Shown: piece by piece, positions 1-64,000 of the stretch | How positions within the stretch are numbered: position 1 is the stretch's first letter | How the letters are laid out: each line of letters opens with the position of its first letter | Source of the DNA: Microbacterium foliorum | Lineage (GTDB): Bacteria; Actinomycetota; Actinomycetes; Actinomycetales; Microbacteriaceae | Direction: 5' to 3' | Length of the DNA stretch: 64,000 bases | Assembly (NCBI RefSeq): GCF_003367705.1 | Contig: NZ_CP031425.1 | Span: 3,162,001-3,226,000, forward strand | Position numbers and translations under genes: made by a program | Notes under the pieces: generated by a model | Database searches by the model: none | Told to the model about the DNA's origin: nothing | Seen by the model: only the letters and a program-made list of their open reading frames with translations

Positions 1-134
1 CTCGTATCGCGGCGGGAGTCGTCGCATAAAGCCGCATCCGCGCCAGGACAGCGACCATCTGCGCCCTCTTCCCGAGCCGAGCGGTCGCGAATGGACGCAT
101 CACGCGCCGCGAGGCGACGAAATGCGACGACTCG

Positions 135-213
135 GAGGCGAGGCGAGGCGAGGCGAGGCGAGGGCGAGGGCGAGGGCGAGGGCGAGGGCGAGGGCGAGGG
201 CGAGGGCGAGGGC
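135..213. repeat. short tandem repeats in gene-free left end
   Basis: Five copies of the 5-bp unit GAGGC (135-159) run directly into nine copies of the 6-bp unit GAGGGC (160-213). The change of unit length suggests slippage with one inserted G. The rest of 1-412 holds no convincing gene; the only other structure is the terminator at 324-371. Confidence 0.9.
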
Positions 214-323
214 GACATTCGTTGTCCCACACCCACATGAGGTGTCTCGCGCCCCGCGAGGTGCCTGCTCGCCCCGCGGATGAGCCCGTGATCGTCAATG
301 CCGTCGCTGACCGGGTGCACGCG

Positions 324-371
324 AAAAAGCCCGCCCCTTCCTGCTGTGGGGGCAGCAGGAAGGGGCGGGCT
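324..371 (-). terminator. Rho-independent terminator of the GH43 gene
   Basis: Two perfect 18-base arms (328-345 and 354-371) enclose an 8-base loop. On the minus strand the stem is followed by a run of five U residues (plus-strand A's at 324-328). It lies about 40 bases past the stop codon of the GH43 gene, so it ends that transcript. Confidence 0.93.
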
Positions 372-412
372 GTGGGAGAGGTCGGTCGCCGTGGGGAGAC
401 GGCGACCCCACC

Positions 413-3400
413 TCACTCCGTCTCGGTCTCCACGACCGAGCGGCTTCGACGGCGCAGGATCCAGACCGCGGATCCGAGCGCCAGGAGGAGAGCGCCGAGC
501 GATGCCGCTGTCAGCGACGCACCCGCATCCCCTCCGGTCTTCGCGAGGGAACCGTCGGTGCCCACGCCCGTGCCCACGCCGGTGGACGGACCGCCGCCGG
601 TCGACGTGCCGCCGCCGGTCGACGGAGTACCGGGGCCAGCGCCATCGGTGCCGCCGTCGGTACCACCATCGGTGCCGCCATCGGTCCCACCATCAGTGCC
701 ACCATCGGTCCCACCGTCAGTGCCACCATTAGTACCGCCATCGGTCCCACCGTCCGTCCCGCCATCGGTGCCACCATCGGTCCCACCATCGGTCCCACCG
801 TCAGTGCCACCATCGGTCCCACCATCAGTGCCACCGTCGGTCCCACCATCGGTGCCGCCGTCCGTGCCACCATCGGTGCCGCCGTCGGTGCCACCATCAG
901 TTCCACCATCGGTACCGCCATCAGTGCCACCATCAGTGCCACCATCGGTACCGCCATCGGTACCGCCATCGGTACCGCCATCGGTACCGCCATCGGTACC
1001 GCCATCGGTACCGCCGTCGGTGCCACCGCCGGTGTCGGCGCGGGCGACGGTGAGCGGCAGTCGTGCGAGCTCCGTCTCACCGTCGCGGAGCACGATGTGG
1101 TGCGCACCCGCCGTCGTATCGGCGGGGATCACCACGGTCGCCTCGATCCAACCGTCGGCGACGGTCGCGGTGGCGAGCGGGCGATAGGTGCTCTCGATGC
1201 CGATCTCGACCTCGTCGACCGTCACCCCCGTGGCCGTCACGGTGACAGAACCACCCGCGGCGACCTCCGAGACCGAGAGCTGAGCCTCCAGCTCCACCTC
1301 GGGGCTGTCGTCGATCGGGGCGAACGCCCAGTTGTCGACCTCGAACAGGTCGGTCTCGGCATCCGCGCCCTCGGCGCCGGCGAAGACGAAGAACACATCG
1401 TGCTCGCCCGCGGCGCCGGTGACGTCGGCCTCGACCGTCGCCCACTCTCCGACCGCGCCGTCGACGGGGATCTCCGCCACGACGGGACCGTCGACGTCAT
1501 CCAGACGAACCTGGATGCTGCTTCCGGCGACCAGCGGCTTCACCGTCGCCGACACCTTCTGGGCGCCGGCACCGAAGTCGACACCCGCGATGCCCGAGAA
1601 GTCTCCGTCATCGACGCTCGAGAGCACCATGTTCCCCGACCCGTTGTGCTCGGGGAACTCGACCGAGACGGCATCCGTCGTGGCCGTGGCGATGCCGAGC
1701 TGCCAGGCGAGCGTCTCCGCCTCGAAGGTGCGGTACGGGTCGAAGCTCTCGACCTGCTCCACGCCGGCGCGGGTGCCGACGATCGGCTTGATGGTGCCGT
1801 CGTCGTTGAACTCGAGCTTGTCGATGTGCACCGAGCGGTAGCCCTGCGTCGCACCGGGGGTGCCGAGGGCCTCCGCCCACGCCGCACCGCGCGTCTGCGC
1901 ATGGTAGGTGAAGTACGTCTCGCCCTTGTAGTCGAACATGTCGGAGTGGTTGTTGCCGCCGTTGCCCGCACCGAAGAACGTGCCCTGGTTCTGGAACGCC
2001 ACACCCGCGTACTCCGACGAGCCGAGCGTCATCGGATCGTCGGTCATCATGTAGGCGATCGCCCCGCGCGACGGATACAGGCCCGGCTGCTCGTTCACCT
2101 GGAAGTTCGACGAGTACGAGTAGTAGTACTTGCCGTCGTGCGTGAACATGCTCGAGGCCTCGAACATGCCGGGAGCGTCGATCTCGACCGGGTCTCCGTC
2201 GAGGGTGACCATGTCGTCCTTCAGCTTGACGACACGCGTCGACTTCGGGTTCTGCGGACCCTGCACGTTCGGCGAGGTGCCGATCTGCGAGTTGCCGCCG
2301 AAGTACAGGTAGCCCTGTCCGTCGTCGTCGATGAAGACCTCGGGGTCGAACAACCACATGCCGGCGGGGAATCCGCCTCCGGCGATGTAGTCGCGGGAGA
2401 CCGTGTCGGGAATGATCTTCTTGCCGAGCGGGTCCTGCCACGGGCCCAGCGGAGAGCCGCCGACGACGACCGCGGTGCCGGTGCCGTTGTCGCAGAAGTA
2501 GAGGTAGACCTTGCCGTCCTTCTCGATGGCCGCCGGAGCCCACGAGTTGCGCGACCACGGGGCGGCGCCGCCCTCGCGAGCGATCGGCACCGCGCCGTGA
2601 TCGACCCAGTTGACCATGTCGGTCGTGGACATCACGTTGAGGCGGGTGATGCCTCCGTAGCCGTTCGACTGCGTCGGCAGGCCGTTCTCGTCCTTGCTGT
2701 TCAGGTCGTACTGCTGCGTGTCATCGGTCGAGTAGATGTAGAGACGGCCGTTGTAGACGAGGTGATGCGGGTCCGCACCGAACTTGTGCCCGACGAGGGG
2801 ATTGTGGTCGCCGATCGGCTTGGTCTGCACCTTCTCGAGGCTCGTGAAGGCGGGTGCTTCCGGCGCATCGGCGATCTTGACCAGCGAGACGTCGTCGACC
2901 GAGAAGTCCTGCAGCGCGGCGGAGCCCCAGGGGGTCTCGACGAACAGCCATCCCGCCGCGACATGCTTCGCCTCAGCGGTGAACTCCTGCGAGAACGTGC
3001 CCCATTCTCCCTTCGTGAACGTATGGCCGTAGTCGGCGCATCCGTTGAAATTCGTCGGGCAGAACGTGAAGTTGAACTGCTGGGTCGGGGCCCCCTCGTC
3101 GTATCTGAGCGAGCCGGTGAGGCGGTAGGTGGCACCGAGCTCGATCTTGTCGGCGACGCTCGCGAACGGCCCCGACTGGGTGTTCTCTCGGCCGGTGACG
3201 GTGAGGGCATGCGCGCCGCTGGCGGCATCGTCGCCGAGGGCGAGCGTGCCGCCACGGGGGGCGGTCCACCCGGCGAGATCGGAGACGAACCGGCCGTCCG
3301 GCAGGAGGTTGCCGGCGACCGCGGGCGGCTCGGTCGCGGTCACTCCGGTCTCGAAGGCGCCGTGGGAGAAGGTGTTCGCGGGAGCGGCGACCGCCGCTCC

Positions 3401-3517
3401 CGGTGCGGCGACCGCGGTGACGGACGACGCGAGCAGGGCGGCGATGCCCCACAGCGCCGCGGGGCGCGACAGGGATCGGCTACGCTGCCGATCGGCGGAT
3501 CTGGACTGGGACTTCAC
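413..3517 (-). CDS. secreted, wall-anchored GH43 arabinosidase/xylosidase
   Basis: A 1034-residue extracellular glycosidase. In order it has a signal peptide (1 to about 46, cut near AVAAPA), a CBM4/9-like jelly-roll region (about 70-215), a GH43 five-blade propeller (about 235-590), a CBM6-like domain (about 595-745), a short sandwich-like region, a GTDG repeat linker (829-959), and a LAKTGG sorting signal (about 991) with a membrane segment and an RRRSR tail. The three GH43 acids are visible: Asp in FGADPHH (about 249), Asp in FDPEVF (about 392) and Glu in MFEASS (about 451). The start is GTG with AAGGAGA 7 bases upstream. LAxTG signals are known substrates of class E sortases. Arabinose/xylose specificity is inferred from the neighbouring GH51 operon. 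Confidence 0.88.
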   Translation of the reverse strand: MKSQSRSADRQRSRSLSRPAALWGIAALLASSVTAVAAPGAAVAAPANTFSHGAFETGVTATEPPAVAGNLLPDGRFVSDLAGWTAPRGGTLALGDDAASGAHALTVTGRENTQSGPFASVADKIELGATYRLTGSLRYDEGAPTQQFNFTFCPTNFNGCADYGHTFTKGEWGTFSQEFTAEAKHVAAGWLFVETPWGSAALQDFSVDDVSLVKIADAPEAPAFTSLEKVQTKPIGDHNPLVGHKFGADPHHLVYNGRLYIYSTDDTQQYDLNSKDENGLPTQSNGYGGITRLNVMSTTDMVNWVDHGAVPIAREGGAAPWSRNSWAPAAIEKDGKVYLYFCDNGTGTAVVVGGSPLGPWQDPLGKKIIPDTVSRDYIAGGGFPAGMWLFDPEVFIDDDGQGYLYFGGNSQIGTSPNVQGPQNPKSTRVVKLKDDMVTLDGDPVEIDAPGMFEASSMFTHDGKYYYSYSSNFQVNEQPGLYPSRGAIAYMMTDDPMTLGSSEYAGVAFQNQGTFFGAGNGGNNHSDMFDYKGETYFTYHAQTRGAAWAEALGTPGATQGYRSVHIDKLEFNDDGTIKPIVGTRAGVEQVESFDPYRTFEAETLAWQLGIATATTDAVSVEFPEHNGSGNMVLSSVDDGDFSGIAGVDFGAGAQKVSATVKPLVAGSSIQVRLDDVDGPVVAEIPVDGAVGEWATVEADVTGAAGEHDVFFVFAGAEGADAETDLFEVDNWAFAPIDDSPEVELEAQLSVSEVAAGGSVTVTATGVTVDEVEIGIESTYRPLATATVADGWIEATVVIPADTTAGAHHIVLRDGETELARLPLTVARADTGGGTDGGTDGGTDGGTDGGTDGGTDGGTDGGTDGGTDGGTDGGTDGGTDGGTDGGTDGGTDGGTDGGTDGGTDGGTDGGTDGGTDGGTDGGTDGGTDGGTNGGTDGGTDGGTDGGTDGGTDGGTDGGTDGAGPGTPSTGGGTSTGGGPSTGVGTGVGTDGSLAKTGGDAGASLTAASLGALLLALGSAVWILRRRSRSVVETETE
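634..1030. repeat. 12-bp coding repeats (GTDG linker of GH43)
   Basis: About 32 tandem 12-base units encode GTDG on the minus strand. Third bases vary a little and one unit encodes GTNG. The last seven units (from about 947) are nearly identical, which points to recent expansion. The segment is the flexible spanner between the catalytic part and the cell wall. The opposite strand reads as an open PPSV repeat, which is a shadow. Confidence 0.92.
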
Positions 3518-3723
3518 GGGTGTTCTCCTTGTGGATCGATTCGCTCGAGGGCGCGCGGGCGCGCTCCGATCACGGCGCTCCCTCGGTGAAGGAGGCCGTC
3601 GAGGGCGGGGACCTCAGGCGAAGGTGGGGATGCGACCGAGTCTTCCGCCGCGGTGGATCACCGAGGCGGTCGTCGGTCCCTTGTGGGGTCGTGGGGTCGC
3701 GGGGTCGTGAGGTGCGGTTCGGC

Positions 3724-3735
3724 GGAACGCTTTCC
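3724..3735. promoter_or_regulatory. candidate LacI-type operator
   Basis: GGAACGCTTTCC matches its own reverse complement at 10 of 12 positions and has the central CG/GC step usual for LacI-family sites. It lies about 200 bases upstream of the GH43 start, just after the small ORF at 3744-3848. Confidence 0.35.
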
Positions 3736-3743
3736 CGGCGGAC

Positions 3744-3848
3744 TCAGCGGGACTGTCGGGGGGTCCCCTGCCGGACGGCTCGCTCCGGACGACGGGCCGC
3801 GACAGGGCGACCGTGTGGACTGAGCGGGATGACCGCGACGCTGTTCAT
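3744..3848 (-). CDS. small ORF (34 aa) with strong SD, leader or remnant
   Basis: An AAGGAGG Shine-Dalgarno sits 7 bases before an ATG that opens a 34-codon frame, rich in Arg and Pro, starting MNSVAVIPLS. I do not recognise the product. A perfect 14-bp palindrome lies about 85 bases upstream and GH43 begins about 230 bases downstream. It could be a leader peptide of the GH43 transcript or the surviving start of a deleted gene. The remainder of 3518-3988 shows only this ORF and the two operator-like sites. Confidence 0.3.
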   Translation of the reverse strand: MNSVAVIPLSPHGRPVAARRPERAVRQGTPRQSR

Positions 3849-3932
3849 GCACTCTCCTCCTTGAGATGCCGGGGCCTCGCACGACGAGAGCCCGGTGGCC
3901 CTGGCGGGCCGCGATGATCACTACGGTTCGTA

Positions 3933-3946
3933 TGTTACCGGTAACA
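3933..3946. promoter_or_regulatory. perfect 14-bp palindrome, candidate LacI operator
   Basis: TGTTACCGGTAACA is an exact palindrome with a CCGG centre, a form typical of LacI-family operators. It sits upstream of the small ORF and GH43 on the minus strand. It differs from the TACATCGATGTA sites of the adjacent LacI gene, so a different regulator probably binds it. Confidence 0.55.
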
Positions 3947-3988
3947 GATTGGAGGACACAAGGTGAAATCCAGAACACCGGGTGCTCG

Positions 3989-5248
3989 TTACAGACCGAG
4001 CCGCTCGAGGTAGGGGTTCACGAGGCGACGCTCGGGGTCGAAGCGGGCGGCGAGCGCGGCGAAGTCGTTCCATCGCGTGTATCGCGAGCGCACCTCGGCG
4101 GGATCGAGGGTGAACACCTTGCCCCAGTGCGGGCGGGCGGTCGCCGGAAGCAGGGCCTCGAGTGTGGGGAGGAAGGCACGGACGGCCGCCTCGTCGGGCT
4201 TCCACGTGAAGTGGATGCCGACGGCATCCGTGCCGTGCGCGGAGCTCAGCCAGAGGTCGTCCGCGGCGACCGTGCGGATCTCGTTCACGAGCAGCAGCGG
4301 GGCGATCTGCCCTGCGAGGGTGCGCACCGCCTGGATCGCGGCCACGGCATCCGCCCGGGGCACCAGATACTCGCTCTGGATCTCCGCGCCGGCGGACGGC
4401 GTGAAATCGAGCTTGAAGTGCGCGAGGCGCTCGAACCAGGGCCCTGGCACGCCGAGCTGATCCGTGCAGGCGATGGGGTCGACACCGAGGATCGGGTGCC
4501 GCTCACCGGTGGCGGGCTCCGCGCCGAGCCGTTCGAACAGGTCGTCGCGCAGCAGCTCGTGCGCCTCGGGATGACGCTGCTTGACCCAGATCTGGTCGGC
4601 GATGTCGGTGCGGGTCCAGGTCGAGAAGATGCTGACGCTCGTGCCGACGCCGGTCACCTCGTCGAAGTCGGCGAGGATCGCGTCCCACGACGGATGCTCG
4701 AACACGTGCTGCGCCACGTCATAGGTCGGCTCGACGTCGAGCGTCACATCGACCACCGCGCCGAGCGCGCCGAGGCTCACGACCGCCCCGTCGAAGTCCT
4801 CGTCGCCGCGGGCCAGGCCGCGCACCTCGCCCGCGGGGGTGACGACGGTGAGCGCACGTACGGACGAGGCCAGGGATCCGAGCGCGTCTCCTGACCCGTG
4901 CGTGCCGGTCGCCACCGCGCCGGCGACCGAGATGTGGGGCAGCGAGGCGAGGTTCGCGAGTGCCAGTCCCTCGGCGGCGAGGCGCGGGGCGATGTCGCCG
5001 TAACGCAGTCCGCCCGAGACCCGCACGGCATCGCGGCTGTCGTTCACCTCGAACACCTCGGGCAGACGGTCGAGCACGACGAGCACTCCGTCGGTGTCGG
5101 CGATGTCGTTGAAGCAGTGGCGGGAGCCGAGCATCCGCATCGCCCCGCCGCGCGCGAAGACCTCCTGGAGCTCGGCGATCGACGACGGATGCTCGATCCG
5201 CGACGCCCGGTACGTGAGATTGCCGGCCCAGTTGCGTTCGATCGTCAT
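3989..5248 (-). CDS. aldO: alditol oxidase (FAD, AldO/xylitol oxidase type)
   Basis: 419 residues, the length of Streptomyces AldO. These enzymes oxidise the C1 hydroxyl of xylitol, sorbitol or arabitol with O2, giving an aldose and H2O2. The FAD-binding PCMH half is at the N-terminus. His44 in GSRHCFN matches the flavin-linked histidine. LPHISVAGAVATGTHGSG (about 104-121) is the FAD loop, and the active-site Glu and Arg of NEIRTVA (about 316) and Lys of HWGKVF (about 372) are kept. There is no SD; TACTAT lies 6 bases before the ATG, so the mRNA is probably leaderless. It is divergent from a LacI gene and shares that operator region, which suggests control by pentoses or pentitols. Confidence 0.85.
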   Translation of the reverse strand: MTIERNWAGNLTYRASRIEHPSSIAELQEVFARGGAMRMLGSRHCFNDIADTDGVLVVLDRLPEVFEVNDSRDAVRVSGGLRYGDIAPRLAAEGLALANLASLPHISVAGAVATGTHGSGDALGSLASSVRALTVVTPAGEVRGLARGDEDFDGAVVSLGALGAVVDVTLDVEPTYDVAQHVFEHPSWDAILADFDEVTGVGTSVSIFSTWTRTDIADQIWVKQRHPEAHELLRDDLFERLGAEPATGERHPILGVDPIACTDQLGVPGPWFERLAHFKLDFTPSAGAEIQSEYLVPRADAVAAIQAVRTLAGQIAPLLLVNEIRTVAADDLWLSSAHGTDAVGIHFTWKPDEAAVRAFLPTLEALLPATARPHWGKVFTLDPAEVRSRYTRWNDFAALAARFDPERRLVNPYLERLGL

Positions 5249-5254
5249 GGCGCC

Positions 5255-5260
5255 ATAGTA
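5255..5260 (-). promoter_or_regulatory. -10 box of leaderless aldO transcript
   Basis: TACTAT on the minus strand lies exactly 6 bases before the ATG, and there is no SD. This is the same geometry as eight other genes in the window. Confidence 0.6.
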
Positions 5261-5276
5261 GTCAGCGCTCCGGGGA

Positions 5277-5290
5277 GTACATCGATGTAC
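5277..5290. promoter_or_regulatory. LacI operator 1 (GTACATCGATGTAC)
   Basis: A perfect 14-bp palindrome between divergent aldO and the LacI gene. Its 12-bp core TACATCGATGTA recurs at 6433-6444 before the ABC/GH51 operon, so this is most likely the auto-regulatory site of the LacI protein encoded next to it. Confidence 0.75.
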
Positions 5291-5315
5291 GTCACGACCC
5301 CGTCCCCTCCGTCGC

Positions 5316-5321
5316 TAGGCT
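5316..5321 (+). promoter_or_regulatory. -10 box of leaderless LacI gene
   Basis: TAGGCT lies 6 bases before the ATG at 5328, without a preceding SD. The LacI operator is about 26 bases further upstream, where the -35 region should be. Confidence 0.55.
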
Positions 5322-5327
5322 GACCGC

Positions 5328-6374
5328 ATGACAGCGATGCCGCCGCCCCGCGCGACGATGAAAGACGTGGCGGCGCTCGCAGGGGTCTCACCCAAGACCG
5401 TCTCGAACGTCGTCACCGGCACGACCGCGGTGAGCGAGGAGACGCGGCGCAAGGTCGACGCGGCCATGGCGCAGCTCGATTTCGTGCCCAACCTCAACGC
5501 CAGGGGGCTGCGCAAGGGACGCTCGGGGATCATCGCCGTGGCTCTCCCCGACCTCGCGACGGCGTTCTCGGCCGAGCTCGTGCACCGCCTCGTCGAAGCG
5601 GCTCACGAGCGGGGCCTCGCCGTGCAGATCGAGGAGACGGCGACCGACCCGGAGCGCGAGCGCGAGCTCGTCTCCCGTGCGCGCGCGCACCTGGTCGACG
5701 GGCTGATCCTCAACCCGATCCGCCTCGAGGACAGCGTGCTGAAGTACGCCGATCGCCTGCCCCCTCTCGTCGTGCTCGGCGAGGTCGAGCAGAACCGGGC
5801 CGATCACGTGCGCATCGACAGTCGACGCGCGGCGGCCGAGGCGACCAGGCACGTGCTCTCCCGCGGGGCCACGCGCATCGCCGTGATCGGGGCCGATGAC
5901 GACTCCGCGGTGGCCACCGCGACGAGCCGACTGCGCCTCGAGGGTGTGCACGACGCGCTGCGCGAGGCCGGCATCGCGCGGGACACCGCCCTCGAGATCA
6001 ATCCGATGCCGTGGTCGATGACGGGTGGTGCCGAGGGCGTGCAGACGCTGTTCCGCCGCGGCGTCGCGTTCGACGCGATCATCGCCCTCACCGATTCGCT
6101 CGCTCTCGGCGCGTTGCATGCGCTGCACGACCACGGCGTGAGCGTTCCCGACGATGTGATCGTGACCGGCTTCGACGACGTCGAGTTCTCGCGCTACACG
6201 TCTCCGTCGCTGACGACCATCGCCTTCGATCGTCGCGCCTTCGCAGACGCCGCACTGGGCCTGCTGGAGTCGCGCATGGACGACCGCACCGCCCCGCCGC
6301 GGTCGCTCACCCTGTCGCACCACCTGCTCGAGCGCGACAGCACGCGCGGCACCCCGCGCGGCCACCGGCCCTGA
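5328..6374 (+). CDS. LacI-family regulator of arabinoside operon
   Basis: 348 residues, standard LacI/GalR length. The N-terminal helix-turn-helix starts at about residue 11 (MKDVAALAGVS, then KTVSNVV and the hinge helix), followed by a periplasmic-binding-protein-like sensor domain ending in GFDDVEFS and a YTSPSLTT segment. It probably represses itself, the downstream ABC-GH51 operon and perhaps aldO through the paired TACATCGATGTA sites. The likely inducer, inferred from the operon, is arabinose or an arabino-oligosaccharide. The start at 5328 is preferred because of the -10 box 6 bases upstream. Confidence 0.88.
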   Translation: MTAMPPPRATMKDVAALAGVSPKTVSNVVTGTTAVSEETRRKVDAAMAQLDFVPNLNARGLRKGRSGIIAVALPDLATAFSAELVHRLVEAAHERGLAVQIEETATDPERERELVSRARAHLVDGLILNPIRLEDSVLKYADRLPPLVVLGEVEQNRADHVRIDSRRAAAEATRHVLSRGATRIAVIGADDDSAVATATSRLRLEGVHDALREAGIARDTALEINPMPWSMTGGAEGVQTLFRRGVAFDAIIALTDSLALGALHALHDHGVSVPDDVIVTGFDDVEFSRYTSPSLTTIAFDRRAFADAALGLLESRMDDRTAPPRSLTLSHHLLERDSTRGTPRGHRP

Positions 6375-6431
6375 CGCACCTACGCCGGATCACCGGTCGC
6401 GCCCGCATCGGAAACGCTCTTGCGCCGCCGA

Positions 6432-6445
6432 TTACATCGATGTAA
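6432..6445. promoter_or_regulatory. LacI operator 2 (TTACATCGATGTAA)
   Basis: A perfect 14-bp palindrome sharing the TACATCGATGTA core with the site at 5277-5290. It lies about 40 bases before the start of the substrate-binding protein gene, placed to block the operon promoter. Confidence 0.8.
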
Positions 6446-6484
6446 AGATGGGTCGACCCTCACCGCTGTCACGAAGGAGTGACG

Positions 6485-7822
6485 ATGACGCCCCCGCTCG
6501 ACATGTCTCGGCGGCAGTTCCTGACTGCCGCCTCGGTCACGGCCGCCGCGGCTCTGCTCGCCGGCTGTGCCCCCGGCACCACACCAGGATCGAACGCCCA
6601 GACGCTGCAGTTCTGGCATCTGCTCTCGGGCGGTGACGGCGTGACGATGTCGCAGCTGCTCGACACTGCCAACGCCGCACAGGACGCGTACCGCATCCGG
6701 CCCACCGTGCTCGCCTGGGGCACGCCCTACTACACGAAGCTCGCGATGGCCGGCGCCGGCGGCCGCGCCCCCGACGTCGCCATCATGCACGCCACCCGCA
6801 CTGTCGGGTGGGCGCCTGGAGGCCTGCTCGACACCTGGGACCTCGACCGGCTGGCCTCGCTCGGCGTCGACAGCACGACGTTCCCGAAGCCGATCTGGGA
6901 GAAGGGCTTCGTCGGCGAGAACATGTACAGCATCGCGCTGGACGCGCATCCGTTCGTGGCGATGTTCAACACCGATGTCTGCGACGCCGCCGGAGTGCTC
7001 GACAGCGACGGGCGTCTGCAGCCGACGACATCTCCCGAGGAGTTCCTCGATCAGCTGCGGGCCATCGGCGGCCAGGCCGAGGGCCATGCGCTCTCGTACG
7101 GCTACCTCGGCGACGGCGCCCAGATGTGGCGTCTCTTCTACACGTTCTACTCGCAGCACGGCGGCGCGATGGAGCTTCCCGCCGGCGGCAAGGCCGTGAT
7201 CGACAAGGATGCCGCGGTCGAGTCCCTCTCCCTCATGCGCACCCTGCTCGACGGCGAGATCGCCCTCGCTCAGGCCGACTACGGCAGTGCGGTCGCCGAG
7301 TTCGCGACAGGCAAGAGCGGGATGCTGTTCACCGGCGTCTGGGAGCTGCGCACCATGCAGAACGCGGGGATCCCGTTCGATGCGACGATGATCCCCACCC
7401 TCTACGGCACGCCCGCCGTCTACGCCGACTCGCACTCGTTCGTGCTTCCGCACCAGGCGAACGCCGACGACGAGAAGCGCGACCTCACCTACCGCTTCGT
7501 GGCCGACATGCTCAAGGGTTCGTTCGGCTGGGCGGAGGCGGGACACATCCCCGCGTTCCTCCCCGTCACCGAATCCGCCGACTACGCCGACCTGATCCCG
7601 CAGGCGCACTACGCCGAGGCCGCGCAGCAGGTGGTGTACGACCCGACCGCATGGTTCACCGGATCGGGCTCGAACTTCCAGGGCGAGTTCGGTGCCGCCG
7701 TGCAGGGCGTGCTGCTCTCGGGCGATGACCCGGCCGCGGCCGTCGACCGTTTCGAGGCGCGTGTGAACACCCTCCTCCGACAGCCGAACCCGGCAGACCC
7801 CGAGGGGACGTTCGCATCATGA
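6485..7822 (+). CDS. sugar ABC transporter substrate-binding lipoprotein
   Basis: 445 residues, family 1 (MalE-like) solute-binding protein. The N-terminus carries a twin-arginine motif (SRRQFLT) and a lipobox ending LLAGC, so it should be exported by Tat and lipidated. The ATG at 6485 is chosen over the GTG at 6479 because the AAGGAG overlaps the GTG and lies 5 bases before the ATG. It opens an operon with two permeases and GH51, so the ligand is probably arabino-oligosaccharides. No ATPase is encoded; a shared MsiK-type ATPase elsewhere is the usual solution in actinobacteria. Confidence 0.88.
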   Translation: MTPPLDMSRRQFLTAASVTAAAALLAGCAPGTTPGSNAQTLQFWHLLSGGDGVTMSQLLDTANAAQDAYRIRPTVLAWGTPYYTKLAMAGAGGRAPDVAIMHATRTVGWAPGGLLDTWDLDRLASLGVDSTTFPKPIWEKGFVGENMYSIALDAHPFVAMFNTDVCDAAGVLDSDGRLQPTTSPEEFLDQLRAIGGQAEGHALSYGYLGDGAQMWRLFYTFYSQHGGAMELPAGGKAVIDKDAAVESLSLMRTLLDGEIALAQADYGSAVAEFATGKSGMLFTGVWELRTMQNAGIPFDATMIPTLYGTPAVYADSHSFVLPHQANADDEKRDLTYRFVADMLKGSFGWAEAGHIPAFLPVTESADYADLIPQAHYAEAAQQVVYDPTAWFTGSGSNFQGEFGAAVQGVLLSGDDPAAAVDRFEARVNTLLRQPNPADPEGTFAS

Positions 7823-8778
7823 CGACCACCACCGCGGCCACCGACTCCACCCGCACGATCGTCACCGGTTCGAAGACCGGCGCACCGGCCCGACGTGCCG
7901 GATCCCGCAACCGCGAGCAGCTGATCAGCTGGGCCTTCCTCGCGCCCTTCCTGATCGCGTTCGTGCTCTTCCTCGCCTGGCCCATCGTGCACGGCATCAT
8001 CCTCAGCTTCACCGACCAGTCGCTCACCGGCGCCGGCGGCGCGTTCGTCGGATTCGCCAACTACGCCGAAGCGCTCGCCGACCCCGTCATGTGGCGCTCG
8101 ATGGGCAACACGGTCTGGTTCACGCTGCTGTCCACCGTGCCCCTCGTCGTGGTCGCGCTGCTGATGGCCGCTCTCGTCGATCGCGGCATCCCCGGCCAGT
8201 GGCTCTGGCGGCTGTCGTTCTTCATGCCGTACCTGCTCGCCTCGACGGTGATCTCGCAGATCTGGGTGTGGATCTTCAACCCGCAGATCGGTGCGGCCAA
8301 CAACATCCTCGAGGCGTTCGGTCTCGAGCCGATCGCCTGGCTGCAGAACCCCGACACCAACATGCTGTCGATCGTCATCGCCACCGTCTGGTGGACCGTC
8401 GGCTTCAACTTCCTGCTCTACCTGGCGGCGATGCAGAACATCCCGCCGCAGCAGTACGAGGCGGCGTCGCTCGACGGCGCAGGGCCGTGGCGGCAGTTCT
8501 GGTCGATCACGCTCCCCCAGCTGGGCCCGGCGACCGTGCTCATCCTGATCCTGCAGATCCTGGCGTCGCTGAAACTGTTCGATCAGGCGTACCAGATGCT
8601 CGGCGGGGTCGCGAGCGACACCACCCGCTCGATCGTCCAGTACATCTACGAGGCCGGCTTCGTCAGCTACCGATTCGGCTACTCGGCCGCGATCTCCTAC
8701 GTGTTCTTCGCTCTCATCGTCATCATCGGCGTCGCGCAGGCCCTGATCTCGCGCCGCCGGAAGGAGTCGCAGCTGTGA
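7819..8778 (+). CDS. sugar ABC transporter permease (MalF type)
   Basis: 319 residues with six predicted membrane helices and the EAA loop (EAASLDGAGPWRQFW) that contacts the ATPase. Its ATG overlaps the preceding stop codon by 4 bases (ATGA), indicating translational coupling. It pairs with the next permease to form the channel for the binding protein at 6485-7822. Confidence 0.9.
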   Translation: MTTTTAATDSTRTIVTGSKTGAPARRAGSRNREQLISWAFLAPFLIAFVLFLAWPIVHGIILSFTDQSLTGAGGAFVGFANYAEALADPVMWRSMGNTVWFTLLSTVPLVVVALLMAALVDRGIPGQWLWRLSFFMPYLLASTVISQIWVWIFNPQIGAANNILEAFGLEPIAWLQNPDTNMLSIVIATVWWTVGFNFLLYLAAMQNIPPQQYEAASLDGAGPWRQFWSITLPQLGPATVLILILQILASLKLFDQAYQMLGGVASDTTRSIVQYIYEAGFVSYRFGYSAAISYVFFALIVIIGVAQALISRRRKESQL

Positions 8779-9701
8779 TGTCCACCGCCACCCCCCTCGC
8801 CCCCGCCACGGTCACCGAGACCATCACCACCGCCAAGCCCGCACGCACCCGTCGCCCGCACCTGCCGGGGCAGAAGCCGTTCGGCGTACTCCGCATCAGC
8901 GCTCTCGTGGTGCTGATCGTCCTCGCCGTCGGCTGGCTGCTGCCGTTCCTCTGGGCCGTAGCGACGGCCTTCAAGACCGAGACGGATGCCGCCAGCGGCG
9001 ACCCCTCGTGGATCGGCGCCTCCGGTCCGACGATCGAGGCCTTCACGGCGATCCTGTCGCAGGGCAACGTCTACACCTGGGCGTTCAACAGCCTGTGGAC
9101 GTCGATCGCGGTGACCCTGATCACCCTGACGATCTCGGCGCTGGCCGCCTACGCGTTCTCGAGGCTCGACTTCACCGGACGCCGGTGGCTGTTCGTCGCG
9201 ATCATCGCGTCGATCGTCGTGCCGCCCCAGGTGCTGATCATCCCGCTGTTCTACGAGATGCTCGCGTTCAACATGATCGACACCTACTGGGGGCTCATCC
9301 TGCCGCAGGTGGTGGCTCCGGCCATGGTCTTCATCCTGAAGCGGTTCTTCGATGCGATCCCGATCGAACTCGAAGACGCGGCGCGCGTCGACGGGGCGAG
9401 CCGGTTCCGCATCTTCTGGTCGATCGTGCTGCCGCTCTCGCGTCCGATCCTCGCCTCCGTCGCGATCTTCGTGTTCATCGGCGCGTGGAACAACTTCCTC
9501 TGGCCGTTCCTCGTCATCAACGACACCACGCTGATGACGCTGCCGGTCGGACTGCAGACGGTGATCAGCGCCTATGGCGTGCAGTACGCGCAGGTCATGG
9601 CCCAGGCCGTGCTCGCAGCCCTGCCTCTGATCATCGTGTTCATCATCTTCCAGAAGCAGATCGTCAAGGGCGTCGCGACCAGCGGCTTCGGCGGTCAGTA
9701 G
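8778..9701 (+). CDS. sugar ABC transporter permease (MalG type)
   Basis: 307 residues from the ATG at 8778, which shares one base with the upstream stop codon. A Thr/Pro-rich cytoplasmic N-terminus is followed by six membrane helices and the EAA loop (EDAARVDGASRFRIFW). The open frame extends far upstream in the same phase, but that part is a shadow of the first permease. GGAG at 8763 inside the upstream gene can serve as SD. Confidence 0.9.
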   Translation: MSTATPLAPATVTETITTAKPARTRRPHLPGQKPFGVLRISALVVLIVLAVGWLLPFLWAVATAFKTETDAASGDPSWIGASGPTIEAFTAILSQGNVYTWAFNSLWTSIAVTLITLTISALAAYAFSRLDFTGRRWLFVAIIASIVVPPQVLIIPLFYEMLAFNMIDTYWGLILPQVVAPAMVFILKRFFDAIPIELEDAARVDGASRFRIFWSIVLPLSRPILASVAIFVFIGAWNNFLWPFLVINDTTLMTLPVGLQTVISAYGVQYAQVMAQAVLAALPLIIVFIIFQKQIVKGVATSGFGGQ

Positions 9702-9754
9702 TCCCCCTCCCGGCCCCGTGCCGAACATCCGCAGAGCCAGAATCAAGGAGTGCA

Positions 9755-11278
9755 ATGAGCAAGGCCCGCATCACCATCGACCGCGACTTCACGATCGCCG
9801 ACGTCCCCCGCAGACTCTTCGGGTCGTTCGTCGAGCACATGGGGCGCTGCGTCTACACCGGCATCTACGAGCCGGGGCACCCGCAGGCCGATGAGCGGGG
9901 CTTCCGGCAGGACGTCCTCGCCCTCGTGAAGGAGATGGGCCCGACCGTGGTCCGCTACCCCGGGGGCAACTTCGTCTCGGGCTACCGCTGGGAAGACGGG
10001 GTCGGCCCCGTCGAGGATCGCCCCGTGCGCATCGACGGCGCCTGGCACACGATCGAGACCAACGCGTTCGGTCTGCACGAGTTCATGGACTGGGCGAAGG
10101 AGGCCGACGTCGAGGTCATGGAGGCGATCAACCTCGGCACCCGGGGTGTCGAGGAGGCCCGGTCGCTCGTCGAATACGCCAACCACCCGAGCGGCACGTA
10201 CTGGTCGGACCTGCGTCGCAGGAACGGCGCCGAGCAGCCCTTCGACATCAAGCTGTGGTGCCTGGGCAACGAGCTCGACGGACCGTGGCAGATCGGCGGC
10301 AAGACCGCGACCGAGTACGGCCGGCTCGCTCAGGAGTCCGCCAAGGCGATGAAGCTCGTCGACCCCAGCATCGAGCTGGTGGCCGTGGGATCCTCCGGCC
10401 GGTCGATGCCGACGTTCGGCACCTGGGAGAACACCGTCCTCACCCACGCGTACGACGAGGTCGACTTCATCTCGATGCACGCGTACTACCAGGAGCACGA
10501 CGGCGATGCCGAGTCGTTCCTCGCGGAGTCGGTCGACATGGATGCCTTCATCGACGGTGTCATCGCGACGATCGACGCCGTGAAGGCGGCGGGCAAGCAC
10601 ACGAAGCAGGTCGACATCTCGTTCGACGAGTGGAACGTGTGGGACCAGGTGAAGTTCAACGACGTCGAGTCGGTAGAGATCGCGAAGGCCGGGTGGAAGA
10701 AGCATCCGCGTCTGATCGAGGATACCTACAACGTGACGGATGCCGTCGTCGTGGGCACGCTGCTCAACAGCCTGCTGCGGCACGGCGACCGGGTGAAGAT
10801 CGCCAACCAGGCGCAGCTCGTCAACGTGATCGCGCCGATCCGCTCGGAGGAGAACGGCCCGGCCTGGCGCCAGACGAGCTTCTGGCCCTTCGAGCGCATG
10901 GCGCGTCTCGCCAAGGGACGCATCCTGCGTCTGGCGGTGTCGGCTCCGCAGATCGAGACGAAGCGCTACGGCGGCGTCGACGCGATCGATGCGGCGGCGA
11001 CCTGGGACGAGGAGACCGGACGCGTCGTCGTGTTCGTCGCGAACCGCTCACTCGACGAGGAGAGCGACCTCACCGTCGACCTGCACGGCCTGAGCGGCCT
11101 GCGCGTGGTGAACGCCGAGACGCTGACGATCCCCGAGGGCGGCGACCGCCACACCGCGAACCTCGAGACCACGCAGGATGCCGTGCACATGGTGCCGCTC
11201 GCCGGCGCCGAGGTCGTCGACGGCGCGGTGCGCGCGACTCTTCCGCCGCTGTCCTGGTCGGTCATCGAGCTGGCCTGA
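9755..11278 (+). CDS. abfA: intracellular GH51 alpha-L-arabinofuranosidase
   Basis: 507 residues, typical GH51 length, with no signal peptide, so it cleaves imported arabino-oligosaccharides in the cytoplasm. The acid/base Glu173 is in CLGNELDG and the nucleophile Glu292 in FDEWNVW. The N-terminal RRLFGSFVEHMGRCVYTGIY and RYPGGNFVSGY are family hallmarks. The ATG at 9755 has AAGGAG 6 bases upstream. It is last in the LacI-controlled operon and is followed at once by a REP-like array. Confidence 0.93.
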   Translation: MSKARITIDRDFTIADVPRRLFGSFVEHMGRCVYTGIYEPGHPQADERGFRQDVLALVKEMGPTVVRYPGGNFVSGYRWEDGVGPVEDRPVRIDGAWHTIETNAFGLHEFMDWAKEADVEVMEAINLGTRGVEEARSLVEYANHPSGTYWSDLRRRNGAEQPFDIKLWCLGNELDGPWQIGGKTATEYGRLAQESAKAMKLVDPSIELVAVGSSGRSMPTFGTWENTVLTHAYDEVDFISMHAYYQEHDGDAESFLAESVDMDAFIDGVIATIDAVKAAGKHTKQVDISFDEWNVWDQVKFNDVESVEIAKAGWKKHPRLIEDTYNVTDAVVVGTLLNSLLRHGDRVKIANQAQLVNVIAPIRSEENGPAWRQTSFWPFERMARLAKGRILRLAVSAPQIETKRYGGVDAIDAAATWDEETGRVVVFVANRSLDEESDLTVDLHGLSGLRVVNAETLTIPEGGDRHTANLETTQDAVHMVPLAGAEVVDGAVRATLPPLSWSVIELA

Positions 11279-11317
11279 CGCGGCAGCGCGCCGCCCCGCC
11301 CCGCCCCCGCCCCCGCC

Positions 11318-11660
11318 CGTTGAGCGAGGAGCGAAGCACCGAGACGAAACGCGCACCCCCGCCCGTTGAGCGAGGAGCGAAGCCCCGCCCCGCACCGCCC
11401 GTTGAGCGAGGAGCGAAGCCCCGAGACGAAACGCGCACCCCCGCCCGTTGAGCGAGGAGCGAAGCACCGAGACGAAACGCGCACCACCACCACGCCCCCG
11501 CCCGTTGAGCGAGGAGCGAAGCACCGAGACGAAACGCGCACCCCCGCCCGTTGAGCGAGGAGCGAAGCCCCGCCCCGCACCGCCCGTTGAGCGAGGAGCG
11601 AAGCCCCGAGACGAAACGCGCACCACCAGCCGTGGCGCGCGTTTCGTCTCGCTGCGTCCG
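11318..11660. repeat. array of REP-like units, seven direct plus one inverted
   Basis: Seven copies begin CGTTGAGCGAGGAGCGAAG at 11318, 11364, 11400, 11446, 11503, 11549 and 11585. Five carry the full right part (ending GAGACGAAACGC), while two (11364, 11549) are truncated. Spacings of 46, 36, 46, 57, 46 and 36 show an a-b-c triple that was duplicated. A partial inverted copy (11638-11663) closes the array and contributes the TGA stop of prpC. Related copies lie at 12827, 13804-14027 and 24478-24730. The 11279-11661 gap holds nothing else. Confidence 0.92.
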
Positions 11661-11661
11661 C

Positions 11662-12795
11662 TCAGCTCTCGACGTGCCGCTCGTCGGGCCCGTCGTAGAA
11701 CGACAGCGGACGGATCAGCGCGTTCGCGCCGGCCTGCTCGATCACGTGCGCCGTCCACCCGGTCACCCGGGCCGCGACGAAGAGCGGCGTGAAGGTGAGC
11801 GTGTCGAAGCCGATCAGGTTGTAGGCGGGGCCTGACGGGTAGTCGAGGTTCGGGTAGATGCCCTTGCGCGCGACGAACTCCGACTCGAGCGCGTCGTACA
11901 GCTCGGCGACCTCGGGCTTGTCGTAGTGCGCGACGAGGGTGTCGAGCGCCGCCTTCATGGTGGGCACCCGCGAGTCGCCGCTCTTGTAGACACGGTGGCC
12001 GAAGCCCATGATCTTGCGCTTCTCGGCGAGCGCCTCGTCGAGCCACGGCACGACGTTCGATGCCTCGCCGATCTCGTCGAAGATGTGCAGCACGGCCTCG
12101 TTGGCACCGCCGTGCAGCGGCCCCTTGAGCGCGCCGATCGCGCCGACCACGGCCGAGTACAGGTCGCTGAGCGTCGAGGTGATCACGCGGGCGGTGAACG
12201 TCGAGGCGTTGAACGAGTGCTCGGCGTACAGGATCATCGAGCGGTTGAACGCGTCGACGACGACCGGATCCGGGTCTTCGCCGAACGTCATCCAGAGGAA
12301 GTTCGCCGAGTAGTCGAGATCGTCGCGCGGCTCGATCGGCTGCTCGCCTCGGCGACGCCGCTGACCGTACGCGACGATCGCCGGCAGAGCCGCGAACAGG
12401 CGGATGGCGCGCTCGAGGTTCTGCTCGGGACTGCCCCCGGCATCCAGCACCGATCCGCCGGCGTGCGGATCGGACGCGCCGATCAGACTGACCGCGGTGC
12501 GCACCTCGTCCATCGGGTGCGCCTCGAGCGGGACGAGGTCGATCGCCGCCCTGACGTTCTCGCTCAGGGCTCGGTGCTCGCGCTCGGTGGCTCGGAGCGC
12601 CGCCAGCTGTGCGGCATCCGGCAGCTCGCCGTGCCAGAGCAGATAGGCGACCGCCTCGAAAGGCTGGGTCGCCGCCAGCTCCTGCACCGGATAGCCGCGG
12701 TAGAGCAGGCTGTTCGTCTCGGGGTTGACCTTCGAGATCGCCGTCGTGTCGACGACGACGCCCGCGAGGCCCTTCTTGATGTCCGGCTCGGTCAT
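11662..12795 (-). CDS. prpC: 2-methylcitrate synthase
   Basis: 377 residues; condenses propionyl-CoA with oxaloacetate in the methylcitrate cycle. Citrate-synthase catalytic residues are visible: His in LHGGANE, His in GFGHRVYK and Asp in NLDYPSGP. The ATG at 12795 is chosen over a GTG six bases upstream because AAGGAG is 5 bases before the ATG. Linkage to prpB, prpD and a GntR regulator favours methylcitrate over citrate synthase. It is last in the operon, and its stop codon lies in an inverted REP-like copy. Confidence 0.92.
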   Translation of the reverse strand: MTEPDIKKGLAGVVVDTTAISKVNPETNSLLYRGYPVQELAATQPFEAVAYLLWHGELPDAAQLAALRATEREHRALSENVRAAIDLVPLEAHPMDEVRTAVSLIGASDPHAGGSVLDAGGSPEQNLERAIRLFAALPAIVAYGQRRRRGEQPIEPRDDLDYSANFLWMTFGEDPDPVVVDAFNRSMILYAEHSFNASTFTARVITSTLSDLYSAVVGAIGALKGPLHGGANEAVLHIFDEIGEASNVVPWLDEALAEKRKIMGFGHRVYKSGDSRVPTMKAALDTLVAHYDKPEVAELYDALESEFVARKGIYPNLDYPSGPAYNLIGFDTLTFTPLFVAARVTGWTAHVIEQAGANALIRPLSFYDGPDERHVES

Positions 12796-12826
12796 GCTCA
12801 CTCCTTCGTGTACTTCGACTCGTCGC

Positions 12827-12877
12827 TGCGCTCCTCGCTCAGCAACCGGCGTGATTCCCTTCGCTGCGCTCAGGGAC
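12827..12877. repeat. REP-like fragments at prpB-prpC junction
   Basis: A variant of the inverted REP unit (about 12827-12852) is followed by a second repeat type of the form CCCTTCG-N6-CTCAGGGAC at 12857-12877. The latter overlaps the end of prpB and supplies its TGA. A second copy of this type lies inside rlmN (53532-53553). Confidence 0.65.
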
Positions 12878-13778
12878 GCCCTCTGTCTACCGTGAAGCCT
12901 GCGACGCCTGAGTCGAACTGCGTGTAGGACTCGTAGTCGATCAGGTCGTAGAGATCGGCACGGTGCTGCATCTCACCGAGCTTCGAGGTGAGGTGCCCCT
13001 CCTCGTTCAGCGTATCGAGCGCACGGCCCGACGCGCCCATCGCGATGCGCAGCAGCGAGACGGGCCAGATGACCATGTTCACTCCGGCATCGCGCAGCTG
13101 ATCGACCGAGAACAGGTCGCTCTTGCCGAACTCGGTCATGTTCGCCAGGATCGGCACGTCGAGCGCCTCCGCCATCGCCTCGAACTCGGCGAGGGTCCGC
13201 ATCGCCTCGGGGAACACCGCGTCGGCACCGGCATCCACCAGCGCCTTGGCCCGATCGATCGCGGAGTCCAGCCCTTCGATCGCACGGATGTCGGTGCGCG
13301 CCATGATGAGGAAGTTCGGGTCACGGCGGGCGTCGGCGGCGGCGCGGATGCGGCGGATCGCCGTGGTCTCGTCGACGACGCTCTTGCCGTCGAGGTGGCC
13401 GCAGCGCTTCGGATTGATCTGGTCTTCGATGTGCGTGCCGGCGAGCCCGGCGTCCTCGAGCTCCTGAATCGTGCGGGCGACGTTCATCGGCTCGCCGAAG
13501 CCGGTGTCGGCGTCGACGATCGCCGGGATGTCGGTCATCCGCGCGATCTGCTTCGCGCGAGCCGCGACCTCGGTCAACGTGGTGAGGCCGATGTCGGGGA
13601 CCCCGAGGTCGGCCGAGAGCACGGCGCCCGAGATGTAGACCCCGTCGAATCCCTTCTGCTCGATCAAGCGGGCGCTCAGCGGGTTGAAGGCGCCGGGGAA
13701 CCGCAGCAGCTCACCGCTCGCGAGCCGCTCGCGGAACAGACGGCGCTTCTCGGCCGGCGTGACGTGGGAGTACAGCAT
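12870..13778 (-). CDS. prpB: 2-methylisocitrate lyase
   Basis: 302 residues of the PEP mutase/isocitrate lyase superfamily. Splits 2-methylisocitrate into pyruvate and succinate. The metal-binding DADTGFGEP segment and the catalytic Cys of KRCGH are both present. The ATG at 13778 is preceded by GAGAGGGA at SD distance; the frame stays open upstream only through the repeat block. The gene lies between prpD and prpC, with repeats on both sides, and its TGA falls within a repeat copy. Confidence 0.93.
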   Translation of the reverse strand: MLYSHVTPAEKRRLFRERLASGELLRFPGAFNPLSARLIEQKGFDGVYISGAVLSADLGVPDIGLTTLTEVAARAKQIARMTDIPAIVDADTGFGEPMNVARTIQELEDAGLAGTHIEDQINPKRCGHLDGKSVVDETTAIRRIRAAADARRDPNFLIMARTDIRAIEGLDSAIDRAKALVDAGADAVFPEAMRTLAEFEAMAEALDVPILANMTEFGKSDLFSVDQLRDAGVNMVIWPVSLLRIAMGASGRALDTLNEEGHLTSKLGEMQHRADLYDLIDYESYTQFDSGVAGFTVDRGRP

Positions 13779-13803
13779 CAGTTCGTCCCTCTCTGGCGGG
13801 ATG

Positions 13804-14027
13804 CGCGTTTCGTCTCGCTCCGCTCGCTCAACGAGCGGGAGGGAGTTCCCCCCTCGTTGAGCGAGGAGGGATTTCTCCGCTCGTGGAGCCGGTCGCGGAG
13901 GGCCCGGTCGCGGAGTCCCCGCCCGTTGAGCGAGGAGCTGAGTCCCCGCTCGTGGAGCCGGGAGCGAAGCACCCGGTCGCGGAGTCCCCGCCCGTTGAGC
14001 GAGGAGCGGAGCGACGAGACGAAACGC
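13804..14027. repeat. REP-like block with inverted outer copies between prpD and prpB
   Basis: An inverted REP copy (13804-13832) and a full direct copy (13992-14027) bound about 160 bases that hold partial direct copies at about 13855 and 13924 and a second motif (GCTCGTGGAGCCGG) at about 13880 and 13949. The outer copies could pair into a long stem in the prp mRNA. The only gene signal inside is the SD of prpB. Confidence 0.85.
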
Positions 14028-14031
14028 GACA

Positions 14032-15558
14032 TCAGAACAGGCCCTTCGGGGCGTCGGCGCCCTCGAGCAGGCCGGGCTTCGCGATGACCGACAGCTCGCC
14101 GACCTCGGCGGCCGTGAGCTCGGGCAGACGCTGCACGAGCTCGAGGAACCGCTCGATCTCGGCGGCCTCGAGCACGGGCTCGGCCAGCAGGCGGAACTTG
14201 GCGATGTAGTTTTCGCGGGCGAACGGTCGGGCACCGAGCGGATGCGCGTCGGCCACCGCGATCTCGTCGACCACGGTCGTGCCGTCGGCGAGGCGGAATT
14301 CGACGCGACCGCCGAACGCCTTCACGTCGGGGTCCTCGGAGTGGTAGCGGCGCGTCCACTCGGCATCCTCGGCCGTGGTGATCTTGTGCCACAGCGCGAC
14401 CGTGTCTGCGCGGCCGGCCCGTTCCGGAGCGTACGAGTCGACGTGATGCCAGCCGCCGTCCTGCAGCGCGACGGCGAAGATGTAGGGGATCGAGTGATCC
14501 AGCGTCTCGCGCGACGCGGTGGGGTCGTACTTCTGCGGGTCGTTCGCCCCCGAGCCGATCACGTAGTGCGTGTGATGGCTGGTGTGCAGCACGATCGCCT
14601 CGATGTTCGCGGGGTCGCGCAGCGCCGGGTTCTCGGTGCCGAGCTTGCGGGCGAGGTCGATCCACGCCTGCGCCTGGTACTCGGCCGAGTGCTCCTTCGT
14701 GTACGAGTCGAGGATCGCGCGCTTCGCCTCGCCCGCGGCGGGCAGCGGCACCTCGTAGGCGGCATCCTTGCCGTCGAGCATCCAGGCGATCACGCCGTCT
14801 TCGCCCTCGTAGATGGGAGCGGGGCTGGTCTGCCCGCGCATCGCCCGGTCGACGGCCTCGACCGCGAGCTTTCCGGCGAAGGCCGGGGCGTGCGCCTTCC
14901 AGGTCGAGATCTCGCCCTTGCGGCTCTGCCGGGTGGCGGTGGTGGTGTGCAGCCCCTGGCCGACGGCCTGGTAGATCGTCTCGACGTCGAGGCCGAGCAG
15001 GGTGCCGATGCCGGCGGCGGCAGACGGGCCGAGGTGGGCGACGTGGTCGATCTTGTGCCTGTGCAGGCAGATCGCGCGCACGAGATCCATCTGGATCTCG
15101 TAACCCGTCGCGATGCCGCGCACGAGCGCCCGCCCGTCCGAGCCCACATGCTGGGCGACGGCGAGGATGGGCGGGATGTTGTCGCCCGGGTGCGAGTACT
15201 CGGCCGCGAGGAAGGTGTCGTGGTAGTCGAGCTCTCGCACGGCGACACCGTTCGCCCACGCCGCCCACTCCGGGCTGGTGCGATGGTCGAGGGCTGCGCC
15301 GAAGACGGTGGCCCCGATGCCTCCGGTCGAGACGGGATGGCTGAATGCCTGGGCGCGCGCCGCGTTGATGGGTCCGCGGGTGAGCGATGCCGCGGCGACC
15401 GAGGCGTTGTCGATGATGCGGTTGATGATCATGTCGACGACGTCGTGCTCGACCTCGACCGGGTCGGCCGCGACCTCGGCGATCTTCCAGGCGAGCTGGT
15501 CTTCACGGGCGAGATTCTCGTCGCTGCGGTGGACGCGGACGTGGTGCGTGACGGTCAT
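14032..15558 (-). CDS. prpD: 2-methylcitrate dehydratase (MmgE/PrpD family)
   Basis: 508 residues; dehydrates 2-methylcitrate to 2-methylaconitate, the iron-independent PrpD reaction. The MmgE/PrpD fold is seen as an N-terminal helical domain (about 1-270, ending with [15 protein letters not shown]) and a C-terminal lid domain with [13 protein letters not shown]. Its ATG overlaps the end of the GntR gene by 4 bases (ATGA), so the two are coupled. The stop codon is 5 bases from a full REP copy. Confidence 0.92.
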
Positions 15559-16226
15559 GATCTTCCTTCGGTCGCGGGATCGGGGAGGGAGTCGAGGATG
15601 CCGGTGAGCGCATTGTGCAGGTGCACGTGCGTGGCATGGGCGGCGAGGTCGCCGTCGCGCGCGGCGAGGGCGGCGGCGATCGTGCGGTGCTCGGAGGCGG
15701 AGGCGGCGAGACGGGCGGGCTTGTCGCGGGCCATGCGACGCACCCGCACGAGGTGGGTGCGCACGGTGCGCAAGGCCGAGGCGATGTAGTCGTTGTCGAC
15801 CGCGGCGTCGAGTGCCGCGTCGAAGCGGGAGATCAGGGCGTAGTACGCGTCGCGGCCCACTGCGGCAGTGAGATCGACGTGCGCGAACTCCTCAGCGAGT
15901 CCGGCGAAGAGGGCGGCATCCCCGCGCTGGGCGGCGAGGCGTGCGGAGCTCTCTTCGAGCGCGCGGCGGATCTCGAACAGGGCGCGGATGTCGTCGGCAT
16001 CCAGATCGGCGACCACGGTGACCCGCGGGGACTGCTGCACGACCAGGCCGTCGGCGGCGAGGCGGCGCAGAGCCTCGCGCATCGGGGTGCGGCTGACGCC
16101 GAGGCGGGCAGCCTGCTCCACCTCGCCCAGCACGGAGCCGGCGGGAAGCGCACCGGACTGGATGTCCTCCAGCAGTGCCGCGTGCGCTCGGTCGCTCGCG
16201 GTGATGCGATCGGCGACGGAGCTCAT
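15555..16226 (-). CDS. GntR/FCD regulator of the prp operon
   Basis: 223 residues. The N-terminal winged helix (about 15-75, [21 protein letters not shown]) is followed by a helical FCD ligand domain with a conserved Asp/His pattern. The ATG at 16226 is preceded by TACACT with a 6-base gap, giving a leaderless transcript; upstream in-frame codons are ignored. The TGTATACA-like sites overlapping this -10 and 52 bases upstream suggest auto-regulation. First gene of prpD-prpB-prpC; the ligand is probably a methylcitrate-cycle intermediate. Confidence 0.88.
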
Positions 16227-16232
16227 GCCCCC

Positions 16233-16242
16233 AGTGTATACA
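16233..16242 (-). promoter_or_regulatory. leaderless -10 box and overlapping GntR operator
   Basis: On the minus strand TACACT (16238-16233) lies 6 bases before the GntR ATG. The palindrome TGTATACA (16235-16242) overlaps it, so a bound FCD regulator would hide the promoter. Confidence 0.65.
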
Positions 16243-16286
16243 TAAGGGCATGCTGAGGGAACCTGAGGGGCGAACCGCTGCTTCGG

Positions 16287-16297
16287 CGTATACATAA
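16287..16297. promoter_or_regulatory. second prp operator copy
   Basis: The 10-mer GTATACATAA at 16288-16297 repeats the one at 16236-16245, exactly 52 bp (about five helical turns) away. This fits two regulator dimers binding on one face of the DNA. Confidence 0.6.
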
Positions 16298-16391
16298 CGG
16301 CTCCAGCGCCGTGGCTCCGTCGCTCCGTCGACGCCCGGCTCCCCTCCCCGCCCCGCCCCGCGCGATGGGCGGACGGCATCCGCTGCTCGAT

Positions 16392-16536
16392 GCGGGGTCA
16401 GTTGCGCACCCGGAAATCCGGGCGGGGTCAGTTGCGCATCCGGAAATCCAGGCGGGGTCAGTTGCGCATCCGAAACGCCGCTCCGGGATGCGAAATCGAC
16501 CCCGCACGCATGTGGAGGTGCGAAATCGACCCCGCA
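16392..16536. repeat. 30-bp direct repeats facing two inverted partners
   Basis: GCGGGGTCAGTTGCGCA occurs three times at 30-bp spacing (16392, 16422, 16452). Each is followed by a CCGGAAATCC-like segment in the first two. Two inverted relatives, GCGAAATCGACCCCGC, follow near 16490 and 16521. Arms of 8 and 6 bases can pair into a cruciform. The following 16537-16672 is low-complexity GACGGGCGCGGGGCA-like sequence. No gene is seen in 16227-16690. Confidence 0.75.
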
Positions 16537-16690
16537 CGGGCGCGGAACGCGGGGCACGGGCGCGAGCGCGGGGCGACGGGCGACGGGCACGGGCGACGGG
16601 CGCGGGGCACGGGGCACGGGCGCGGAGCGACGGGCGCGGGGCGACGGGCGACGGGCGCGGGGCGTTCCGCGCATGGGGATGAGGGAGGCG

Positions 16691-17671
16691 CTACTGCCGC
16701 GGCAGCGCGACGGCTTCGATCTCGGGCTCCCCGGGCGCCGCGGAGCGCGGCTCGCCGAGCTTCACGACCACCACGCCGACCAGCACGAGGGCCGCGCCGA
16801 GCGCCTGCAGCAGGTCGGGCGACTGCCCGAGCAGCAGCCACCCGAAGAGCAGCGAGGCGACGACCTCCGACAGGGCGATGAAGGATGCGAGGCGCGAGCC
16901 CAGCATCCGCGTCGAGGCGATGCCCAGGACGTACGCGAGCGCCGTCGCGATCAGGCCGATCGCCAGCACGGGAACGAACCACGGCACGGTGCCGAAGCGG
17001 TAGGTGATGTCGTCGGTCGTCCACGCCATGGGCAGGATGCCGACGAGCCCCGCGACCGTCAGCGCGATCGCACCGAGCAGCAGCCCTCCCCCGGCGAGGG
17101 CGATCGGCGGTATCCCCGTGTCCGCTTTGGCCGACAGCAGGAAGTAGGTCGCCGCCCCCACCATCGCGGCGAGCGCCCAGAGGATGCCGGCCACATTGAC
17201 CTCGGCGCCGGTGACGATGTCGAGCATCAGCACGAGCCCGACGAACGCGATGGCGGCGCCGATCACGCTGCGGCGAGTCGGGCGCTCACCCCTCCGCAGC
17301 CACAGCCACAGGATGACGGCGATCGGCGCCGTGTACTCGATGAGCAGGGCCAGGCCGACGTCCATGACGGCGACCGCCTGGAAGTAGCAGAGCTGCGTGG
17401 CGGTCACGGCGAGCAGACCGTAGGCGGCGACCATCCCGGCGTTCGTGCGCAGCACACCCCATCGCCCTCGCAGCGACACGATCGTCGGGATCAGGAGCAC
17501 GAGCGCGGCGATCCACACCCGCGCGGCCACGGCGGCTCCCGGCGTCCATCCCGCATCGATGAGCCCGCGCGCCCAGCCACCCGACATCCCGAAGGCGAAC
17601 GCCGCGCCGATCGCCAGCGGCAGTCCGATGCGCACGCCCGGCACCGTGGCGTCATTCGCAATGTGGCTCAT
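16691..17671 (-). CDS. EamA-family (DMT) transporter
   Basis: 326 residues with ten predicted membrane helices in two EamA repeats (about 10-145 and 160-305). It is probably an efflux carrier for amino acids or metabolites; the substrate cannot be read. The ATG at 17671 is the natural start of helix 1; a much longer open frame upstream is antisense to other genes. It is divergent from a CGNR zinc-finger protein gene. Confidence 0.85.
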   Translation of the reverse strand: MSHIANDATVPGVRIGLPLAIGAAFAFGMSGGWARGLIDAGWTPGAAVAARVWIAALVLLIPTIVSLRGRWGVLRTNAGMVAAYGLLAVTATQLCYFQAVAVMDVGLALLIEYTAPIAVILWLWLRRGERPTRRSVIGAAIAFVGLVLMLDIVTGAEVNVAGILWALAAMVGAATYFLLSAKADTGIPPIALAGGGLLLGAIALTVAGLVGILPMAWTTDDITYRFGTVPWFVPVLAIGLIATALAYVLGIASTRMLGSRLASFIALSEVVASLLFGWLLLGQSPDLLQALGAALVLVGVVVVKLGEPRSAAPGEPEIEAVALPRQ

Positions 17672-17698
17672 GGCAGGTGACGCTACTCCCGCAGGATG

Positions 17699-17704
17699 TA
17701 AGGT
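17699..17704 (+). promoter_or_regulatory. -10 box of leaderless CGNR gene
   Basis: TAAGGT lies exactly 6 bases before the ATG at 17711, and no SD is present. Confidence 0.6.
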
Positions 17705-17710
17705 GTCAAT

Positions 17711-18247
17711 ATGAACTTCACCGATGACACGGAAGAGGCGCTGCGCGCGGCGGTCCGGCTGGTGAACTCGGCCGAAGAGCCCGAGACCCTCGAGACGCTC
17801 ACCGACGTCGAGGCCTTTCTCACGGACTTCCCCTATTCGGGCCGACTCGACCGCGATGACGCCGAACTCGCCGCGCTGCGGGCGATCCGCCCACGGCTGC
17901 GCGACATGCTGCTCGCACCCCGCGATGAGATGGCCCGGCACGTGAACGCCGCCCTCGCCGAGGCGCGCCTCGCGCCCCGGCTCGTGCGCCATGACGGCAT
18001 CGACTGGCACCTGCACGCCGTCGACGACGAGCGTCCGCTCGCCGAGCGCGTGCTGATCGAGACCGCCATGGCCCTGATCGATGTCATCCGCGCCGACGAG
18101 GGCTCCCGCATCTCGATCTGCGCCGACGAGACCTGCGAGGCCCTGGCCCTCGACCTGTCGCGCAACCGCTCGAAGCGCTACTGCTCGACCACCTGCACCA
18201 ACCGCAACGCCGTGGCCGCCTATCGGGCACGGCGCGCGAACGCCTGA
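17711..18247 (+). CDS. CGNR zinc-finger (ABATE) regulator
   Basis: 178 residues. The N-terminal ABATE region (1 to about 125) is followed by a CGNR-type zinc finger with Cys at CADETC and CSTTCTNRN and the tail NRNAVAAYRARRA. Such proteins are putative stress-related transcription factors and are common in actinobacteria. It is divergent from the EamA transporter, which it may regulate. The leaderless geometry supports the start. Confidence 0.85.
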   Translation: MNFTDDTEEALRAAVRLVNSAEEPETLETLTDVEAFLTDFPYSGRLDRDDAELAALRAIRPRLRDMLLAPRDEMARHVNAALAEARLAPRLVRHDGIDWHLHAVDDERPLAERVLIETAMALIDVIRADEGSRISICADETCEALALDLSRNRSKRYCSTTCTNRNAVAAYRARRANA

Positions 18248-18262
18248 CCCTCTCGGTGACTG

Positions 18263-19246
18263 ATGACCTCCTTCCCCTCCCCCTATGACACGTGGTTCCC
18301 CGATGCCGAGTTCGACGGCACCTACGGCCACACGCTGAGCACGTTGCGCGAGATCGCGCCGGTCCCCGCCCCGCCGGGCTTCGCCGAGCGGTGGAGGCGC
18401 TGGCGCGAGGAGGCGCGCACGACGGATGCCGCCCCCACCGTGCTCTCCTCCTCTGTCGTCGACGGCCGACAGGTGTCGATCATCGAGCATGCGGGAGTCG
18501 ACGGCATCCGCCTGCGCGCCTGGCTCGTCGAGCCGCTCGAGGGCCCCGCCCGGGTCGGCGTCGTGCACGGCCACGGGTATGGCGGGCGGGATGCGATCGA
18601 CCTGTCGCGCGTGCCCGCCGACGCCGCCGCGATCTTTCCCGTCGCCCGCGGCCTCGCGACGTTGAACGCGGGCGTCGGCGCCCCCGACCAGCCGCTCGAG
18701 CATGTGGTGGCCGGCATCGGCGATCCGGAACGCTACATGCTGGGGCTGTGCGCCCGCGACCTCTGGCTCGCCGCGGATGCGCTGACCGCCCTGGCGGAAC
18801 CCCTGCCGCTCTATTACATCGGCGAGAGCTTCGGCGGCGGCATCGGCGCCCTGGCCCTCCCGTGGGACGACCGCTTCGTCGGCGCGACCCTCATCGTGCC
18901 CAGCTTCGGGCAGTACGACGAGCGGCTGGCGGCGCGGTGCCTCGGCAGCGGTGAGGCGGTGCGCGCGCACATCGCCGTGCATCCCGAGGCGCGAGAGGTG
19001 CTGCGCTGGTTCGACGCGTCGACTGCGCTCGGCGTCGCTCGCGTGCCGGTGCGCGTCGAGGCGGCGCTGTGGGATCAGTCCGTGCCGCCGCAGGGACAGT
19101 TCGGGGTCGCGAACGCGGCGCGCATGCTCGAGCTGGCCGTCCTCCCCGCCGGCCACGCCGAGTACCCGGGACTCGACGAGGTGATGGACGAGGCGATCAC
19201 GGGCAGCCGCGCCCACCTCGCTCGCGCGCTGCGCGCCGCATCCTGA
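18263..19246 (+). CDS. acetylxylan esterase (AXE1)-type alpha/beta hydrolase
   Basis: 327 residues, the usual AXE1/cephalosporin-C deacetylase length, without a signal peptide. The nucleophile elbow is GESFGGG, the Asp is in ALWDQSVPP and the His in PAGHAEYPG, completing the triad. HGHGYGGRDA supplies the oxyanion loop. It would remove acetyl groups from imported xylo- or arabino-oligosaccharides. It follows the CGNR gene by 15 bases on the same strand, and the SD is weak. Confidence 0.82.
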   Translation: MTSFPSPYDTWFPDAEFDGTYGHTLSTLREIAPVPAPPGFAERWRRWREEARTTDAAPTVLSSSVVDGRQVSIIEHAGVDGIRLRAWLVEPLEGPARVGVVHGHGYGGRDAIDLSRVPADAAAIFPVARGLATLNAGVGAPDQPLEHVVAGIGDPERYMLGLCARDLWLAADALTALAEPLPLYYIGESFGGGIGALALPWDDRFVGATLIVPSFGQYDERLAARCLGSGEAVRAHIAVHPEAREVLRWFDASTALGVARVPVRVEAALWDQSVPPQGQFGVANAARMLELAVLPAGHAEYPGLDEVMDEAITGSRAHLARALRAAS

Positions 19247-19332
19247 GATCGAGCCCTGGCGCTACCGCCAGCGCCCGCCCGCGCTCGCACCCGCACTCGC
19301 ACTCGCGCAGTTCGCGGTGCGCATCCGCGCAC

Positions 19333-19361
19333 TGGACGGCACCTGTCATCACAGGTACACT
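19333..19361 (+). promoter_or_regulatory. promoter of the 19.4-kb catabolic operon
   Basis: A possible -35 (TGGACG, 19333-19338) and -10 (TACACT, 19356-19361) are 17 bases apart. The first operator fills the spacer and the second starts just past the -10. Steric repression is the obvious reading. Confidence 0.45.
19341..19356. promoter_or_regulatory. GntR/UTRA operator site 1
   Basis: ACCTGTCATCACAGGT: perfect 6-bp arms with a 4-base spacer. It belongs to the family also found at 19364, 28952, 37804 and 37834. Confidence 0.75.
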
Positions 19362-19363
19362 CG

Positions 19364-19379
19364 ACTTGTCATTACAGGT
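19364..19379. promoter_or_regulatory. GntR/UTRA operator site 2
   Basis: ACTTGTCATTACAGGT lies 23 bp downstream of site 1, about two helical turns away. It differs from the rc of the 28952 site at only two of 16 positions. Confidence 0.75.
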
Positions 19380-19414
19380 TGCGCAGCGCCGCAGCATCCG
19401 CACGAGGAGCATCG

Positions 19415-20005
19415 ATGCCCCAGTTCCACACGCCCCCGATCTCCCCGATGGCGATCTCGTTCGACGCCGAGGCGCTCACGCTGAGTCCGGAGGGCCCCAC
19501 GCTCACGCGCCGGATGTCCGATCTCGAGGGACTGTTCCTCGATGCGGATGCCTGGGCCGCCGCGTCCGCCGGCGAGAACCCCGTCGTCTACACCGTGGTC
19601 AGCTCGCCCGTCCCCGAGGTGGATCGCGAGCTGCCGCAGTCGATCACGACGATCATGCCGGGCGACACCTCGGGAGAGCTCTGGATGACCAAGGGCCACC
19701 AGCATCCGAACCACCAGGGCGAGATCTACCTCGCGCTGAAGGGCCGCGGGGGTCTGCTGATGTTCGACGGCGAGCGTACCGAGTGGCTCGACATGCTGCC
19801 GGGCACGATCGGCTACATCCCGCCGGGCTGGGCGCACCGCTCGGTCAACACGGGCGACGAGCCCTATGCGTTTCTCGCGGTCTACCCCGGCGGCGCCGGA
19901 CACGACTACGGGTGGGTCCTCGAACACGGGATGGGCGCACGCGCCTACCGCGCGAGCGAGGGCGTGGACCTGCGCGCTTATTCCGCGACCCCCTCGGCGG
20001 GATGA
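19415..20005 (+). CDS. cupin glucose-6-phosphate isomerase-like protein
   Basis: 196 residues, the archaeal-type (cupin) phosphoglucose isomerase family. The metal ligands are in GHQHPNHQGEIY (two His and Glu) and a further His in PPGWAHR. The cytoplasmic enzymes interconvert aldose and ketose 6-phosphates with Fe, Zn or Mn. CGAGGAG lies 6 bases before the ATG. As first gene of an operator-controlled operon ahead of a sugar kinase, it may act on another phosphosugar rather than glycolytic G6P. Confidence 0.8.
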   Translation: MPQFHTPPISPMAISFDAEALTLSPEGPTLTRRMSDLEGLFLDADAWAAASAGENPVVYTVVSSPVPEVDRELPQSITTIMPGDTSGELWMTKGHQHPNHQGEIYLALKGRGGLLMFDGERTEWLDMLPGTIGYIPPGWAHRSVNTGDEPYAFLAVYPGGAGHDYGWVLEHGMGARAYRASEGVDLRAYSATPSAG

Positions 20006-20015
20006 GGGTCGGGCC

Positions 20016-21560
20016 ATGCTGATCGCGCACGATCTCGGCACGACGGGGAACAAGGCGTCGCTGCACCACGACGACGGGCGCCTCGTCACCTCGGTCACCG
20101 TGCCCTACCCCGCTCACTTCGCCGCGGGCGGCATCGCCGAGCAGGACCCGGATCACTGGTGGGATGCCGTGGTCGCGGCCACCCGCCAGCTGCTCGACCG
20201 CGCCACCGTCGCACCGGAGACCATCGGCGGCCTCGTCGTCAGCGGCCAGATGATGGGCACGGTGCTCCTCGACGCCCACGGGCATCCGGTGCGGCCCGCG
20301 ATCATCTGGGCCGACACCCGCTCGGGCCCCCAGACCCGGGCCCTCGAGCAGAGCCTCGGCGCTCACGACGCGTACCGCGTGCTCGGCCACCGCCTGAACC
20401 CCACCTACTCGGTCGAGAAGATCATGTGGGTGCGCGACAACGAGCCCGACGTGTGGGCGCGGGTGCGCCACTTCTGCGTCGCGAAGGACTACATCGTCTA
20501 CCGGCTCACCGGCCGCCTCGCGACCGAGCGATCGGATGCCTCCGGCACGAACGCCTACGACCAGCAGGGTGGCACCTGGTCGACCGAGGTGCTCGCGGCC
20601 GCGGGACTCGACGCCGCGCTGTTCCCCGAGATCCTCGAATCGACGACCGTCGCCGGATCCCTCACGGCCGCGGCGGCGGATGCGCTCGGCCTCCCCGCCT
20701 CCGTCCGCGTCGTCATGGGCGGTGGCGACGGACCGCTCGCCGCCGTCGGCTCGGGCATCGTCGCCCCGGAGGACGGGGCGTACGTGTGCCTGGGCACCTC
20801 GTCGTGGATCTCGTTCGCGAGCCTCGCACCGCTGCACGACGCGCAGATGCGCACCATGACGTTCGACAACGTCGTGCCGGGGTCGTTCGTGCCGACGGCG
20901 ACCATGCAGGCGGGCGGCGCCTCGGTGCAGTGGATCTCCGAGGCGCTCTCCCCCGACCCCGCTCACCCCGACACCGCGCGGCTGACGGCCGAGGCCGGCG
21001 GCGACCTCGACACCGAGGATCTCTACTTCCTCCCCTACCTGCTGGGTGAGCGATCGCCCCTCTGGGACCCCCACGCCCGAGGGGCGTTCGTCGGGCTCGG
21101 ACGCCACCACACCCGCGCGCACCTCACCCGTGCGGTGCTCGAGGGGGTGGCGTACAACCTGCTCACCTGCATCGAGGCGTTCCGGGAGTCGGGCGCGACG
21201 ATCGAGCGCATCGACGCCGTCGGCGGCGGCGCCCAGAGCGACGCCTGGCTCGGCATCCTCGCCGACGTGTGGGGCGTGCCGATCCGCCGCCGCACCATCG
21301 TCGAAGAGGCGAACAGCCTCGGCGCGGCGGTCACGGGCGCCGTGGGACTCGGGCTCGCGGACTTCTCCGCGGCCCGCGCGCTCAGCGAGGTCACGGCGGA
21401 GTTCACCCCGGATGCCGGTCGGCACGCCGTGCACGCACAGCGGCACGCCCGTTTCACGGCGGCGTACGACGCCCTCGAACCCTGGTTCGCGACGGCCCCC
21501 ACGTCGGCCCCCGCGACGGCACCCGCGAACGCCGCCGCGAACGCCGCCCGGGAGAGCTGA
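20016..21560 (+). CDS. FGGY-family carbohydrate kinase
   Basis: 514 residues. The N-terminal FGGY domain begins HDLGTTGNKAS; IIWADTRSG is xylulokinase-like. The C-terminal domain has GERSPLWDPHARG and GGGAQSDAWLG, the FGGY signature region. It transfers phosphate from ATP to a pentulose or related ketose. The ATG at 20016 lies 10 bases past the preceding stop. The last 20 residues are an Ala/Pro/Thr tail built of ACCGC-like repeats. The LsrK alternative is considered, but the sequence reads nearer to xylulokinases. Confidence 0.85.
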   Translation: MLIAHDLGTTGNKASLHHDDGRLVTSVTVPYPAHFAAGGIAEQDPDHWWDAVVAATRQLLDRATVAPETIGGLVVSGQMMGTVLLDAHGHPVRPAIIWADTRSGPQTRALEQSLGAHDAYRVLGHRLNPTYSVEKIMWVRDNEPDVWARVRHFCVAKDYIVYRLTGRLATERSDASGTNAYDQQGGTWSTEVLAAAGLDAALFPEILESTTVAGSLTAAAADALGLPASVRVVMGGGDGPLAAVGSGIVAPEDGAYVCLGTSSWISFASLAPLHDAQMRTMTFDNVVPGSFVPTATMQAGGASVQWISEALSPDPAHPDTARLTAEAGGDLDTEDLYFLPYLLGERSPLWDPHARGAFVGLGRHHTRAHLTRAVLEGVAYNLLTCIEAFRESGATIERIDAVGGGAQSDAWLGILADVWGVPIRRRTIVEEANSLGAAVTGAVGLGLADFSAARALSEVTAEFTPDAGRHAVHAQRHARFTAAYDALEPWFATAPTSAPATAPANAAANAARES

Positions 21561-22516
21561 TGGGCGTCATCCTCGCGACCAGCCGCTCGTTCTCCGACGG
21601 CGACGTCGACCTCGTCGCCCTGGCGCACGCCGCGGGCCACGAGATCGTCCGCGGCCCCGCACACCACGGCCTGACCGAGCTCGCACCGCTGCTGGCCGCG
21701 GCGGACGGCTGGATCGCCGGCACCGGACCGGTGACCGACGACCATCTGGCCGCCGCACCGAACCTCAGAGTCATCGCGCGCTACGGCGTCGGCACCGAGG
21801 CGGTGGATCTCGATGCCGCGCTGCGCCGCGGCATCCCGGTCACCAACACCCCAGGAGCGAACGCGGATGCCGTCGCCGACCATGCCGTCGGACTCATGCT
21901 CGCGGCGCTGCGGCACATCTCCGACGGCGACCGTCGCGTGCGCCGCGGCGATTGGAGCGTGCGTCGAGGGCGGGAGCTCGGCGCGGCGACCGTCGGCATC
22001 GTCGGATTCGGAAGGATCGGGCAGGGTGTCGCCCGGCGGCTGAGCGGCTTCGGCGCCCGCATCCTCGCCACCGACCCGTTCCTGCCGGCCGCCGTGATCG
22101 CGGACGCGGGTGCCGAACCCGCCGACCTCGACGACCTGTTCCGCACCGCCGACGTCATCACGCTGCACGCCCCGGGCGGTCGAACGCTCGTCGGTGCGGC
22201 GCGGCTCGACGGCATCCGCCCCGGCCTGATCCTGGTGAACACCGCGCGCCCCGATCTGGTCGACGAGCCGGCGCTCGCCGAGGCGCTGCGCGACGGACGT
22301 CTCGGCGCGTACGCTGCCGACACGCTCGACGGCGACACCGCGGCGAGCGCGAGTCCGCTGCTCGCCGACGACCTCGCCGACCGTGTGACCGTGACCCCGC
22401 ACCTCGGCGCGCAGACGACCCAGGCCGTCGACAACATGGGCTCGATGTCACTCGATGACGTGCTCGCCGTGCTCGCGGGCCGCCCTCCCCTGCATCCCGT
22501 CTCCCCTCGACTCTGA
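21560..22516 (+). CDS. D-2-hydroxyacid dehydrogenase (NAD)
   Basis: 318 residues. NAD-binding GFGRIGQGVARRL is at about 142, the catalytic Arg in NTARPD (the usual R-G is R-P here), the acid in the DTLDGD region, and the His in PHLGAQT. The fold is that of phosphoglycerate dehydrogenases, reducing a 2-oxo acid or oxidising a 2-hydroxy acid. The start overlaps the kinase stop by one base (TGATG). Its presence points to a sugar acid or hydroxy acid in the pathway. Confidence 0.85.
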   Translation: MGVILATSRSFSDGDVDLVALAHAAGHEIVRGPAHHGLTELAPLLAAADGWIAGTGPVTDDHLAAAPNLRVIARYGVGTEAVDLDAALRRGIPVTNTPGANADAVADHAVGLMLAALRHISDGDRRVRRGDWSVRRGRELGAATVGIVGFGRIGQGVARRLSGFGARILATDPFLPAAVIADAGAEPADLDDLFRTADVITLHAPGGRTLVGAARLDGIRPGLILVNTARPDLVDEPALAEALRDGRLGAYAADTLDGDTAASASPLLADDLADRVTVTPHLGAQTTQAVDNMGSMSLDDVLAVLAGRPPLHPVSPRL

Positions 22517-22528
22517 AGGACCCAGGCA

Positions 22529-23473
22529 ATGACACTCACCGAGACTCCCGCCACCACGACCGGCGGCTACATGGGATTCATCGGCGTGAGCACCGGCTCA
22601 TCGTCGATCATGCGGGTGTTCCCGGCGTGGGCCGAGGTGCTGGGCCTGCCCACCGCGAACCTCGTCGGCCACGACCTGCCCATGGATGCGACGCCCGCAC
22701 AGTACGTCGCGATGGTCGAGCAGATCCGCGACGACCCCCACCATCGCGGCGCGCTCGTGACGACGCACAAGATGAACGTGTTCGCCGCCGCATCCGACCT
22801 CTTCGACGAGCTCGATCCGTTCGCCGTCTCGTGCGCCGAGATCTCCAGCATCTCGAAACGCGGCGACCGGCTGATCGGGAGGGCCAAGGATCCGCTCACG
22901 GTGGACCTCGCGCTGAACGACTTCCTGCCCGCCGATCATTTCGCCCGCACGGGGGCTGAGGTCGTGATCCTCGGCGCCGGGGGCTCGGGCACCGCCCTCA
23001 GCTGGGCGCTGGCGGAACGGGCGGATGCCCCGGCGAAGGTCACCGTGACCGCCCGCGACGATGACGCCCTGGCGCACCTGCGGGAGGTGCACCGCCAGCA
23101 CGGCACCCCCGAGGGGCTGCTCTCGTACGCCCGCACCGACACGGTGCAGGAGGCCGCCGCGATCGTCGCGTCGGCGCCCGCCGGGTCGCTGATCGTGAAC
23201 GCCACCGGCCTCGGCAAGGACCGCCCCGGCTCTCCACTGCCCGACGATGTCGTGTTCCCCGAGGGCGCCTGGGTGTGGGAGTTCAACTACCGCGGTTCGC
23301 TCGAGTTGCTGCACCAGGCCCGCGCGCAGCACGCAGAGCGCGGGCTGCACGTGGTCGACGGGTGGCGGTACTTCATCCACGGCTGGTCGCAGGTGGTCGC
23401 CGATGTCTTCGAGATCGACCTGACGCCCGAGATCGTCGAGCGGCTCGCCGAGGCCGCCGAATCGGCACGCTGA
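22529..23473 (+). CDS. shikimate dehydrogenase (AroE)-like oxidoreductase
   Basis: 314 residues. LVTTHKMNVF matches the AroE substrate-binding VTIPHK region including the catalytic Lys, and VVILGAGGSGTALSWAL is the nucleotide-binding loop. The end (HGWSQVVADVFEIDLTPE) differs from ordinary AroE. The position inside a sugar operon suggests a role outside aromatic synthesis, such as oxidising a polyol or cyclic intermediate. AAGGAC lies 8 bases before the ATG. Confidence 0.75.
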   Translation: MTLTETPATTTGGYMGFIGVSTGSSSIMRVFPAWAEVLGLPTANLVGHDLPMDATPAQYVAMVEQIRDDPHHRGALVTTHKMNVFAAASDLFDELDPFAVSCAEISSISKRGDRLIGRAKDPLTVDLALNDFLPADHFARTGAEVVILGAGGSGTALSWALAERADAPAKVTVTARDDDALAHLREVHRQHGTPEGLLSYARTDTVQEAAAIVASAPAGSLIVNATGLGKDRPGSPLPDDVVFPEGAWVWEFNYRGSLELLHQARAQHAERGLHVVDGWRYFIHGWSQVVADVFEIDLTPEIVERLAEAAESAR

Positions 23474-24483
23474 TGCCGCTCGTCCGCACGGTTCTCGGCG
23501 ACATCGACCCGCGGCGGCTCGGGCCGACGGACTATCACGAGCACCTCTTCCAGATCTCGCCGCTGCTGGTCGGCGACGAACTCGACGACGAAGACCGCTC
23601 GGGGCGCGAGACGGCGCTGCTGAGAGCCAGCGGGTTCACGGCGATGGTCGACGCGACGCCGTTCGGGCTGGGACGCGATCCCGAGGCGGTCGCACGCATC
23701 AGCGCCGGCACCGGGGTGCACGTCGTCGCCTCGACGGGCCGCCACCGCGAAGCGCACTACGGCGCAGACCACCCCACGCGCTCGGTGGATGCCGAGACGC
23801 TGTCGGCGCGCTTCATCCGCGAGGTCGACGAGGGGATGCCGCGCCACGACGACGATCCCGACGGCGTGCGCGCGCTCGGCCCCGACGACGCTCGGCCCGT
23901 GCGGGCAGGCCTTCTCAAGGCCGGAGTCGGCTACTGGAGCGTCAGTCCGTTCGAGCACACGACGCTGCTCGCGGTCGCGGCGGCGCAGCGGACGACGGGG
24001 GCGCCGGTGATGGTGCATCTGGAATTCTGCACCGCCGCGCATGAGGTGCTCGATCTGCTCGAGGGCGAGGGTGTGTCCGCCGACCGCGTGGTGCTCGCGC
24101 ACGCCGATCGCGACCCGGATCCCGGGCTGCACTCGTCCCTCGCCGAACGCGGCGCGTATCTGGGCTATGACGGCTTCGCCCGTCCGCGCACCCGCTCCGA
24201 TGCCGAGCTGCTCGCGCTGACCGCGCGGGTGGTCGAGTACGGCGCCGTCGACCGCATCGTGCTCGGCGGCGATGTCGCCCGCCGCACCCGGTACGTCTCG
24301 TACGGCGGAATGCCCGGCCTCGCCTACCTCGGCGAGCGCTACGTGCCTCGTCTGCGTTCGGCGATCGGCGACGACGCCGTCGAGCGGATGCTGGTCGCCA
24401 ACCCCGCCCGCCTGCTCACGCTGCTCTCCGCCCGAAGCCCCGCCCGGTGGCAAGCAGCGAAGCCCGAAGCCCCCGCCCGTTGA
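23473..24483 (+). CDS. phosphotriesterase-family lactonase/hydrolase
   Basis: 336 residues. The metal ligands follow the phosphotriesterase pattern: DYHEH, the carboxylated Lys in LLKAGVG, His in VMVHLEF, His in VLAHADRD and Asp in LGGDVAR. Relatives hydrolyse sugar lactones and phospho-lactones. The start overlaps the previous stop (TGATG). The last 15 or so residues are encoded by repeat-like sequence, and the TGA itself lies in the first unit of the 54-bp array, so the native C-terminus was probably replaced. Confidence 0.8.
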   Translation: MPLVRTVLGDIDPRRLGPTDYHEHLFQISPLLVGDELDDEDRSGRETALLRASGFTAMVDATPFGLGRDPEAVARISAGTGVHVVASTGRHREAHYGADHPTRSVDAETLSARFIREVDEGMPRHDDDPDGVRALGPDDARPVRAGLLKAGVGYWSVSPFEHTTLLAVAAAQRTTGAPVMVHLEFCTAAHEVLDLLEGEGVSADRVVLAHADRDPDPGLHSSLAERGAYLGYDGFARPRTRSDAELLALTARVVEYGAVDRIVLGGDVARRTRYVSYGGMPGLAYLGERYVPRLRSAIGDDAVERMLVANPARLLTLLSARSPARWQAAKPEAPAR

Positions 24484-24730
24484 GCGAGGAGCGAAGCCCC
24501 GAGACGAAACGCCCACCCCACTCGCCCCGCCCGTTGAGCGAGGAGCGAAGCCCCGAGACGAAACGCCCACCCCACTCGCCCCGCCCGTTGAGCGAGGAGC
24601 GAAGCCCCGAGACGAAACGCCCACCCCACTCGCCCCGCCCGTTGAGCGAGGAGCGAAGCCCCGAGACGAAACGCCCACCCCACTCGCCCCGCCCGTTGAG
24701 CGAGGAGCGAAGCCCCGAGACGAAACGCCG
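24478..24730. repeat. five REP-like units at exact 54-bp spacing
   Basis: Units start at 24478, 24532, 24586, 24640 and 24694. The first four 54-bp periods look identical and the fifth diverges after GAAACGCC. 54 is 18 codons, so every forward frame stays open or closed throughout. The unit is the same as in the 11318 array with a different linker. No spacer diversity, so it is not a CRISPR. Confidence 0.95.
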
Positions 24731-24754
24731 CACTACGAACCCCGAGGAGCCCGC

Positions 24755-25051
24755 ATGACCGAACCGACCATCCTGCACGCCGTGTTCACCGCCCGCCCGG
24801 GGAGGGGCGACGAGGTCGCCGTGCTGTTGCGCGACTTCGCCGATGTCGTCCGTGCCGAAGAGGGCAATGTCGTGTTCGATGCGACGCGCCTGGTCGACGA
24901 CCCCGACCGGTTCTTCGTCTACGAGGTGTACCGCGACGACGCGGCCTTCCAGGCGCACATCGCCGCTCCCGCCGGCGTTCCTTTCAACGAGGCGCTGCAG
25001 CAGCTCATCGTCGAGCCGTCGTCGATCCTCACCTTCCTCCGCCGCCTCTGA
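24755..25051 (+). CDS. ABM-domain protein (YgiN/LsrG type)
   Basis: 98 residues, a complete antibiotic-biosynthesis-monooxygenase ferredoxin-like fold. EEGNVVFDATR followed by FFVYEVYRDDAAFQAH is the family core. Members include quinol monooxygenase YgiN and the AI-2 isomerase LsrG. CGAGGAG lies 5 bases before the ATG. It is separated from the phosphotriesterase gene only by the 54-bp array, so it is probably the last gene of this operon. Confidence 0.82.
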   Translation: MTEPTILHAVFTARPGRGDEVAVLLRDFADVVRAEEGNVVFDATRLVDDPDRFFVYEVYRDDAAFQAHIAAPAGVPFNEALQQLIVEPSSILTFLRRL

Positions 25052-25063
25052 TCCGCCGCCTCT

Positions 25064-25121
25064 GATCCGGCATCCGCCCCCGCAGATCCGGCATCCGCCC
25101 CCGCAGATCCGGCATCCGCCC
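25064..25121. repeat. 21-bp tandem repeat after the ABM gene
   Basis: A 21-bp unit containing GATCCGGCATCCGCC is present 2.8 times (25064, 25085, 25106), starting 12 bases past the stop codon. Confidence 0.85.
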
Positions 25122-25132
25122 CGGACACGGAA

Positions 25133-25162
25133 GAAGCCCCCCGCCCGAAGGCGAGGGGCTTC
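25133..25162. terminator. bidirectional terminator between convergent operons
   Basis: GAAGCCCC pairs with GGGGCTTC, then one bulge, then CGCC with GGCG around a CGAA loop. It sits between the ABM gene (plus) and the binding-protein gene (minus). No long U tract follows, as is usual in GC-rich actinobacteria. Confidence 0.8.
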
Positions 25163-25178
25163 CGACGATCTGCTCAGG

Positions 25179-26180
25179 TCACTCGTAGAGGACCGCGGCG
25201 ATGTCCTTGTCCTCGAGGTTGGTGCTGTCGTACCAGTACGAACCGGTGTCGTAGAACTTCTCGACCGACTCGCCGTTGGCGGCGTCGTAGGCGGCCTGCA
25301 CGACCTGCGCGCCGATGCCGATCGGGTCCTGCGTGATCGCACCGGCCATGGTACCGTCCTTGATGGCGTTGATCTGGGCGGCGCCCGAGTCGAAGCCGAC
25401 GATCGTGATCTTGCCCTTCTCGAGACCGAGCTCGTTCACGGCGTTGACGACGCCGATGGCCGAGCCCTCGTTGGTGCCGTAGATGCCCTTGAGGTCGGGG
25501 TGCGCGGCGATCAGCGTCTTCGCGATGTCGGCCGACTTCAGGTGGTCGCCGTCGCCGTACTGGATGTCGACGATGTCGATGTCGGGGTAGTCGGCCTCGA
25601 TCTTGTCGACGAAGCCGTCGCGACGCTCGACACCGGTGGAGTTGATCTGCGAGTGGCCGACGATCGCGACCTCTCCCTTGCCGCCGATGAGCTCGGCCAT
25701 GTGCTCGGCCGCCAGCGCGCCGGCGACCTTGCTGTCGGTGGCCGAGAGGCTCAGGCCCACGTCGCCGTCGCAGGGGGCGTCGAAGTAGACGACCGGGATG
25801 TCCTTGGCCTTGGCCTGCTCGAGCGGGGCGACGCACGCCTCGGGGTCGAGGGCGGCGTAGGCGATGGCATCCGGGTTCTTGTCGATGGCGCTGGTGAGCA
25901 TCTCGAGCTGCTGCGCGATCTCGGTCTCGGCAGCGGGGCCTTCGAACGTGATGCGCACACCCAGCTCTTCGGCCTTGTCCTCGGCGCCCTTCTTCACGGC
26001 CTGCCAGAACTGGTGCTGGAAGCCCTTCGACACGAGCGCGATGTACATCTCGCCGTCGCCGCTGCCTCCGTCGCCGCTTCCTTCTTCGATGACGTCACCG
26101 CCGCCGCCTGCACAGCCTGCGAAGACGAGGGCCGATGCGGCCACGAGCGCCGCGAATGCGGTCTTCTTGCCGAATTTCAT
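25179..26180 (-). CDS. ribose-type ABC substrate-binding lipoprotein
   Basis: 333 residues, periplasmic-binding-protein type 1 (RbsB-like). The signal peptide ends in the lipobox VFAGC, followed by a Gly/Asp/Ser linker (about 24-43). VSKGFQHQFWQAVKKGAED opens the sugar-binding fold and GFDSGAAQ closes it. It is last in a three-gene transporter operon. Ligands of such proteins are pentoses, hexuloses, polyols or AI-2; this one cannot be assigned. Confidence 0.88.
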   Translation of the reverse strand: MKFGKKTAFAALVAASALVFAGCAGGGGDVIEEGSGDGGSGDGEMYIALVSKGFQHQFWQAVKKGAEDKAEELGVRITFEGPAAETEIAQQLEMLTSAIDKNPDAIAYAALDPEACVAPLEQAKAKDIPVVYFDAPCDGDVGLSLSATDSKVAGALAAEHMAELIGGKGEVAIVGHSQINSTGVERRDGFVDKIEADYPDIDIVDIQYGDGDHLKSADIAKTLIAAHPDLKGIYGTNEGSAIGVVNAVNELGLEKGKITIVGFDSGAAQINAIKDGTMAGAITQDPIGIGAQVVQAAYDAANGESVEKFYDTGSYWYDSTNLEDKDIAAVLYE

Positions 26181-26282
26181 GAAAACTCCATTGTTCTGTG
26201 GTGGATGGGACTGCGTGTGAGGTGGTGCGGATCGCAGACGGTGCTGCGTTCTCTGGTGCTGCGTTCTCGGGTGATGGATGGG

Positions 26283-27314
26283 TCAGGTGTGCTGGCGGTT
26301 GCGCAGCGAGTCGAGGAAGACGGCCAGGAGCACGACGACGCCGACGACGATGTTCTGCCACTCCGACTGGATCGACAGGATGCGCAGGCCGTTGACGAGC
26401 ACGCTCATGATGAGCGCACCGATCACGGTGCCGAGGATCGAGCCGCGTCCGCCGAGCAGCGAGGTTCCGCCGATGATCACCGCGGCGATCGCCTGCAGCT
26501 CGTAGCCGGTGCCGATCTGCGGCTGCGCGGAGTCGAGGCGGGCGGCGATGACGATGCCCGCGATCCCGGTGAACGCACCGGCGAACATGTAGATGAGGAT
26601 CGTCCAGCGGCGGGTGTTCACACCCGACAGGCGGGTGGCCTCCTCGTTGGATCCGATCGCGAACGTGTAGCGACCGAGCAGGGTCTTCGACAGCACCAGC
26701 CAGGCCACGATCGCGAGGGCGGCGGTGATCAGCACGGCATTCGGGATGCCGGGGATGATGACGCCGAGGGCGATCTTCTTGAAGTCGGGGGCCGAGGTCG
26801 AGAAGTAGATCGGTGCGACGTTGGAGATCACCAGGGCGAGACCGCCGGCGATCATCATCATCGCGAGGGTGGCGATGAACGGGGGCAGCCGGAGGAACGT
26901 GATGTTCACACCGTTGACCAGGCCCATCAGCACACCGGTGAGGACGCCGCCGATCACACCGACCCAGACCGGCAGGCCCAGGTTCGTGACGATGACGCCG
27001 GTCATCACGGCGCACAGCGCCATGCCGGTTCCGATCGACAGGTCGATGCCGCCGGTGATGATCACGAAGGTCGTGCCGAGGGCGAGGATGCCGATGACCG
27101 CCGTCGACAGCAGCACAGTGGCGATGTTGCTGAAGGTGAAGAAGTTGGGGCTGGCGATCGAGAAGAACAGCACCAGCACGATGAGCGTGCCGAATGCGAG
27201 CGACTGCTGGACCTGACGCTTCAGGAATCCGACGACGTCGCGCTTGTCGGTGTTCTCGTCGAGGGCGGTCTGGATGATCGTCGTCGTGGACGACCCGTTC
27301 TGCGGAGCGCTCAT
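26283..27314 (-). CDS. ribose-type ABC permease (RbsC-like)
   Basis: 343 residues with about eight to ten membrane helices and the RbsC motifs GGIDLSIGT and GGTSLLGGRGS. The ATG at 27314 shares one base with the ATPase stop (TGATG). A longer in-phase frame upstream is a shadow of the ATPase gene. The 102-base gap to the binding-protein gene contains two copies of a GGTGCTGCGTTCT-like sequence and nothing else obvious. Confidence 0.9.
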   Translation of the reverse strand: MSAPQNGSSTTTIIQTALDENTDKRDVVGFLKRQVQQSLAFGTLIVLVLFFSIASPNFFTFSNIATVLLSTAVIGILALGTTFVIITGGIDLSIGTGMALCAVMTGVIVTNLGLPVWVGVIGGVLTGVLMGLVNGVNITFLRLPPFIATLAMMMIAGGLALVISNVAPIYFSTSAPDFKKIALGVIIPGIPNAVLITAALAIVAWLVLSKTLLGRYTFAIGSNEEATRLSGVNTRRWTILIYMFAGAFTGIAGIVIAARLDSAQPQIGTGYELQAIAAVIIGGTSLLGGRGSILGTVIGALIMSVLVNGLRILSIQSEWQNIVVGVVVLLAVFLDSLRNRQHT

Positions 27315-28816
27315 CAGTCTTCCTCCCCGTGTGCTGCGAGTTGCATGATCTTCTCCTGGCTGGCGTCCTCGTTGCGGAGGGTGCCGGTGATGCGTCCGTT
27401 CGCGAAGACCGCGATGCGGTTCGCGACGCGGAGGATCTCCGGCAGTTCCGACGAGATGACGATGATGGATTTGCCCGCATCCGCGAGCTGCTGCATGAGG
27501 CGGTAGATCTCTTCTTTGGCGCCGACGTCGATGCCCCGGGTGGGCTCGTCGAAGATGAGGATGTCGCAGTCGCGCATCAGCCACCGGGCGATGACGACCT
27601 TCTGCTGGTTGCCTCCCGACAGCAGCTTCACGATCTGGTTCACCGAGGGCGTCTTGACCCGCAGCTGCTCGACGTACTCCTTGGTGCGGGTCTTGGCCTT
27701 GCTGTCGCCCATCCAGCCGATGCCGTTGGCGTAGGTGCCGAGCGAGGCGAGCACGGTGTTGAAGGTGACGTCCTGCTCGAGCATCAGCCCGAGCAGCTTG
27801 CGGTCCTCCGAGAGGTACCCGAGGCCGTGCTTGACGGCATCCGCGGGCTGCGTGATCTTGGCCGCACGTCCGCCGATCGTGATCTCGCCACCGTCGCTGC
27901 GGTCGGCGCCGATGATCGCGCGGGCGGTCTCGGTGCGCCCTGCCCCCATGAGCCCCGCGAAGCCCAGGATCTCTCCCCGGTGCAGCTGGAACGAGACGTC
28001 CTTGAGCAGGGTGCGGGTCGAGAGCCCCCGCACGTCGAGGACGATCGGGTCGTCGGCGTGCTCGCGGGCCGCGGGGCGCGTTCCTTCGTCGATCACGCGG
28101 CCGACCATCATCTCGATGATCTTGGGGATGCTGACCTCGGATCGGTCCAGTGATCCGATGTATGTGCCGTCTCGGAGCACCGTGACCCGGTCGGCGAGAC
28201 GTCGCAGCTCGTCCATGCGGTGCGAGATGTAGACGATGCCGGTGCCCGACGCCCGCAGCTGCTCGATCAGCACGAACAGCGTCTCGGTCTCGGAGTCGGT
28301 GAGCGCCGAGGTGGGCTCGTCCATGATCAGGACCTTGGCGTTGAAGGAGAGCGCCTTGGCGATCTCGACCATCTGCTGCTCGGCCACCGTGAGCTCGCCG
28401 ACGAGCTGCTTCGGGTTCAGCCCGATGCCGAGGCGCTGCAGCAGTTCGGCGGTCTGCGCGTTGAGCTTGCGCTCCGAGAGGAACGGACCGGTGGTCGGCT
28501 CGCGCCCCACGAAGATGTTCTGCGCCACGGTGAGATCGGGCATCAGGTTGAGTTCCTGGTGGATGATCGTGATCCCGAGCTGCTGGGCCTGCAGCGGGCT
28601 GGTGAGCTCCACCTCCGACCCCTCGAAGGTGATCGTGCCCTCGTCCTTGGTGTAGATGCCCGAGAGGATCTTCATCAGGGTGGACTTGCCTGCGCCGTTC
28701 TCGCCGACGAGCACGAGGACCTCTCCGGCGCGCACCTCGAGGTGCACCTGCTTGAGAGCCTGCACACCGGGGAATCCCTTGCTGATCCCGTCGACTCTGA
28801 GAATGGGGTCACTCAT
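27314..28816 (-). CDS. ribose-type ABC ATPase, two fused domains (RbsA-like)
   Basis: 500 residues, the usual length. Domain 1 has Walker A GENGAGKST, signature LTVAEQQ and Walker B LIMDEPT; domain 2 has the degenerate Walker A GLMGAGRT, signature LSGGNQQ and LIFDEPTRG. The ATG at 28816 gives the natural MSDPILRVDG start with AGGTGAG 5 bases away; an in-frame ATG 30 bases upstream is possible. First gene of the transporter operon. Confidence 0.9.
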   Translation of the reverse strand: MSDPILRVDGISKGFPGVQALKQVHLEVRAGEVLVLVGENGAGKSTLMKILSGIYTKDEGTITFEGSEVELTSPLQAQQLGITIIHQELNLMPDLTVAQNIFVGREPTTGPFLSERKLNAQTAELLQRLGIGLNPKQLVGELTVAEQQMVEIAKALSFNAKVLIMDEPTSALTDSETETLFVLIEQLRASGTGIVYISHRMDELRRLADRVTVLRDGTYIGSLDRSEVSIPKIIEMMVGRVIDEGTRPAAREHADDPIVLDVRGLSTRTLLKDVSFQLHRGEILGFAGLMGAGRTETARAIIGADRSDGGEITIGGRAAKITQPADAVKHGLGYLSEDRKLLGLMLEQDVTFNTVLASLGTYANGIGWMGDSKAKTRTKEYVEQLRVKTPSVNQIVKLLSGGNQQKVVIARWLMRDCDILIFDEPTRGIDVGAKEEIYRLMQQLADAGKSIIVISSELPEILRVANRIAVFANGRITGTLRNEDASQEKIMQLAAHGEED

Positions 28817-28851
28817 GTGCTCACCTGCTTCCTTGGAGGTCGTCATCCGCT

Positions 28852-28872
28852 GTTTCCGGTCGAGCCGGAAAC
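28852..28872 (-). promoter_or_regulatory. leader hairpin A before the ABC ATPase gene
   Basis: Perfect 8-base arms (GTTTCCGG and CCGGAAAC) enclose a 5-base loop, 36 bases upstream of the ATG. With hairpin B it would give the mRNA two strong stems ahead of the SD. Confidence 0.6.
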
Positions 28873-28890
28873 ATCGGATCAATTCTGCGG

Positions 28891-28912
28891 CTTGCGCACC
28901 GCTCTGCGCAAG
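28891..28912 (-). promoter_or_regulatory. leader hairpin B before the ABC ATPase gene
   Basis: Perfect 8-base arms (CTTGCGCA and TGCGCAAG) enclose a 6-base loop. It could be an RNA stem or a second protein-binding dyad. An imperfect 20-bp dyad (28911-28930, AT-rich) abuts it. Confidence 0.55.
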
Positions 28913-28951
28913 TTGTATCTAAATGTAACTAAGTGCTTCTGCGAAGGGAAG

Positions 28952-28967
28952 GCCTGTAATAACAAGT
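28952..28967 (-). promoter_or_regulatory. GntR/UTRA operator site 3
   Basis: On the minus strand ACTTGTTATTACAGGC matches site 2 at 19364 in 14 of 16 positions. It lies 136 bases upstream of the ABC ATPase start, next to a TTGTCA that could be a -35, and links the transporter to the catabolic operon. Confidence 0.72.
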
Positions 28968-28990
28968 TGACAACAGGTTCCCCGACGGGC

Positions 28991-29860
28991 TCAGTGCAGC
29001 CGGATCGAATCGATGGCGACGAGCTTGTCGCGGATGTACGCGTTCGCGTGCGCTCCGAGCTCGACGTTGTCGGTCCACAGGTTGCGCCAGATCCCGAGCA
29101 TCCGGCTGAGGTCGGGAGCGACGACCGCCGACGAGAACGACTCGAACACGATCGGCCCGTCGTAGCCGATGCGCCCCAGCGCCTTGAAGAACGTGTCGAA
29201 GTCGACCGTGCCGGTGCCGAGATAGCCGCGATGGCTCTCGCCGATGTGCACGTAGCGCAGCGACGGCGCCGCATCGAGCACCGGCGCGAACATATCCGAC
29301 TCCTCGATGTTCATGTGGTACGTGTCGAGATGGATGCCGACGTTCGGCCGCTGCACCTCGTCGACGAAAGCGATCGCCTGACGCGCCGTGTTGAGGACGT
29401 TCGTCTCGTAGCGGTTGACGACCTCGAGCGACACCGAGACACCGCGCTCGGCGGCGTGGTCGGCGACCCGCGCGATCGTGGCACGACTGCTCGCCAAGCC
29501 CTCGGCGGTCACCGGGTCCATGTACTTCTTCATCGCGCTGTAGATCACGCCGCAGAAGTGCTGTCCACCGAGATCGGCGAGCACGTCGACCGCCTTGAGC
29601 AGCAGCGCCTCGCCGGCGGCGACGACCGCGGGATCCGCGCTGGTCACGTCGGTGGCCTCGGACAGCCCCAATGACGCGCTGACCGAGAGGTCGTGCTCTT
29701 CGAGAGCATCGCGGGCGGCGGCGACATCGAACGAGAACGGGTCCATGAGAGGGAACTCGATCAGGTCGAAACCCGCCTGCTTCGTCTTCTCGACCGCGAG
29801 GCGGATGCCGTCGGCATCGAAGTGTCCGGTCCAGACGAGCCCGTGGCATCCGATGTTCAT
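28991..29860 (-). CDS. ketose 3-epimerase (D-psicose/tagatose 3-epimerase type)
   Basis: 289 residues, xylose-isomerase-like TIM barrel. LEVVNRYETNVLNTA and HLDTYHMNIEE closely follow the D-psicose 3-epimerase pattern, supplying metal ligands Glu and Asp; the remaining ligands are in HIGESHRG and FESFSS. It would interconvert ketohexoses or ketopentoses at C3 without phosphate. GAGAGG lies 5 bases before the ATG. It is divergent from a LacI gene with two strong operators between them and lies upstream of the ABC operon on the same strand. Confidence 0.83.
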   Translation of the reverse strand: MNIGCHGLVWTGHFDADGIRLAVEKTKQAGFDLIEFPLMDPFSFDVAAARDALEEHDLSVSASLGLSEATDVTSADPAVVAAGEALLLKAVDVLADLGGQHFCGVIYSAMKKYMDPVTAEGLASSRATIARVADHAAERGVSVSLEVVNRYETNVLNTARQAIAFVDEVQRPNVGIHLDTYHMNIEESDMFAPVLDAAPSLRYVHIGESHRGYLGTGTVDFDTFFKALGRIGYDGPIVFESFSSAVVAPDLSRMLGIWRNLWTDNVELGAHANAYIRDKLVAIDSIRLH

Positions 29861-29904
29861 GAGACCTCTCGAAGGCGGGTGTGGGGCACCGTCGCCTCGG
29901 CGGA

Positions 29905-29918
29905 TTGGCACGTGCCAA
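29905..29918. promoter_or_regulatory. LacI operator (TTGGCACGTGCCAA), copy 1
   Basis: A perfect 14-bp palindrome between the epimerase gene and the LacI gene, identical to the copy at 29971-29984 and centred 66 bp from it. Confidence 0.85.
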
Positions 29919-29970
29919 CTCCGTGTTCAGTCACCGTACGCGGAGCGTCGATACGGTGTCAAGAACTTTC

Positions 29971-29984
29971 TTGGCACGTGCCAA
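29971..29984. promoter_or_regulatory. LacI operator (TTGGCACGTGCCAA), copy 2
   Basis: Identical to copy 1. The pair suits looping or independent control of the two divergent promoters. Confidence 0.85.
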
Positions 29985-30073
29985 TCGCTGGGATACTGTG
30001 GATCCGTCGCTGCCGCGCGGCCGCGCGGTCACCCCTGCGCATGCGCGCGCCGACGCCATCGACAAGGAGCTCC

Positions 30074-31075
30074 ATGCCCGCCAGCGTCAAAGATGTCGCC
30101 GCCCTCGCCGGGGTCTCGTCGTCCACCGTCTCGAACTACCTCAATCACCCGCATGTGCTCGGAGAGTCCAGCGCCGCGAAGGTCAGAGACGCGATCGATC
30201 GACTCGGATACGTGCCGAACGAGTCGGCGCGTCAACTGCGCGCGGGGTCGAGCAAGACTCTCGCGCTGATCCTGCTCGACGCCTGGCTGCCCTACTTCCA
30301 CGAGCTCTCCCGCGGCGTCGAGGACGTCGCCCGCGAAGGCGGCTGGTCGCTGTTCTTCAGCAACAGCAACCGCGACGGCGACACCGAGCGCAGCAACATC
30401 GACATGTTCGAGGCGCACCGTGTGCAGGGCATCGTCATCTATCCGCTCGAAGACGTGGTGCCCCGACTCGAACAGCTCGCCGGTCGCGGCATCCGCTCGG
30501 TCGTCGTCGGCCCCATCCCCCGGTCGTCCACGGTCGGATCGGTGCGCTTCGACGACCACGGCGGCGGGCGCCTCGCCGGAGAGCACCTGCTCGCGCTCGG
30601 CCGTCGCCGCATCCTGTTCCTCGGAGCGCCCAGCGTCAGCCAGTCGAACGATCGGCTGAGCGGGCTGCAGGACGCCGTCGCCGGCACCGACGCCACGATC
30701 GAGGTGATCGACGTGCCGCATCTCGCGACCGACGACGGGCTCGAGGCCGGCCGGCGCGTCGCCGCGCTGCCCGCCGCCGAACGCCCCGACGCGATCTTCG
30801 CCGCGAACGACATGGTCGCGATCGGCGTGCTGACGCAGCTGCTGCGACACGGCATCCGCGTTCCCGACGACGTCGCGATCGTGGGTTTCGACGACGTCGC
30901 GCAGGCGCGACAGAGCGTCGTGCCGCTGACGAGCGTGCGCCAGCCCGGGTACGAGATCGGCCGCGCCGCGGGGGCGGCGCTGATCCGCCAGCTCACCGAT
31001 CCGACGGGCGAGCTGCCCGCGCCGACGCCGTTCGCGGCCGAGCTCGTGGTCCGCGAGTCGACCGTCGGCGCCTGA
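30074..31075 (+). CDS. LacI-family regulator of the ketose epimerase
   Basis: 333 residues. The helix-turn-helix is at 5-25 (VKDVAALAGVSSSTVSNYL), the hinge region at LRAGSSK, and the sensor domain ends with GFDDVAQARQS. AAGGAG lies 6 bases before the ATG. It presumably binds the two TTGGCACGTGCCAA sites upstream and controls itself and the divergent epimerase. The downstream sugar gene cluster is on the far side of a repeat element and has its own regulator. Confidence 0.88.
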   Translation: MPASVKDVAALAGVSSSTVSNYLNHPHVLGESSAAKVRDAIDRLGYVPNESARQLRAGSSKTLALILLDAWLPYFHELSRGVEDVAREGGWSLFFSNSNRDGDTERSNIDMFEAHRVQGIVIYPLEDVVPRLEQLAGRGIRSVVVGPIPRSSTVGSVRFDDHGGGRLAGEHLLALGRRRILFLGAPSVSQSNDRLSGLQDAVAGTDATIEVIDVPHLATDDGLEAGRRVAALPAAERPDAIFAANDMVAIGVLTQLLRHGIRVPDDVAIVGFDDVAQARQSVVPLTSVRQPGYEIGRAAGAALIRQLTDPTGELPAPTPFAAELVVRESTVGA

Positions 31076-31090
31076 ACCCGCCGCTGTCCC

Positions 31091-31177
31091 GTTCACAATT
31101 CAGCATGACACCGCGCTGAAACCGATACCGAGCATCGGGAATCCGCTTCCCGGGCGCATCCTTGCTGAATCGTGCAC
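31091..31177. repeat. inverted-end intergenic element, copy A
   Basis: GTTCACAATTCAGCA (31091-31105) faces TGCTGAATCGTGCAC (31163-31177), 13 of 15 bases complementary. The 57-base interior has two more short stems but shares no sequence with copies B and C. It fills the gap between convergent genes and may act as a terminator for both. Confidence 0.8.
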
Positions 31178-31191
31178 ACGCTCCGCGCGAG

Positions 31192-32175
31192 TCAGGCGGG
31201 GATCAGCCCCTCTGCAGCCAGCTCCTCCCACAGTGCGGACGGGATCTCCCGCGCGGCGTACTCGGCGTTCTGACGCAGCTGCGCCGCGCGACTGCCACCC
31301 ACGACGACGGAGTGCACGACGTCGGACTGCAGCGGGTACTGGATCGCGGCTGCCGGCACCGGCACGTCATGCGCCGCACACACCGCGGCGATCCGCAGCA
31401 GCCGCTCCCACAGCTCGTCCGGCAGCTGACCGTACTCGTACCGGCCGTCGCGTCGCGGCTCGTTCGACGCGAGCAGACCCGAGTTGAAGACGGATGCCGC
31501 GACGATCCCCGTTCCGGTCTCCCGGCATGCCGGGAGCACGTCCTCGGCGGCCGGCTGCTCGAGCAGCGTGTATCGGCCGGCGACCATGATCAGGTCGAGA
31601 TCCGCCGCGCGCACCGACGCGGCGAGCGCGTCCGACACCATCGAGCCCACGCCGACCGCTGTCACGTCGCCGTCTGCCCGCACCTGCTCGAGCGCCGGCA
31701 GCGCCTCGGCGAGCGCGAGGTCGAGGTCATGCCGCTCGGGGTCGTGAAGGTAGACGAGGTCGATGCGCTCGATGCCGAGGCGCTCGCGGGACTCGTCGAG
31801 GCTGCGGCGGATGCCGTCCGCCGAGAAGTCCCACTCGCGGCGCAGGTCGTCGGGCACATGGAAGTCGTTGTCGGTGTCGAGGCCGCCGTCGTGATCCGGG
31901 TTCGGCCGCAGCAGCCGGCCGGCCTTCGTCGACAGCACGTACTCGTCGCGCGGTCTCGTCCGGAGGAAGGCGCCGAGGCGCCGCTCCGAGAGCCCCAGCC
32001 CGTAGTGCGGAGCCGTGTCGAAGTAGCGGATGCCGCTCTCCCACGCCGCCTCGAGGATCTCCCACGACTCCTCGTCGCTCAGCGCCCGGAAGAGGTTGCC
32101 GACGTTCGCGGCACCGTAGCCGAGGCGGGGGATCGTCAGTCGCGCCGACGTGGGCGCAGCCTCAGACACCGACAT
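31192..32175 (-). CDS. aldo/keto reductase, L-fucose (aldose 1-) dehydrogenase
   Basis: 327 residues of the D-threo-aldose/L-fucose dehydrogenase branch of the AKR superfamily. The catalytic Asp and Tyr are in [18 protein letters not shown], the Lys in LSTKAGR and the His in YLHDPER. It would oxidise L-fucose to L-fucono-lactone with NAD(P)+. It overlaps the fuconate dehydratase gene by 14 bases and is downstream of it, so the two are co-transcribed. Confidence 0.85.
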
Positions 32176-33457
32176 GCCGTCCCGTCCACGTGTAGGCGGC
32201 GATGCTCTCGGCCTTCATCTCCATGCCCGATCCCGCCGCGGTCGGCGCCATGTAGGAGCCTCCCCGGATGTCGGTGGGGATCACGAAGTGCTCGTGCAGG
32301 TGGTCGACGAACTCGATCATGCGTCCCTCACGGGTGCCGGTGACGGCGACGAAGTCGAACATCGACAGGTGCTGCACGGCCTCGCAGAGACCGACTCCCC
32401 CGGCGTGCGGGCAGACCGGCACCCCGAACTTCGCGGCGAGCAGCAGGTTGGCGATGTTCTCGTTGACGCCGGCGACCCGCACGGCGTCGATCTGCATGAC
32501 CGAGATCGCCTCGGCCTGCAGCAGCTGCTTGAAGATGACCCGGTTCTGCGCGTGCTCGCCGGTGGCGACGCGGATGGGCGCGATGCCTCGTGCGATCTCG
32601 GCATGACCGAGCACGTCGTCGGGGCTCGTGGGCTCTTCGATCCAGGCCGGGTGGAACTCGGCGAGCGCGGTGACCCACTCGATCGCCTCCGACACCTCCC
32701 AACGCTGGTTGGCGTCGATCGCGATCGGGAAGTCCGGTCCGCAGACCTCGCGCGCCTTGCGGAAACGGCGGATGTCGTCGTCGAGGTCGGCACCGACCTT
32801 GAGCTTGATCTGGGTGAAGCCGTCGGCCATCGCCTCGCGGGCGAGCCGTTCGAGCTTCTCGTCCGAGTAGCCGAGCCAGCCGGGGCTGGTCGTGTACCCG
32901 GGGTAGCCGGTGGCGAGCAGCTCGCGCTCGCGCTCGGCGCGGCCGGGCTCGGCGGCGCGCAGGATCTCGAGGGCGTCGTCGCGGGTCAGTGCGTTGGTGA
33001 GATAGCGGAAGTCCACCAGGTCCACCAGCTCTTCGGGCGTCATCCGCGCCAGCAGCTGCCAGAGCGGGAGCCCCGCGCGCTTGGCCTTGATGTCCCACAG
33101 CGCATTGATGACGGCGCCGATCGCCATGTGCATGACGCCTTTCTCCGGTCCGAGCCAGCGCAGCTGGGAGTCCCCGATGATGTCGCGGAACGTGCCGCCC
33201 ATGTCGTCGAGGAGCGGCTCGATCTCACGACCGACGAGGTGTCCGGCGAGCGCGTCGATCGCCGCGACCTGCACGTCGTTGCCGCGGCCGATCGTGAAGA
33301 CGAAGGCGTGGCCGTCGACGCCGTCCTCGGCATCCGTGCGCACGATCACGTACGCGGCGGAGTAGTCGGGGTCGGGATTCATCGCATCCGAGCCGTCCAG
33401 GCTCAGCGACGTCGGGAAGCGGATGTCGGTCGTGTCGAGGGCGACGATGCGGCTCAC
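32162..33457 (-). CDS. L-fuconate dehydratase (enolase superfamily)
   Basis: 431 residues. The enolase-superfamily residues are present: Lys pair in IKLKVGA, metal ligands in [16 protein letters not shown] and ATGEHAQN, and the His/Asp partner region [11 protein letters not shown]. Sequence and length match the Xanthomonas-type L-fuconate dehydratase, which makes 2-keto-3-deoxy-L-fuconate. The GTG at 33457 has AGAGGA 5 bases upstream and is preferred over longer forms. It is divergent from the FAH hydrolase gene across an ACATCCGATGT site. Confidence 0.9.
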
Positions 33458-33510
33458 GGGATCCTCTCGTGCACGGGGGGAAGGATTCGTGCAGATCTCT
33501 TGGAGTGTAA

Positions 33511-33521
33511 ACATCCGATGT
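33511..33521. promoter_or_regulatory. fucose GntR operator 1 (ACATCCGATGT)
   Basis: An 11-bp inverted repeat in the divergent region of the fucose operons. The same 10-mer (ACATCCGATG) recurs before the GntR gene at 36301 and inside the FAH gene at 33676. Confidence 0.65.
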
Positions 33522-33591
33522 CTATACTGTCAACGAGCCGCGCTACGGCAGCGCGCCCCGCACCCGCGGAACGGCACTGATCAGGAGAGAC

Positions 33592-34452
33592 ATGAAGTTC
33601 GCACGTCTAGGCAGCCTCGGCGCCGAGATCCCCGTCCTCGTCGAGGGTGACCGCTACCTCGACCTGCGGTCCGTGACATCCGATGTGAACGGCGACTTCC
33701 TCGCCGGCGACGTCGTCGCACGCGTCGAGGCGGCCCGTGCGGCCGGCGACCTCCCCGTGCTCGAGGATGCCGCCGCACTGCGCATCGGCGCCCCGATCGT
33801 CCGCCCCAGCGCCGTCATCTGCATCGGGCAGAACTATGCCGCGCACGCGAGGGAATCCGGGTCCGAGCCGCCCACCGTGCCGATCATGTTCCTGAAGACG
33901 CCGAACACGGTCGTCGGCCCGAACGATGCGGTCACGATCCCCCGCGGCAGCGAGAAGACCGACTGGGAGGTGGAGCTGGGCATCGTGATCGGCGCCCGAG
34001 CCTCCTACCTCGACTCCCCCGACGAGGCCGACGCCCACATCGCCGGCTACGTGGTCGCGAACGACGTCTCCGAGCGCGCCTTCCAGATGGAGGTCTCGGG
34101 CGGACAGTGGTCCAAGGGCAAGATCGCCCCGGGCTTCAACCCCACCGGCCCCTGGCTGGTCACCCCCGACGAGGTCGACGTCGACGAGCTGCGGCTGCGC
34201 AGCTGGGTCAACGGCGAGCCCCGTCAGGACTCGAACACGAACGACATGATCTTCGACGTGCGCGCGATCGTGCACCACCTGTCGCAGTACGTCACTCTCG
34301 AGCCGGGGGATCTGATCCTCACCGGCACCCCGCAGGGCGTCGCGTTCGGCGGCAGGTTCCCGTATCTGAAGGCGGGTGACGTGGTCGAGATCGAGATCGA
34401 GGGGCTCGGGCGTCAGCGTCAGGAGTTCGTGGCCTGGGAGGCACAGAAGTGA
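33592..34452 (+). CDS. 2,4-diketo-3-deoxy-L-fuconate hydrolase (FAH family)
   Basis: 286 residues, fumarylacetoacetate-hydrolase fold. The metal-binding acids are in TDWEVELGIVIG and the motif GYVVANDVSER; LILTGTPQGVAFG is the C-terminal signature. In the oxidative fucose pathway it cleaves the diketo acid into pyruvate and L-lactate. CAGGAG lies 7 bases before the ATG. An exact ACATCCGATGT lies within codons 29-32. Confidence 0.88.
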   Translation: MKFARLGSLGAEIPVLVEGDRYLDLRSVTSDVNGDFLAGDVVARVEAARAAGDLPVLEDAAALRIGAPIVRPSAVICIGQNYAAHARESGSEPPTVPIMFLKTPNTVVGPNDAVTIPRGSEKTDWEVELGIVIGARASYLDSPDEADAHIAGYVVANDVSERAFQMEVSGGQWSKGKIAPGFNPTGPWLVTPDEVDVDELRLRSWVNGEPRQDSNTNDMIFDVRAIVHHLSQYVTLEPGDLILTGTPQGVAFGGRFPYLKAGDVVEIEIEGLGRQRQEFVAWEAQK

Positions 34453-35222
34453 GCGCACAGATCCAGACCCCGGCACTCGAGGGGCTCGTCGCGATCGTCA
34501 CCGGCGGAGCATCCGGCATCGGGGCCGCCATCGCGGCCCGCCTGCACGCCGAGGGAGCGCGGATCGCCGTGCTCGACCGCGACACCTCGGGGGCGGATGC
34601 CGCCTTCGCCGCGTTCACGGCCGACGTGTCCGACCGCGCATCGGTGGACGCGGCCGTCGCCGCCGTCGCCGAGCAGTTCGGCCGCATCGACATCGTGGTC
34701 AACAACGCCGGCGTCGGCGCGCAGGGCGACGTCAGCGCGAACGACGACGAGGAATGGGCGCGCGTGCTCTCGATCAACGTCACCGGCATAGCCCGCGTGA
34801 CGTCGGCCGCGCTGCCCTGGCTCAAGAGGTCGCCGAGCGCGGCGGTGTGCAACACGGCATCCATCGCGTCGACCACCGGCCTCCCGCAGCGCGCCCTGTA
34901 CAGCGCGTCGAAGGGTGCCGTCTCGGCGCTGACCCGCGCCATGGCCGCCGACCACCTGCGCGAGGGCATCCGCGTCAACGCCGTCAACCCGGGCACCGCC
35001 GACACCCCGTGGGTCGGCCGGCTGCTCGACTCGGCCGACGACCCCGCTGCCGAACGCGCCGCCCTCGAAGCCCGTCAGCCGCATGGCCGGCTGGTCTCGC
35101 CCGACGAGGTGGCCGCGGCCGTCGCGTATCTGGTGAGCCCCGCCGCGGGATCCACCACCGGGACGTTCATCGAGGTCGACGGCGGAATGGCCCAGCTGCG
35201 TCTGCGCCCCGCCGGAAGCTGA
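34449..35222 (+). CDS. 2-keto-3-deoxy-L-fuconate dehydrogenase (SDR)
   Basis: 257 residues, classical SDR: TGGASGIGAAIA at 18-29, NNAG, catalytic Ser and the YSASK motif. It oxidises the C4 hydroxyl with NAD+. The GTG at 34449 overlaps the FAH stop by 4 bases, consistent with consecutive pathway steps. A strong terminator follows directly. Confidence 0.87.
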   Translation: MSAQIQTPALEGLVAIVTGGASGIGAAIAARLHAEGARIAVLDRDTSGADAAFAAFTADVSDRASVDAAVAAVAEQFGRIDIVVNNAGVGAQGDVSANDDEEWARVLSINVTGIARVTSAALPWLKRSPSAAVCNTASIASTTGLPQRALYSASKGAVSALTRAMAADHLREGIRVNAVNPGTADTPWVGRLLDSADDPAAERAALEARQPHGRLVSPDEVAAAVAYLVSPAAGSTTGTFIEVDGGMAQLRLRPAGS

Positions 35223-35226
35223 GTCT

Positions 35227-35255
35227 CGACCGCCCGGGTCGCACCCGGGCGGTCG
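35227..35255 (+). terminator. terminator after the FAH-SDR operon
   Basis: Perfect 13-base arms around a CGC loop, starting 4 bases after the stop codon. It could also help to end the convergent fuconolactonase transcript. Confidence 0.85.
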
Positions 35256-35271
35256 CTCCGACCGCGACCCC

Positions 35272-35313
35272 GCCTACGTGCGCCCGCCTACGTGCGCTCG
35301 CCTACGTGCGCTC
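35272..35313. repeat. 14-bp tandem repeat, three copies
   Basis: GCCTACGTGCGCTC (first copy ends CCC) occurs at 35272, 35286 and 35300. The third copy carries the TAG stop of the fuconolactonase gene, so earlier copies hold equivalent stops further out. Confidence 0.88.
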
Positions 35314-36282
35314 GCCGCGCAGCCAGCCCAGGAGGCCGCGGCGCGGCCGCTCCTCACGCGCATCCGCAGGGGTCGGCCGCGCACCGATCCGATAGAACTC
35401 CTCGGCATTGCGCCAGAGGATCGCATCGACGTCGTGCCCGCGGCGCTCCGCCCAGGCGATCACCGTCTCCGCCCAGCGGCTGCGCGCGGTGGGCTGGTAC
35501 ATCGGGGAGCCGTCGTCGTTCGCATACGGGTCATCGGCCTCGGCGGGGCCGATGACCGAGACGGGCCAGTCGCTCCCCCACATGAGACGTTCGACGCCGA
35601 AGGCATCCGCGGCCGCGTCGAGGAAGGGCGCGAGCTGCTCCGGCGACCAGTCGCCGCCGGCCTCCGCGGGGAGCCCCGACAACTTGCACCAGACGTTCGG
35701 ATGCCGGGCCAGATCGTCGAGGTCGCGCACCCACTCCATCGTCGGCGCGACCGGGACGTCCGCGGTGCCGACCGTCGGCTTGCCGAGGTGATCGAGCACC
35801 ATCCGCAGCTCGGGCACCGCCGCCGCGAGGCGGGCGATCTCGGGCAGCTGCGAGGCGCGCGCGCACGCGTCGAAAGACCAGCCGCGGGCGGCGACCTCGC
35901 GCGCGCCGGTCACGAACGCGGCGGACACCGCGAGTCCGTCCGGTTCGCCCTGCAGGTTGTGACGCACGCCGACCACGAGGGGCTCGCCGGCGAGGCCCTC
36001 GAGATGTGCGGTCGTGTCGGTGCCGCGGTCGAGTCTCGCACCGGCGACGATGCCGACCACGCCGACGCGCTGCGCGAGGGAGGCCACCCAGCGCACCTCG
36101 TCGAGGAAGTCGTCTTCGACCGTCTCGGCCTGCACGAACACCGCCCGCTCGGTCGTCGCACGCGGGATCCGCGCGTGCTCGATCTCGGTCGCGCCGAACA
36201 GCCAGGCGAGCGGCCCGTCGAGCCAGGTGTAGTGCAGAAGCTCCGGGTCCCAGAGATGCAGGTGCGAATCGAGTACGCGCAT
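35302..36282 (-). CDS. L-fucono-1,5-lactonase (amidohydrolase_2)
   Basis: 326 residues. The TIM-barrel metal/active-site residues are in DSHLHLWD, GVRHNLQGE, LDHLGKP and LMWGSDWP, as in L-fuconolactonases and L-rhamnono-lactonases. It hydrolyses the lactone made by the aldo/keto reductase. It is divergent from the GntR gene with an ACATCCGATGA site between. The C-terminal 30 residues are Arg-rich and vary in the family. Confidence 0.87.
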   Translation of the reverse strand: MRVLDSHLHLWDPELLHYTWLDGPLAWLFGATEIEHARIPRATTERAVFVQAETVEDDFLDEVRWVASLAQRVGVVGIVAGARLDRGTDTTAHLEGLAGEPLVVGVRHNLQGEPDGLAVSAAFVTGAREVAARGWSFDACARASQLPEIARLAAAVPELRMVLDHLGKPTVGTADVPVAPTMEWVRDLDDLARHPNVWCKLSGLPAEAGGDWSPEQLAPFLDAAADAFGVERLMWGSDWPVSVIGPAEADDPYANDDGSPMYQPTARSRWAETVIAWAERRGHDVDAILWRNAEEFYRIGARPTPADAREERPRRGLLGWLRGERT

Positions 36283-36300
36283 ACCCCCATCCTGCCGCAG

Positions 36301-36311
36301 ACATCCGATGA
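36301..36311. promoter_or_regulatory. fucose GntR operator 2 (ACATCCGATGA)
   Basis: Matches operator 1 in 10 of 11 positions and lies 6 bases upstream of the GntR -10 box, so it should cover both divergent promoters. Confidence 0.6.
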
Positions 36312-36316
36312 CTGGC

Positions 36317-36322
36317 TAGGAT
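36317..36322 (+). promoter_or_regulatory. -10 box of leaderless GntR gene
   Basis: TAGGAT lies exactly 6 bases before the ATG at 36329; there is no SD. Confidence 0.6.
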
Positions 36323-36328
36323 GACGCC

Positions 36329-37006
36329 ATGGCAGTGACTGACGAGGCGATCGAGAAGATCAAGGCGATGATCGTGTCGGGCGAGCTCGCGCCGGGCGAC
36401 CGGCTGCCTCCCGAGAAGGAGCTGTCGGAGCGCCTCGGCCTGTCGCGCAACTCGATGCGCGAAGCCGTGAAGGCTCTCGAGGTCATCCGCGTCCTCGACG
36501 TGCGGCGTGGCGACGGCACCTACGTGACGAGCCTCGAACCGCACCTGCTGCTCGAAGCGATCTCGTTCGTGGTCGACATGCACGATGACGACTCGATGCT
36601 CGAGATCTTCGCCGTCAGACGGATGCTGGAATCGCAGGCGACCGGCCTCGCCGCGACCCTCGGCAGCGACGAGGCGATCGCGGACCTCGAGAGCGAGGTC
36701 GGATCGATCGATGCCGGCGTCGGCATCGAGGAGCTCGTCGAGCACGACATCCGCTTTCACCGCGAGATCGTCGGCATGGCCGGAAACGCCTACCTCGCGA
36801 GCCTCATCGAGCACCTGAGCAGTCAGACCGTGCGGGCCCGGGTGTGGCGCGGGCTGACCGAGGCCGGGGCGGTCGAGCGCACTCTGTCGGAGCATCGCGC
36901 CATCGCCGAGGCCATCGGCCGGCACGACCCGGCGCTCGCCACGTCGCTCGCCACCGCGCACATCGCCGGCGTCGAGCGGTGGCTGCGCCAGGCGGCCTCC
37001 GCGTAG
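36329..37006 (+). CDS. GntR/FadR-type regulator of L-fucose catabolism
   Basis: 225 residues. The winged helix (about 4-70) contains LSERLGLSRNSMREAVKALE and GDGTYVTS; the FCD domain follows with the metal-ligand pattern in EHDIRFHREI and HRAIAEAI. By position and shared operators it should control itself, fuconolactonase, and the divergent fuconate operons. The inducer is likely L-fuconate or a later acid. Confidence 0.87.
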   Translation: MAVTDEAIEKIKAMIVSGELAPGDRLPPEKELSERLGLSRNSMREAVKALEVIRVLDVRRGDGTYVTSLEPHLLLEAISFVVDMHDDDSMLEIFAVRRMLESQATGLAATLGSDEAIADLESEVGSIDAGVGIEELVEHDIRFHREIVGMAGNAYLASLIEHLSSQTVRARVWRGLTEAGAVERTLSEHRAIAEAIGRHDPALATSLATAHIAGVERWLRQAASA

Positions 37007-37009
37007 GTC

Positions 37010-37107
37010 GTTCGGTTCTCAGCACAGATTCTTCCGCGGCGACCGCCGAACTGCGGAACCGCGCGGCTCCAGTCCGCCTGCGGACACGCCCCTGCTGAAT
37101 TGTGAAC
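37010..37107. repeat. inverted-end intergenic element, copy C
   Basis: The right end TGCTGAATTGTGAAC (37093-37107) is the exact complement of the 15-mer at 31091 and 42173. The left end (37010-37024) keeps GTTC and CAGCA but has diverged in the middle. The interior has stems such as GTCCGC/GCGGAC. It occupies the gap between two convergent genes. Confidence 0.7.
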
Positions 37108-37122
37108 GCGGCGACCGAGGGC

Positions 37123-37785
37123 TCAGGCTCCGAGCCGCGCCATCGCCGCGTCGAACTCGGCCGCCGACCCGTCGCTGACCTCGTGGAACATCATCTGCTC
37201 GATCACATCGGGCGCGGCGGTGAAGTACGGCACCCCGGCGAGACGCAGCCCGGTGATGTCGGCGGGCGAGCGCAGACTGGCGGCGAGCACGTCGGTGCCG
37301 CTGCCGGCGCAGACCTCCTGCATCCGGGCGATCATGGCGTCGCCGTCGATGCCGGCGTCCCGCATCCGGCCGAGGTAGGGGGCGATGTACCGCACGCCGA
37401 TCGACGAGCAGACCAGCGCCTGAGCGACGGAGTAGACGGCGGTGACGAGCACGCTGGCGCCGTCGGCGACGAGAGCGGATGCCGCGGCGAAGCCGTCGCG
37501 CGTGGCGGGGACCTTCACCGCCACGCGGTCTCCGAGCGCCCGGATCGTCTCGGCGTTGCGCAGCAGCGAGGCTGTGTCGCCGCCCCAGGTCTGGAAGAAG
37601 ATCTCTCGCGCGCCCTCGTCGGACCACCGTGCATACAGGTCGGGGATCTCGACGGCGGTGCGCCCGCCCCGCTCGAGGATCGTCGGGTTCGTCGTCACAC
37701 CATGGACGACGCCCGAGGTGAGGAGAGAGGCGACGCGGTCGACGTCCGCGCTGTCGACGTAGAGACGGGGGGCCGCGGCAGTCAT
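37123..37785 (-). CDS. transaldolase/fructose-6-phosphate aldolase-like protein
   Basis: 220 residues, the small (TalC/Fsa-type) class I aldolase family. The N-terminal YVDSADVD and GVTTNPTIL, and the Schiff-base Lys in VAVKVPAT, are family marks. Small members may act as F6P aldolases or on other ketose phosphates. AAGGAG lies 7 bases before the ATG at 37785. It is divergent from ribokinase-rbsD-GntR with operator site 4 between them, suggesting that it cleaves the phosphorylated sugar of this regulon. Confidence 0.85.
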   Translation of the reverse strand: MTAAAPRLYVDSADVDRVASLLTSGVVHGVTTNPTILERGGRTAVEIPDLYARWSDEGAREIFFQTWGGDTASLLRNAETIRALGDRVAVKVPATRDGFAAASALVADGASVLVTAVYSVAQALVCSSIGVRYIAPYLGRMRDAGIDGDAMIARMQEVCAGSGTDVLAASLRSPADITGLRLAGVPYFTAAPDVIEQMMFHEVSDGSAAEFDAAMARLGA

Positions 37786-37803
37786 CGGGTCTCCTTGTGC
37801 ACA

Positions 37804-37819
37804 ACCTGTCGTTACAGGT
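37804..37819. promoter_or_regulatory. GntR/UTRA operator site 4
   Basis: ACCTGTCGTTACAGGT, perfect 6-bp arms (7 bp if the flanking A and T are counted). It sits in the divergent promoter region of the aldolase and ribokinase genes. Confidence 0.78.
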
Positions 37820-37833
37820 TCGGATTCGGCTAA

Positions 37834-37843
37834 TGTAATGACA
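37834..37843. promoter_or_regulatory. GntR/UTRA operator site 5 (core only)
   Basis: TGTAATGACA is the reverse complement of the core TGTCATTACA of site 2. Flanking bases are less conserved. Its centre is 27 bp from that of site 4. Confidence 0.55.
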
Positions 37844-37892
37844 GCCGCGGAGGATGTCAAAGCCCCCCGCATCGACGACGATCAGGAGTGCC

Positions 37893-38843
37893 ATGACAGC
37901 CGCCACCTCGCCCGATCGCACCGGCGTCGTCATCGTCGGCAGTGTGACCGCAGACGTGACGACCTTCTCGACCCGGCTTCCGGCCCGAGGCGAGACCATC
38001 CTCGGCGACGAGTTCACCCTCATGCTCGGCGGCAAGGGCGCGAACCAGGCCGTCGCGGCCGGACGCTCGGGGGCGCGCACGAGCTTCGTCGGATGCGTGG
38101 GCGACGACCTCTTCCACGACCTCGTCGTCGACGGGCTGAGCGCGGCGGGCGTCGATCTCACCCATCTGCGCACCGTGCCCGGCCCCACAGGCATCGCGCA
38201 CATCCGCGTCGATGCATCGGCGCAGAACGACATCGTCATGGTGCCGCTCGCCAACGCGGCCCTGAGCACCGCGCAGATCGACGCGGCGCTGGCCGCCCTG
38301 GCGCCCACGACCTCGGTGCTGCTCACCCAGCTCGAGACGCCTTCGGCGCTGACCGCGCACATCACCGCCCGCGCGCGGGAGCACGGCATGACGGTCATCC
38401 TCGATCCGGCCCCCGCCGCCCCGCTCGACGACTCGGTGTGGGCGAACATCGACATCGTGACCCCGAACGAGACCGAGGCCACGGTGCTCAGCGGCGTCTC
38501 GGTCGTCGACGCGACCAGCGCCGAGCTGGCGGGCCGCTGGTTCCTCGACAGGGGTGTCGGCGCGGCCGTGATCACCCTCGCAGGACAGGGATCGTGCGTC
38601 GTCACGGCGGACGCCGCCTTCGTCGTCCCGCCCTTCCCCGTCGAGGCCGTCGACACCACCGCGGCCGGCGACGCTTACGCCGGGTACCTCGGCGCCGCGC
38701 TCGCGAACGGGTGGGCGCTGACCGATGCCGTTCGCCTGGCCACCGCCGCCGGCGCCCTCGCCGTCACCAAGCAGGGTGCGTCGCCGAGCCTGCCGCTGCG
38801 CGCCGAGGTCGATGCCTTCCTCGCCGCCCGCGACGCCCTCTGA
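37893..38843 (+). CDS. rbsK: ribokinase-like PfkB sugar kinase
   Basis: 316 residues. The ribokinase GGKGANQAVAAGR motif is at about 45-57, and the C-terminal PfkB signature DTTAAGDAYAGYLG carries the catalytic Asp. NETEA is the usual metal-site motif. CAGGAG lies 5 bases before the ATG. It heads an operon with rbsD and the GntR regulator. The substrate may be ribose or another furanose delivered by the ribose-type ABC importer 9 kb away. Confidence 0.86.
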   Translation: MTAATSPDRTGVVIVGSVTADVTTFSTRLPARGETILGDEFTLMLGGKGANQAVAAGRSGARTSFVGCVGDDLFHDLVVDGLSAAGVDLTHLRTVPGPTGIAHIRVDASAQNDIVMVPLANAALSTAQIDAALAALAPTTSVLLTQLETPSALTAHITARAREHGMTVILDPAPAAPLDDSVWANIDIVTPNETEATVLSGVSVVDATSAELAGRWFLDRGVGAAVITLAGQGSCVVTADAAFVVPPFPVEAVDTTAAGDAYAGYLGAALANGWALTDAVRLATAAGALAVTKQGASPSLPLRAEVDAFLAARDAL

Positions 38844-38896
38844 CCGCATCCGGCCGCCGGCCCCGACATCCGTCCGATCCCGCACGAGGAGACATC

Positions 38897-39301
38897 ATGC
38901 GAAAGACAGCGACGACCATCAACCCCGCCCTCTCGCGGGTCATCAGCGAGACCGGGCACACCGATCTGCTGGTCGTGACCGATGCGGGGCTGCCGATTCC
39001 GCCGGGATCCGAGCGCATCGATCTCGCGTATCGCCCGGGCGCACCGGCATTCCTCGACGTGCTCGACACGGTGCTCGCCGAGCTCGTCGTCGAGGGCGCG
39101 ACCGTCTCGCAGGAGGTCGCCGAGAAGAGCCCCGAGATTCTGGCGGCGCTGCGCGAGAGGTTCGCCGATCAGGATTTCGAGATCGCTCTGGTGCCCCACG
39201 TCGAGTTCAAGGCGCTCACGCACTCCGCGCGGGCGTTCGTGCGCTCGGGCGAGTTCACCCCCTACGCCAACGTGATCCTGCATGCGGGGGTCGCGTACTG
39301 A
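38897..39301 (+). CDS. rbsD: D-ribose pyranase (RbsD/FucU family)
   Basis: 134 residues, the RbsD length. His in SETGHTDLLVVTDAG is the catalytic residue and YANVILHAGVAY is the C-terminal signature. It converts beta-pyranose to furanose forms for the adjacent kinase. GAGGAG lies 7 bases before the ATG. The GntR gene starts 1 base after its stop. Confidence 0.9.
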   Translation: MRKTATTINPALSRVISETGHTDLLVVTDAGLPIPPGSERIDLAYRPGAPAFLDVLDTVLAELVVEGATVSQEVAEKSPEILAALRERFADQDFEIALVPHVEFKALTHSARAFVRSGEFTPYANVILHAGVAY

Positions 39302-39302
39302 C

Positions 39303-40106
39303 ATGGATGATGCGATCGACCGCCATTCCGCGGCACCCATGTACGACCAGCTGCGTCAGCTCATCGTCGAGGGCATCTCGCGCGATGGCCTGCAGCCGGG
39401 CGATCCGCTCCCGGGCGAGCATCGGCTCTGCGAGCGCTACGGCATCTCCCGCACCGTGGTGCGGCAGGCTCTGGCGCAGCTCGAGCACGAGGGGCTCGTC
39501 GAACGCGTCAAGGGCAAGGGCACGTTCGTGTCCCGCCCCCGCACCAGCGAGAGCCTGGTGCACACCCTGATCGGTCTCTACGACGACGTCGAGCGACGTG
39601 GCGGGCATGTGCACAGCGACGTGCTGCGCCACGAGCCCGCCGTCGCCGACGACGAGATCGCCGCCGCCCTCGACCTCGAGCCGGGCGCGCCCGTCGTCGT
39701 GCTCGATCGGCTGCGCCACGTCGACGGCGAGCCGTGGTCGCTCTCCACGACGTGGATGCCGGAGGCTGTCGGCCGCGCCACTCTCGACGTCGACCTGTCT
39801 GAGGCGTCTCTCTACCGACTCCTCGCCGACAACGACATCGTGGCGACGAGCGGGGTGCGCTCGGCCGAGGCCACCGTCGCGACCCACGATCAGGCGCAGC
39901 ATCTGGGCGTGAGCGCCGGCTCCGCCCTCCTGCGGCTGCGCAGCGTGAGCAGGTCGGCCGACGGCGTGCCGATCGAGTACTTCGTCGCGTATCACCGCGG
40001 CGACCGCTCACGTTTCGAGTTCCAGCTGCAGCAGGAGCAGTCGCAGGCGTCATTGCTGCACATCGACGGCGACGGCGGCGCCTCGCGAGCGGGCACGGTG
40101 ATCTGA
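39303..40106 (+). CDS. GntR/HutC-type regulator with UTRA domain
   Basis: 267 residues. The winged helix (about 10-75) includes LCERYGISRTVVRQALAQLE and GKGTFVS. The UTRA ligand domain (about 90-245) contains RLRHVDGEPWS and a PIEYFVAYHRGDRSRF end. UTRA domains bind sugars or sugar phosphates. Encoded in the ribokinase-rbsD operon behind operator sites 4 and 5, it is the best candidate for the protein that binds all five ACYTGT-N4-ACAGGT-like sites. Confidence 0.88.
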   Translation: MDDAIDRHSAAPMYDQLRQLIVEGISRDGLQPGDPLPGEHRLCERYGISRTVVRQALAQLEHEGLVERVKGKGTFVSRPRTSESLVHTLIGLYDDVERRGGHVHSDVLRHEPAVADDEIAAALDLEPGAPVVVLDRLRHVDGEPWSLSTTWMPEAVGRATLDVDLSEASLYRLLADNDIVATSGVRSAEATVATHDQAQHLGVSAGSALLRLRSVSRSADGVPIEYFVAYHRGDRSRFEFQLQQEQSQASLLHIDGDGGASRAGTVI

Positions 40107-40148
40107 GCGGCGGCCCGGCGGCCCGGCGGCCCGGCGGCCCGGCGGCCC
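40107..40148. repeat. 9-bp tandem GC repeat
   Basis: The 9-base unit GGCGGCCCG repeats about four and a half times just after the GntR gene stop. It may be slippage or part of a GC-rich terminator. Confidence 0.7.
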
Positions 40149-40232
40149 TCGGGGTGATCCGATCGGTGATCCGGGGCCGCTAGCCTGGGGGCGAGAGCGC
40201 GCCGAGCCCGGTGTCGACGGAGGGGGAGCACG

Positions 40233-41051
40233 ATGGTCGATCCGCATGAGCGCGATGCGCACTCCGACCCCGTTATCCCGCCACCGCCCGCCGTTCCCGG
40301 GGCGTCCGAGGCGGCTTCTCCCGTCGTACCGCTCGCGCCTCCGCTGAGCGGTTCCGTCTCTCCTGCACCGGCTGCTCCCCCGACGGCCCCCGGTGGGTAC
40401 GGCGCTCCGCCGCCCCCGCAGCTTCCGCCCTACGCGGCGATGGGGCAGCAGCCCGGCGGATACGCGCAGCCCGACGCCGGCCCCCAGCCCGGGATCTACC
40501 CGACTGCCGCCCACCCCGGCATCGGCGCACCCGCCCCGGCGCGGACGTCCGGCCGCGCGATCGGGATCGTGTTCGGTTCGATCGGAGCGGTGCTGATCGT
40601 CGGCATCATCGCGGTCGCCATGCTGCTGGGAGCCCTCACCGCGACGAGGACCGATCCGTCGACCGCGCCGCTCCCCCCATCGATCAGCGAGCCTCCCCGC
40701 AGCCCGGACACCGATGCCGGGGCGGGTGCCGAGATCGCCGACATCCTCGACGCCAAGATGGACGAGTACAAGCGCCTCCGCGACAGCGGCGCGCTCTGGC
40801 AGAGCATTCCCGACAACGACTTCAACCGCACCGCGGTCGCGGCCTTCCTCTTCTTCCTCACCGACATGAAGGTCGCCACGATCTGGGGCGTCGACGCGGC
40901 GCAGGCGCAGGAGTACGAGGAGCGGATGACGATGCTCGAGGAGCGTCTGCTCGCCCAGCAGCCGCTCGGCGACGACATCAAGATCACACTGGAGGATCAG
41001 GTCTTCACGTACGACGGCGAGACGGGCGAGGGCGGGTTCACGCCGAAGTAG
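40233..41051 (+). CDS. proline-rich single-pass membrane protein, unknown
   Basis: 272 residues. Residues 1-105 are Pro/Ala/Gly-rich, 109-136 form one membrane helix, and the remaining 135 residues lie outside. The outer part begins with a Pro/Ser linker and then an acidic helical domain (about 165-272). AGGGGGAG lies 8 bases before the ATG. I do not recognise the outer domain. The layout is common for actinobacterial envelope proteins. Confidence 0.75.
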
Positions 41052-41059
41052 GCGACCGT

Positions 41060-41065
41060 TACGCT
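41060..41065 (+). promoter_or_regulatory. -10 box of leaderless Cds1-like gene
   Basis: TACGCT lies exactly 6 bases before the ATG at 41072. Confidence 0.55.
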
Positions 41066-41071
41066 CGAAGG

Positions 41072-42130
41072 ATGAGCGACTGGACCAGCACTGCGATCGC
41101 CCTGCTGGAGGCCGACGCCAACCGCAGCGCCGACACCCACCTGCACCTGTTCCCGTTGCCGCCGGAGTGGGGCATCGATCTGTACCTGAAGGACGAGTCG
41201 GTGCACCCTACGGGGTCGCTCAAGCACCGTCTGGCGCGCTCGCTCATCCTGTACGGACTCGTGAACGGCCGCATCGACGAGAACTCCACGCTCGTCGAGT
41301 CCTCGAGCGGATCGACCGCCGTCTCCGAGGCGTATTTCGCCCGGATGCTCGGGCTGCCCTTCGTGACGGTCGTGCCGCGGTCGACGAGCCAGGAGAAGAT
41401 CGATCTGATCGAGTTCTACGGCGGGCGGTGTCATTTCGTCGACCGCGCCGAGGACATGTCGCCCGAGGCGCAGCGCCTCGCTGCGGAGTGCCACGGCCAC
41501 TACCTCGACCAGTTCACGTTCGCCGAACGCGCCACCGACTGGCGCGGCAACAACAACATCGCCGAGAGCGTGTTCAGCCAGCTGGCTCAGGAGCGGCATC
41601 CGATCCCCCGCTGGATCGTCGTGGGCGCGGGCACCGGCGGCACGAGCGCGACGTTCGGCCGGTATGTGAAGTACCGCAGGCACGAGACCAGGGTCGCGGT
41701 CGTCGACCCTGAGGGCTCAGCTTTCTACGACGGATGGGCGGGCACGGTCGATCCGCCCGTGGGGCGCCCCAGCCGCATCGAGGGCATCGGCCGGCCGCGC
41801 GTCGAGGCGTCTTTCGTGCCGACGGTGATCGACGAGATGATCCAGGTGCCCGACGCCGGTTCGATCGCCGCGATCCGGATGCTGCGCGAGCGCACCCTGC
41901 ACCTCGCCGGAGGGTCGACCGGCACCAACCTGTACGGCGCGTTCCAGTTGATCGCGCGGATGCGCGCGGCGGGCGAGACCGGCAGCATCGTCACACTGAT
42001 CTGCGACAGCGGCATCCGCTATGCGGGCACGTACTTCAATGACGACTGGGTCGCGGAACAGGGGTGGGACCTCGCCCCGCACCGCGCCCGGCTCGATCAC
42101 CTCCTCGAGACCGGGGTGTGGGTCGACTGA
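41072..42130 (+). CDS. PLP-dependent cysteine synthase-family lyase (Cds1-like)
   Basis: 352 residues, fold-type II PLP enzyme. The Schiff-base Lys is in [11 protein letters not shown] (about 50), [11 protein letters not shown] is the substrate loop, and [15 protein letters not shown] is the phosphate-binding loop. Length and motifs resemble mycobacterial Cds1 (L-cysteine desulfhydrase) more than CysK. It should be cytoplasmic and release sulfide and pyruvate from cysteine. Confidence 0.8.
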
Positions 42131-42172
42131 TCCCTCTGCCGGTTCCCGCGTGATGGTGTCGCTGACCTACTC

Positions 42173-42258
42173 GTTCACAATTCAGCACGGATGCCCTCGT
42201 TCTCCCACCTGATCACCCCATCGCCGGGGATGAGACCGCTGGGTGCTGAATTGCGAAC
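42173..42258. repeat. inverted-end intergenic element, copy B
   Basis: GTTCACAATTCAGCA (42173-42187) faces TGCTGAATTGCGAAC (42244-42258), 14 of 15 bases complementary. The 56-base interior is unlike copies A and C. Here the flanking genes run in the same direction. The right end abuts the -10 box of the next gene. Confidence 0.82.
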
Positions 42259-42261
42259 AGC

Positions 42262-42267
42262 TACGCT
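42262..42267 (+). promoter_or_regulatory. -10 box of leaderless ACT-domain gene
   Basis: TACGCT lies exactly 6 bases before the ATG at 42274, only 3 bases after the end of repeat copy B. Confidence 0.55.
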
Positions 42268-42273
42268 GGCCGC

Positions 42274-42786
42274 ATGACTACTCTCATCCTCACTGTCGCG
42301 GGTGCTGACCGCCCCGGTCTCGTCGCCGCCGTCGCCGATGTCGTCGATGCCCACCGCGGCAACTGGGAGAACAGCTCGCTGGCCGAACTCGCCGGGACGT
42401 TCGCGGGCGTGATCGAGGTCTCAGTCGCTGCGGAACACTCGGAGGGACTGCAGACCGCACTTCGAGAGCTGCAGGGCCAGGGGCTGCTCACGCTCGCGGT
42501 CCTCGCCGGCTCGCCCGCGACGGACGCCGAGGCGGAGGTGCTCGAGATCCGGGTGCTCGGCAACGACCGCTCCGGCATCGTCCGCGAGATCTCGAACGTG
42601 CTGAGCGCCCATGAGCTGAGCATCGAAGAGCTGGCGACCGAGACCCGCGATGCGGCGATGGCCGGCGGGCGCCTGTTCGAGGCATCCGTGATCGCCCGAG
42701 TCCCCGCATCGGTCGACCTCGACGCGCTGCGCCGTGACCTCGAGCGCATCGCGACCGAGATCCAGGTCGACATCACCCTCGCCTGA
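42274..42786 (+). CDS. tandem ACT-domain protein (GcvR-like)
   Basis: 170 residues consisting of two ACT domains (about 1-80 and 88-168). Each starts with the usual strand and a ligand-loop motif, ADRPGLVAAVADV and NDRSGIVREISNV. GcvR-type proteins bind amino acids and modulate regulators or enzymes. No catalytic or DNA-binding domain is present. The GNAT gene follows after 10 bases. Confidence 0.82.
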   Translation: MTTLILTVAGADRPGLVAAVADVVDAHRGNWENSSLAELAGTFAGVIEVSVAAEHSEGLQTALRELQGQGLLTLAVLAGSPATDAEAEVLEIRVLGNDRSGIVREISNVLSAHELSIEELATETRDAAMAGGRLFEASVIARVPASVDLDALRRDLERIATEIQVDITLA

Positions 42787-42796
42787 GTCGTCGCCC

Positions 42797-43240
42797 ATGG
42801 CCGACGACCTCCGCATCTCGATCGCAGACAGCCTCACACAGAGCGACCTTCAGCGGATCGAGACGCTTCTCCCCCAGCTCTCCTCGACCGCTCGATTCGA
42901 CCCGGAACGAGTGCTCTCTCTGCTCGATGCGCAGAACGCAGACCTCTTCGTCGCGCGCGAGTCCGGCCGGATCGTGGGGATGGCCACCCTCGTGCTGGCA
43001 CCGCTCGTCACCGGATTGCACGGCAGCATCGAAGACGTCGTCGTGGATCAGAGCACCCGAGGGCGCGGCATCGCGCGCCTGCTGCTCGAGGCGATCATCG
43101 ATGAGGCGCAGGGCCGGGGTGCGGAGAAGCTCGATCTGACGTCGCGCCCGGCTCGCGAATCCGCGCTGCGCCTCTACGAGTCGGTCGGCTTCGTGCGTCG
43201 AGACACGAACGTCCTGAGATTCGCTCCGCGATCGAGCTGA
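42797..43240 (+). CDS. GNAT-family N-acetyltransferase
   Basis: 147 residues. The acetyl-CoA loop is STRGRGIARLLLEAII (about 80-96), preceded by the GSIEDVVVDQ strand and followed by PARESALRLYESVGF. The substrate cannot be told. The start is the ATG at 42797, 10 bases past the ACT gene, though the SD is poor; the two are probably co-transcribed. Confidence 0.8.
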   Translation: MADDLRISIADSLTQSDLQRIETLLPQLSSTARFDPERVLSLLDAQNADLFVARESGRIVGMATLVLAPLVTGLHGSIEDVVVDQSTRGRGIARLLLEAIIDEAQGRGAEKLDLTSRPARESALRLYESVGFVRRDTNVLRFAPRSS

Positions 43241-43383
43241 CGGGACGCCCGATCAGCGGACATCGTCACGATCAGCGGGCGGATCGGTGCGATCGGACCG
43301 CAGAACGGGGCAGCGCCCGCAGATCGGGACGCCAACCCGGGACGCAACCCGGGGCGCCAGAACGGCGCAGCGCGGCGCGCGGG

Positions 43384-44097
43384 TCAGTCGGATGCCGGCG
43401 CCGACGTGGGTTCGATCAGACTCACGTCGGTGTACCGGCGCACCCAGTACTCGGTCTGGGCGACGTGCGCGGATGCCGCAGCGGATGCCGCGACCGGGTC
43501 TGCCGCCGCGAGTCCTCGCAGGATCGCGCGGTGCCCTGCGTCGGAGTGCAGCTTGAGCTCGGCGGCGTCACCGGCGTCCGGAATCCGGTAGGCCCGCGAG
43601 CGTGAGCGCAGCACGTCGATCAGGCTGGTGAGCGCGTCGTTGCCCGCCACCCGCGAGATCGTCATGTGGAAGGCGTGGTCGAGGCGCGAGTGGTCCTCGA
43701 AGTCGTCGCTGGCCTCGATCTCATCGAGCACCGCACTGAGCTCCTCAAGGGTCGAGGTGTCGATGCGAGCTGCCGCGAGCGCGGCCGCATGCGGTTCGAG
43801 CACCCGACGCAGCTCGGTCAGTTCGAGCACGCCCGCCATCGGCAGCAGCCCGACGGTGAGCGAGAGGCTGCCGATGAGGTCGGCGGCGCGAAGCTCGCTC
43901 ACATAGCTGCCCGATCCGTGGCGGGTCTCGAGCACGCCGAGGGCGGCCAGCATGCGGATGCCCTCGCGCAACGACCCGCGAGAGACGCCGAGCCGTTCGC
44001 AGAGCTCACCCTCGCTGGGCAGTCGATCGCCGGGTCTCAGTGCTCCGTCGGCGATCAGTGCGCGCAGTCCATGCAGAGCAGTATCCAGAGCGCTCAT
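43384..44097 (-). CDS. GntR/FCD regulator of the 44-49 kb operon
   Basis: 237 residues. The winged helix (about 5-70) contains LCERLGVSRGSLREGIRML and GSGSYVSE; an FCD domain follows with RLDHAFHMTI and HRAILRGL. The ATG at 44097 is chosen because AGGAGG is 6 bases upstream; the ATG at 44103 would touch the SD. It is divergent from the aminotransferase-ABC operon, which it probably controls. Confidence 0.86.
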   Translation of the reverse strand: MSALDTALHGLRALIADGALRPGDRLPSEGELCERLGVSRGSLREGIRMLAALGVLETRHGSGSYVSELRAADLIGSLSLTVGLLPMAGVLELTELRRVLEPHAAALAAARIDTSTLEELSAVLDEIEASDDFEDHSRLDHAFHMTISRVAGNDALTSLIDVLRSRSRAYRIPDAGDAAELKLHSDAGHRAILRGLAAADPVAASAAASAHVAQTEYWVRRYTDVSLIEPTSAPASD

Positions 44098-44135
44098 CGA
44101 CATCCTCCTGACACCGCCCGATTCCTCTGAGAGTC

Positions 44136-44152
44136 TGTCGGACATACCGACA
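44136..44152. promoter_or_regulatory. candidate GntR/FCD operator
   Basis: TGTCGG-N5-CCGACA is a perfect 6-bp inverted repeat between the GntR gene and the divergent operon. A second, looser dyad (TCGTCA-N8-TGACGA, 44153-44172) follows immediately. Confidence 0.55.
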
Positions 44153-44262
44153 TCGTCAAATTCGTATGACGACTATGTTTCATCTTCACCTTTTCATGGT
44201 CATTTCGGAACCTGTGTGGCAAAGTTGTGCAACAACTCCCCCTGATGCACCGACGAGGACCG

Positions 44263-45498
44263 ATGCCCGCACCAGTTTTCCCCGCACCGCTCACGCTGAA
44301 CTCCGGCCTGCGAGCCCGTGACGCGTGGCCCCTCGACCCCGAGGTCATCCACCTGAACCACGGGTCGTTCGGTGCCGTGCCCAGCGCCGTCGTCGCACAG
44401 CAGGATGCTCTGCGTCGCCGCGCCGACCTCAGCCCGGTCGAGTGGTTCCCGCGCATCGCCGAACGGGTGCAGGCCGCCCGCGAGCGCACCGCACCCTTCG
44501 TCGGTGCCCGCCCCGAGGACAGCGCCTTCGTGCCCAACGCCTCCGCGGCGGCCACCGTCGTCTACAACGCCCTGCGGCTGAGCGCGGGCGACGAGATCCT
44601 CGTCACCGACCAGGGATACGGCGCGATCACGATGGGCGCGCAGCGCCTGGCCCGCCGTTTCGGAGCATCCGTGCGCGCGGTCGAGCTGCCGCTGCTCGCC
44701 TCCGACGACGAGGTCGTGCAGCGTTTCGCCGACGCACTCACCCCGAGCACCCGCCTGATCGTCGTCGACCAGATCACCTCACCCACCGCCCGCATGCTGC
44801 CCACCCGTCGCATCGCCGAGCTCGCCGCCGAACGCGGAGTCCGCACGCTGGTCGACGGAGCGCACGCTCCGGGGCTCGTCGCCGATGCCGCGGCCGTCGC
44901 CGGCGGCGACTGGTGGTTCGGCAATCTGCACAAGTGGCCCTGCGCACCGCGCGGGTCGGCGCTGCTCGTCACCACCGCGCCCGACCGCGACGACCTGTGG
45001 CCGCTGATCGACTCGTGGGCCGCGAACGAGCCGTACCCCGAGCGTTTCGACACACAGGGCACCATCGACGCGACCACCTACCTCGCCACTCCCGCCTCGA
45101 TCGACTTCATCGAGACCGAGTTCGGGTGGGCGCACACGCGGCACGCGATGGCGCAGATGGCGGATGCCGGCGCCGAGATCATCGCCGAGGGCCTGCGTCC
45201 GTATGGCGACGAAGACCCGCTCACCCCCCTGCCCTCTCCCGTTCCGTCGATGCGGCTCGTGCGCCTGCCCCTCGGGCTCGGCTCCACCCGAGAAGAGGCC
45301 GACGCCCTGCGCATGGATCTCCTCGACGCGACCGGGGTCGAGACGGCGTTCACCAGCTTCCGCGGCATCGGCTACTTCCGCCTGTCCGCGCATCTGTACA
45401 GCGAGGCGTCGGACTTCGAGGCCTTCGTCGACCGCTGCATCCCGCAGATCCTGCGCCGCGCCGGCATCCGCACCGCCGACGCGATCGTCGTCTCCTGA
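44263..45498 (+). CDS. class V aminotransferase (isopenicillin N epimerase-like)
   Basis: 411 residues, fold-type I PLP enzyme. The Schiff-base Lys is in FGNLHKWPCAPRG, the PLP-binding Asp/His in VDGAHAPG, and HLNHGSFGAVP opens the domain. The branch groups with isopenicillin N epimerase/cysteine desulfurase-like proteins; actual substrates are rarely known. Start at 44263 with GAGG at SD distance; GTG 44227 and ATG 44245 are alternatives. It is the first gene before a sugar-type ABC importer, an unusual pairing. Confidence 0.8.
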   Translation: MPAPVFPAPLTLNSGLRARDAWPLDPEVIHLNHGSFGAVPSAVVAQQDALRRRADLSPVEWFPRIAERVQAARERTAPFVGARPEDSAFVPNASAAATVVYNALRLSAGDEILVTDQGYGAITMGAQRLARRFGASVRAVELPLLASDDEVVQRFADALTPSTRLIVVDQITSPTARMLPTRRIAELAAERGVRTLVDGAHAPGLVADAAAVAGGDWWFGNLHKWPCAPRGSALLVTTAPDRDDLWPLIDSWAANEPYPERFDTQGTIDATTYLATPASIDFIETEFGWAHTRHAMAQMADAGAEIIAEGLRPYGDEDPLTPLPSPVPSMRLVRLPLGLGSTREEADALRMDLLDATGVETAFTSFRGIGYFRLSAHLYSEASDFEAFVDRCIPQILRRAGIRTADAIVVS

Positions 45499-45550
45499 CC
45501 CGCTCCATCCCTCACCCGACCCACCACAACCACCAATCGAGAGGCACCTC

Positions 45551-46864
45551 GTGAAGAAGAACAGAATCTTGACGGCCGCCGGATTCGGCACCGTCGCCGT
45601 GCTCGCGCTCACCGGCTGTTCCGGCGGCAGCGGCGGCGAATCCGCCGACGGCACCGTCACCCTGCAGATGGTCGAGAGCCTGACCAACCCCGCCCGCACC
45701 GACCTGATCCGCGGGCTGCTCGACGAGTTCGAGGCCGACAACCCGAAGATCAAGGTCAACCTCGTCTCGCCGCCCACCGAGCAGGCCGACCAGAAGATCC
45801 AGCAGATGCTGCAGTCCGGCAAGGGCGTCGACGTCCTCGAGGTCCGCGACATCACCGTCGGCCCGTTCGCCAACAACGGCTGGCTGCACGACATCTCGGG
45901 CGACCTCGAGAAGTGGGACGGCTGGGACGCTCTGACCGACAACGCGCAGGCGGCGTCGGTCGCAGCCGACGGCAAGAGCTACTTCGTGCCGTACGGCTTC
46001 TACGGCCTCTCGCTCTTCTACCGCACTGATCTGGTCGAGAAGGCCGGCTTCGACGGCCCGCCGCACAGCTGGAAGGACCTGCTCGAGCAGGCCAGCGCCA
46101 TCCAGGACCCGTCGAACAACATCTACGGGTACGCGTTCCGCGGCGGGGCGAATGCCAACAGCAACGTGGTCGCGGCCATCGAGGCGTACACGATCGACGA
46201 CCTCGACGTCGACGACGCCTTCCTGCTGAAGGACGGCTCGACGATCTTCGCGGCCCCCGAGGCGCAGGATGCTGTCGACGACTACTTCGAGCTGTTCGCG
46301 AAGGCGTCGCCGCCGTCGGCCGTGTCGTGGGGCTACCCCGAGATGGTCGCGGGCTTCACCAACGGCACCACCGCGTTCCTGCTGCAGGACCCCGAGGTCA
46401 TCGCGACCGTGCAGGACTCCTCGCTGACCGAGGACCAGTGGGACACCGCGCCGCTCCTCGTCGGCCCTTCGGGCAAGGCCGCGCAGCCGCTCGCCGTCGC
46501 CGGATGGGGTGTCGCCGAGAAGAGCGAGCACCAGGATGCTGCCGTCAAGCTCGTCGAGTTCCTCTCGTCCGCCGAACCGGCCACCGAGTTCGCGCAGGCC
46601 AACAGCCTCGTGCCGATCATCTCGGAGGCGGCCGATGACGAGTTCTACTCGACCGGACCGTGGACCAGCTACGTGACCATGACCGAGGACCCCGACACCT
46701 ACGTCAACGTGCGCCAGCCGCGCGGTGTCAGCTGGTGGACCGAGTGGATCCAGAAGTCCGACCAGGATGTGCAGAACGTGCTGCTGGGCAACATGTCGAC
46801 GAGCGAGCTGCTCGAGTCGTGGGACGCGTTCTGGACCGAGAAGTACGCAGCGGACAAGGGCTGA
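45551..46864 (+). CDS. sugar-type ABC substrate-binding lipoprotein
   Basis: 437 residues, MalE-like family. The signal peptide ends in the lipobox LALTGC, followed by a Gly/Ser linker. The start codon is GTG with AGAGG 7 bases upstream; the open frame before it is a shadow of the aminotransferase. The motif GFYGLSLFYRTDLVEKAGF is typical of this family. Two permeases follow and no ATPase is encoded here. Confidence 0.87.
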   Translation: MKKNRILTAAGFGTVAVLALTGCSGGSGGESADGTVTLQMVESLTNPARTDLIRGLLDEFEADNPKIKVNLVSPPTEQADQKIQQMLQSGKGVDVLEVRDITVGPFANNGWLHDISGDLEKWDGWDALTDNAQAASVAADGKSYFVPYGFYGLSLFYRTDLVEKAGFDGPPHSWKDLLEQASAIQDPSNNIYGYAFRGGANANSNVVAAIEAYTIDDLDVDDAFLLKDGSTIFAAPEAQDAVDDYFELFAKASPPSAVSWGYPEMVAGFTNGTTAFLLQDPEVIATVQDSSLTEDQWDTAPLLVGPSGKAAQPLAVAGWGVAEKSEHQDAAVKLVEFLSSAEPATEFAQANSLVPIISEAADDEFYSTGPWTSYVTMTEDPDTYVNVRQPRGVSWWTEWIQKSDQDVQNVLLGNMSTSELLESWDAFWTEKYAADKG

Positions 46865-46867
46865 TCC

Positions 46868-47818
46868 GTGACCCGGACCGCACTCGAAGGGGGCTCCGTC
46901 GGCACCGCCGGCGGGGCCTCCCCGGCATCCCGCCGGCGCCGCCCCTTCCGTGGCCGCCACGCGCTGACGCTGCTGGCCTTCATGGCCCCGGCGATCGTGT
47001 TCGTGTGCTGGTTCACCTACTGGCCCATGCTGCAGGGCGCACGCATGGCCTTCCACGACTGGAACCTGTGGGATCTCACCTCCACCCCCTGGGTGGGCTT
47101 CGACAACTTCGTCACCGTCTTCCAGGACCCGGCCTTCCCCATCGTCGCGTGGAACTCGGTGCTCTGGGTCGTCGGGTCGCTCGTGCCGCAGCTCGTGATC
47201 GGATTCCTGATCGCACTCGCGCTGCGCAAGCGCTTCCGCTTCCGCGGCCTCTACCAGGCGCTCGTGTTCTTCCCGTGGGCGGTGTCGGGCTTTCTCATCG
47301 GCATGCTGTTCCGCTGGATGTTCAACGCCGAGTTCGGTGTCGTGAACGACCTGCTCATGAAGGCGGGACTCATCGAGGCTCCGCTGCCGTGGCTCGCGGA
47401 TCCGAAGCTGGCGATGTTCGCGGTGATCGCGGCCAACGTCTGGTACGGCGTGACCTTCTTCGCGATCATGATCCTCGCGGCCCTGCAGTCCGTGCCCGAT
47501 GAGATGCTCGAGGCCGCGAGCCTCGACGGCGCGGGCAAGGCCCGTCAGCTGTTCTCGATCATCATCCCGTACATCTCGATGACGCTGCTGCTCACGATCC
47601 TGCTGCGCATCATCTGGATCTTCAACTTCCCCGACATCATCTACGCGATGACGAACGGCGGTCCGGCGAACCAGACGCACATCATCACCACGTGGATGAT
47701 CAACTACACCCAGCAGGGCAACTACGGCATCGCGAGCGCGATCGGACTCATCGTCGTCGCGTTCCTGTTCGTGTTCTGCGCGTTCTACCTGATGGCGATG
47801 CGGAGGGTCCAGCGATGA
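46868..47818 (+). CDS. ABC permease, MalF type
   Basis: 316 residues, six membrane helices after a short basic N-terminus (SRRRRPFRGRH). The EAA loop is LEAASLDGAGKARQLF. The GTG start is 3 bases past the upstream stop. NGGPANQTHIITTW near the end is a common motif of MalF-type subunits. Confidence 0.88.
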   Translation: MTRTALEGGSVGTAGGASPASRRRRPFRGRHALTLLAFMAPAIVFVCWFTYWPMLQGARMAFHDWNLWDLTSTPWVGFDNFVTVFQDPAFPIVAWNSVLWVVGSLVPQLVIGFLIALALRKRFRFRGLYQALVFFPWAVSGFLIGMLFRWMFNAEFGVVNDLLMKAGLIEAPLPWLADPKLAMFAVIAANVWYGVTFFAIMILAALQSVPDEMLEAASLDGAGKARQLFSIIIPYISMTLLLTILLRIIWIFNFPDIIYAMTNGGPANQTHIITTWMINYTQQGNYGIASAIGLIVVAFLFVFCAFYLMAMRRVQR

Positions 47819-48726
47819 CCATCACCGGTACCACGGTCACCGAGACACGGCGGCTCACCGTCCCCGATCTCGCGAAGGCCCCGCGGCCGAAGCCGAAGCG
47901 GCGGATCACACCCGGCGGCGTGGTCCGCGTGGTGGGGCTCGGCCTCTGGCTCCTGATCACGCTGTTCCCGCTCTACTGGATCGCGCTGACCTCGATCAAG
48001 TCCCCGGGCACCATCAATCGGTTCCCGATCGAGTACTGGCCGAGCGAGCCGTCGTTCGACAACTACGTCACGCTCTTCCAGCAGAGCGCGTTCGCGACGT
48101 TCCTCGGAAACTCGGCGCTCGTCGCGATCATCGCGGGGGCCGTGGCCACGCTGATCGCACTGCTGAGCGCCTACGTGATCGCGCGTTTCGAGTTCCGCGG
48201 CAAGGGCACGGTTCTGGTGGCGTTCCTGCTCACGCAGATGATCCCCGCCTTCATCGCACTCGGACCGCTCTACTCGATGATGACCGACCTCGGGCTCGTC
48301 GACACCAAGCCCGGCCTGATCCTCGTGTACATCGCGATCTGCATCCCGTTCTCCACCGTGATGCTGCGGGGCTTCTTCGAGAACGTCCCCGACGCGCTCG
48401 AAGAGGCGGCGATGATCGACGGATGCTCGCGCTTCGGCGCACTGTTCCGGGTGCTCGTGCCTGTCATGACCCCGGGCATCATCGCCGCGTTCATCTTCAA
48501 CTTCGTCAACTGCTGGAACGAGCTGTTCCTGTCGGTCGTGCTGATGAACACCGATGCGAACCGCACGGTGCCCTCGGCGCTGAACGGCTTCATCTCGACG
48601 TTCAACATCGACTGGGGGTCCATGTCGGCAGCCGCGGTGCTGACGATCCTGCCGACCATGGCGATGTTCGCGCTCGCGAGCCGCTGGATCGTGCAGGGCC
48701 TGACCGCCGGCGCCGTGAAGGAGTAA
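47815..48726 (+). CDS. ABC permease, MalG type
   Basis: 303 residues with six membrane helices. The EAA loop is LEEAAMIDGCSRFGALF. The ATG overlaps the previous stop by 4 bases. The operon ends at the terminator 14 bases downstream. Confidence 0.9.
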   Translation: MTITGTTVTETRRLTVPDLAKAPRPKPKRRITPGGVVRVVGLGLWLLITLFPLYWIALTSIKSPGTINRFPIEYWPSEPSFDNYVTLFQQSAFATFLGNSALVAIIAGAVATLIALLSAYVIARFEFRGKGTVLVAFLLTQMIPAFIALGPLYSMMTDLGLVDTKPGLILVYIAICIPFSTVMLRGFFENVPDALEEAAMIDGCSRFGALFRVLVPVMTPGIIAAFIFNFVNCWNELFLSVVLMNTDANRTVPSALNGFISTFNIDWGSMSAAAVLTILPTMAMFALASRWIVQGLTAGAVKE

Positions 48727-48740
48727 CCCGCGCGGTATGA

Positions 48741-48774
48741 CGAAGGCCGCCGCCCCTCGGGGCGACGGCCTTCG
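48741..48774 (+). terminator. terminator of the aminotransferase-ABC operon
   Basis: A 15-base stem with one mismatch and a 4-base tip, starting 14 bases after the permease stop. It may also end the convergent aldo/keto reductase transcript. Confidence 0.85.
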
Positions 48775-48785
48775 CCATAGCTGCG

Positions 48786-48817
48786 CTCAGACCAGGCGGG
48801 TCTCAGACCAGGCGGGT
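48786..48817. repeat. 16-bp tandem duplication over a stop codon
   Basis: CTCAGACCAGGCGGGT occurs twice in tandem (48786 and 48802). The right copy carries the last codons and the TGA of the aldo/keto reductase gene; the left copy is a spare. Confidence 0.9.
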
Positions 48818-49816
48818 CTTGGGCGAGGTCGAGTAGGTGTGCTCGGGGTCGCTGGTGACCGCGTCGCCGAGCGCCGTGTCGATCGCGGCGAGCGTGTCGG
48901 CGTCGAGAGTCACGCCCGAGGCCTTGACGGTCTGGGCGAGCTGCTCGGGGCGCGATGCCCCCACGAGCGCGGCGGCGACGTTGGGGTTCTGCAGCACCCA
49001 GGCGATCGCGAGCTGCGGCATCGACAGACCCGCCTCGTCGGCGATCGGCTTCAGGCGCTGCACGGCGGTGAGGATGTCGTCCTGCAGGAAGCTCTTGATG
49101 AACTCGGCACCGCTGTTCGTGTCGGTCGCCCGCGAGCCGTCGGGAACCGGCTGGCCGGGCAGGTACTTGCCGCTGAGCACGCCCTGCGCCATCGGCGACC
49201 AGACGATCTGCGAGATGCCCAGCTCCTCGGAGGCCGGCACGACCTTGCCCTCGATGACGCGCCAGAGCATGGAGTACTGGGGCTGGTTCGAGATCAGCTG
49301 GATGCCGAGCTGCGTCGCGAGAGCGTGCCCCTCGCGAAGCTGCTCCGCCGTCCACTCGGAGACTCCGATGTAGAGCGCCTTGCCCTGGCGGACGACGTCG
49401 GCGAACGCCTGGAAGGTCTCCTCCAGCGGGGTCTCGTAGTCGAAGCGGTGCGCCTGGTACAGGTCGACGTAGTCGGTGCCGAGGCGCTCGAGCGAGCCGT
49501 CGATCGAGCGCAGGATGTGCTTGCGGCTCAGCCCGGTGTCGTTGGGCCCCTTCGGACCGGTCGGGAAGTAGACCTTCGTGAAGATCTCGAGCCCGTCGCG
49601 GCGCTGCCCCTCGAGAGCCTTGCCGAGCACGACCTCGGCCGCCGTGTTGGCGTACGTGTCTGCCGTGTCGAACGTGGTGATGCCGGCGTCGAGAGCCGCG
49701 TGCACCGTCTTCACGGCGGCGTCGTCGCCGACCTGCGAGGCGTGCGTGACCCAGTTGCCGTAGGTGATCTCAGAGACCTTGAGACCGCTGTTGCCGAGAT
49801 AGCGATAGTTGACCAT
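48803..49816 (-). CDS. aldo/keto reductase (Kv-beta/YghZ-like)
   Basis: 337 residues. The catalytic tetrad is visible: Asp and Tyr in FDTADTYANTAAE, Lys in IFTKVYF and His in YQAHRFD. WSPMAQGVLSGKY is the NADPH-binding region. It is a cytoplasmic NADPH-dependent carbonyl reductase of unknown substrate. It stands alone, convergent with the ABC operon. Confidence 0.86.
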   Translation of the reverse strand: MVNYRYLGNSGLKVSEITYGNWVTHASQVGDDAAVKTVHAALDAGITTFDTADTYANTAAEVVLGKALEGQRRDGLEIFTKVYFPTGPKGPNDTGLSRKHILRSIDGSLERLGTDYVDLYQAHRFDYETPLEETFQAFADVVRQGKALYIGVSEWTAEQLREGHALATQLGIQLISNQPQYSMLWRVIEGKVVPASEELGISQIVWSPMAQGVLSGKYLPGQPVPDGSRATDTNSGAEFIKSFLQDDILTAVQRLKPIADEAGLSMPQLAIAWVLQNPNVAAALVGASRPEQLAQTVKASGVTLDADTLAAIDTALGDAVTSDPEHTYSTSPKTRLV

Positions 49817-49887
49817 GGCTAAACGCTACCCGGCGCCACCGACACCGGGGCCGGATCTCCGTGACCGGTCTCAGAGCCGGACCCCTC

Positions 49888-49908
49888 CCCCGCGTCTCAG
49901 ACGCGGGG
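49888..49908 (-). terminator. terminator overlapping the DUF4407 stop codon
   Basis: CCCCGCGT and ACGCGGGG pair around a 5-base loop. The stop codon of the DUF4407 gene (49897-49899) lies inside the stem-loop, so termination is tightly joined to the gene end. Confidence 0.65.
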
Positions 49909-51546
49909 TTCGACCAGCTGCTCCTGCTCGGCGAGCGTCTGGGCCTGCGCGCGCTTCTCCGAGAGCTCGCGCTCCTGCGCTTCGGCACGCGCGGCGGCGA
50001 CCTGCGACGCCTCCTTGCGCTCGGCGCGGGTCTGCGGCTCTCCGGTCGCGGCATCCGCCGTCATGCCCTGCGACTGCTCGGTCACGATCGCCGCCCGGTC
50101 GCGGAAGCCCTCGGCGGTGACCCGGTCGAGTGCGACCTGCTTGCGGATCGCGGCCGCCTTCTCGTAGAGCGAGGGGTCTCCGTACGACGTGAGCACCTTC
50201 ACCAGCACCGGCAGCAGCTCGATCATGAAGAACAGCGAGGCGATCAGGATGTGCGCCCAGAGGATCGTGGGCTCCTTCTCGCTCAGTCTGTTCAGCCCGC
50301 TGATCTGACTGAGCAGGCCGATCGCGCCGGCATTGCCGGAGGCCACCGACTCGGCACGCGCGTTGTACGCGGCGAGCGCGGTGTCGTAGCTGTCACGGGC
50401 GGCGGGCAGCTGCGACTGCGCCTCCTCGCGGTTCTGCGTCTCCGACGTGCTGGTGTTCTCCTTGGCCGCGGTGCCGGCCGCCGCCAGCTCCTCGTTCGCG
50501 GTGCGCAGCTGCGCGGCGAGTGCGTCATAGGTCTGCTGCGCCTCGGCGAGCTGGGCCTGTGCGGCATCCGAGCTGGCGCCCTCGCCGTTCACCCCGGTGC
50601 AGCCGGGCACCGTGCCCGCGCCTTCGCCGGTCAGCTCGCACTGGTACAGCACCCGCGCCTGGTCGATGACGCCCTGCTGGGCGGTCATCTTGGCGGTGAG
50701 GCCGTCGACCGTGCTCTGCGCGGCGGACTCGGTCGCGGACGCCGAGTCGGTGCCGGCGACGATCCCCGTCGCCGCCTGGTTCTCGAGTGCGGCGACGCGG
50801 TCGGAGGCGGCATCGAGCGCCTTGCGCTCGGGGCCGGTCTCCAGCGCGTCCTGATCGGACTGCGCCTGGGTGATGTTGGTCGAGGCGACCTCGCGGGCGA
50901 TGTCGTTGTGGAAGATCTGCAGCACGAGCGGCTCGGCCACGACGAATCCGATGATCGCGGCCATGACCACACGCGGGATGGCGAGGCCGATGAGGCGCCA
51001 CACGTTCCTCGTCGAGGTCATGGTCGAGGTCAGGAAGCGGTCGAGGTTGAAGATGATCAGCGCCCACACGATCGCCAGCGGGGCGGCGAGCCAGATCGCG
51101 GCCTGCACGCCGGTGGTCAGCGCGAACAGCATCGAGATGGCCGAGACCAGCGCGGTCCCGGCGAGCACGAAGAACATCTGCACGAAGCGGGGGGTCTCGC
51201 CGGGCACGCGGTCGAGGATCTCGCCGTCGGCGCCGCCGAGGATCGCCAGCTGACGAAGGCGGGATCCGGGCACGCGGGGAGCGCGCTCGCGCGGCTGGCG
51301 GCGCGGCTTCGGCTCACGCACCGGACGAGCGGATGCCGTGGCATCCTGCTCCGGCATCTGCTCGGACGCGGGGGTCTGCTCGGACGCGGGGGTCTGGTCG
51401 GCCTGCCGCGGCTCCCGCAGATCGGCACCGGTCGGCTCGTACTCGCGCAGGAAGTCGAGGTCGTCCGTGTCAGCGTTCGGGTCGCTGTCGAGGATGATCC
51501 GACCCTGGGAATCGAACCGTCCGGGACGGTGAGCAGAATAGGGCAT
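49897..51546 (-). CDS. DUF4407 membrane protein with coiled coil
   Basis: 549 residues. A disordered N-terminus (1 to about 95, with TPASEQ repeats) precedes the DUF4407 body: three membrane helices (about 120-220), a long Ala/Gln-rich coiled-coil extracellular region (about 225-420) with a Cys pair (CELTGEGAGTVPGC), one more helix near ILIASLFFMIELLPV, and a cytoplasmic helical tail (about 465-549). DUF4407 proteins have no settled function. TAGATT lies 6 bases before the ATG. Confidence 0.85.
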   Translation of the reverse strand: MPYSAHRPGRFDSQGRIILDSDPNADTDDLDFLREYEPTGADLREPRQADQTPASEQTPASEQMPEQDATASARPVREPKPRRQPRERAPRVPGSRLRQLAILGGADGEILDRVPGETPRFVQMFFVLAGTALVSAISMLFALTTGVQAAIWLAAPLAIVWALIIFNLDRFLTSTMTSTRNVWRLIGLAIPRVVMAAIIGFVVAEPLVLQIFHNDIAREVASTNITQAQSDQDALETGPERKALDAASDRVAALENQAATGIVAGTDSASATESAAQSTVDGLTAKMTAQQGVIDQARVLYQCELTGEGAGTVPGCTGVNGEGASSDAAQAQLAEAQQTYDALAAQLRTANEELAAAGTAAKENTSTSETQNREEAQSQLPAARDSYDTALAAYNARAESVASGNAGAIGLLSQISGLNRLSEKEPTILWAHILIASLFFMIELLPVLVKVLTSYGDPSLYEKAAAIRKQVALDRVTAEGFRDRAAIVTEQSQGMTADAATGEPQTRAERKEASQVAAARAEAQERELSEKRAQAQTLAEQEQLVEPRV

Positions 51547-51552
51547 TCCGAT

Positions 51553-51558
51553 AATCTA
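51553..51558 (-). promoter_or_regulatory. -10 box of leaderless DUF4407 gene
   Basis: TAGATT on the minus strand lies exactly 6 bases before the ATG at 51546, with no SD. Confidence 0.6.
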
Positions 51559-51668
51559 CGAAACACCGCCTGTGGAAAGCGTGGACGAAGCCTGTGTTTC
51601 CGCCTCTGCGGCGCTGTTCCGCGGGCGCAGGGAGGGCGCGCGGCCCGTGCGCGGACGCCGCGCGGAGG

Positions 51669-52247
51669 TCAGCGGGAGAGCATCCGGGCGAGCGCCTCGG
51701 CACTCGCGGCGAGCGCATCGTCGAGGGAGAAGTGCCCGGCGGCGCACAGGGTCCCGAGGCCGTGCACGAGTCCCCAGACGGCGGTGACGCCGCTCTCGCT
51801 CTCGAGGCCCGCGGCGACGGAGGCGGTCGACAGCAGCTCTTCGAGCTCGGCGATCAGCGGCGCCATGGTCTCGCTCGGCTCACCGGGGATGCACACGGTC
51901 GGGTCGTAGATCACATCGAAGCCGTGCGGGTGCTCGACGGCGAAGCGGATGTAGGCGGCCCCGCCCTCGACCGCGGCGGAGGCGGGGTCGGAGGCGCCCT
52001 CGATCGACGTGCGCACCGCCGTGACCAGGTCGGCCATGCTCCGCTCGGCCAGCACCTTGAGCAGACCTCGGCGGTCGGAGAAGTGGTGGTAGGGCGCGTT
52101 GTGGCTCACGTCCGCCGCGCGCGCGACCTCGCGCAGGCTGATCTCCTGCGCCGGCCTGTCGACGAGCAGCTGCATCGCCGCCGCCTCGAGCGCGTGGGCG
52201 AGGTCGCCGTGGTGATAGCCGGATCGGGAACTTGACACAAGCAACAT
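51669..52247 (-). CDS. TetR-family regulator
   Basis: 192 residues. The helix-turn-helix is at about 35-60 (ISLREVARAADVSHNAPYHHF), and the C-terminal part is of the WHG/TetR_C_33 type (AAYIRFAVEHPHGFDVIYDP). No SD precedes the ATG; a GTG three codons later is an alternative start. It is divergent from a quinone reductase gene with a long inverted repeat between them, so it probably represses both and responds to a quinone or electrophile. Confidence 0.85.
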   Translation of the reverse strand: MLLVSSSRSGYHHGDLAHALEAAAMQLLVDRPAQEISLREVARAADVSHNAPYHHFSDRRGLLKVLAERSMADLVTAVRTSIEGASDPASAAVEGGAAYIRFAVEHPHGFDVIYDPTVCIPGEPSETMAPLIAELEELLSTASVAAGLESESGVTAVWGLVHGLGTLCAAGHFSLDDALAASAEALARMLSR

Positions 52248-52258
52248 TGTTGCCTATC

Positions 52259-52291
52259 TTGACAGTGTCCACCAAAGCTTGACACTGTCAA
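52259..52291. promoter_or_regulatory. TetR operator with 11-bp perfect arms
   Basis: TTGACAGTGTC (52259-52269) and GACACTGTCAA (52281-52291) are perfect complements around an 11-base spacer. Each arm includes a TTGACA on one strand or the other, so the operator may overlap the -35 boxes of both divergent genes. Confidence 0.8.
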
Positions 52292-52304
52292 CATAGGAGT
52301 CCGC

Positions 52305-52943
52305 ATGTCTTCCGCCCTGATCATCGACGGCCACCCGGATGCCCGCTCTCTCACCGCAGAACTCGCCCGGCGGTACGCGGCGGCACACGGCGACGCCCGC
52401 ATCCTCGCGCTGCGCGACCTCGACTTCGACCCCTCGCTGCGCTTCGGCTACCGCGAGCGCATGCCGCTCGAGCCCGACCTGATCGAGGCCAAGCGCGCAC
52501 TGGCCGAGGCGCGGACGGTCGCGGTCTTCACGCCGCTCTGGTGGGGATCGGTGCCCGCGGTGCTCAAGGGATTCTTCGATCGGGCGCTCCTGCCGCAGCA
52601 GGAGTACCGCTACTCGACGCGCGGGATGCCCGAGGGTCTGCTGACCGCCGCGAACGGTCGCCTGTTCCTGCTGGCCGACACCCCGTGGTTCCTCACGCCG
52701 TTCACCGGGCTGCCGGCGCAGACGCACGTCGCCCGAGGAACGCTGCGATTCTGCGGCATCCGCGCGGTGCGCACCACGCGGATGCTCGGCGTCAAGGATG
52801 CGCGCCCCGAGCGCATCGCGTCATGGCTGTCCCGCGCCGAGTCACTCGGTCGCCGGGACGGCCTCCGCGATCGGAGCAGTGCCGCCGGGCCTCAGGCCAT
52901 CGCGGCGGAGGACGCTTCGTCCTCCGTCGTCGCGACGAGCTGA
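52305..52943 (+). CDS. NAD(P)H dehydrogenase (quinone)-like flavoprotein
   Basis: 212 residues, flavodoxin-fold quinone reductase. [13 protein letters not shown] is the FMN phosphate loop, [21 protein letters not shown] the core motif and [11 protein letters not shown] the isoalloxazine loop. AGGAG lies 6 bases before the ATG. The last 17 codons overlap the end of convergent rlmN by 52 bases, and this tail (from about residue 183) looks non-native. Confidence 0.85.
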
Positions 52944-54196
52944 CCGCACGCGCCGTCGATCTCCTTGCCGCGGGTGTCGCGCAGGGTGGTCGGGATGCCT
53001 GCGTCGTTCAGTCGGCGCACGAACTCGTCTGTGACGTCCTTGTCCGACGAGGTCCAGATCGATCCCGGCGTCGGGTTCAGCGGGATCGGGTTCACGTGCA
53101 CCCATCCGCGGCCGCGCTCGTTGAGCTTGTCGGCGAGCAGGTCCGCACGCCAGGCGTGGTCGTTCATGTCCTTGATCAGCGCGTACTCGATCGAGACACG
53201 ACGGCCGGTCTTGGCGTAGTAGTCGTAGGCGGCATCCAGTGCCTCGTCGACCTTCCACCGGGAGTTCACCGGAATGAGCTCGTCGCGCAGATGGTCGTCC
53301 GGCGCGTGCAGCGAGAGGGCGAAGGTGACGGGGATGCCCTCGTCGGCGAGCTTCTTGATCGCCGGCACGAGTCCGACGGTCGAGATCGTGATGCCGCGGG
53401 CGCTCATGCCGAGTCCGTCCGGCTGCGGCGCGACCATCGAACGCACCGCGTCCATGACCCGCTTGTAGTTGGCGAGCGGCTCCCCCATGCCCATGAAGAC
53501 GATGTTCGACACGCGCTCCGGCGTCTGCCCCGGTCCCTGAGACTGACGAAGGGTCTTGCCGCCGAGGCCGCCCTCGGCGATCAGACGGTTGGCGCGGACG
53601 ATCTGCTCGATGATCTCGGCGGTCGACATGTTGCGGGTCAGCCCCGCCTGCCCGGTGGCGCAGAACGGGCAGTTCATGCCGCAGCCCGCCTGGCTCGACA
53701 CGCACAGCGTGATCCGGCCGGGGTAGCGCATCAGCACCGATTCGACGAGCGCACCGTCGTGCAGGCGCCAGAGGAACTTGATCGTGTCGCCGCGGTCGGT
53801 CTCGAGGCGGCGCACCTCGGTGAGCAGCGGCGGCAGCATGCCTGCCACGAGCTGCTCGCGAGTGTCGGCCGGAAGATCGGTCATCTCCGCCGCATCCGAC
53901 GTGTAGTGACGGAAGTAGTGGGTCGAGAGCTGCTTCGCGCGGAAGCCGGGCAGGCCGAGCTCCTTGACCTTCTCGACGCGCTCGGCGGGGGTCAGATCGG
54001 CGAGGTGCACCGGCGGCTTGCCGCGCTTGGGGCTCGCGAACTGCAGCAGCGGACGCCCCTCGGCATCCTTCAGCTGGGTCCAGCCCTCGGTCGCCGGACG
54101 CACCTGGGCGGGTCCGGTGGAGCGGACAGCCCCCGAACGGGACGACGCGGGTGCCGTGGTCGGGCGCGTCTCGGGCGTGCGGGGAGTCTCGGTCAT
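52892..54196 (-). CDS. rlmN: 23S rRNA A2503 / tRNA A37 C2-methyltransferase RlmN
   Basis: 434 residues, radical-SAM enzyme. The cluster motif [11 protein letters not shown] and the catalytic Cys in DGACGQL near the C-terminus are kept, with GMGEPLANY between. An Ala/Thr/Pro-rich tail of about 35 residues precedes the conserved region. A run of about 14 residues ([14 protein letters not shown]) ahead of [12 protein letters not shown] appears inserted and is encoded by a dispersed repeat. The ATG at 54196 is preceded by CTGGAGG. Confidence 0.93.
53532..53553. repeat. dispersed repeat inside rlmN coding sequence
   Basis: On the coding strand it reads CCCTTCGTCAGTCTCAGGGAC, with CCCT/AGGG complementary ends. 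It is the same pattern as 12857-12877 at the prpB stop. The repeat is read through in frame. Confidence 0.6.
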
Positions 54197-54254
54197 ACCT
54201 CCAGGGTACGCGGTGGCAGGTGGGAAGGCCCTGCGGCGAGAGCGCACGCGTCCC

Positions 54255-54260
54255 TAGACT
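54255..54260 (+). promoter_or_regulatory. -10 box of leaderless L7/L12-like gene
   Basis: TAGACT lies exactly 6 bases before the ATG at 54267. Confidence 0.55.
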
Positions 54261-54266
54261 GAGCGG

Positions 54267-54821
54267 ATGGACACCATCCTCGTCATCGGCGGAGTCATCC
54301 TCGTCATCGCCGTCGGCGTGCTGATCCTCGCTGCCGCGCTGCGGTCGATGCGCCCGCAGCCCCCCGAGCCGCAGACGTACACCCCGTCCCCCACGATGGG
54401 GCGCTCTGTCGCCGCCACCTCCACCTCGACCGCGTCGGCCTCGGCGCTCAGCCCGACCGCGATCGCCGAGATCGATCGCCTCGTCGCCGCCGGACAGAAG
54501 ATCCAGGCCATCAAGGTCTACCGCGAGAACACCGGTGTGCGCCTGCAGGAGGCGAAGGACCGCATCGACCACTGGTCGGTCAGCACCACGGCACCGCATC
54601 TCGCGGCGGTCTCGAACGCCTCGGCCGCATACTCATCGATCACGGCCACACCGTCGTCGGTGCGCGGCGCCCTTCCGGCATCCGTCGCGGCAGAGGTCGA
54701 CCGCCTCATCGCCGCCGACCAGAAGATCCATGCGATCAAGCTGGTGCGCGAGCACACCGGTCTCGGGCTCAAGGCGTCGAAGGATGTCGTCGAGGCCTGG
54801 CCAGTGCAGCGCCGCCCATGA
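54267..54821 (+). CDS. membrane protein with two L7/L12 C-terminal-like repeats
   Basis: 184 residues. An N-terminal membrane helix (4-26) is followed by a Ser/Thr/Ala linker and two related segments (64-101 and 138-177). Each has the pattern E-D-RL-A-QKI-AIK-RE-TG-L-AKD of the ribosomal L7/L12 C-terminal domain, which contacts translation factors. The Gly-Leu-Lys-Ala-Ser-Lys-Asp core is best kept in the second. The function is unknown. The TGA lies in a 21-bp tandem duplication. Confidence 0.8.
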   Translation: MDTILVIGGVILVIAVGVLILAAALRSMRPQPPEPQTYTPSPTMGRSVAATSTSTASASALSPTAIAEIDRLVAAGQKIQAIKVYRENTGVRLQEAKDRIDHWSVSTTAPHLAAVSNASAAYSSITATPSSVRGALPASVAAEVDRLIAADQKIHAIKLVREHTGLGLKASKDVVEAWPVQRRP

Positions 54822-54847
54822 CCGCAGCAGCGCCGCCCATGACCGCA
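54806..54847. repeat. 21-bp tandem duplication over a stop codon
   Basis: Two identical 21-bp copies (54806 and 54827) beginning GCAGCGCCGCCCATGACC. The TGA of the L7/L12-like gene is in the first copy. Confidence 0.9.
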
Positions 54848-54864
54848 CGTCCCCTCGCGCGACG

Positions 54865-55614
54865 GTGATCGGACTCGAGCCCCTCGCCTGGGCGGCACTC
54901 GGCGTCGCGGCCCTCACGATCGGCGTCTCGAAGACCGCGCTGCCGGGCGGCAGCATCCTGGCGATCGCGCTGTTCGCGACCGTCCTGCCCGCACGCACCT
55001 CGACCGCGGCGATGCTCCTGCTGCTGATCGTGGGCGACGTCTTCGCCCTGATCACCTATCGGCGGCATGCGCACTGGCCCACCCTGTTGCGCCTGGCCCC
55101 GGCCGTGGTCGCCGGACTCCTTGCAGGGTTCGCCTTCCTCGCCCTCGCGGGAGACGGGATCGTGCGGCGCGCGATCGGAGTGATCCTGCTCGCGATGATC
55201 GCCGTCACGCTGTGGCGGCGATGGCGGCAGCACAGAGCGGATGCGGTCGCACCGGCCCCGGGCGGCATCCTGCTCTCCGGTGTCTACGGCACGCTCGGTG
55301 GTTTCACGACGATGGTCGCGAACGCGGGCGGGCCCGTCCTGTCGATGTACTTCCTCGCCACCCGCACACCGGTGCAGGTGTTCCTGGGCACCTCCGCCTG
55401 GTTCTTCGCGATCATCAACCTCGTGAAGATCCCGTTCCTCGCGGGGCTCGGCCTTTTCGAGGGACACGTGCTGCTCATGGATGCCGTGCTGGCGCCGCTC
55501 GTCGTGATCGGCGCCCTCGGCGGCATCCGCCTGGCGAAGCGCATGGACCAGGTGCTGTTCGACCGCATCGTGATCGCCCTGACGATCGCGGGCGCGGTCT
55601 ATCTGCTCTTCTGA
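54865..55614 (+). CDS. TauE/SafE-family membrane transporter
   Basis: 249 residues with about eight membrane helices in two TauE repeats. SKTALPGGSILAIALFA opens the first half and TMVANAGGPVLSMYFLA the second, the usual pair of signature loops. The GTG at 54865 is the best start in frame. Substrates in this family are sulfite, taurine-derived sulfoacetate or similar organic acids; nothing nearby fixes it. Confidence 0.83.
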   Translation: MIGLEPLAWAALGVAALTIGVSKTALPGGSILAIALFATVLPARTSTAAMLLLLIVGDVFALITYRRHAHWPTLLRLAPAVVAGLLAGFAFLALAGDGIVRRAIGVILLAMIAVTLWRRWRQHRADAVAPAPGGILLSGVYGTLGGFTTMVANAGGPVLSMYFLATRTPVQVFLGTSAWFFAIINLVKIPFLAGLGLFEGHVLLMDAVLAPLVVIGALGGIRLAKRMDQVLFDRIVIALTIAGAVYLLF

Positions 55615-55661
55615 GGTGCCCGCCGCAGGCCGCCCGCCGCCGGCCGCCGGCCGGTCGAGCC

Positions 55662-56492
55662 TCAGTCGAGGAAGATGTCGGGGAACAGCTGCGCGTCCGG
55701 GGTGCCGCCCACCGCGGCGTAGCCCGAGAAGTCGGTGACGCCGTCGGCCTCGAGCACGTCCTCGACGATCAGCGTCTGACCGGTGTACTCCGCGGCGGGC
55801 TTGCACAGCACGGCGTAGGCGGCGTCGGCATAGATGTCGGGCGTGCGGCTCGCGGCCATGACCTTGTCGCCGCCGAGCAGGTTCTGCACGGCCGCCGTCG
55901 CGATCGTCGTGCGGGGCCACAGGGTGTTCGCGGCGATCCCGTCGCGGGCGAACTCCGCGGCGAGCCCGAGAGTGACCATCGTCATCCCGAACTTCGCGAG
56001 CGTGTATCCGGTGTGCGCGCCGAGCCACTTCGGGCTGGGGTTCAGGGGCGGTGACAGCGACAGGATGTGCGGGTTCTCGGCATCCTTGAGGATCGGGATC
56101 GCCGCGCGGGACAGCATGAACGTGCCGCGCACGTTGACATCCTGCATCAGGTCGTACTTCTTCGCGCCGAGGTCGAGCGAGCGCGAGAGGTCGATGACGC
56201 TGGCGTTGTTGATGACGATGTCGATGCCGCCGAACTCGCCCTGCGTCTTCAGCACGGCCTCGGTGATGTCGTCGTCGTCGCGCACATCGCCGACGATGGG
56301 CAACGCACGGCCCCCGGCGGCCCGGATCTGCTCGGCGGCGCTGTGCACGGTGCCCTCGAGCTTGGGGTGCGGGGTGTCGGTCTTCGCGAGCATCGCGATG
56401 TTGGCGCCGTCGGCCGCGGCGCGCAGCGCGATCGCGAGGCCGATGCCGCGGCTGCCGCCGGACATGAGGATGGTCTTTCCTGCGAGGGACAT
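55662..56492 (-). CDS. SDR oxidoreductase (HSDL2-like)
   Basis: 276 residues. SGGSRGIGLAIA is the cofactor loop, NNASVI the structural motif and the active site is Tyr/Lys in GYTLAKFGM. The extended insertion after AKTDTPHPKLEGT and the PPLNPSPKW segment are typical of HSDL2-type SDRs. CAAGGAG lies 6 bases before the ATG. It follows another SDR gene on the same strand. Confidence 0.82.
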   Translation of the reverse strand: MSLAGKTILMSGGSRGIGLAIALRAAADGANIAMLAKTDTPHPKLEGTVHSAAEQIRAAGGRALPIVGDVRDDDDITEAVLKTQGEFGGIDIVINNASVIDLSRSLDLGAKKYDLMQDVNVRGTFMLSRAAIPILKDAENPHILSLSPPLNPSPKWLGAHTGYTLAKFGMTMVTLGLAAEFARDGIAANTLWPRTTIATAAVQNLLGGDKVMAASRTPDIYADAAYAVLCKPAAEYTGQTLIVEDVLEADGVTDFSGYAAVGGTPDAQLFPDIFLD

Positions 56493-56574
56493 GCGGTCTC
56501 CTTGGAGTGGGCGGCGGTGCGAGGGCGGCGGAGCGAGGGCGGCGGTGCGAGGGTCGCGGTCGGGGGCTCGCGGT

Positions 56575-57336
56575 CTACTTCGGCGCCATGCGGATGGCGC
56601 CGTCGAGCCGGATGGTCTCGCCGTTGAGGTAGCCGTTCTCGGCGATCTGCTGCACGAGGGCGGCGTACTCGTCGGGGCGCCCGAGACGGGAGGGGAACGG
56701 CACCTGCTGACCGAGCGAATCCTGGGCGGCCTGCGGCAGCCCCATCAGCATCGGGGTCTCCATGATGCCGGGCGCGATCGTGCAGACGCGGATGCCGTGG
56801 CGGGCGAGCTCACGGGCGACCGGCAGGGTCATCGCGTGCACGCCGCCCTTGGAGGCGGAGTAGGCGGGCTGACCGATCTGTCCGTCGAACGCCGCCACGC
56901 TCGCGGTGTTCACGATCACGCCGCGGTCGCCGTCGTCGGTCGGGTCGTTCTTCGCCATGACGGCTGCGGCCTGCGACAGCACGTTGAACGTGCCGACCAG
57001 GTTGATGCGCACGACGCGCTCGAAGTCGGCGAGCACGGCCGGGTTGCCCTCGCGGTCCAGCACCTTGGCGGGCGGGGCGATGCCCGCGCAGTTCACGACG
57101 ATGCGCAGCGGGGCGGCCTCCTGGGCCCGGGCGGCGGCAGCGGCCGCGTCGTCCGCGTTCGTCACGTCGCCGGCGATGAACACCCCGCCGAGCTCGGCGG
57201 CGATCTCGGCACCGGATGACGACGGCAGGTCGAGGATGGTGACGGCGGCGCCGGCGGTGGCGAGCCTGCGCGCGGTGGCGAGGCCCAGACCGGACGCACC
57301 GCCGGTGATGAGAGCGCTCGAGCCCTGGATCTGCAT
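56575..57336 (-). CDS. SDR, 3-hydroxyacyl-CoA dehydrogenase type 2-like
   Basis: 253 residues. TGGASGLGLATA is the NAD loop, NCAGIAPP the motif after strand 4 and YSASKGG the active site. APGIMETPML and the inserted segment after AAVMAKNDP resemble the type 2 (17-beta-HSD10) family that oxidises 3-hydroxy-2-methylbutyryl-CoA. GAAGGAG lies 6 bases before the ATG. It is probably co-transcribed with the following SDR, suggesting a fatty or branched-chain acid role. Confidence 0.82.
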   Translation of the reverse strand: MQIQGSSALITGGASGLGLATARRLATAGAAVTILDLPSSSGAEIAAELGGVFIAGDVTNADDAAAAAARAQEAAPLRIVVNCAGIAPPAKVLDREGNPAVLADFERVVRINLVGTFNVLSQAAAVMAKNDPTDDGDRGVIVNTASVAAFDGQIGQPAYSASKGGVHAMTLPVARELARHGIRVCTIAPGIMETPMLMGLPQAAQDSLGQQVPFPSRLGRPDEYAALVQQIAENGYLNGETIRLDGAIRMAPK

Positions 57337-57516
57337 GCGGTTCTCCTTCGAACGTGTGCGACTCAGTGTCAGTTTAGCTGATTCGGAGTGTCAGACTGCG
57401 CCCGGGCCGCACGGAGACGGCGAGCCGCCCCCGAGCCTACGCCGCGGAAGGCCGACGGGGAGGCCGCACGAGAGAATGGCCCTGCATCCGCCACCGATAC
57501 GAAGAGGACCCGCACC

Positions 57517-58242
57517 ATGAGCATCCCCGGCCAGGCCGTCGAGATCCCGGCCGTCGTGCGGTCCCTCGCCGGCGACGCCGCCCTGACCCCCGTCTGGGTG
57601 AACGGCATCGGCGGCCTCACCTTCCGCACCGACGACGGACGCTACATCAAGTGGGGTCCGCACGACGCCGAGGCGAACATGCGCGACGAGGCCGAGCGCA
57701 TGCGCTGGGCTCGGCGGTGGATCGAGGTCCCCGAGGTGCTCGATCAGGGGCAGGACGCGACCCACGAGTGGCTGGTCACCGCGGCGCTGCCGGGCGTCAG
57801 CGCCGTCGACCCCCGATGGGCCGACGAGCCCGCGACGGCGGTGCGCGCGGTCGGGAGGGCGCTGCGGAGTCTGCACGACGCCCTGCCCGTCGAGAGATGC
57901 CCCTGGGACTGGAGTCCGCAGTGGCGGATCTCGAACGCCCTCGAGCGCGGCGTCGTCGTGCCCGACGACCTGCACACGCCACCGAGCATCGACCGGCTCG
58001 TGGTGTGCCACGGCGATGCGTGCATGCCCAACACGCTTCTCGACGACGAGGGTCGCCCCCTCGCGCACGTCGACCTCGCAGCCCTCGGCGTCGCCGATCG
58101 CTGGGCGGACCTCGCCGCGGCCTCGATGAGCACGGAATGGAATGTCGGCCCCGGCTGGGCCGATGCACTCATCGAGGCCTACGGCGTCGCCCCCGATCGG
58201 GAGCGACTGGAGTACTACCGGAGGCTGTGGAACGAGACCTGA
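57517..58242 (+). CDS. APH(3')-like phosphotransferase
   Basis: 241 residues, aminoglycoside/choline kinase fold. The Brenner motif is VCHGDACMPNTLLD with catalytic Asp and Asn, followed by HVDLAALGVADRWADLA with the metal-binding Asp. AGAGGA lies 9 bases before the ATG. It resembles APH(3') enzymes in layout, but chromosomal actinobacterial homologues often have other small-molecule substrates, so resistance should not be assumed. Confidence 0.8.
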   Translation: MSIPGQAVEIPAVVRSLAGDAALTPVWVNGIGGLTFRTDDGRYIKWGPHDAEANMRDEAERMRWARRWIEVPEVLDQGQDATHEWLVTAALPGVSAVDPRWADEPATAVRAVGRALRSLHDALPVERCPWDWSPQWRISNALERGVVVPDDLHTPPSIDRLVVCHGDACMPNTLLDDEGRPLAHVDLAALGVADRWADLAAASMSTEWNVGPGWADALIEAYGVAPDRERLEYYRRLWNET

Positions 58243-58245
58243 GCG

Positions 58246-59547
58246 TCAGTTCCCGCCGGCGGATTCGACCGGAGCATCCGCCCCTTCATGCAGCGCCACG
58301 CGGATCTCCGAGATCCGTCGACGATCCACGGCCGTGACGCGGATCGTCGCACCGGGCACCTCGACCGCATCGCCCACCACCGCGAGGCGTCCGAGCATCT
58401 CGGTGACGAACCCGGCGACCGTGTCCGACGCCCCTCGGGGCAGCGCGATGCCGGTGATCTCGGCGAAGTCCTGCAGATTCAGGCGGCCGTCGAGGGCACC
58501 GCCGGCAGCCGGCATGCGCTCCTCGGTGTCGTACTCGTCGAAGATCTCGCCGACGACCTCTTCGACGAGGTCTTCGAGGGTCACGATGCCGTCGGTTCCG
58601 CCGTACTCGTCGACGACGACCGCGATGTGGTGCGATGATGCCCGCAGGCGGGTCAGCGTCGGCAGCACCCCGGCCGTCGACGGGACGTACTCGACCGGGC
58701 GCATGAGCTCGACCACGGGTCGCTCGGCATCGGCCGCCGCGGCCTCGAACAGGTCGCGCACGTGCACGAACCCGACGATGTCGTCGAGCGAGGCGTCGAT
58801 CACCGGGTATCGCGAGAACGGCAGCTCCCGCACCTGGGCGATCGCCTCGGCCAGGGGCGCGGCCCCGTCGAGCGCGACGACCTCGGGGCGAGGCCGCATG
58901 ACCTCGCTCACCTGGCGTCCCCGCAGCGACAGCACGTCGTCGAGGATCCGTCGCTCCTCATCGGGCAGACTCTGGTGGGTCGCCACGATGTCGCGCAGCT
59001 CTTCGTCGCTGAGCTCGTCCGCCGCCTTGTTCGGGTCGCCGCCCAGCAGGCGCACGACCGCGTTCGTCGACACCGAGAGCAGCCAGATGACGGGTCGCAT
59101 GACCGTCGCGAACCCGTCGAGCACGGGGGCGACCGCGTAGGCGAACTGCGCGTTGCGCTGGATGGCGAGGCGCTTGGGCACGAGCTCGCCCAGCACGAGA
59201 GACAGGTACGCGATCACGAGGGTGAGCAGCACCGTCGCGAGCGTCAGTGCCAGCGGTGCCGCGACGCCGAGATTCTCGAGCAGCGGCGCGACCGACGGGG
59301 CGATCGAGGTCGCACCGTAGGCCGCCGAGGCGAACCCGGCGACGGTCACGCCGATCTGCACCGCCGAGAGGAAGGTGTTGGGGTTCCTCGCCAGGCCCGC
59401 GACCTTCTCTCCGCGCTTGCCGCGAGCGGCGATCGCGTTGAGCTGGCTCTCGCGCAACGTGACGAGTGCCATCTCCGTCGCGGCGAACACTCCGCCGACG
59501 AGGACGAACACGAACACCAGGGCGATGTTGACCGCGAGATCGCCCAT
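58246..59547 (-). CDS. CNNM/CorC-family transporter (hemolysin-like)
   Basis: 433 residues. The N-terminal DUF21 domain (1 to about 175) has four membrane segments with TEMALVTLRESQL and LVLGELVPKRLAIQR. It is followed by a CBS pair (about 205-330, with VHVRDLF and VDEYGGTDGIVTLEDLVEEVVGEI) and a C-terminal transporter-associated domain. Homologues move Mg2+ or Co2+, or act in metal tolerance. Its start lies about 95 bases from the end of TerC. Confidence 0.87.
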   Translation of the reverse strand: MGDLAVNIALVFVFVLVGGVFAATEMALVTLRESQLNAIAARGKRGEKVAGLARNPNTFLSAVQIGVTVAGFASAAYGATSIAPSVAPLLENLGVAAPLALTLATVLLTLVIAYLSLVLGELVPKRLAIQRNAQFAYAVAPVLDGFATVMRPVIWLLSVSTNAVVRLLGGDPNKAADELSDEELRDIVATHQSLPDEERRILDDVLSLRGRQVSEVMRPRPEVVALDGAAPLAEAIAQVRELPFSRYPVIDASLDDIVGFVHVRDLFEAAAADAERPVVELMRPVEYVPSTAGVLPTLTRLRASSHHIAVVVDEYGGTDGIVTLEDLVEEVVGEIFDEYDTEERMPAAGGALDGRLNLQDFAEITGIALPRGASDTVAGFVTEMLGRLAVVGDAVEVPGATIRVTAVDRRRISEIRVALHEGADAPVESAGGN

Positions 59548-59573
59548 CAGCGGGTCACCTCGAGCGGTGCGGG

Positions 59574-59597
59574 GGTGCCCGAGGTCACTCGGGCACC
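59574..59597 (-). terminator. terminator after terC-family gene
   Basis: Perfect 10-base arms (GGTGCCCGAG and CTCGGGCACC) around a GTCA loop, 45 bases past the TerC stop and before the CNNM gene. Confidence 0.85.
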
Positions 59598-59641
59598 GGG
59601 TCTGTCAGGGTCTGCGGACGCGTCGGAGCGGCGCGACTGGT

Positions 59642-60673
59642 TCACGAGTGTTCCTTCTGTGTGTCGGTGGTGAGGGGTGCAGAGGTCGAGGACGCGGCGG
59701 CATCGATCCGGTCGTCGCGGCGCGTCTTCATGAGGCTCGCGACGGTCGCCACGGCGATGGTCGCGCCGATGAACACGAGCGAGAACCAGATGGGGATCTC
59801 GGGCGCCCACAGCATCGGCTCACCGCCGTTGATGAACGGCAGCTCGTTGACGTGCATCGCGTGCAGCACGAGCTTGACGCCGATGAAGGCGAGGATGACC
59901 GCGAGCCCCTGCGCCAGGTAGACCAGGCGCTCGAGCAGGCCGCCGATGAGGAAGTACAGCTGGCGCAGACCCATGAGGGCGAAGGCGTTGGCCGTGAAGA
60001 CGATGTACGCCTCTTCGGTCAGACCGTAGATCGCGGGGATCGAGTCGACCGCGAAGATCAGGTCGATGAAACCGATCGCGATGATCACGAGGAACATCGG
60101 GGTGAAGAAGCGCTTGCCGTCGCGCCGGACGGTGAGGCGGTCGCCGTTGTACTCGTTGCTCACGGGCAGGACGCGGCGAACGAGGCGCATGAAGCGGCCA
60201 TTGGCCGGGTCGGACTCGCCGTGGGCGAAGGCCTGGCGGTAGGCGAGGAACAGCAGCAGCGCGCCGAAGAGGTAGAAGATCCAGGAGTAGTTCTCGATCA
60301 GAGCCGCGCCGAGCGCGATGAACGCCCCGCGCATGATCAGCGCGATGACGATTCCGATCATCAGCACCTTCTGCTGATACTTGCGCGGCACGGCGAAGCC
60401 GGTCATCACGATGAGGAAGACGAAGAGGTTGTCGATCGACAGCGCCTTCTCCGTGAGGTATCCGGCGAAGTACTCGCCGCCGTAGGTCCAGCCCGAGACC
60501 GTGCCGATTCCGACACCGAACAGCAGTGCGAGGCCGATGTAGAACGCCGACCAGCGGGCGGACTCGCCGATGGTGGGCTCATGGGGCTTTCGCACGTGGG
60601 CGAAGAACTCGTACACGAAGAAGGCGATCGTGACGGCGATCGTGATGATCCACACGAGAGGCGTGATGTTCAA
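59642..60673 (-). CDS. TerC/Alx-family integral membrane protein
   Basis: 343 residues with about nine membrane helices. EKALSIDNLFVFLIV and LIFAVDSIPAIYGLT carry the paired acidic residues of TerC proteins, which are linked to Mn2+ export. The start is TTG at 60673 with GGAG 5 bases upstream, giving MNITPLVW; longer versions would run into the conserved leader RNA. Control by the candidate riboswitch upstream fits a manganese role. Confidence 0.87.
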   Translation of the reverse strand: MNITPLVWIITIAVTIAFFVYEFFAHVRKPHEPTIGESARWSAFYIGLALLFGVGIGTVSGWTYGGEYFAGYLTEKALSIDNLFVFLIVMTGFAVPRKYQQKVLMIGIVIALIMRGAFIALGAALIENYSWIFYLFGALLLFLAYRQAFAHGESDPANGRFMRLVRRVLPVSNEYNGDRLTVRRDGKRFFTPMFLVIIAIGFIDLIFAVDSIPAIYGLTEEAYIVFTANAFALMGLRQLYFLIGGLLERLVYLAQGLAVILAFIGVKLVLHAMHVNELPFINGGEPMLWAPEIPIWFSLVFIGATIAVATVASLMKTRRDDRIDAAASSTSAPLTTDTQKEHS

Positions 60674-60710
60674 GAGGTCTCCAGAAGACGTAGGCGTGAC
60701 GATGTCGACG

Positions 60711-60807
60711 CCAAGGTCTTCTCCATCCTCGCGAACGAGGACCGGGGACCCGGGATGCAGGGACATCCGTAATGACGAGCCGCCCGTGGTGGAGTACTCC
60801 CCTTGGG
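60711..60807 (-). ncRNA. candidate yybP-ykoY (Mn2+) riboswitch before terC
   Basis: The minus-strand RNA has the closing helix CCAAGG (60806-60801) with CCTTGG (60716-60711), and next to it the two conserved internal-loop strands AGGGGAGTA and GAAGACCTT. CGTCATTACG and a GC-rich hairpin with a TCGTTCGCGAGGA-like arm fill the middle. This is the layout of yybP-ykoY riboswitches, which are frequent before TerC-family genes. The gap from here to the TTG start (60674-60710) would be the expression platform. Confidence 0.75.
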
Positions 60808-60896
60808 TTCATTCGATGCTAGCGAATACATCGGCGCCCCAGCTATGAGAAAGCTGAATATCGGTCGGGGCTCGCACCGATCGGGCGCAGCCGTCC

Positions 60897-60924
60897 AGGC
60901 GCAGCCGATCAGGCGCAGCCGATC
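60897..60924. repeat. 14-bp tandem duplication over the ykoC stop
   Basis: AGGCGCAGCCGATC occurs at 60897 and 60911, with a decayed third copy on the left. The TGA of ykoC (60923-60925) overlaps the right copy. Confidence 0.85.
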
Positions 60925-61720
60925 AGGCGGTCGGTCCGAGGATGAAGTTCCACGCGCCCGTCGCCACGGCCGCCACGATCGCCACGGCCGGGATGACCGC
61001 GGCGAGGAGCACCAGCAGGGTGTCGCGGCGATCCCACCTCGACTCGCGGGCCCAGGATCTCGGTGTCGGGCCGCCGAAGCCGCGCGCCTCCATCGCCGTC
61101 GCCAGAGAAGAGCCGCGCCGGATGGCGAGCACGAACAGGGCGAACGCCATGCCGAACGCGCGGCGCACCCGCCCCTCGTCGGCGACGCCCCGGGCACGCC
61201 GCGCCAGCGCGAGCGCACGCCAGTCATCGACGAGCAGACCGAGCATCCGCATTCCGGCGAGCGCGCCGACCACGAAACGGGCGGGCAGCTTGGCGCGCTG
61301 CGCGAGGTCGTCCGCGAGGTCGGTGGGGTCGACGGTCACGAACAGCACCACCGCGGGGAGGCCGATCGCGAGCACGCGCACGGCCGTCGCCGCGGCGAGC
61401 GCCAGCGACCCGTCGCTGACGCGCATGACCAGCCACTCGAAGTGCACCGTGCCGCTCGTCGCGCCGTACAGCGCGATGGTGACGGCGCTCAACGGCGCCG
61501 CGACCCACAGCACGGCCGTGCGGACCCAGAATTCCCGGGCGCGCAGACCCGCGAGCAGCAGCAGCGGGATCTCCAGGAGCAGCGCGACGGATGCCGACAC
61601 GACGTCGATCGTCAGCACGAGCGGCACCGCGATGAGCAGGGCGGCGGCGAGCTTCGCCAGTGCCGAGCGCGGGGCGACGGGTCCCGACCGTTCGATGCGG
61701 GCGGTCATCGGGTCGATCAC
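60923..61720 (-). CDS. ykoC: ECF transporter T component (thiamine-related)
   Basis: 265 residues with about five membrane helices. The coupling-helix signatures are MRMLGLLVDDWRALALARRARG and SLATAMEARGFGG, the paired Ala-Arg-Gly motifs of EcfT. The GTG at 61720 overlaps the ATPase stop by 4 bases and has GAGG 7 bases away; the ATG at 61708 is an alternative. Third gene behind the TPP riboswitch, so it should energise uptake of a thiamine precursor (HMP) or thiamine. Confidence 0.85.
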   Translation of the reverse strand: MIDPMTARIERSGPVAPRSALAKLAAALLIAVPLVLTIDVVSASVALLLEIPLLLLAGLRAREFWVRTAVLWVAAPLSAVTIALYGATSGTVHFEWLVMRVSDGSLALAAATAVRVLAIGLPAVVLFVTVDPTDLADDLAQRAKLPARFVVGALAGMRMLGLLVDDWRALALARRARGVADEGRVRRAFGMAFALFVLAIRRGSSLATAMEARGFGGPTPRSWARESRWDRRDTLLVLLAAVIPAVAIVAAVATGAWNFILGPTA

Positions 61721-63177
61721 CGCCCGACCTCGAGACGTCGGGCGTACAGGGCTTCGAGGACGGCCTCGTCGTGGCTGATCGCGACGACAGCGGCGCCCTG
61801 GTCCCGCAGATCGGCGATCAGCGCGACGAGTTCGGCCCAGGTGGTGGCGTCCTGACCGAACGTCGGCTCGTCGAGCACCAGCATCCGTGGGCGGGTGGCG
61901 AGCGCAGCGGCGACGGTCAGCCGCCGTTTCTCGCCCCCGGAGAGCGTGTACGGATTCGCGCCGGCGACCGGTGCGAGCCTCAGGCGCTCCAGCAGCTCGT
62001 CGACGCGCGCGGTGATCTCGGGCTCCGGCATCCGCAGCGCCCGAGGGCCGACCGCCAGCTCGTCGCGCACGGTCTTCGCGAGCAGCTGGTGCTCGGGAGC
62101 CTGCATGACGGTCGCGATGCGGGTGAGCAGCGCGCGCGACGACCATCGGAAGGGATCCTCCCGCTCGCCCGCGGCGAGCGCGAGCAGAGCGCGGACGCGG
62201 CCGTCCTCCGGAGGGAGCAGGCCGGCGAGGGTCAGCCCGAGCGTCGACTTGCCCGTGCCGTTCGCACCGGTCACCCCGAGCACCTCGCCGGCGCGCACGT
62301 CGAGGTCGAACGGACCGGCGACGGGCAGGCCGCGCTGCCGGGCGACGGTGACGCCGCGGGCCTCGAGGAGGCGCTCCCCGGCGTCGCGTGCGGGAGCGGG
62401 CGGCGCGGTCGGCGGATGCCCCGGCACCCAGACCCCGGATGCCGCGAGCTCCGCGCCGCGCGCCCCGAGCACCTCGTCGGGGCTGCCGTCGGCGAGCACG
62501 ACGGTGCCGTCGGGGTCTGCGCCGAGCACGATCACCCGGGTGACCAGCGGCAGCCAGACGTCGATGCGATGCTCGATCACGACCAGGGTCGCGCCACTGA
62601 CCTCGAGCGCCGCTGCCACGGCATCCCGCACGTCCCGCACTCCCTGGGGGTCGAGATTGGCGGTCGGTTCGTCGAGCAGGATCGCTCCCGGCCGCATCGC
62701 GAGCACGCCGGCGAGCGCGAGCCGCTGCTTCTGCCCGCCCGACAGCGCCGAGGTCGAGCGGTCCATCGGGACGTCGAGCCGCACGGCGTCCAATGCCGCC
62801 CGCACTCGCGTCCAGATCTCGTGACGGGGAACCCCGAGGTTCTCGCATCCGAAGGCCACGTCGTCACCGACCCGCGCGAGGATCGTCTGCGTGTCGGGGT
62901 CCTGCAGCACCATGCCCACCCGGCCGCGCTCTGCAGCCGCCGGATGACCGTCGACGAGCAGCGCCCCGTGCGTCTCGCCCTCGTCGGACCCGCCGAGCAC
63001 GCCGCCGAACCCCTGGAGCAGAGTCGACTTGCCCGCACCGGAGGAGCCGAGCAGCAGCACCCGCTCCCCCGGTTCGATACGCAGGTCGACGGCGCGCACG
63101 GCCCACCGCAGCCGGGTGGCGTACCGCCACCCCCAGCCACGGGCTTCGAGGGTGGCGGGCGTCGTGGGGGCACTCAC
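61717..63177 (-). CDS. ykoD: ECF transporter ATPase, two fused domains
   Basis: 486 residues. Domain 1: Walker A GSSGAGKST, signature LSGGQKQR, Walker B ILLDEPT. Domain 2: Walker A GANGTGKST, signature LSGGEKRR, Walker B LVLDEPT. The Q-loops are VLQDPDTQT and VMQAPEHQ. The double-ATPase layout is that of YkoD. It overlaps ykoE by 4 bases and ykoC by 4 bases. Confidence 0.9.
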   Translation of the reverse strand: MSAPTTPATLEARGWGWRYATRLRWAVRAVDLRIEPGERVLLLGSSGAGKSTLLQGFGGVLGGSDEGETHGALLVDGHPAAAERGRVGMVLQDPDTQTILARVGDDVAFGCENLGVPRHEIWTRVRAALDAVRLDVPMDRSTSALSGGQKQRLALAGVLAMRPGAILLDEPTANLDPQGVRDVRDAVAAALEVSGATLVVIEHRIDVWLPLVTRVIVLGADPDGTVVLADGSPDEVLGARGAELAASGVWVPGHPPTAPPAPARDAGERLLEARGVTVARQRGLPVAGPFDLDVRAGEVLGVTGANGTGKSTLGLTLAGLLPPEDGRVRALLALAAGEREDPFRWSSRALLTRIATVMQAPEHQLLAKTVRDELAVGPRALRMPEPEITARVDELLERLRLAPVAGANPYTLSGGEKRRLTVAAALATRPRMLVLDEPTFGQDATTWAELVALIADLRDQGAAVVAISHDEAVLEALYARRLEVGR

Positions 63178-63842
63178 ACCCGTGCGGTGACCTCACGACC
63201 GGCGGCGAACCGGCCGAGCGCGCCCGTGGCGGCGAGACCCCGGGCGATCAGCCACGCTCCCAGTCCGGCGATCACCGCGCCCGAGATGGTGGTCGAGACG
63301 ATGTAGACGGTGGTGAAGAGCGTGTCCGCCCCGGCGTACCAGAGGATGCGGTCGTTGATGCCGCAGGCGAGTCCCGCGCCGGCACCGGCGAGCATCGCGA
63401 CCGGCAGGCGCCAGACGCCGTACAGGAAGACGAGGAAGACCAGTTCGGCACCGAGCCCCTGGACGAGACCCGACACGATGGTGAGCGGACCCCAGGCGTT
63501 GCCGACGAGGGCCGAGATGACGGCCGCCACCAGCTCGGTGTAGAGCGCCGCACCCGGCTTGCGGATGATCAGCGCTCCGAGGACTCCGGCGATCAGCCAG
63601 GGGCCGGCGAGAAGGCCCTGCACTCCCGGGAGCAGGGGCTTCAGGATGCTGCTCGGCACCTCGTATCCGACGTTCCAGAGCAGGAAGATCAGGGCGCAGG
63701 CGACGGCGATGACGCTGGCGACGACGATGTCGACGACCCGCCACCGCCACAGCTCCGGGCGGCCGAGGCCCCGAGGGGACGAGGCGGTGGACGCCGAAGC
63801 GGATGCGGATCCGGTGGTGGATCCGGACGTGGATGTACTCAT
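63174..63842 (-). CDS. ykoE: ECF transporter S component YkoE
   Basis: 222 residues. A Ser/Thr/Ala-rich cytoplasmic N-terminus (1 to about 24) precedes six membrane helices. WRWRVVDIVVASVIAV and GPLTIVSGLVQGLGAELVF are typical of the YkoE family, the substrate-binding subunit for hydroxymethylpyrimidine or thiamine. AGGAG lies 7 bases before the ATG and next to the 3' end of the riboswitch. Confidence 0.9.
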   Translation of the reverse strand: MSTSTSGSTTGSASASASTASSPRGLGRPELWRWRVVDIVVASVIAVACALIFLLWNVGYEVPSSILKPLLPGVQGLLAGPWLIAGVLGALIIRKPGAALYTELVAAVISALVGNAWGPLTIVSGLVQGLGAELVFLVFLYGVWRLPVAMLAGAGAGLACGINDRILWYAGADTLFTTVYIVSTTISGAVIAGLGAWLIARGLAATGALGRFAAGREVTARV

Positions 63843-63851
63843 CAGTGACTC

Positions 63852-63940
63852 CTCCCTGCGCTGGCATGACCCAGATCAGGTTCGACGGTCGAAGCGCGAT
63901 TCGCTCCCTCTCAGCCCGGCTCGCCGGACTCCCGTGGTTG
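63852..63940 (-). ncRNA. TPP riboswitch controlling ykoEDC
   Basis: The minus strand carries the THI-element blocks in order: ACGGGAGTCCGG, GGGCTGAGAGGGAG, ACCGTCGAACCTGATC and GGGTCATGCCAGCGCAGGGAG. Its end abuts the SD of ykoE, which favours control of translation start. A TAAGAT box (63954-63949) would put the RNA start just before the aptamer. Confidence 0.95.
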
Positions 63941-64000
63941 TGCTCTCGATCTTACCCAGTGCCGACACTCCCGTCTGCTTCTGTTGCCGCGCCGCAGATC

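Follow-up and report, generated by a model that had tools for sequence, protein, structure and literature searches.

A candidate GntR/HutC regulon in Microbacterium foliorum: one 16-bp palindrome ahead of three separated sugar gene groups

Introduction

DasR of Streptomyces and NagR/YvoA of Bacillus are the best solved-structure relatives of the GntR-type protein considered here (E 7e-32 and 2e-28); like it, they join a winged helix to a UTRA domain, and their dre-sites are palindromic operators with G at position -4. According to the DasR paper, the DasR operator spans 16 bp, Arg-[VLI]-Arg is the phosphate-coordinating motif of sugar-phosphate-responsive HutC regulators, and HutC proteins without an Arg38 equivalent might contact just one of the two guanines in the operator (PMC4918961). 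The report of the NagR-DNA structure assigns roles in operator contact to Arg48 and Arg38, and AraR of Bacillus is said there to retain only the arginine equivalent to Arg48 (PMC4333415). The protein described here (39303..40106) keeps the Arg48 equivalent and the Arg-x-Arg phosphate motif, but it differs from NagR in having His40 in place of Arg38 and T for G at operator position -5, and it is linked to a rare-sugar cluster, unlike DasR and NagR with their amino-sugar genes. It resembles AraR in its GntR-type DNA-binding domain and Arg48 equivalent; AraR operators are of the TTGT-N4-ACAA type, and the AraR effector domain is LacI-type, whereas the 39303 protein carries a UTRA domain.

Two enzymes of the locus also have solved relatives. 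The phosphotriesterase-family protein is nearest to chain 3pnz (E 6.4e-40, residues 1-317 of 336), which we take to be Lmo2620, a phosphotriesterase-fold lactonase of phosphorylated sugars. Unlike the phospho-furanose lactonases, it scores 114 bits against an NCBIfam cut-off of 630, so their substrate is not transferable to it. The ketose 3-epimerase matches 5zfs, presumably the Arthrobacter enzyme, and 8yeb (D-allulose/ketose 3-epimerases) over all 289 residues (E about 9e-156); its setting is different, as it has no GntR site ahead of it here and its copy in locus L139 ends a run of fucose genes.

All coordinates refer to a window of 64,000 nt from contig NZ_CP031425.1 of Microbacterium foliorum (GCF_003367705.1; genome 3,568,138 bp, one contig). 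From our comparisons, three gene groups carry the same switch, and a single GntR-type repressor, whose gene belongs to the third group, very probably reads it. Searches of the open-licence literature, judged by titles and abstract openings, brought up nothing on point about the operator letters, the pathway or the regulator.

Results

The full palindrome measures 16 bp, ACYTGT-N(A/G)TN-ACARGT. A plus-strand tandem pair consists of ACCTGTCATCACAGGT (19341..19356, exact consensus) and ACTTGTCATTACAGGT (19364..19379), the second operator lying 23 bp past the first and 35 bp ahead of the ATG of the GPI-cupin gene. The importer operator, ACTTGTTATTACAGGC, occupies 28952..28967 on the minus strand with one mismatch (GCCTGT...), and ACCTGTCGTTACAGGT, again exact, lies at 37804..37819 on the plus strand between the aldolase and ribokinase genes, with a second plus-strand core, TAATGTAATGACA, at 37831..37843 in the presumed ribokinase promoter region. 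These five sequences are all present where a sequence-only reading of the window had placed them; the form that it gave for the family was ACYTGT-N4-ACAGGT. Against ACYTGT-N4-ACARGT, 19341, 19364 and 37804 are exact, 28952 has its one mismatch and the element at 37834 is only a 10-bp core, whose 16-mer TAATGTAATGACAGCC departs from the consensus at 5 of 12 positions.

With up to two mismatches, ACYTGTNNNNACAGGT has 15 strand-wise matches in the window; 100 dinucleotide shuffles gave 1.89 on average and never more than 7. A genome-wide search favours the proposed operator family: the exact motif ACYTGTNNNNACARGT (ACYTGT-N4-ACARGT) occurs at three places, namely 19341, 19364 and 37804, all inside the window, and the reversed control pattern at none. 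When one mismatch is allowed there are 13 places versus 10 for the reversed control, so the near-matches beyond the four window sites look like chance. The nine other one-mismatch places, whose frequency is at the level of the control, were not accepted as members (their matrix scores range from 10.0 to 15.7, and six of them fall in called ORFs), nor were three further core matches outside the regulon, with scores of 16.8, 14.0 and less than 8; as some of these rejected places outscore the weakest KDPG-type aldolase site that was counted (13.2), they may be weakly regulated. Four scores in the window exceed 23 and none of at least 20 arose in a 4-Mb first-order Markov simulation, although these scores are partly circular because the weight matrix was derived from sites that we had chosen.

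All sites are intergenic, preceding the GPI-cupin/FGGY operon and the importer ATPase gene or separating the divergent genes for aldolase and ribokinase. Genes were called with a simple codon-position script, which performed poorly on the AT-rich locus L083; these calls and the Pfam domains bear out the description of these groups as a catabolic operon, a ribose-type importer and a divergent aldolase/ribokinase-rbsD-GntR pair. The operon runs on the plus strand from a GPI-type cupin (PF06560, 19415..20005) through a xylulokinase-like FGGY kinase (20016..21560), a D-isomer 2-hydroxyacid dehydrogenase family protein (21560..22516) and a shikimate-dehydrogenase-like oxidoreductase (22529..23473; under the NCBIfam cut-offs and without a Pfam match at E 0.001) to a phosphotriesterase-family protein (PF02126, 23473..24483), whose nearest NCBIfam model, below cut-off, is the phospho-furanose lactonase; a small ABM-domain protein follows at 24755..25051 on the same strand. 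Read from a longer ORF starting at 19866 (an N-terminal extension), the kinase scores 400.3 bits, above the 380.25-bit cut-off of TIGR01312 XylB. On the minus strand, the importer comprises a substrate-binding protein (Peripla_BP_4, 25179..26180), a permease (BPD_transp_2, 26283..27314) and an ATPase that is RbsA-like but below the RbsA cut-off (27314..28846); the ATPase may start at 28816, as the alignment with most genus orthologs begins only at residues 2-10. The neighbouring ketose 3-epimerase gene (D-allulose 3-epimerase type, 28991..29860, minus strand) has no site in front of it. In the third group, an FSA/transaldolase-type aldolase (37123..37785, minus strand) diverges from a plus-strand series of ribokinase (PfkB family, 37893..38843, alternative ORF start 37854), an RbsD/FucU-type mutarotase (38897..39301) and the regulator, third gene behind the 37804 operator.

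The sites are conserved in the genus. Examined loci numbered 30 of 33 matches for the FGGY gene and 30 of 32 for the importer ATPase; an upstream site was found in 30/30 of the former and 29/30 of the latter, the sole miss being genome G075, which lacks the GntR. The 37804 operator is present with at most one mismatch in 43 of 44 loci (L014-L056 and L078). The core TAATGTAATNACA occurs in 42 of the same 44, as well as in 13 of a further 21 (L057-L076 and L081), and is kept even in loci without a neighbouring full site; it is probably a -10 element of the ribokinase promoter overlapping a half-operator.

Motif presence follows regulator presence across related genomes. Genomes were called GntR-positive at E 3.6e-90 or better, below which a gap extends down to 1.2e-40, and positive and negative tallies were made by hand. 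Among 149 genus genomes (31 positive, 118 negative), the exact motif occurs in 30/31 positive and 17/118 negative genomes (Fisher p 2.8e-18, kinship ignored) and two or more copies in 29/31 and 2/118; the reversed-pattern control is found in 26/149. In the family sample the motif was detected in 5 of 10 positive genomes, being absent from the other five, versus 2 of 140 negative ones. The four genomes of other genera with both motif and regulator have a single exact site each, at a distance of 46 to 1913 bp from the regulator gene. Genome G043, with a 59%-identical regulator, has no exact motif and two imperfect sites; G030 has a site at its FGGY gene and no GntR was found in it, at 77% completeness. 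Only one of nine genus loci with UTRA paralogs of 31-38% identity has a good site alongside. Of 197 relatives 80 were taken in, and related genomes are not independent. Bacillus-type loci contain two one-mismatch matches.

In relatives, the regulon also takes in, as judged from these sites, a KDPG-type aldolase (EDA) and an aldo/keto reductase (AKR). With 30 of 47 EDA and 30 of 134 AKR matches examined, the site accompanies EDA in 22/22 GntR-positive and 0/8 GntR-negative loci, and AKR in 14/19 and 0/11; the five positive AKR loci without a site include that of M. foliorum, in whose genome the KDPG-type aldolase was not found. That EDA, AKR and importer orthologs of regulator-less genomes lack the site supports the three-locus regulon and its UTRA binder. 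The same absence (0/8, 0/11 and, for the importer, 0/1) and the empty simulation count against reading the palindromes as conserved promoter elements or as chance occurrences rather than operators of a specific regulator, a view to which we give hardly any credence, even though the element at 37834 and a -10 box probably overlap and chance near-matches do occur in the genome.

Nineteen loci have another arrangement than that of the window, with the regulator ahead of the kinase operon and the site between regulator and kinase; 17 of these compact-cluster sites have at most one mismatch and the other two were detected by the weight matrix. The loci of the regulon lie together in other genera and are separated in the lineage of the window, and this joining, the tracking of motif with regulator and the residue fit described below sustain the claim that three distant loci form one regulon.

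The 39303 protein matches PF00392 (GntR) at 70.2 bits (cut-off 27) and PF07702 (UTRA) at 121.8 bits (cut-off 23.8). Among the 25 listed of 26 NCBIfam matches it stays under every cut-off (best PhnF, 126.3 versus 156.8), and so exceeds no curated threshold there for characterised HutC regulators (HutC, PhnF, TreR and others). Residue 50, equivalent to NagR Arg48, is Arg in 66/66 orthologs. Residue 40, equivalent to the Arg38 that NagR uses for the guanine at -5, is His in 62/66, including the 39303 protein, and Leu in 4/66. Operator position -5 is T in the four sites of the window and in every one of the 62 distinct sites with a score of at least 15, a set picked by a matrix that itself favours TGT. 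By the NagR contacts, the His40/Arg50 pair suits operators that carry T at -5 followed by G at -4 (PMC4333415). The UTRA domain carries the Arg-Leu/Ile-Arg phosphate motif in 66/66 loci (65 RLR, 1 RIR; here Arg136-Leu137-Arg138). The nomination of this UTRA-type GntR as the best candidate binder is strengthened by the residue fit at 40 and 50 and by the tracking across genomes.

Other binders were considered. The FCD-type GntR (36329) often travels with the cluster, with a match near the aldolase/ribokinase pair in many examined loci, so it or the LacI-type protein (30041) might be the binder and the UTRA protein a passenger. However, a site with one mismatch or none is present at L051, L054, L073, L074 and L081, where the locus DNA examined has no FCD-type match. 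In G056, moreover, ACTTGTAATGACAGGT stands between another sugar importer and the UTRA regulator that faces it, which is 36-38% identical and shares the SRTVVR stretch; the 10 kb examined there contain no match to the FCD or LacI protein of the window. A 38%-identical Chloroflexi homolog also has two imperfect sites, each with 2 mismatches, at 48 and 198 bp ahead of the match. We therefore regard a different binder as very improbable and retain the UTRA protein. The only other UTRA protein of the genome (C1:2889288) was rejected, with no site in the 14 kb around it; its neighbours are a PhnX-like gene just under cut-off and an HpnW-type gene above it.

The place of the importer is less simple. 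The sequence-only reading had the system interrupted by a fucose cluster; the fucose genes of the window indeed carry no site, but they adjoin the cluster in 7/19 compact loci and are old neighbours, so that an interruption oversimplifies the picture. The importer site is absent in 7/7 compact clusters with at least 300 bp of upstream DNA examined and in G043; it seems to be lineage-specific, so the importer may serve two systems. It might mainly serve L-fucose oxidation genes and be borrowed by the GntR regulon, the two being overlapping systems for related sugars, a reading that we find credible but would sooner doubt than accept. Besides these site-less importers, it draws on G075, where importer and fucose genes are adjacent and site-less although neither a GntR match (at E 1e-30) nor an FGGY match (at E 1e-150) is present, and on L139, where ENOL, AKR, a small ORF, epimerase, site and importer follow one another in the same direction. 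Against it, the importer has a site in 29/29 examined GntR-positive genus loci, and its genes share a 20-kb stretch with the kinase operon in 12/19 compact loci, six of which (L058, L059, L063, L064, L073 and L076) have no ENOL, FAH or AMH match.

Discussion

We consider it highly likely that one GntR/HutC repressor, the 39303 protein, acts on all three promoter regions and on its own expression, and is released by a phosphosugar of the pathway. Presumably a dimer, it would bind the palindrome and repress the GPI-cupin/FGGY kinase/2-hydroxyacid dehydrogenase/shikimate-dehydrogenase-like/phosphotriesterase-like operon, the importer from its own site, and both the divergent aldolase gene and the ribokinase-rbsD-gntR operon; since gntR lies within the latter, the repressor would also control itself. 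The release signal would be a phosphorylated sugar made by the pathway. We infer the actual binding, repression rather than activation and the phosphosugar effector from the comparisons above. The M. foliorum strain lacks the KDPG-type aldolase member and has the remainder as the separated pieces of its lineage.

The regulon may correspond to a rare-sugar pathway of phosphorylative type, so far undescribed, in Microbacteriaceae and their relatives, under one HutC repressor that reads a TG rather than a GG half-site through its altered residue pair, a proposal in which our confidence falls somewhat short of even. The FGGY kinase would act first, oxidation by the shikimate-dehydrogenase-like and 2-hydroxyacid dehydrogenase enzymes would yield a phospholactone, the phosphotriesterase-fold lactonase would open it, and the KDPG-type aldolase would cleave the product; in Microbacterium the aldolase gene would have moved out of the operon with its operator retained. 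Hints to the substrate come from the allulose-type epimerase, the AlsB-like binding protein, RbsD with ribokinase, and a protein with an L-fucose isomerase C-terminal domain adjoining the cluster of G043. D-allulose/D-allose, a sugar of the D-arabinose/L-fucose type and ribose were weighed; the hints point different ways, so we claim no substrate.

As local repression of this kind is commonplace, the finding is moderately surprising: this is a new local regulon of a known type. It offers a well-defined GntR/HutC regulon that lends itself to testing, with an operator type not found in the titles and abstract openings of the open-licence literature, and a natural case on which to test what the DasR paper states about HutC proteins without an Arg38 equivalent (PMC4918961). 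By tying together an importer, a kinase, a lactonase-like enzyme and a KDPG-type aldolase, it also narrows the search for the substrate of this gene set.

Results

Every operator sequence listed by the sequence-only reading was found where it had been placed: a tandem pair at 19341 and 19364, a minus-strand site at 28952, a palindrome at 37804 and a core at 37834. The window holds 15 strand-wise motif matches with at most two mismatches, far above chance (mean 1.89, maximum 7 in 100 shuffles). In the 3.57-Mb single-contig genome, of which the window spans 3,162,001-3,226,000, exact ACYTGTNNNNACARGT occurs at 3 places, all inside the window, and the exact reversed control pattern at 0; the exact motif is thus not equally frequent at unrelated genes. 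At one mismatch the counts are close (13 places for the motif, 10 for the control), so among the inexact matches just one, the importer site at 28952, is distinguished, by where it lies. A one-mismatch site elsewhere in this genome, ACTTGTCGTCACGGGT (L006:1501; C1:734701), overlaps the start of a gene that by eye resembles one for xylose isomerase and stands between an FGGY homolog and a divergently oriented, regulator-like gene; it was provisionally taken as chance.

Downstream of the tandem sites lie genes for a GPI-type cupin, an FGGY kinase, a 2-hydroxyacid dehydrogenase, a shikimate-dehydrogenase-like protein, a phosphotriesterase-family protein and an ABM-domain protein. The 28952 site precedes a minus-strand ribose-type ABC importer, and around 37804 an FSA/transaldolase-type aldolase gene diverges from a ribokinase-RbsD-GntR(UTRA) operon that includes the regulator (39303..40106). 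The intervening genes encode a ketose 3-epimerase, a LacI-type regulator, an FCD-type GntR (36329-37006) and a set (aldo/keto reductase, enolase-superfamily dehydratase, FAH-type hydrolase, short-chain dehydrogenase, fuconolactonase-like amidohydrolase) that fits the oxidative L-fucose route. A weight-matrix scan of the window (threshold 8) returned the four sites, one weak match at 25232 (8.0) and nothing else; the fucose genes are therefore without a site. Matches to the FCD-type GntR keep their place beside the aldolase and ribokinase genes, including in several loci where no fucose gene was matched.

Comparison of related genomes showed that motif occurrence follows the regulator. Orthologs are encoded by 31 of 149 genus genomes (E 9e-175 to 3.6e-90; next match, 1e-40), and the exact motif is present in 30 of these 31 versus 17 of the 118 others, mostly as a single copy, a background resembling that of the reversed pattern (26/149 by hand count). 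At least two exact copies occur in 29/31 genomes with the regulator versus 2/118 without it. Among the 17 is G030, whose site lies at an FGGY gene; with this genome 77% complete, the regulator may simply be in the unsequenced part. Among 150 family genomes, the stricter motif ACYTGTNRTNACARGT was found in 5 of 10 with the regulator (counted at E 1e-60) versus 2 of 140 without, and the four genomes outside the genus with regulator and motif alike each have a single exact copy, at a distance of 46 to 1913 bp from the gene for the regulator.

Genomes without the regulator served as natural knock-outs. A site precedes the FGGY gene in 30/30 genus loci examined and the importer ATPase gene in 29/30, the single miss being G075, a genome without the regulator; in G043, whose importer locus lies outside these 30, the regulator is present and the importer site absent. 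In relatives, two genes remote from the main cluster also bear the site: one for a KDPG-type aldolase (EDA; scoring above the TIGR01182 cut-off), in 22/22 examined loci of regulator-bearing genomes versus 0/8 of regulator-less ones, and one for an aldo/keto reductase resembling DkgA (scoring under the cut-off of that model), in 14/19 versus 0/11. Related genomes are not independent samples; with that limit, these contrasts are the strongest evidence that this regulator acts through the palindrome. EDA, present in 29/31 regulator-bearing genomes, was not found at E 1e-40 in the window's genome or in G134, which has the GntR of highest identity to the window's, and the window genome's reductase has no site; the regulon there therefore comprises the three loci originally proposed.

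Nineteen loci (L058-L061, L063-L076, L081), from 16 members of other genera (for example, Cryobacterium, Mycetocola, Agrococcus and Arthrobacter) and 3 unclassified Microbacteriaceae, have a compact arrangement in which the regulator gene lies upstream of the GPI-cupin/FGGY operon on the same strand (19/19), with about 1.8-1.9 kb inserted in L060 and L067. The stretch between regulator and FGGY gene contains a site in all 19, with no more than one mismatch in 17 (in L073 it follows the cupin gene) and with two mismatches in the other 2. EDA lies between the 2-hydroxyacid dehydrogenase and shikimate-dehydrogenase-like genes in 6 of 7 annotated compact loci, and likewise in G043 and G086.

Importer genes lie inside the same 20 kb in 12 of the 19 compact loci. 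No site was found upstream of the importer ATPase gene in any of the seven with at least 300 bp of upstream sequence (best score 6.0), and the importer site thus appears limited to the window's lineage and a few neighbours (L039, L049, L054, L056, G086). The fucose genes adjoin the compact cluster in 7/19 loci (dehydratase matches in L069-L072, L074, L075 and L081), and in G075 the importer still stands beside them where regulator, kinase operon and site are absent. Together, these observations make an importer shared between two systems a serious alternative to a single system. The fucose cluster had been read as an interruption, a reading that these adjacencies make too simple.

Several features were noted around these genes. 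Six loci without the operator (L069, L071, L072, L074, L081, L269) share a similar but imperfect ACAT-N4-6-TACAASY-like element (for example, ACATTCAGATACAACT) at a common spacing of ~64-79 bp ahead of the importer ATPase gene; this could be a degenerate operator or the binding site of a different regulator. Beside the G075 importer and fucose genes (L273), where there is no operator, an ORF resembles by eye the RbsD/FucU-family ORF of L137. Beside the G043 cluster lie a LacI-type regulator and a protein whose C-terminal domain is that of L-fucose isomerase (PF02952; L269:372-2006); by eye, the start of this protein resembles those of ORFs in L066 and L073.

In the NagR-DNA structure, Arg38 reads G-5 and Arg48 reads G-4 (PMC4333415). 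The phmmer alignment places Arg50 of the regulator at Arg48 and, unlike NagR, His40 at Arg38; correspondingly, the window's four sites keep G-4 but have T-5, as do all 62 distinct sites scoring at least 15, a set chosen by a matrix favouring TGT. Residue 50 is Arg in 66/66 orthologs, and residue 40 is His in 62 and Leu in 4. Nine of the homologs examined have Arg at residue 40 (L086-L093, L267); the exact motif is absent from all nine loci, and a match with one mismatch is present in two, ~9.6 kb (L087) and ~2.0 kb (L093) away from the gene for the regulator. Among nine genus loci of distant UTRA paralogs, only G056 has a good site: ACTTGTAATGACAGGT lies between a 36-38%-identical UTRA GntR (L135:4232-5166) and a different sugar ABC importer that it faces, possibly another local regulon, distinct from this one, that uses the same type of operator. 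In a Chloroflexi MAG, two imperfect TGTAAT(T/A)ACA palindromes (L083:9539 and 9689) lie just upstream of a 38%-identical GntR neighbouring epimerase, ribokinase, RbsD, dehydrogenase and FGGY homologs.

The core at 37834, TGTAATGACA, is contained in TAATGTAATNACA, which occurs in 42 of 44 loci (L014-L056, L078); the adjacent 37804 palindrome has at most one mismatch in 43 of them. TAATGTAATNACA also occurs in 13 of 21 loci (L057-L076, L081) where the 16-mer before ribokinase is missing. The actinobacterial -10 box is TANNNT, and TAATGTAATNACA would fit a -10 box overlapping a half-operator. Downstream of this core, TGTCAAAG (37852-37859) recurs in most genus alignment rows of the aldolase-ribokinase interval.

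Discussion

The sequence-only reading had proposed one sugar-responsive regulon. The regulon itself is very likely; its response to one sugar is less so, and the pathway order is a guess. In the most likely model, simple repression, a regulator dimer would, by analogy with its family, occupy the palindromes of three promoter regions, including that of its own gene, until released by a phosphorylated sugar. All 66 loci (66/66) retain the Arg-x-Arg phosphate motif.

The ketose 3-epimerase of the window (28991-29860) is a near-match to D-allulose 3-epimerase chains (5zfs, E 9e-156), and in L139 such a gene closes the run of fucose genes, a placement that may be a clue to what this industrially used enzyme family does in nature. 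For the regulon, the compact arrangement with its internal EDA indicates that regulator, kinase operon and EDA were ancestrally associated; EDA, where it stands apart from the cluster in Microbacterium, has an operator of its own.
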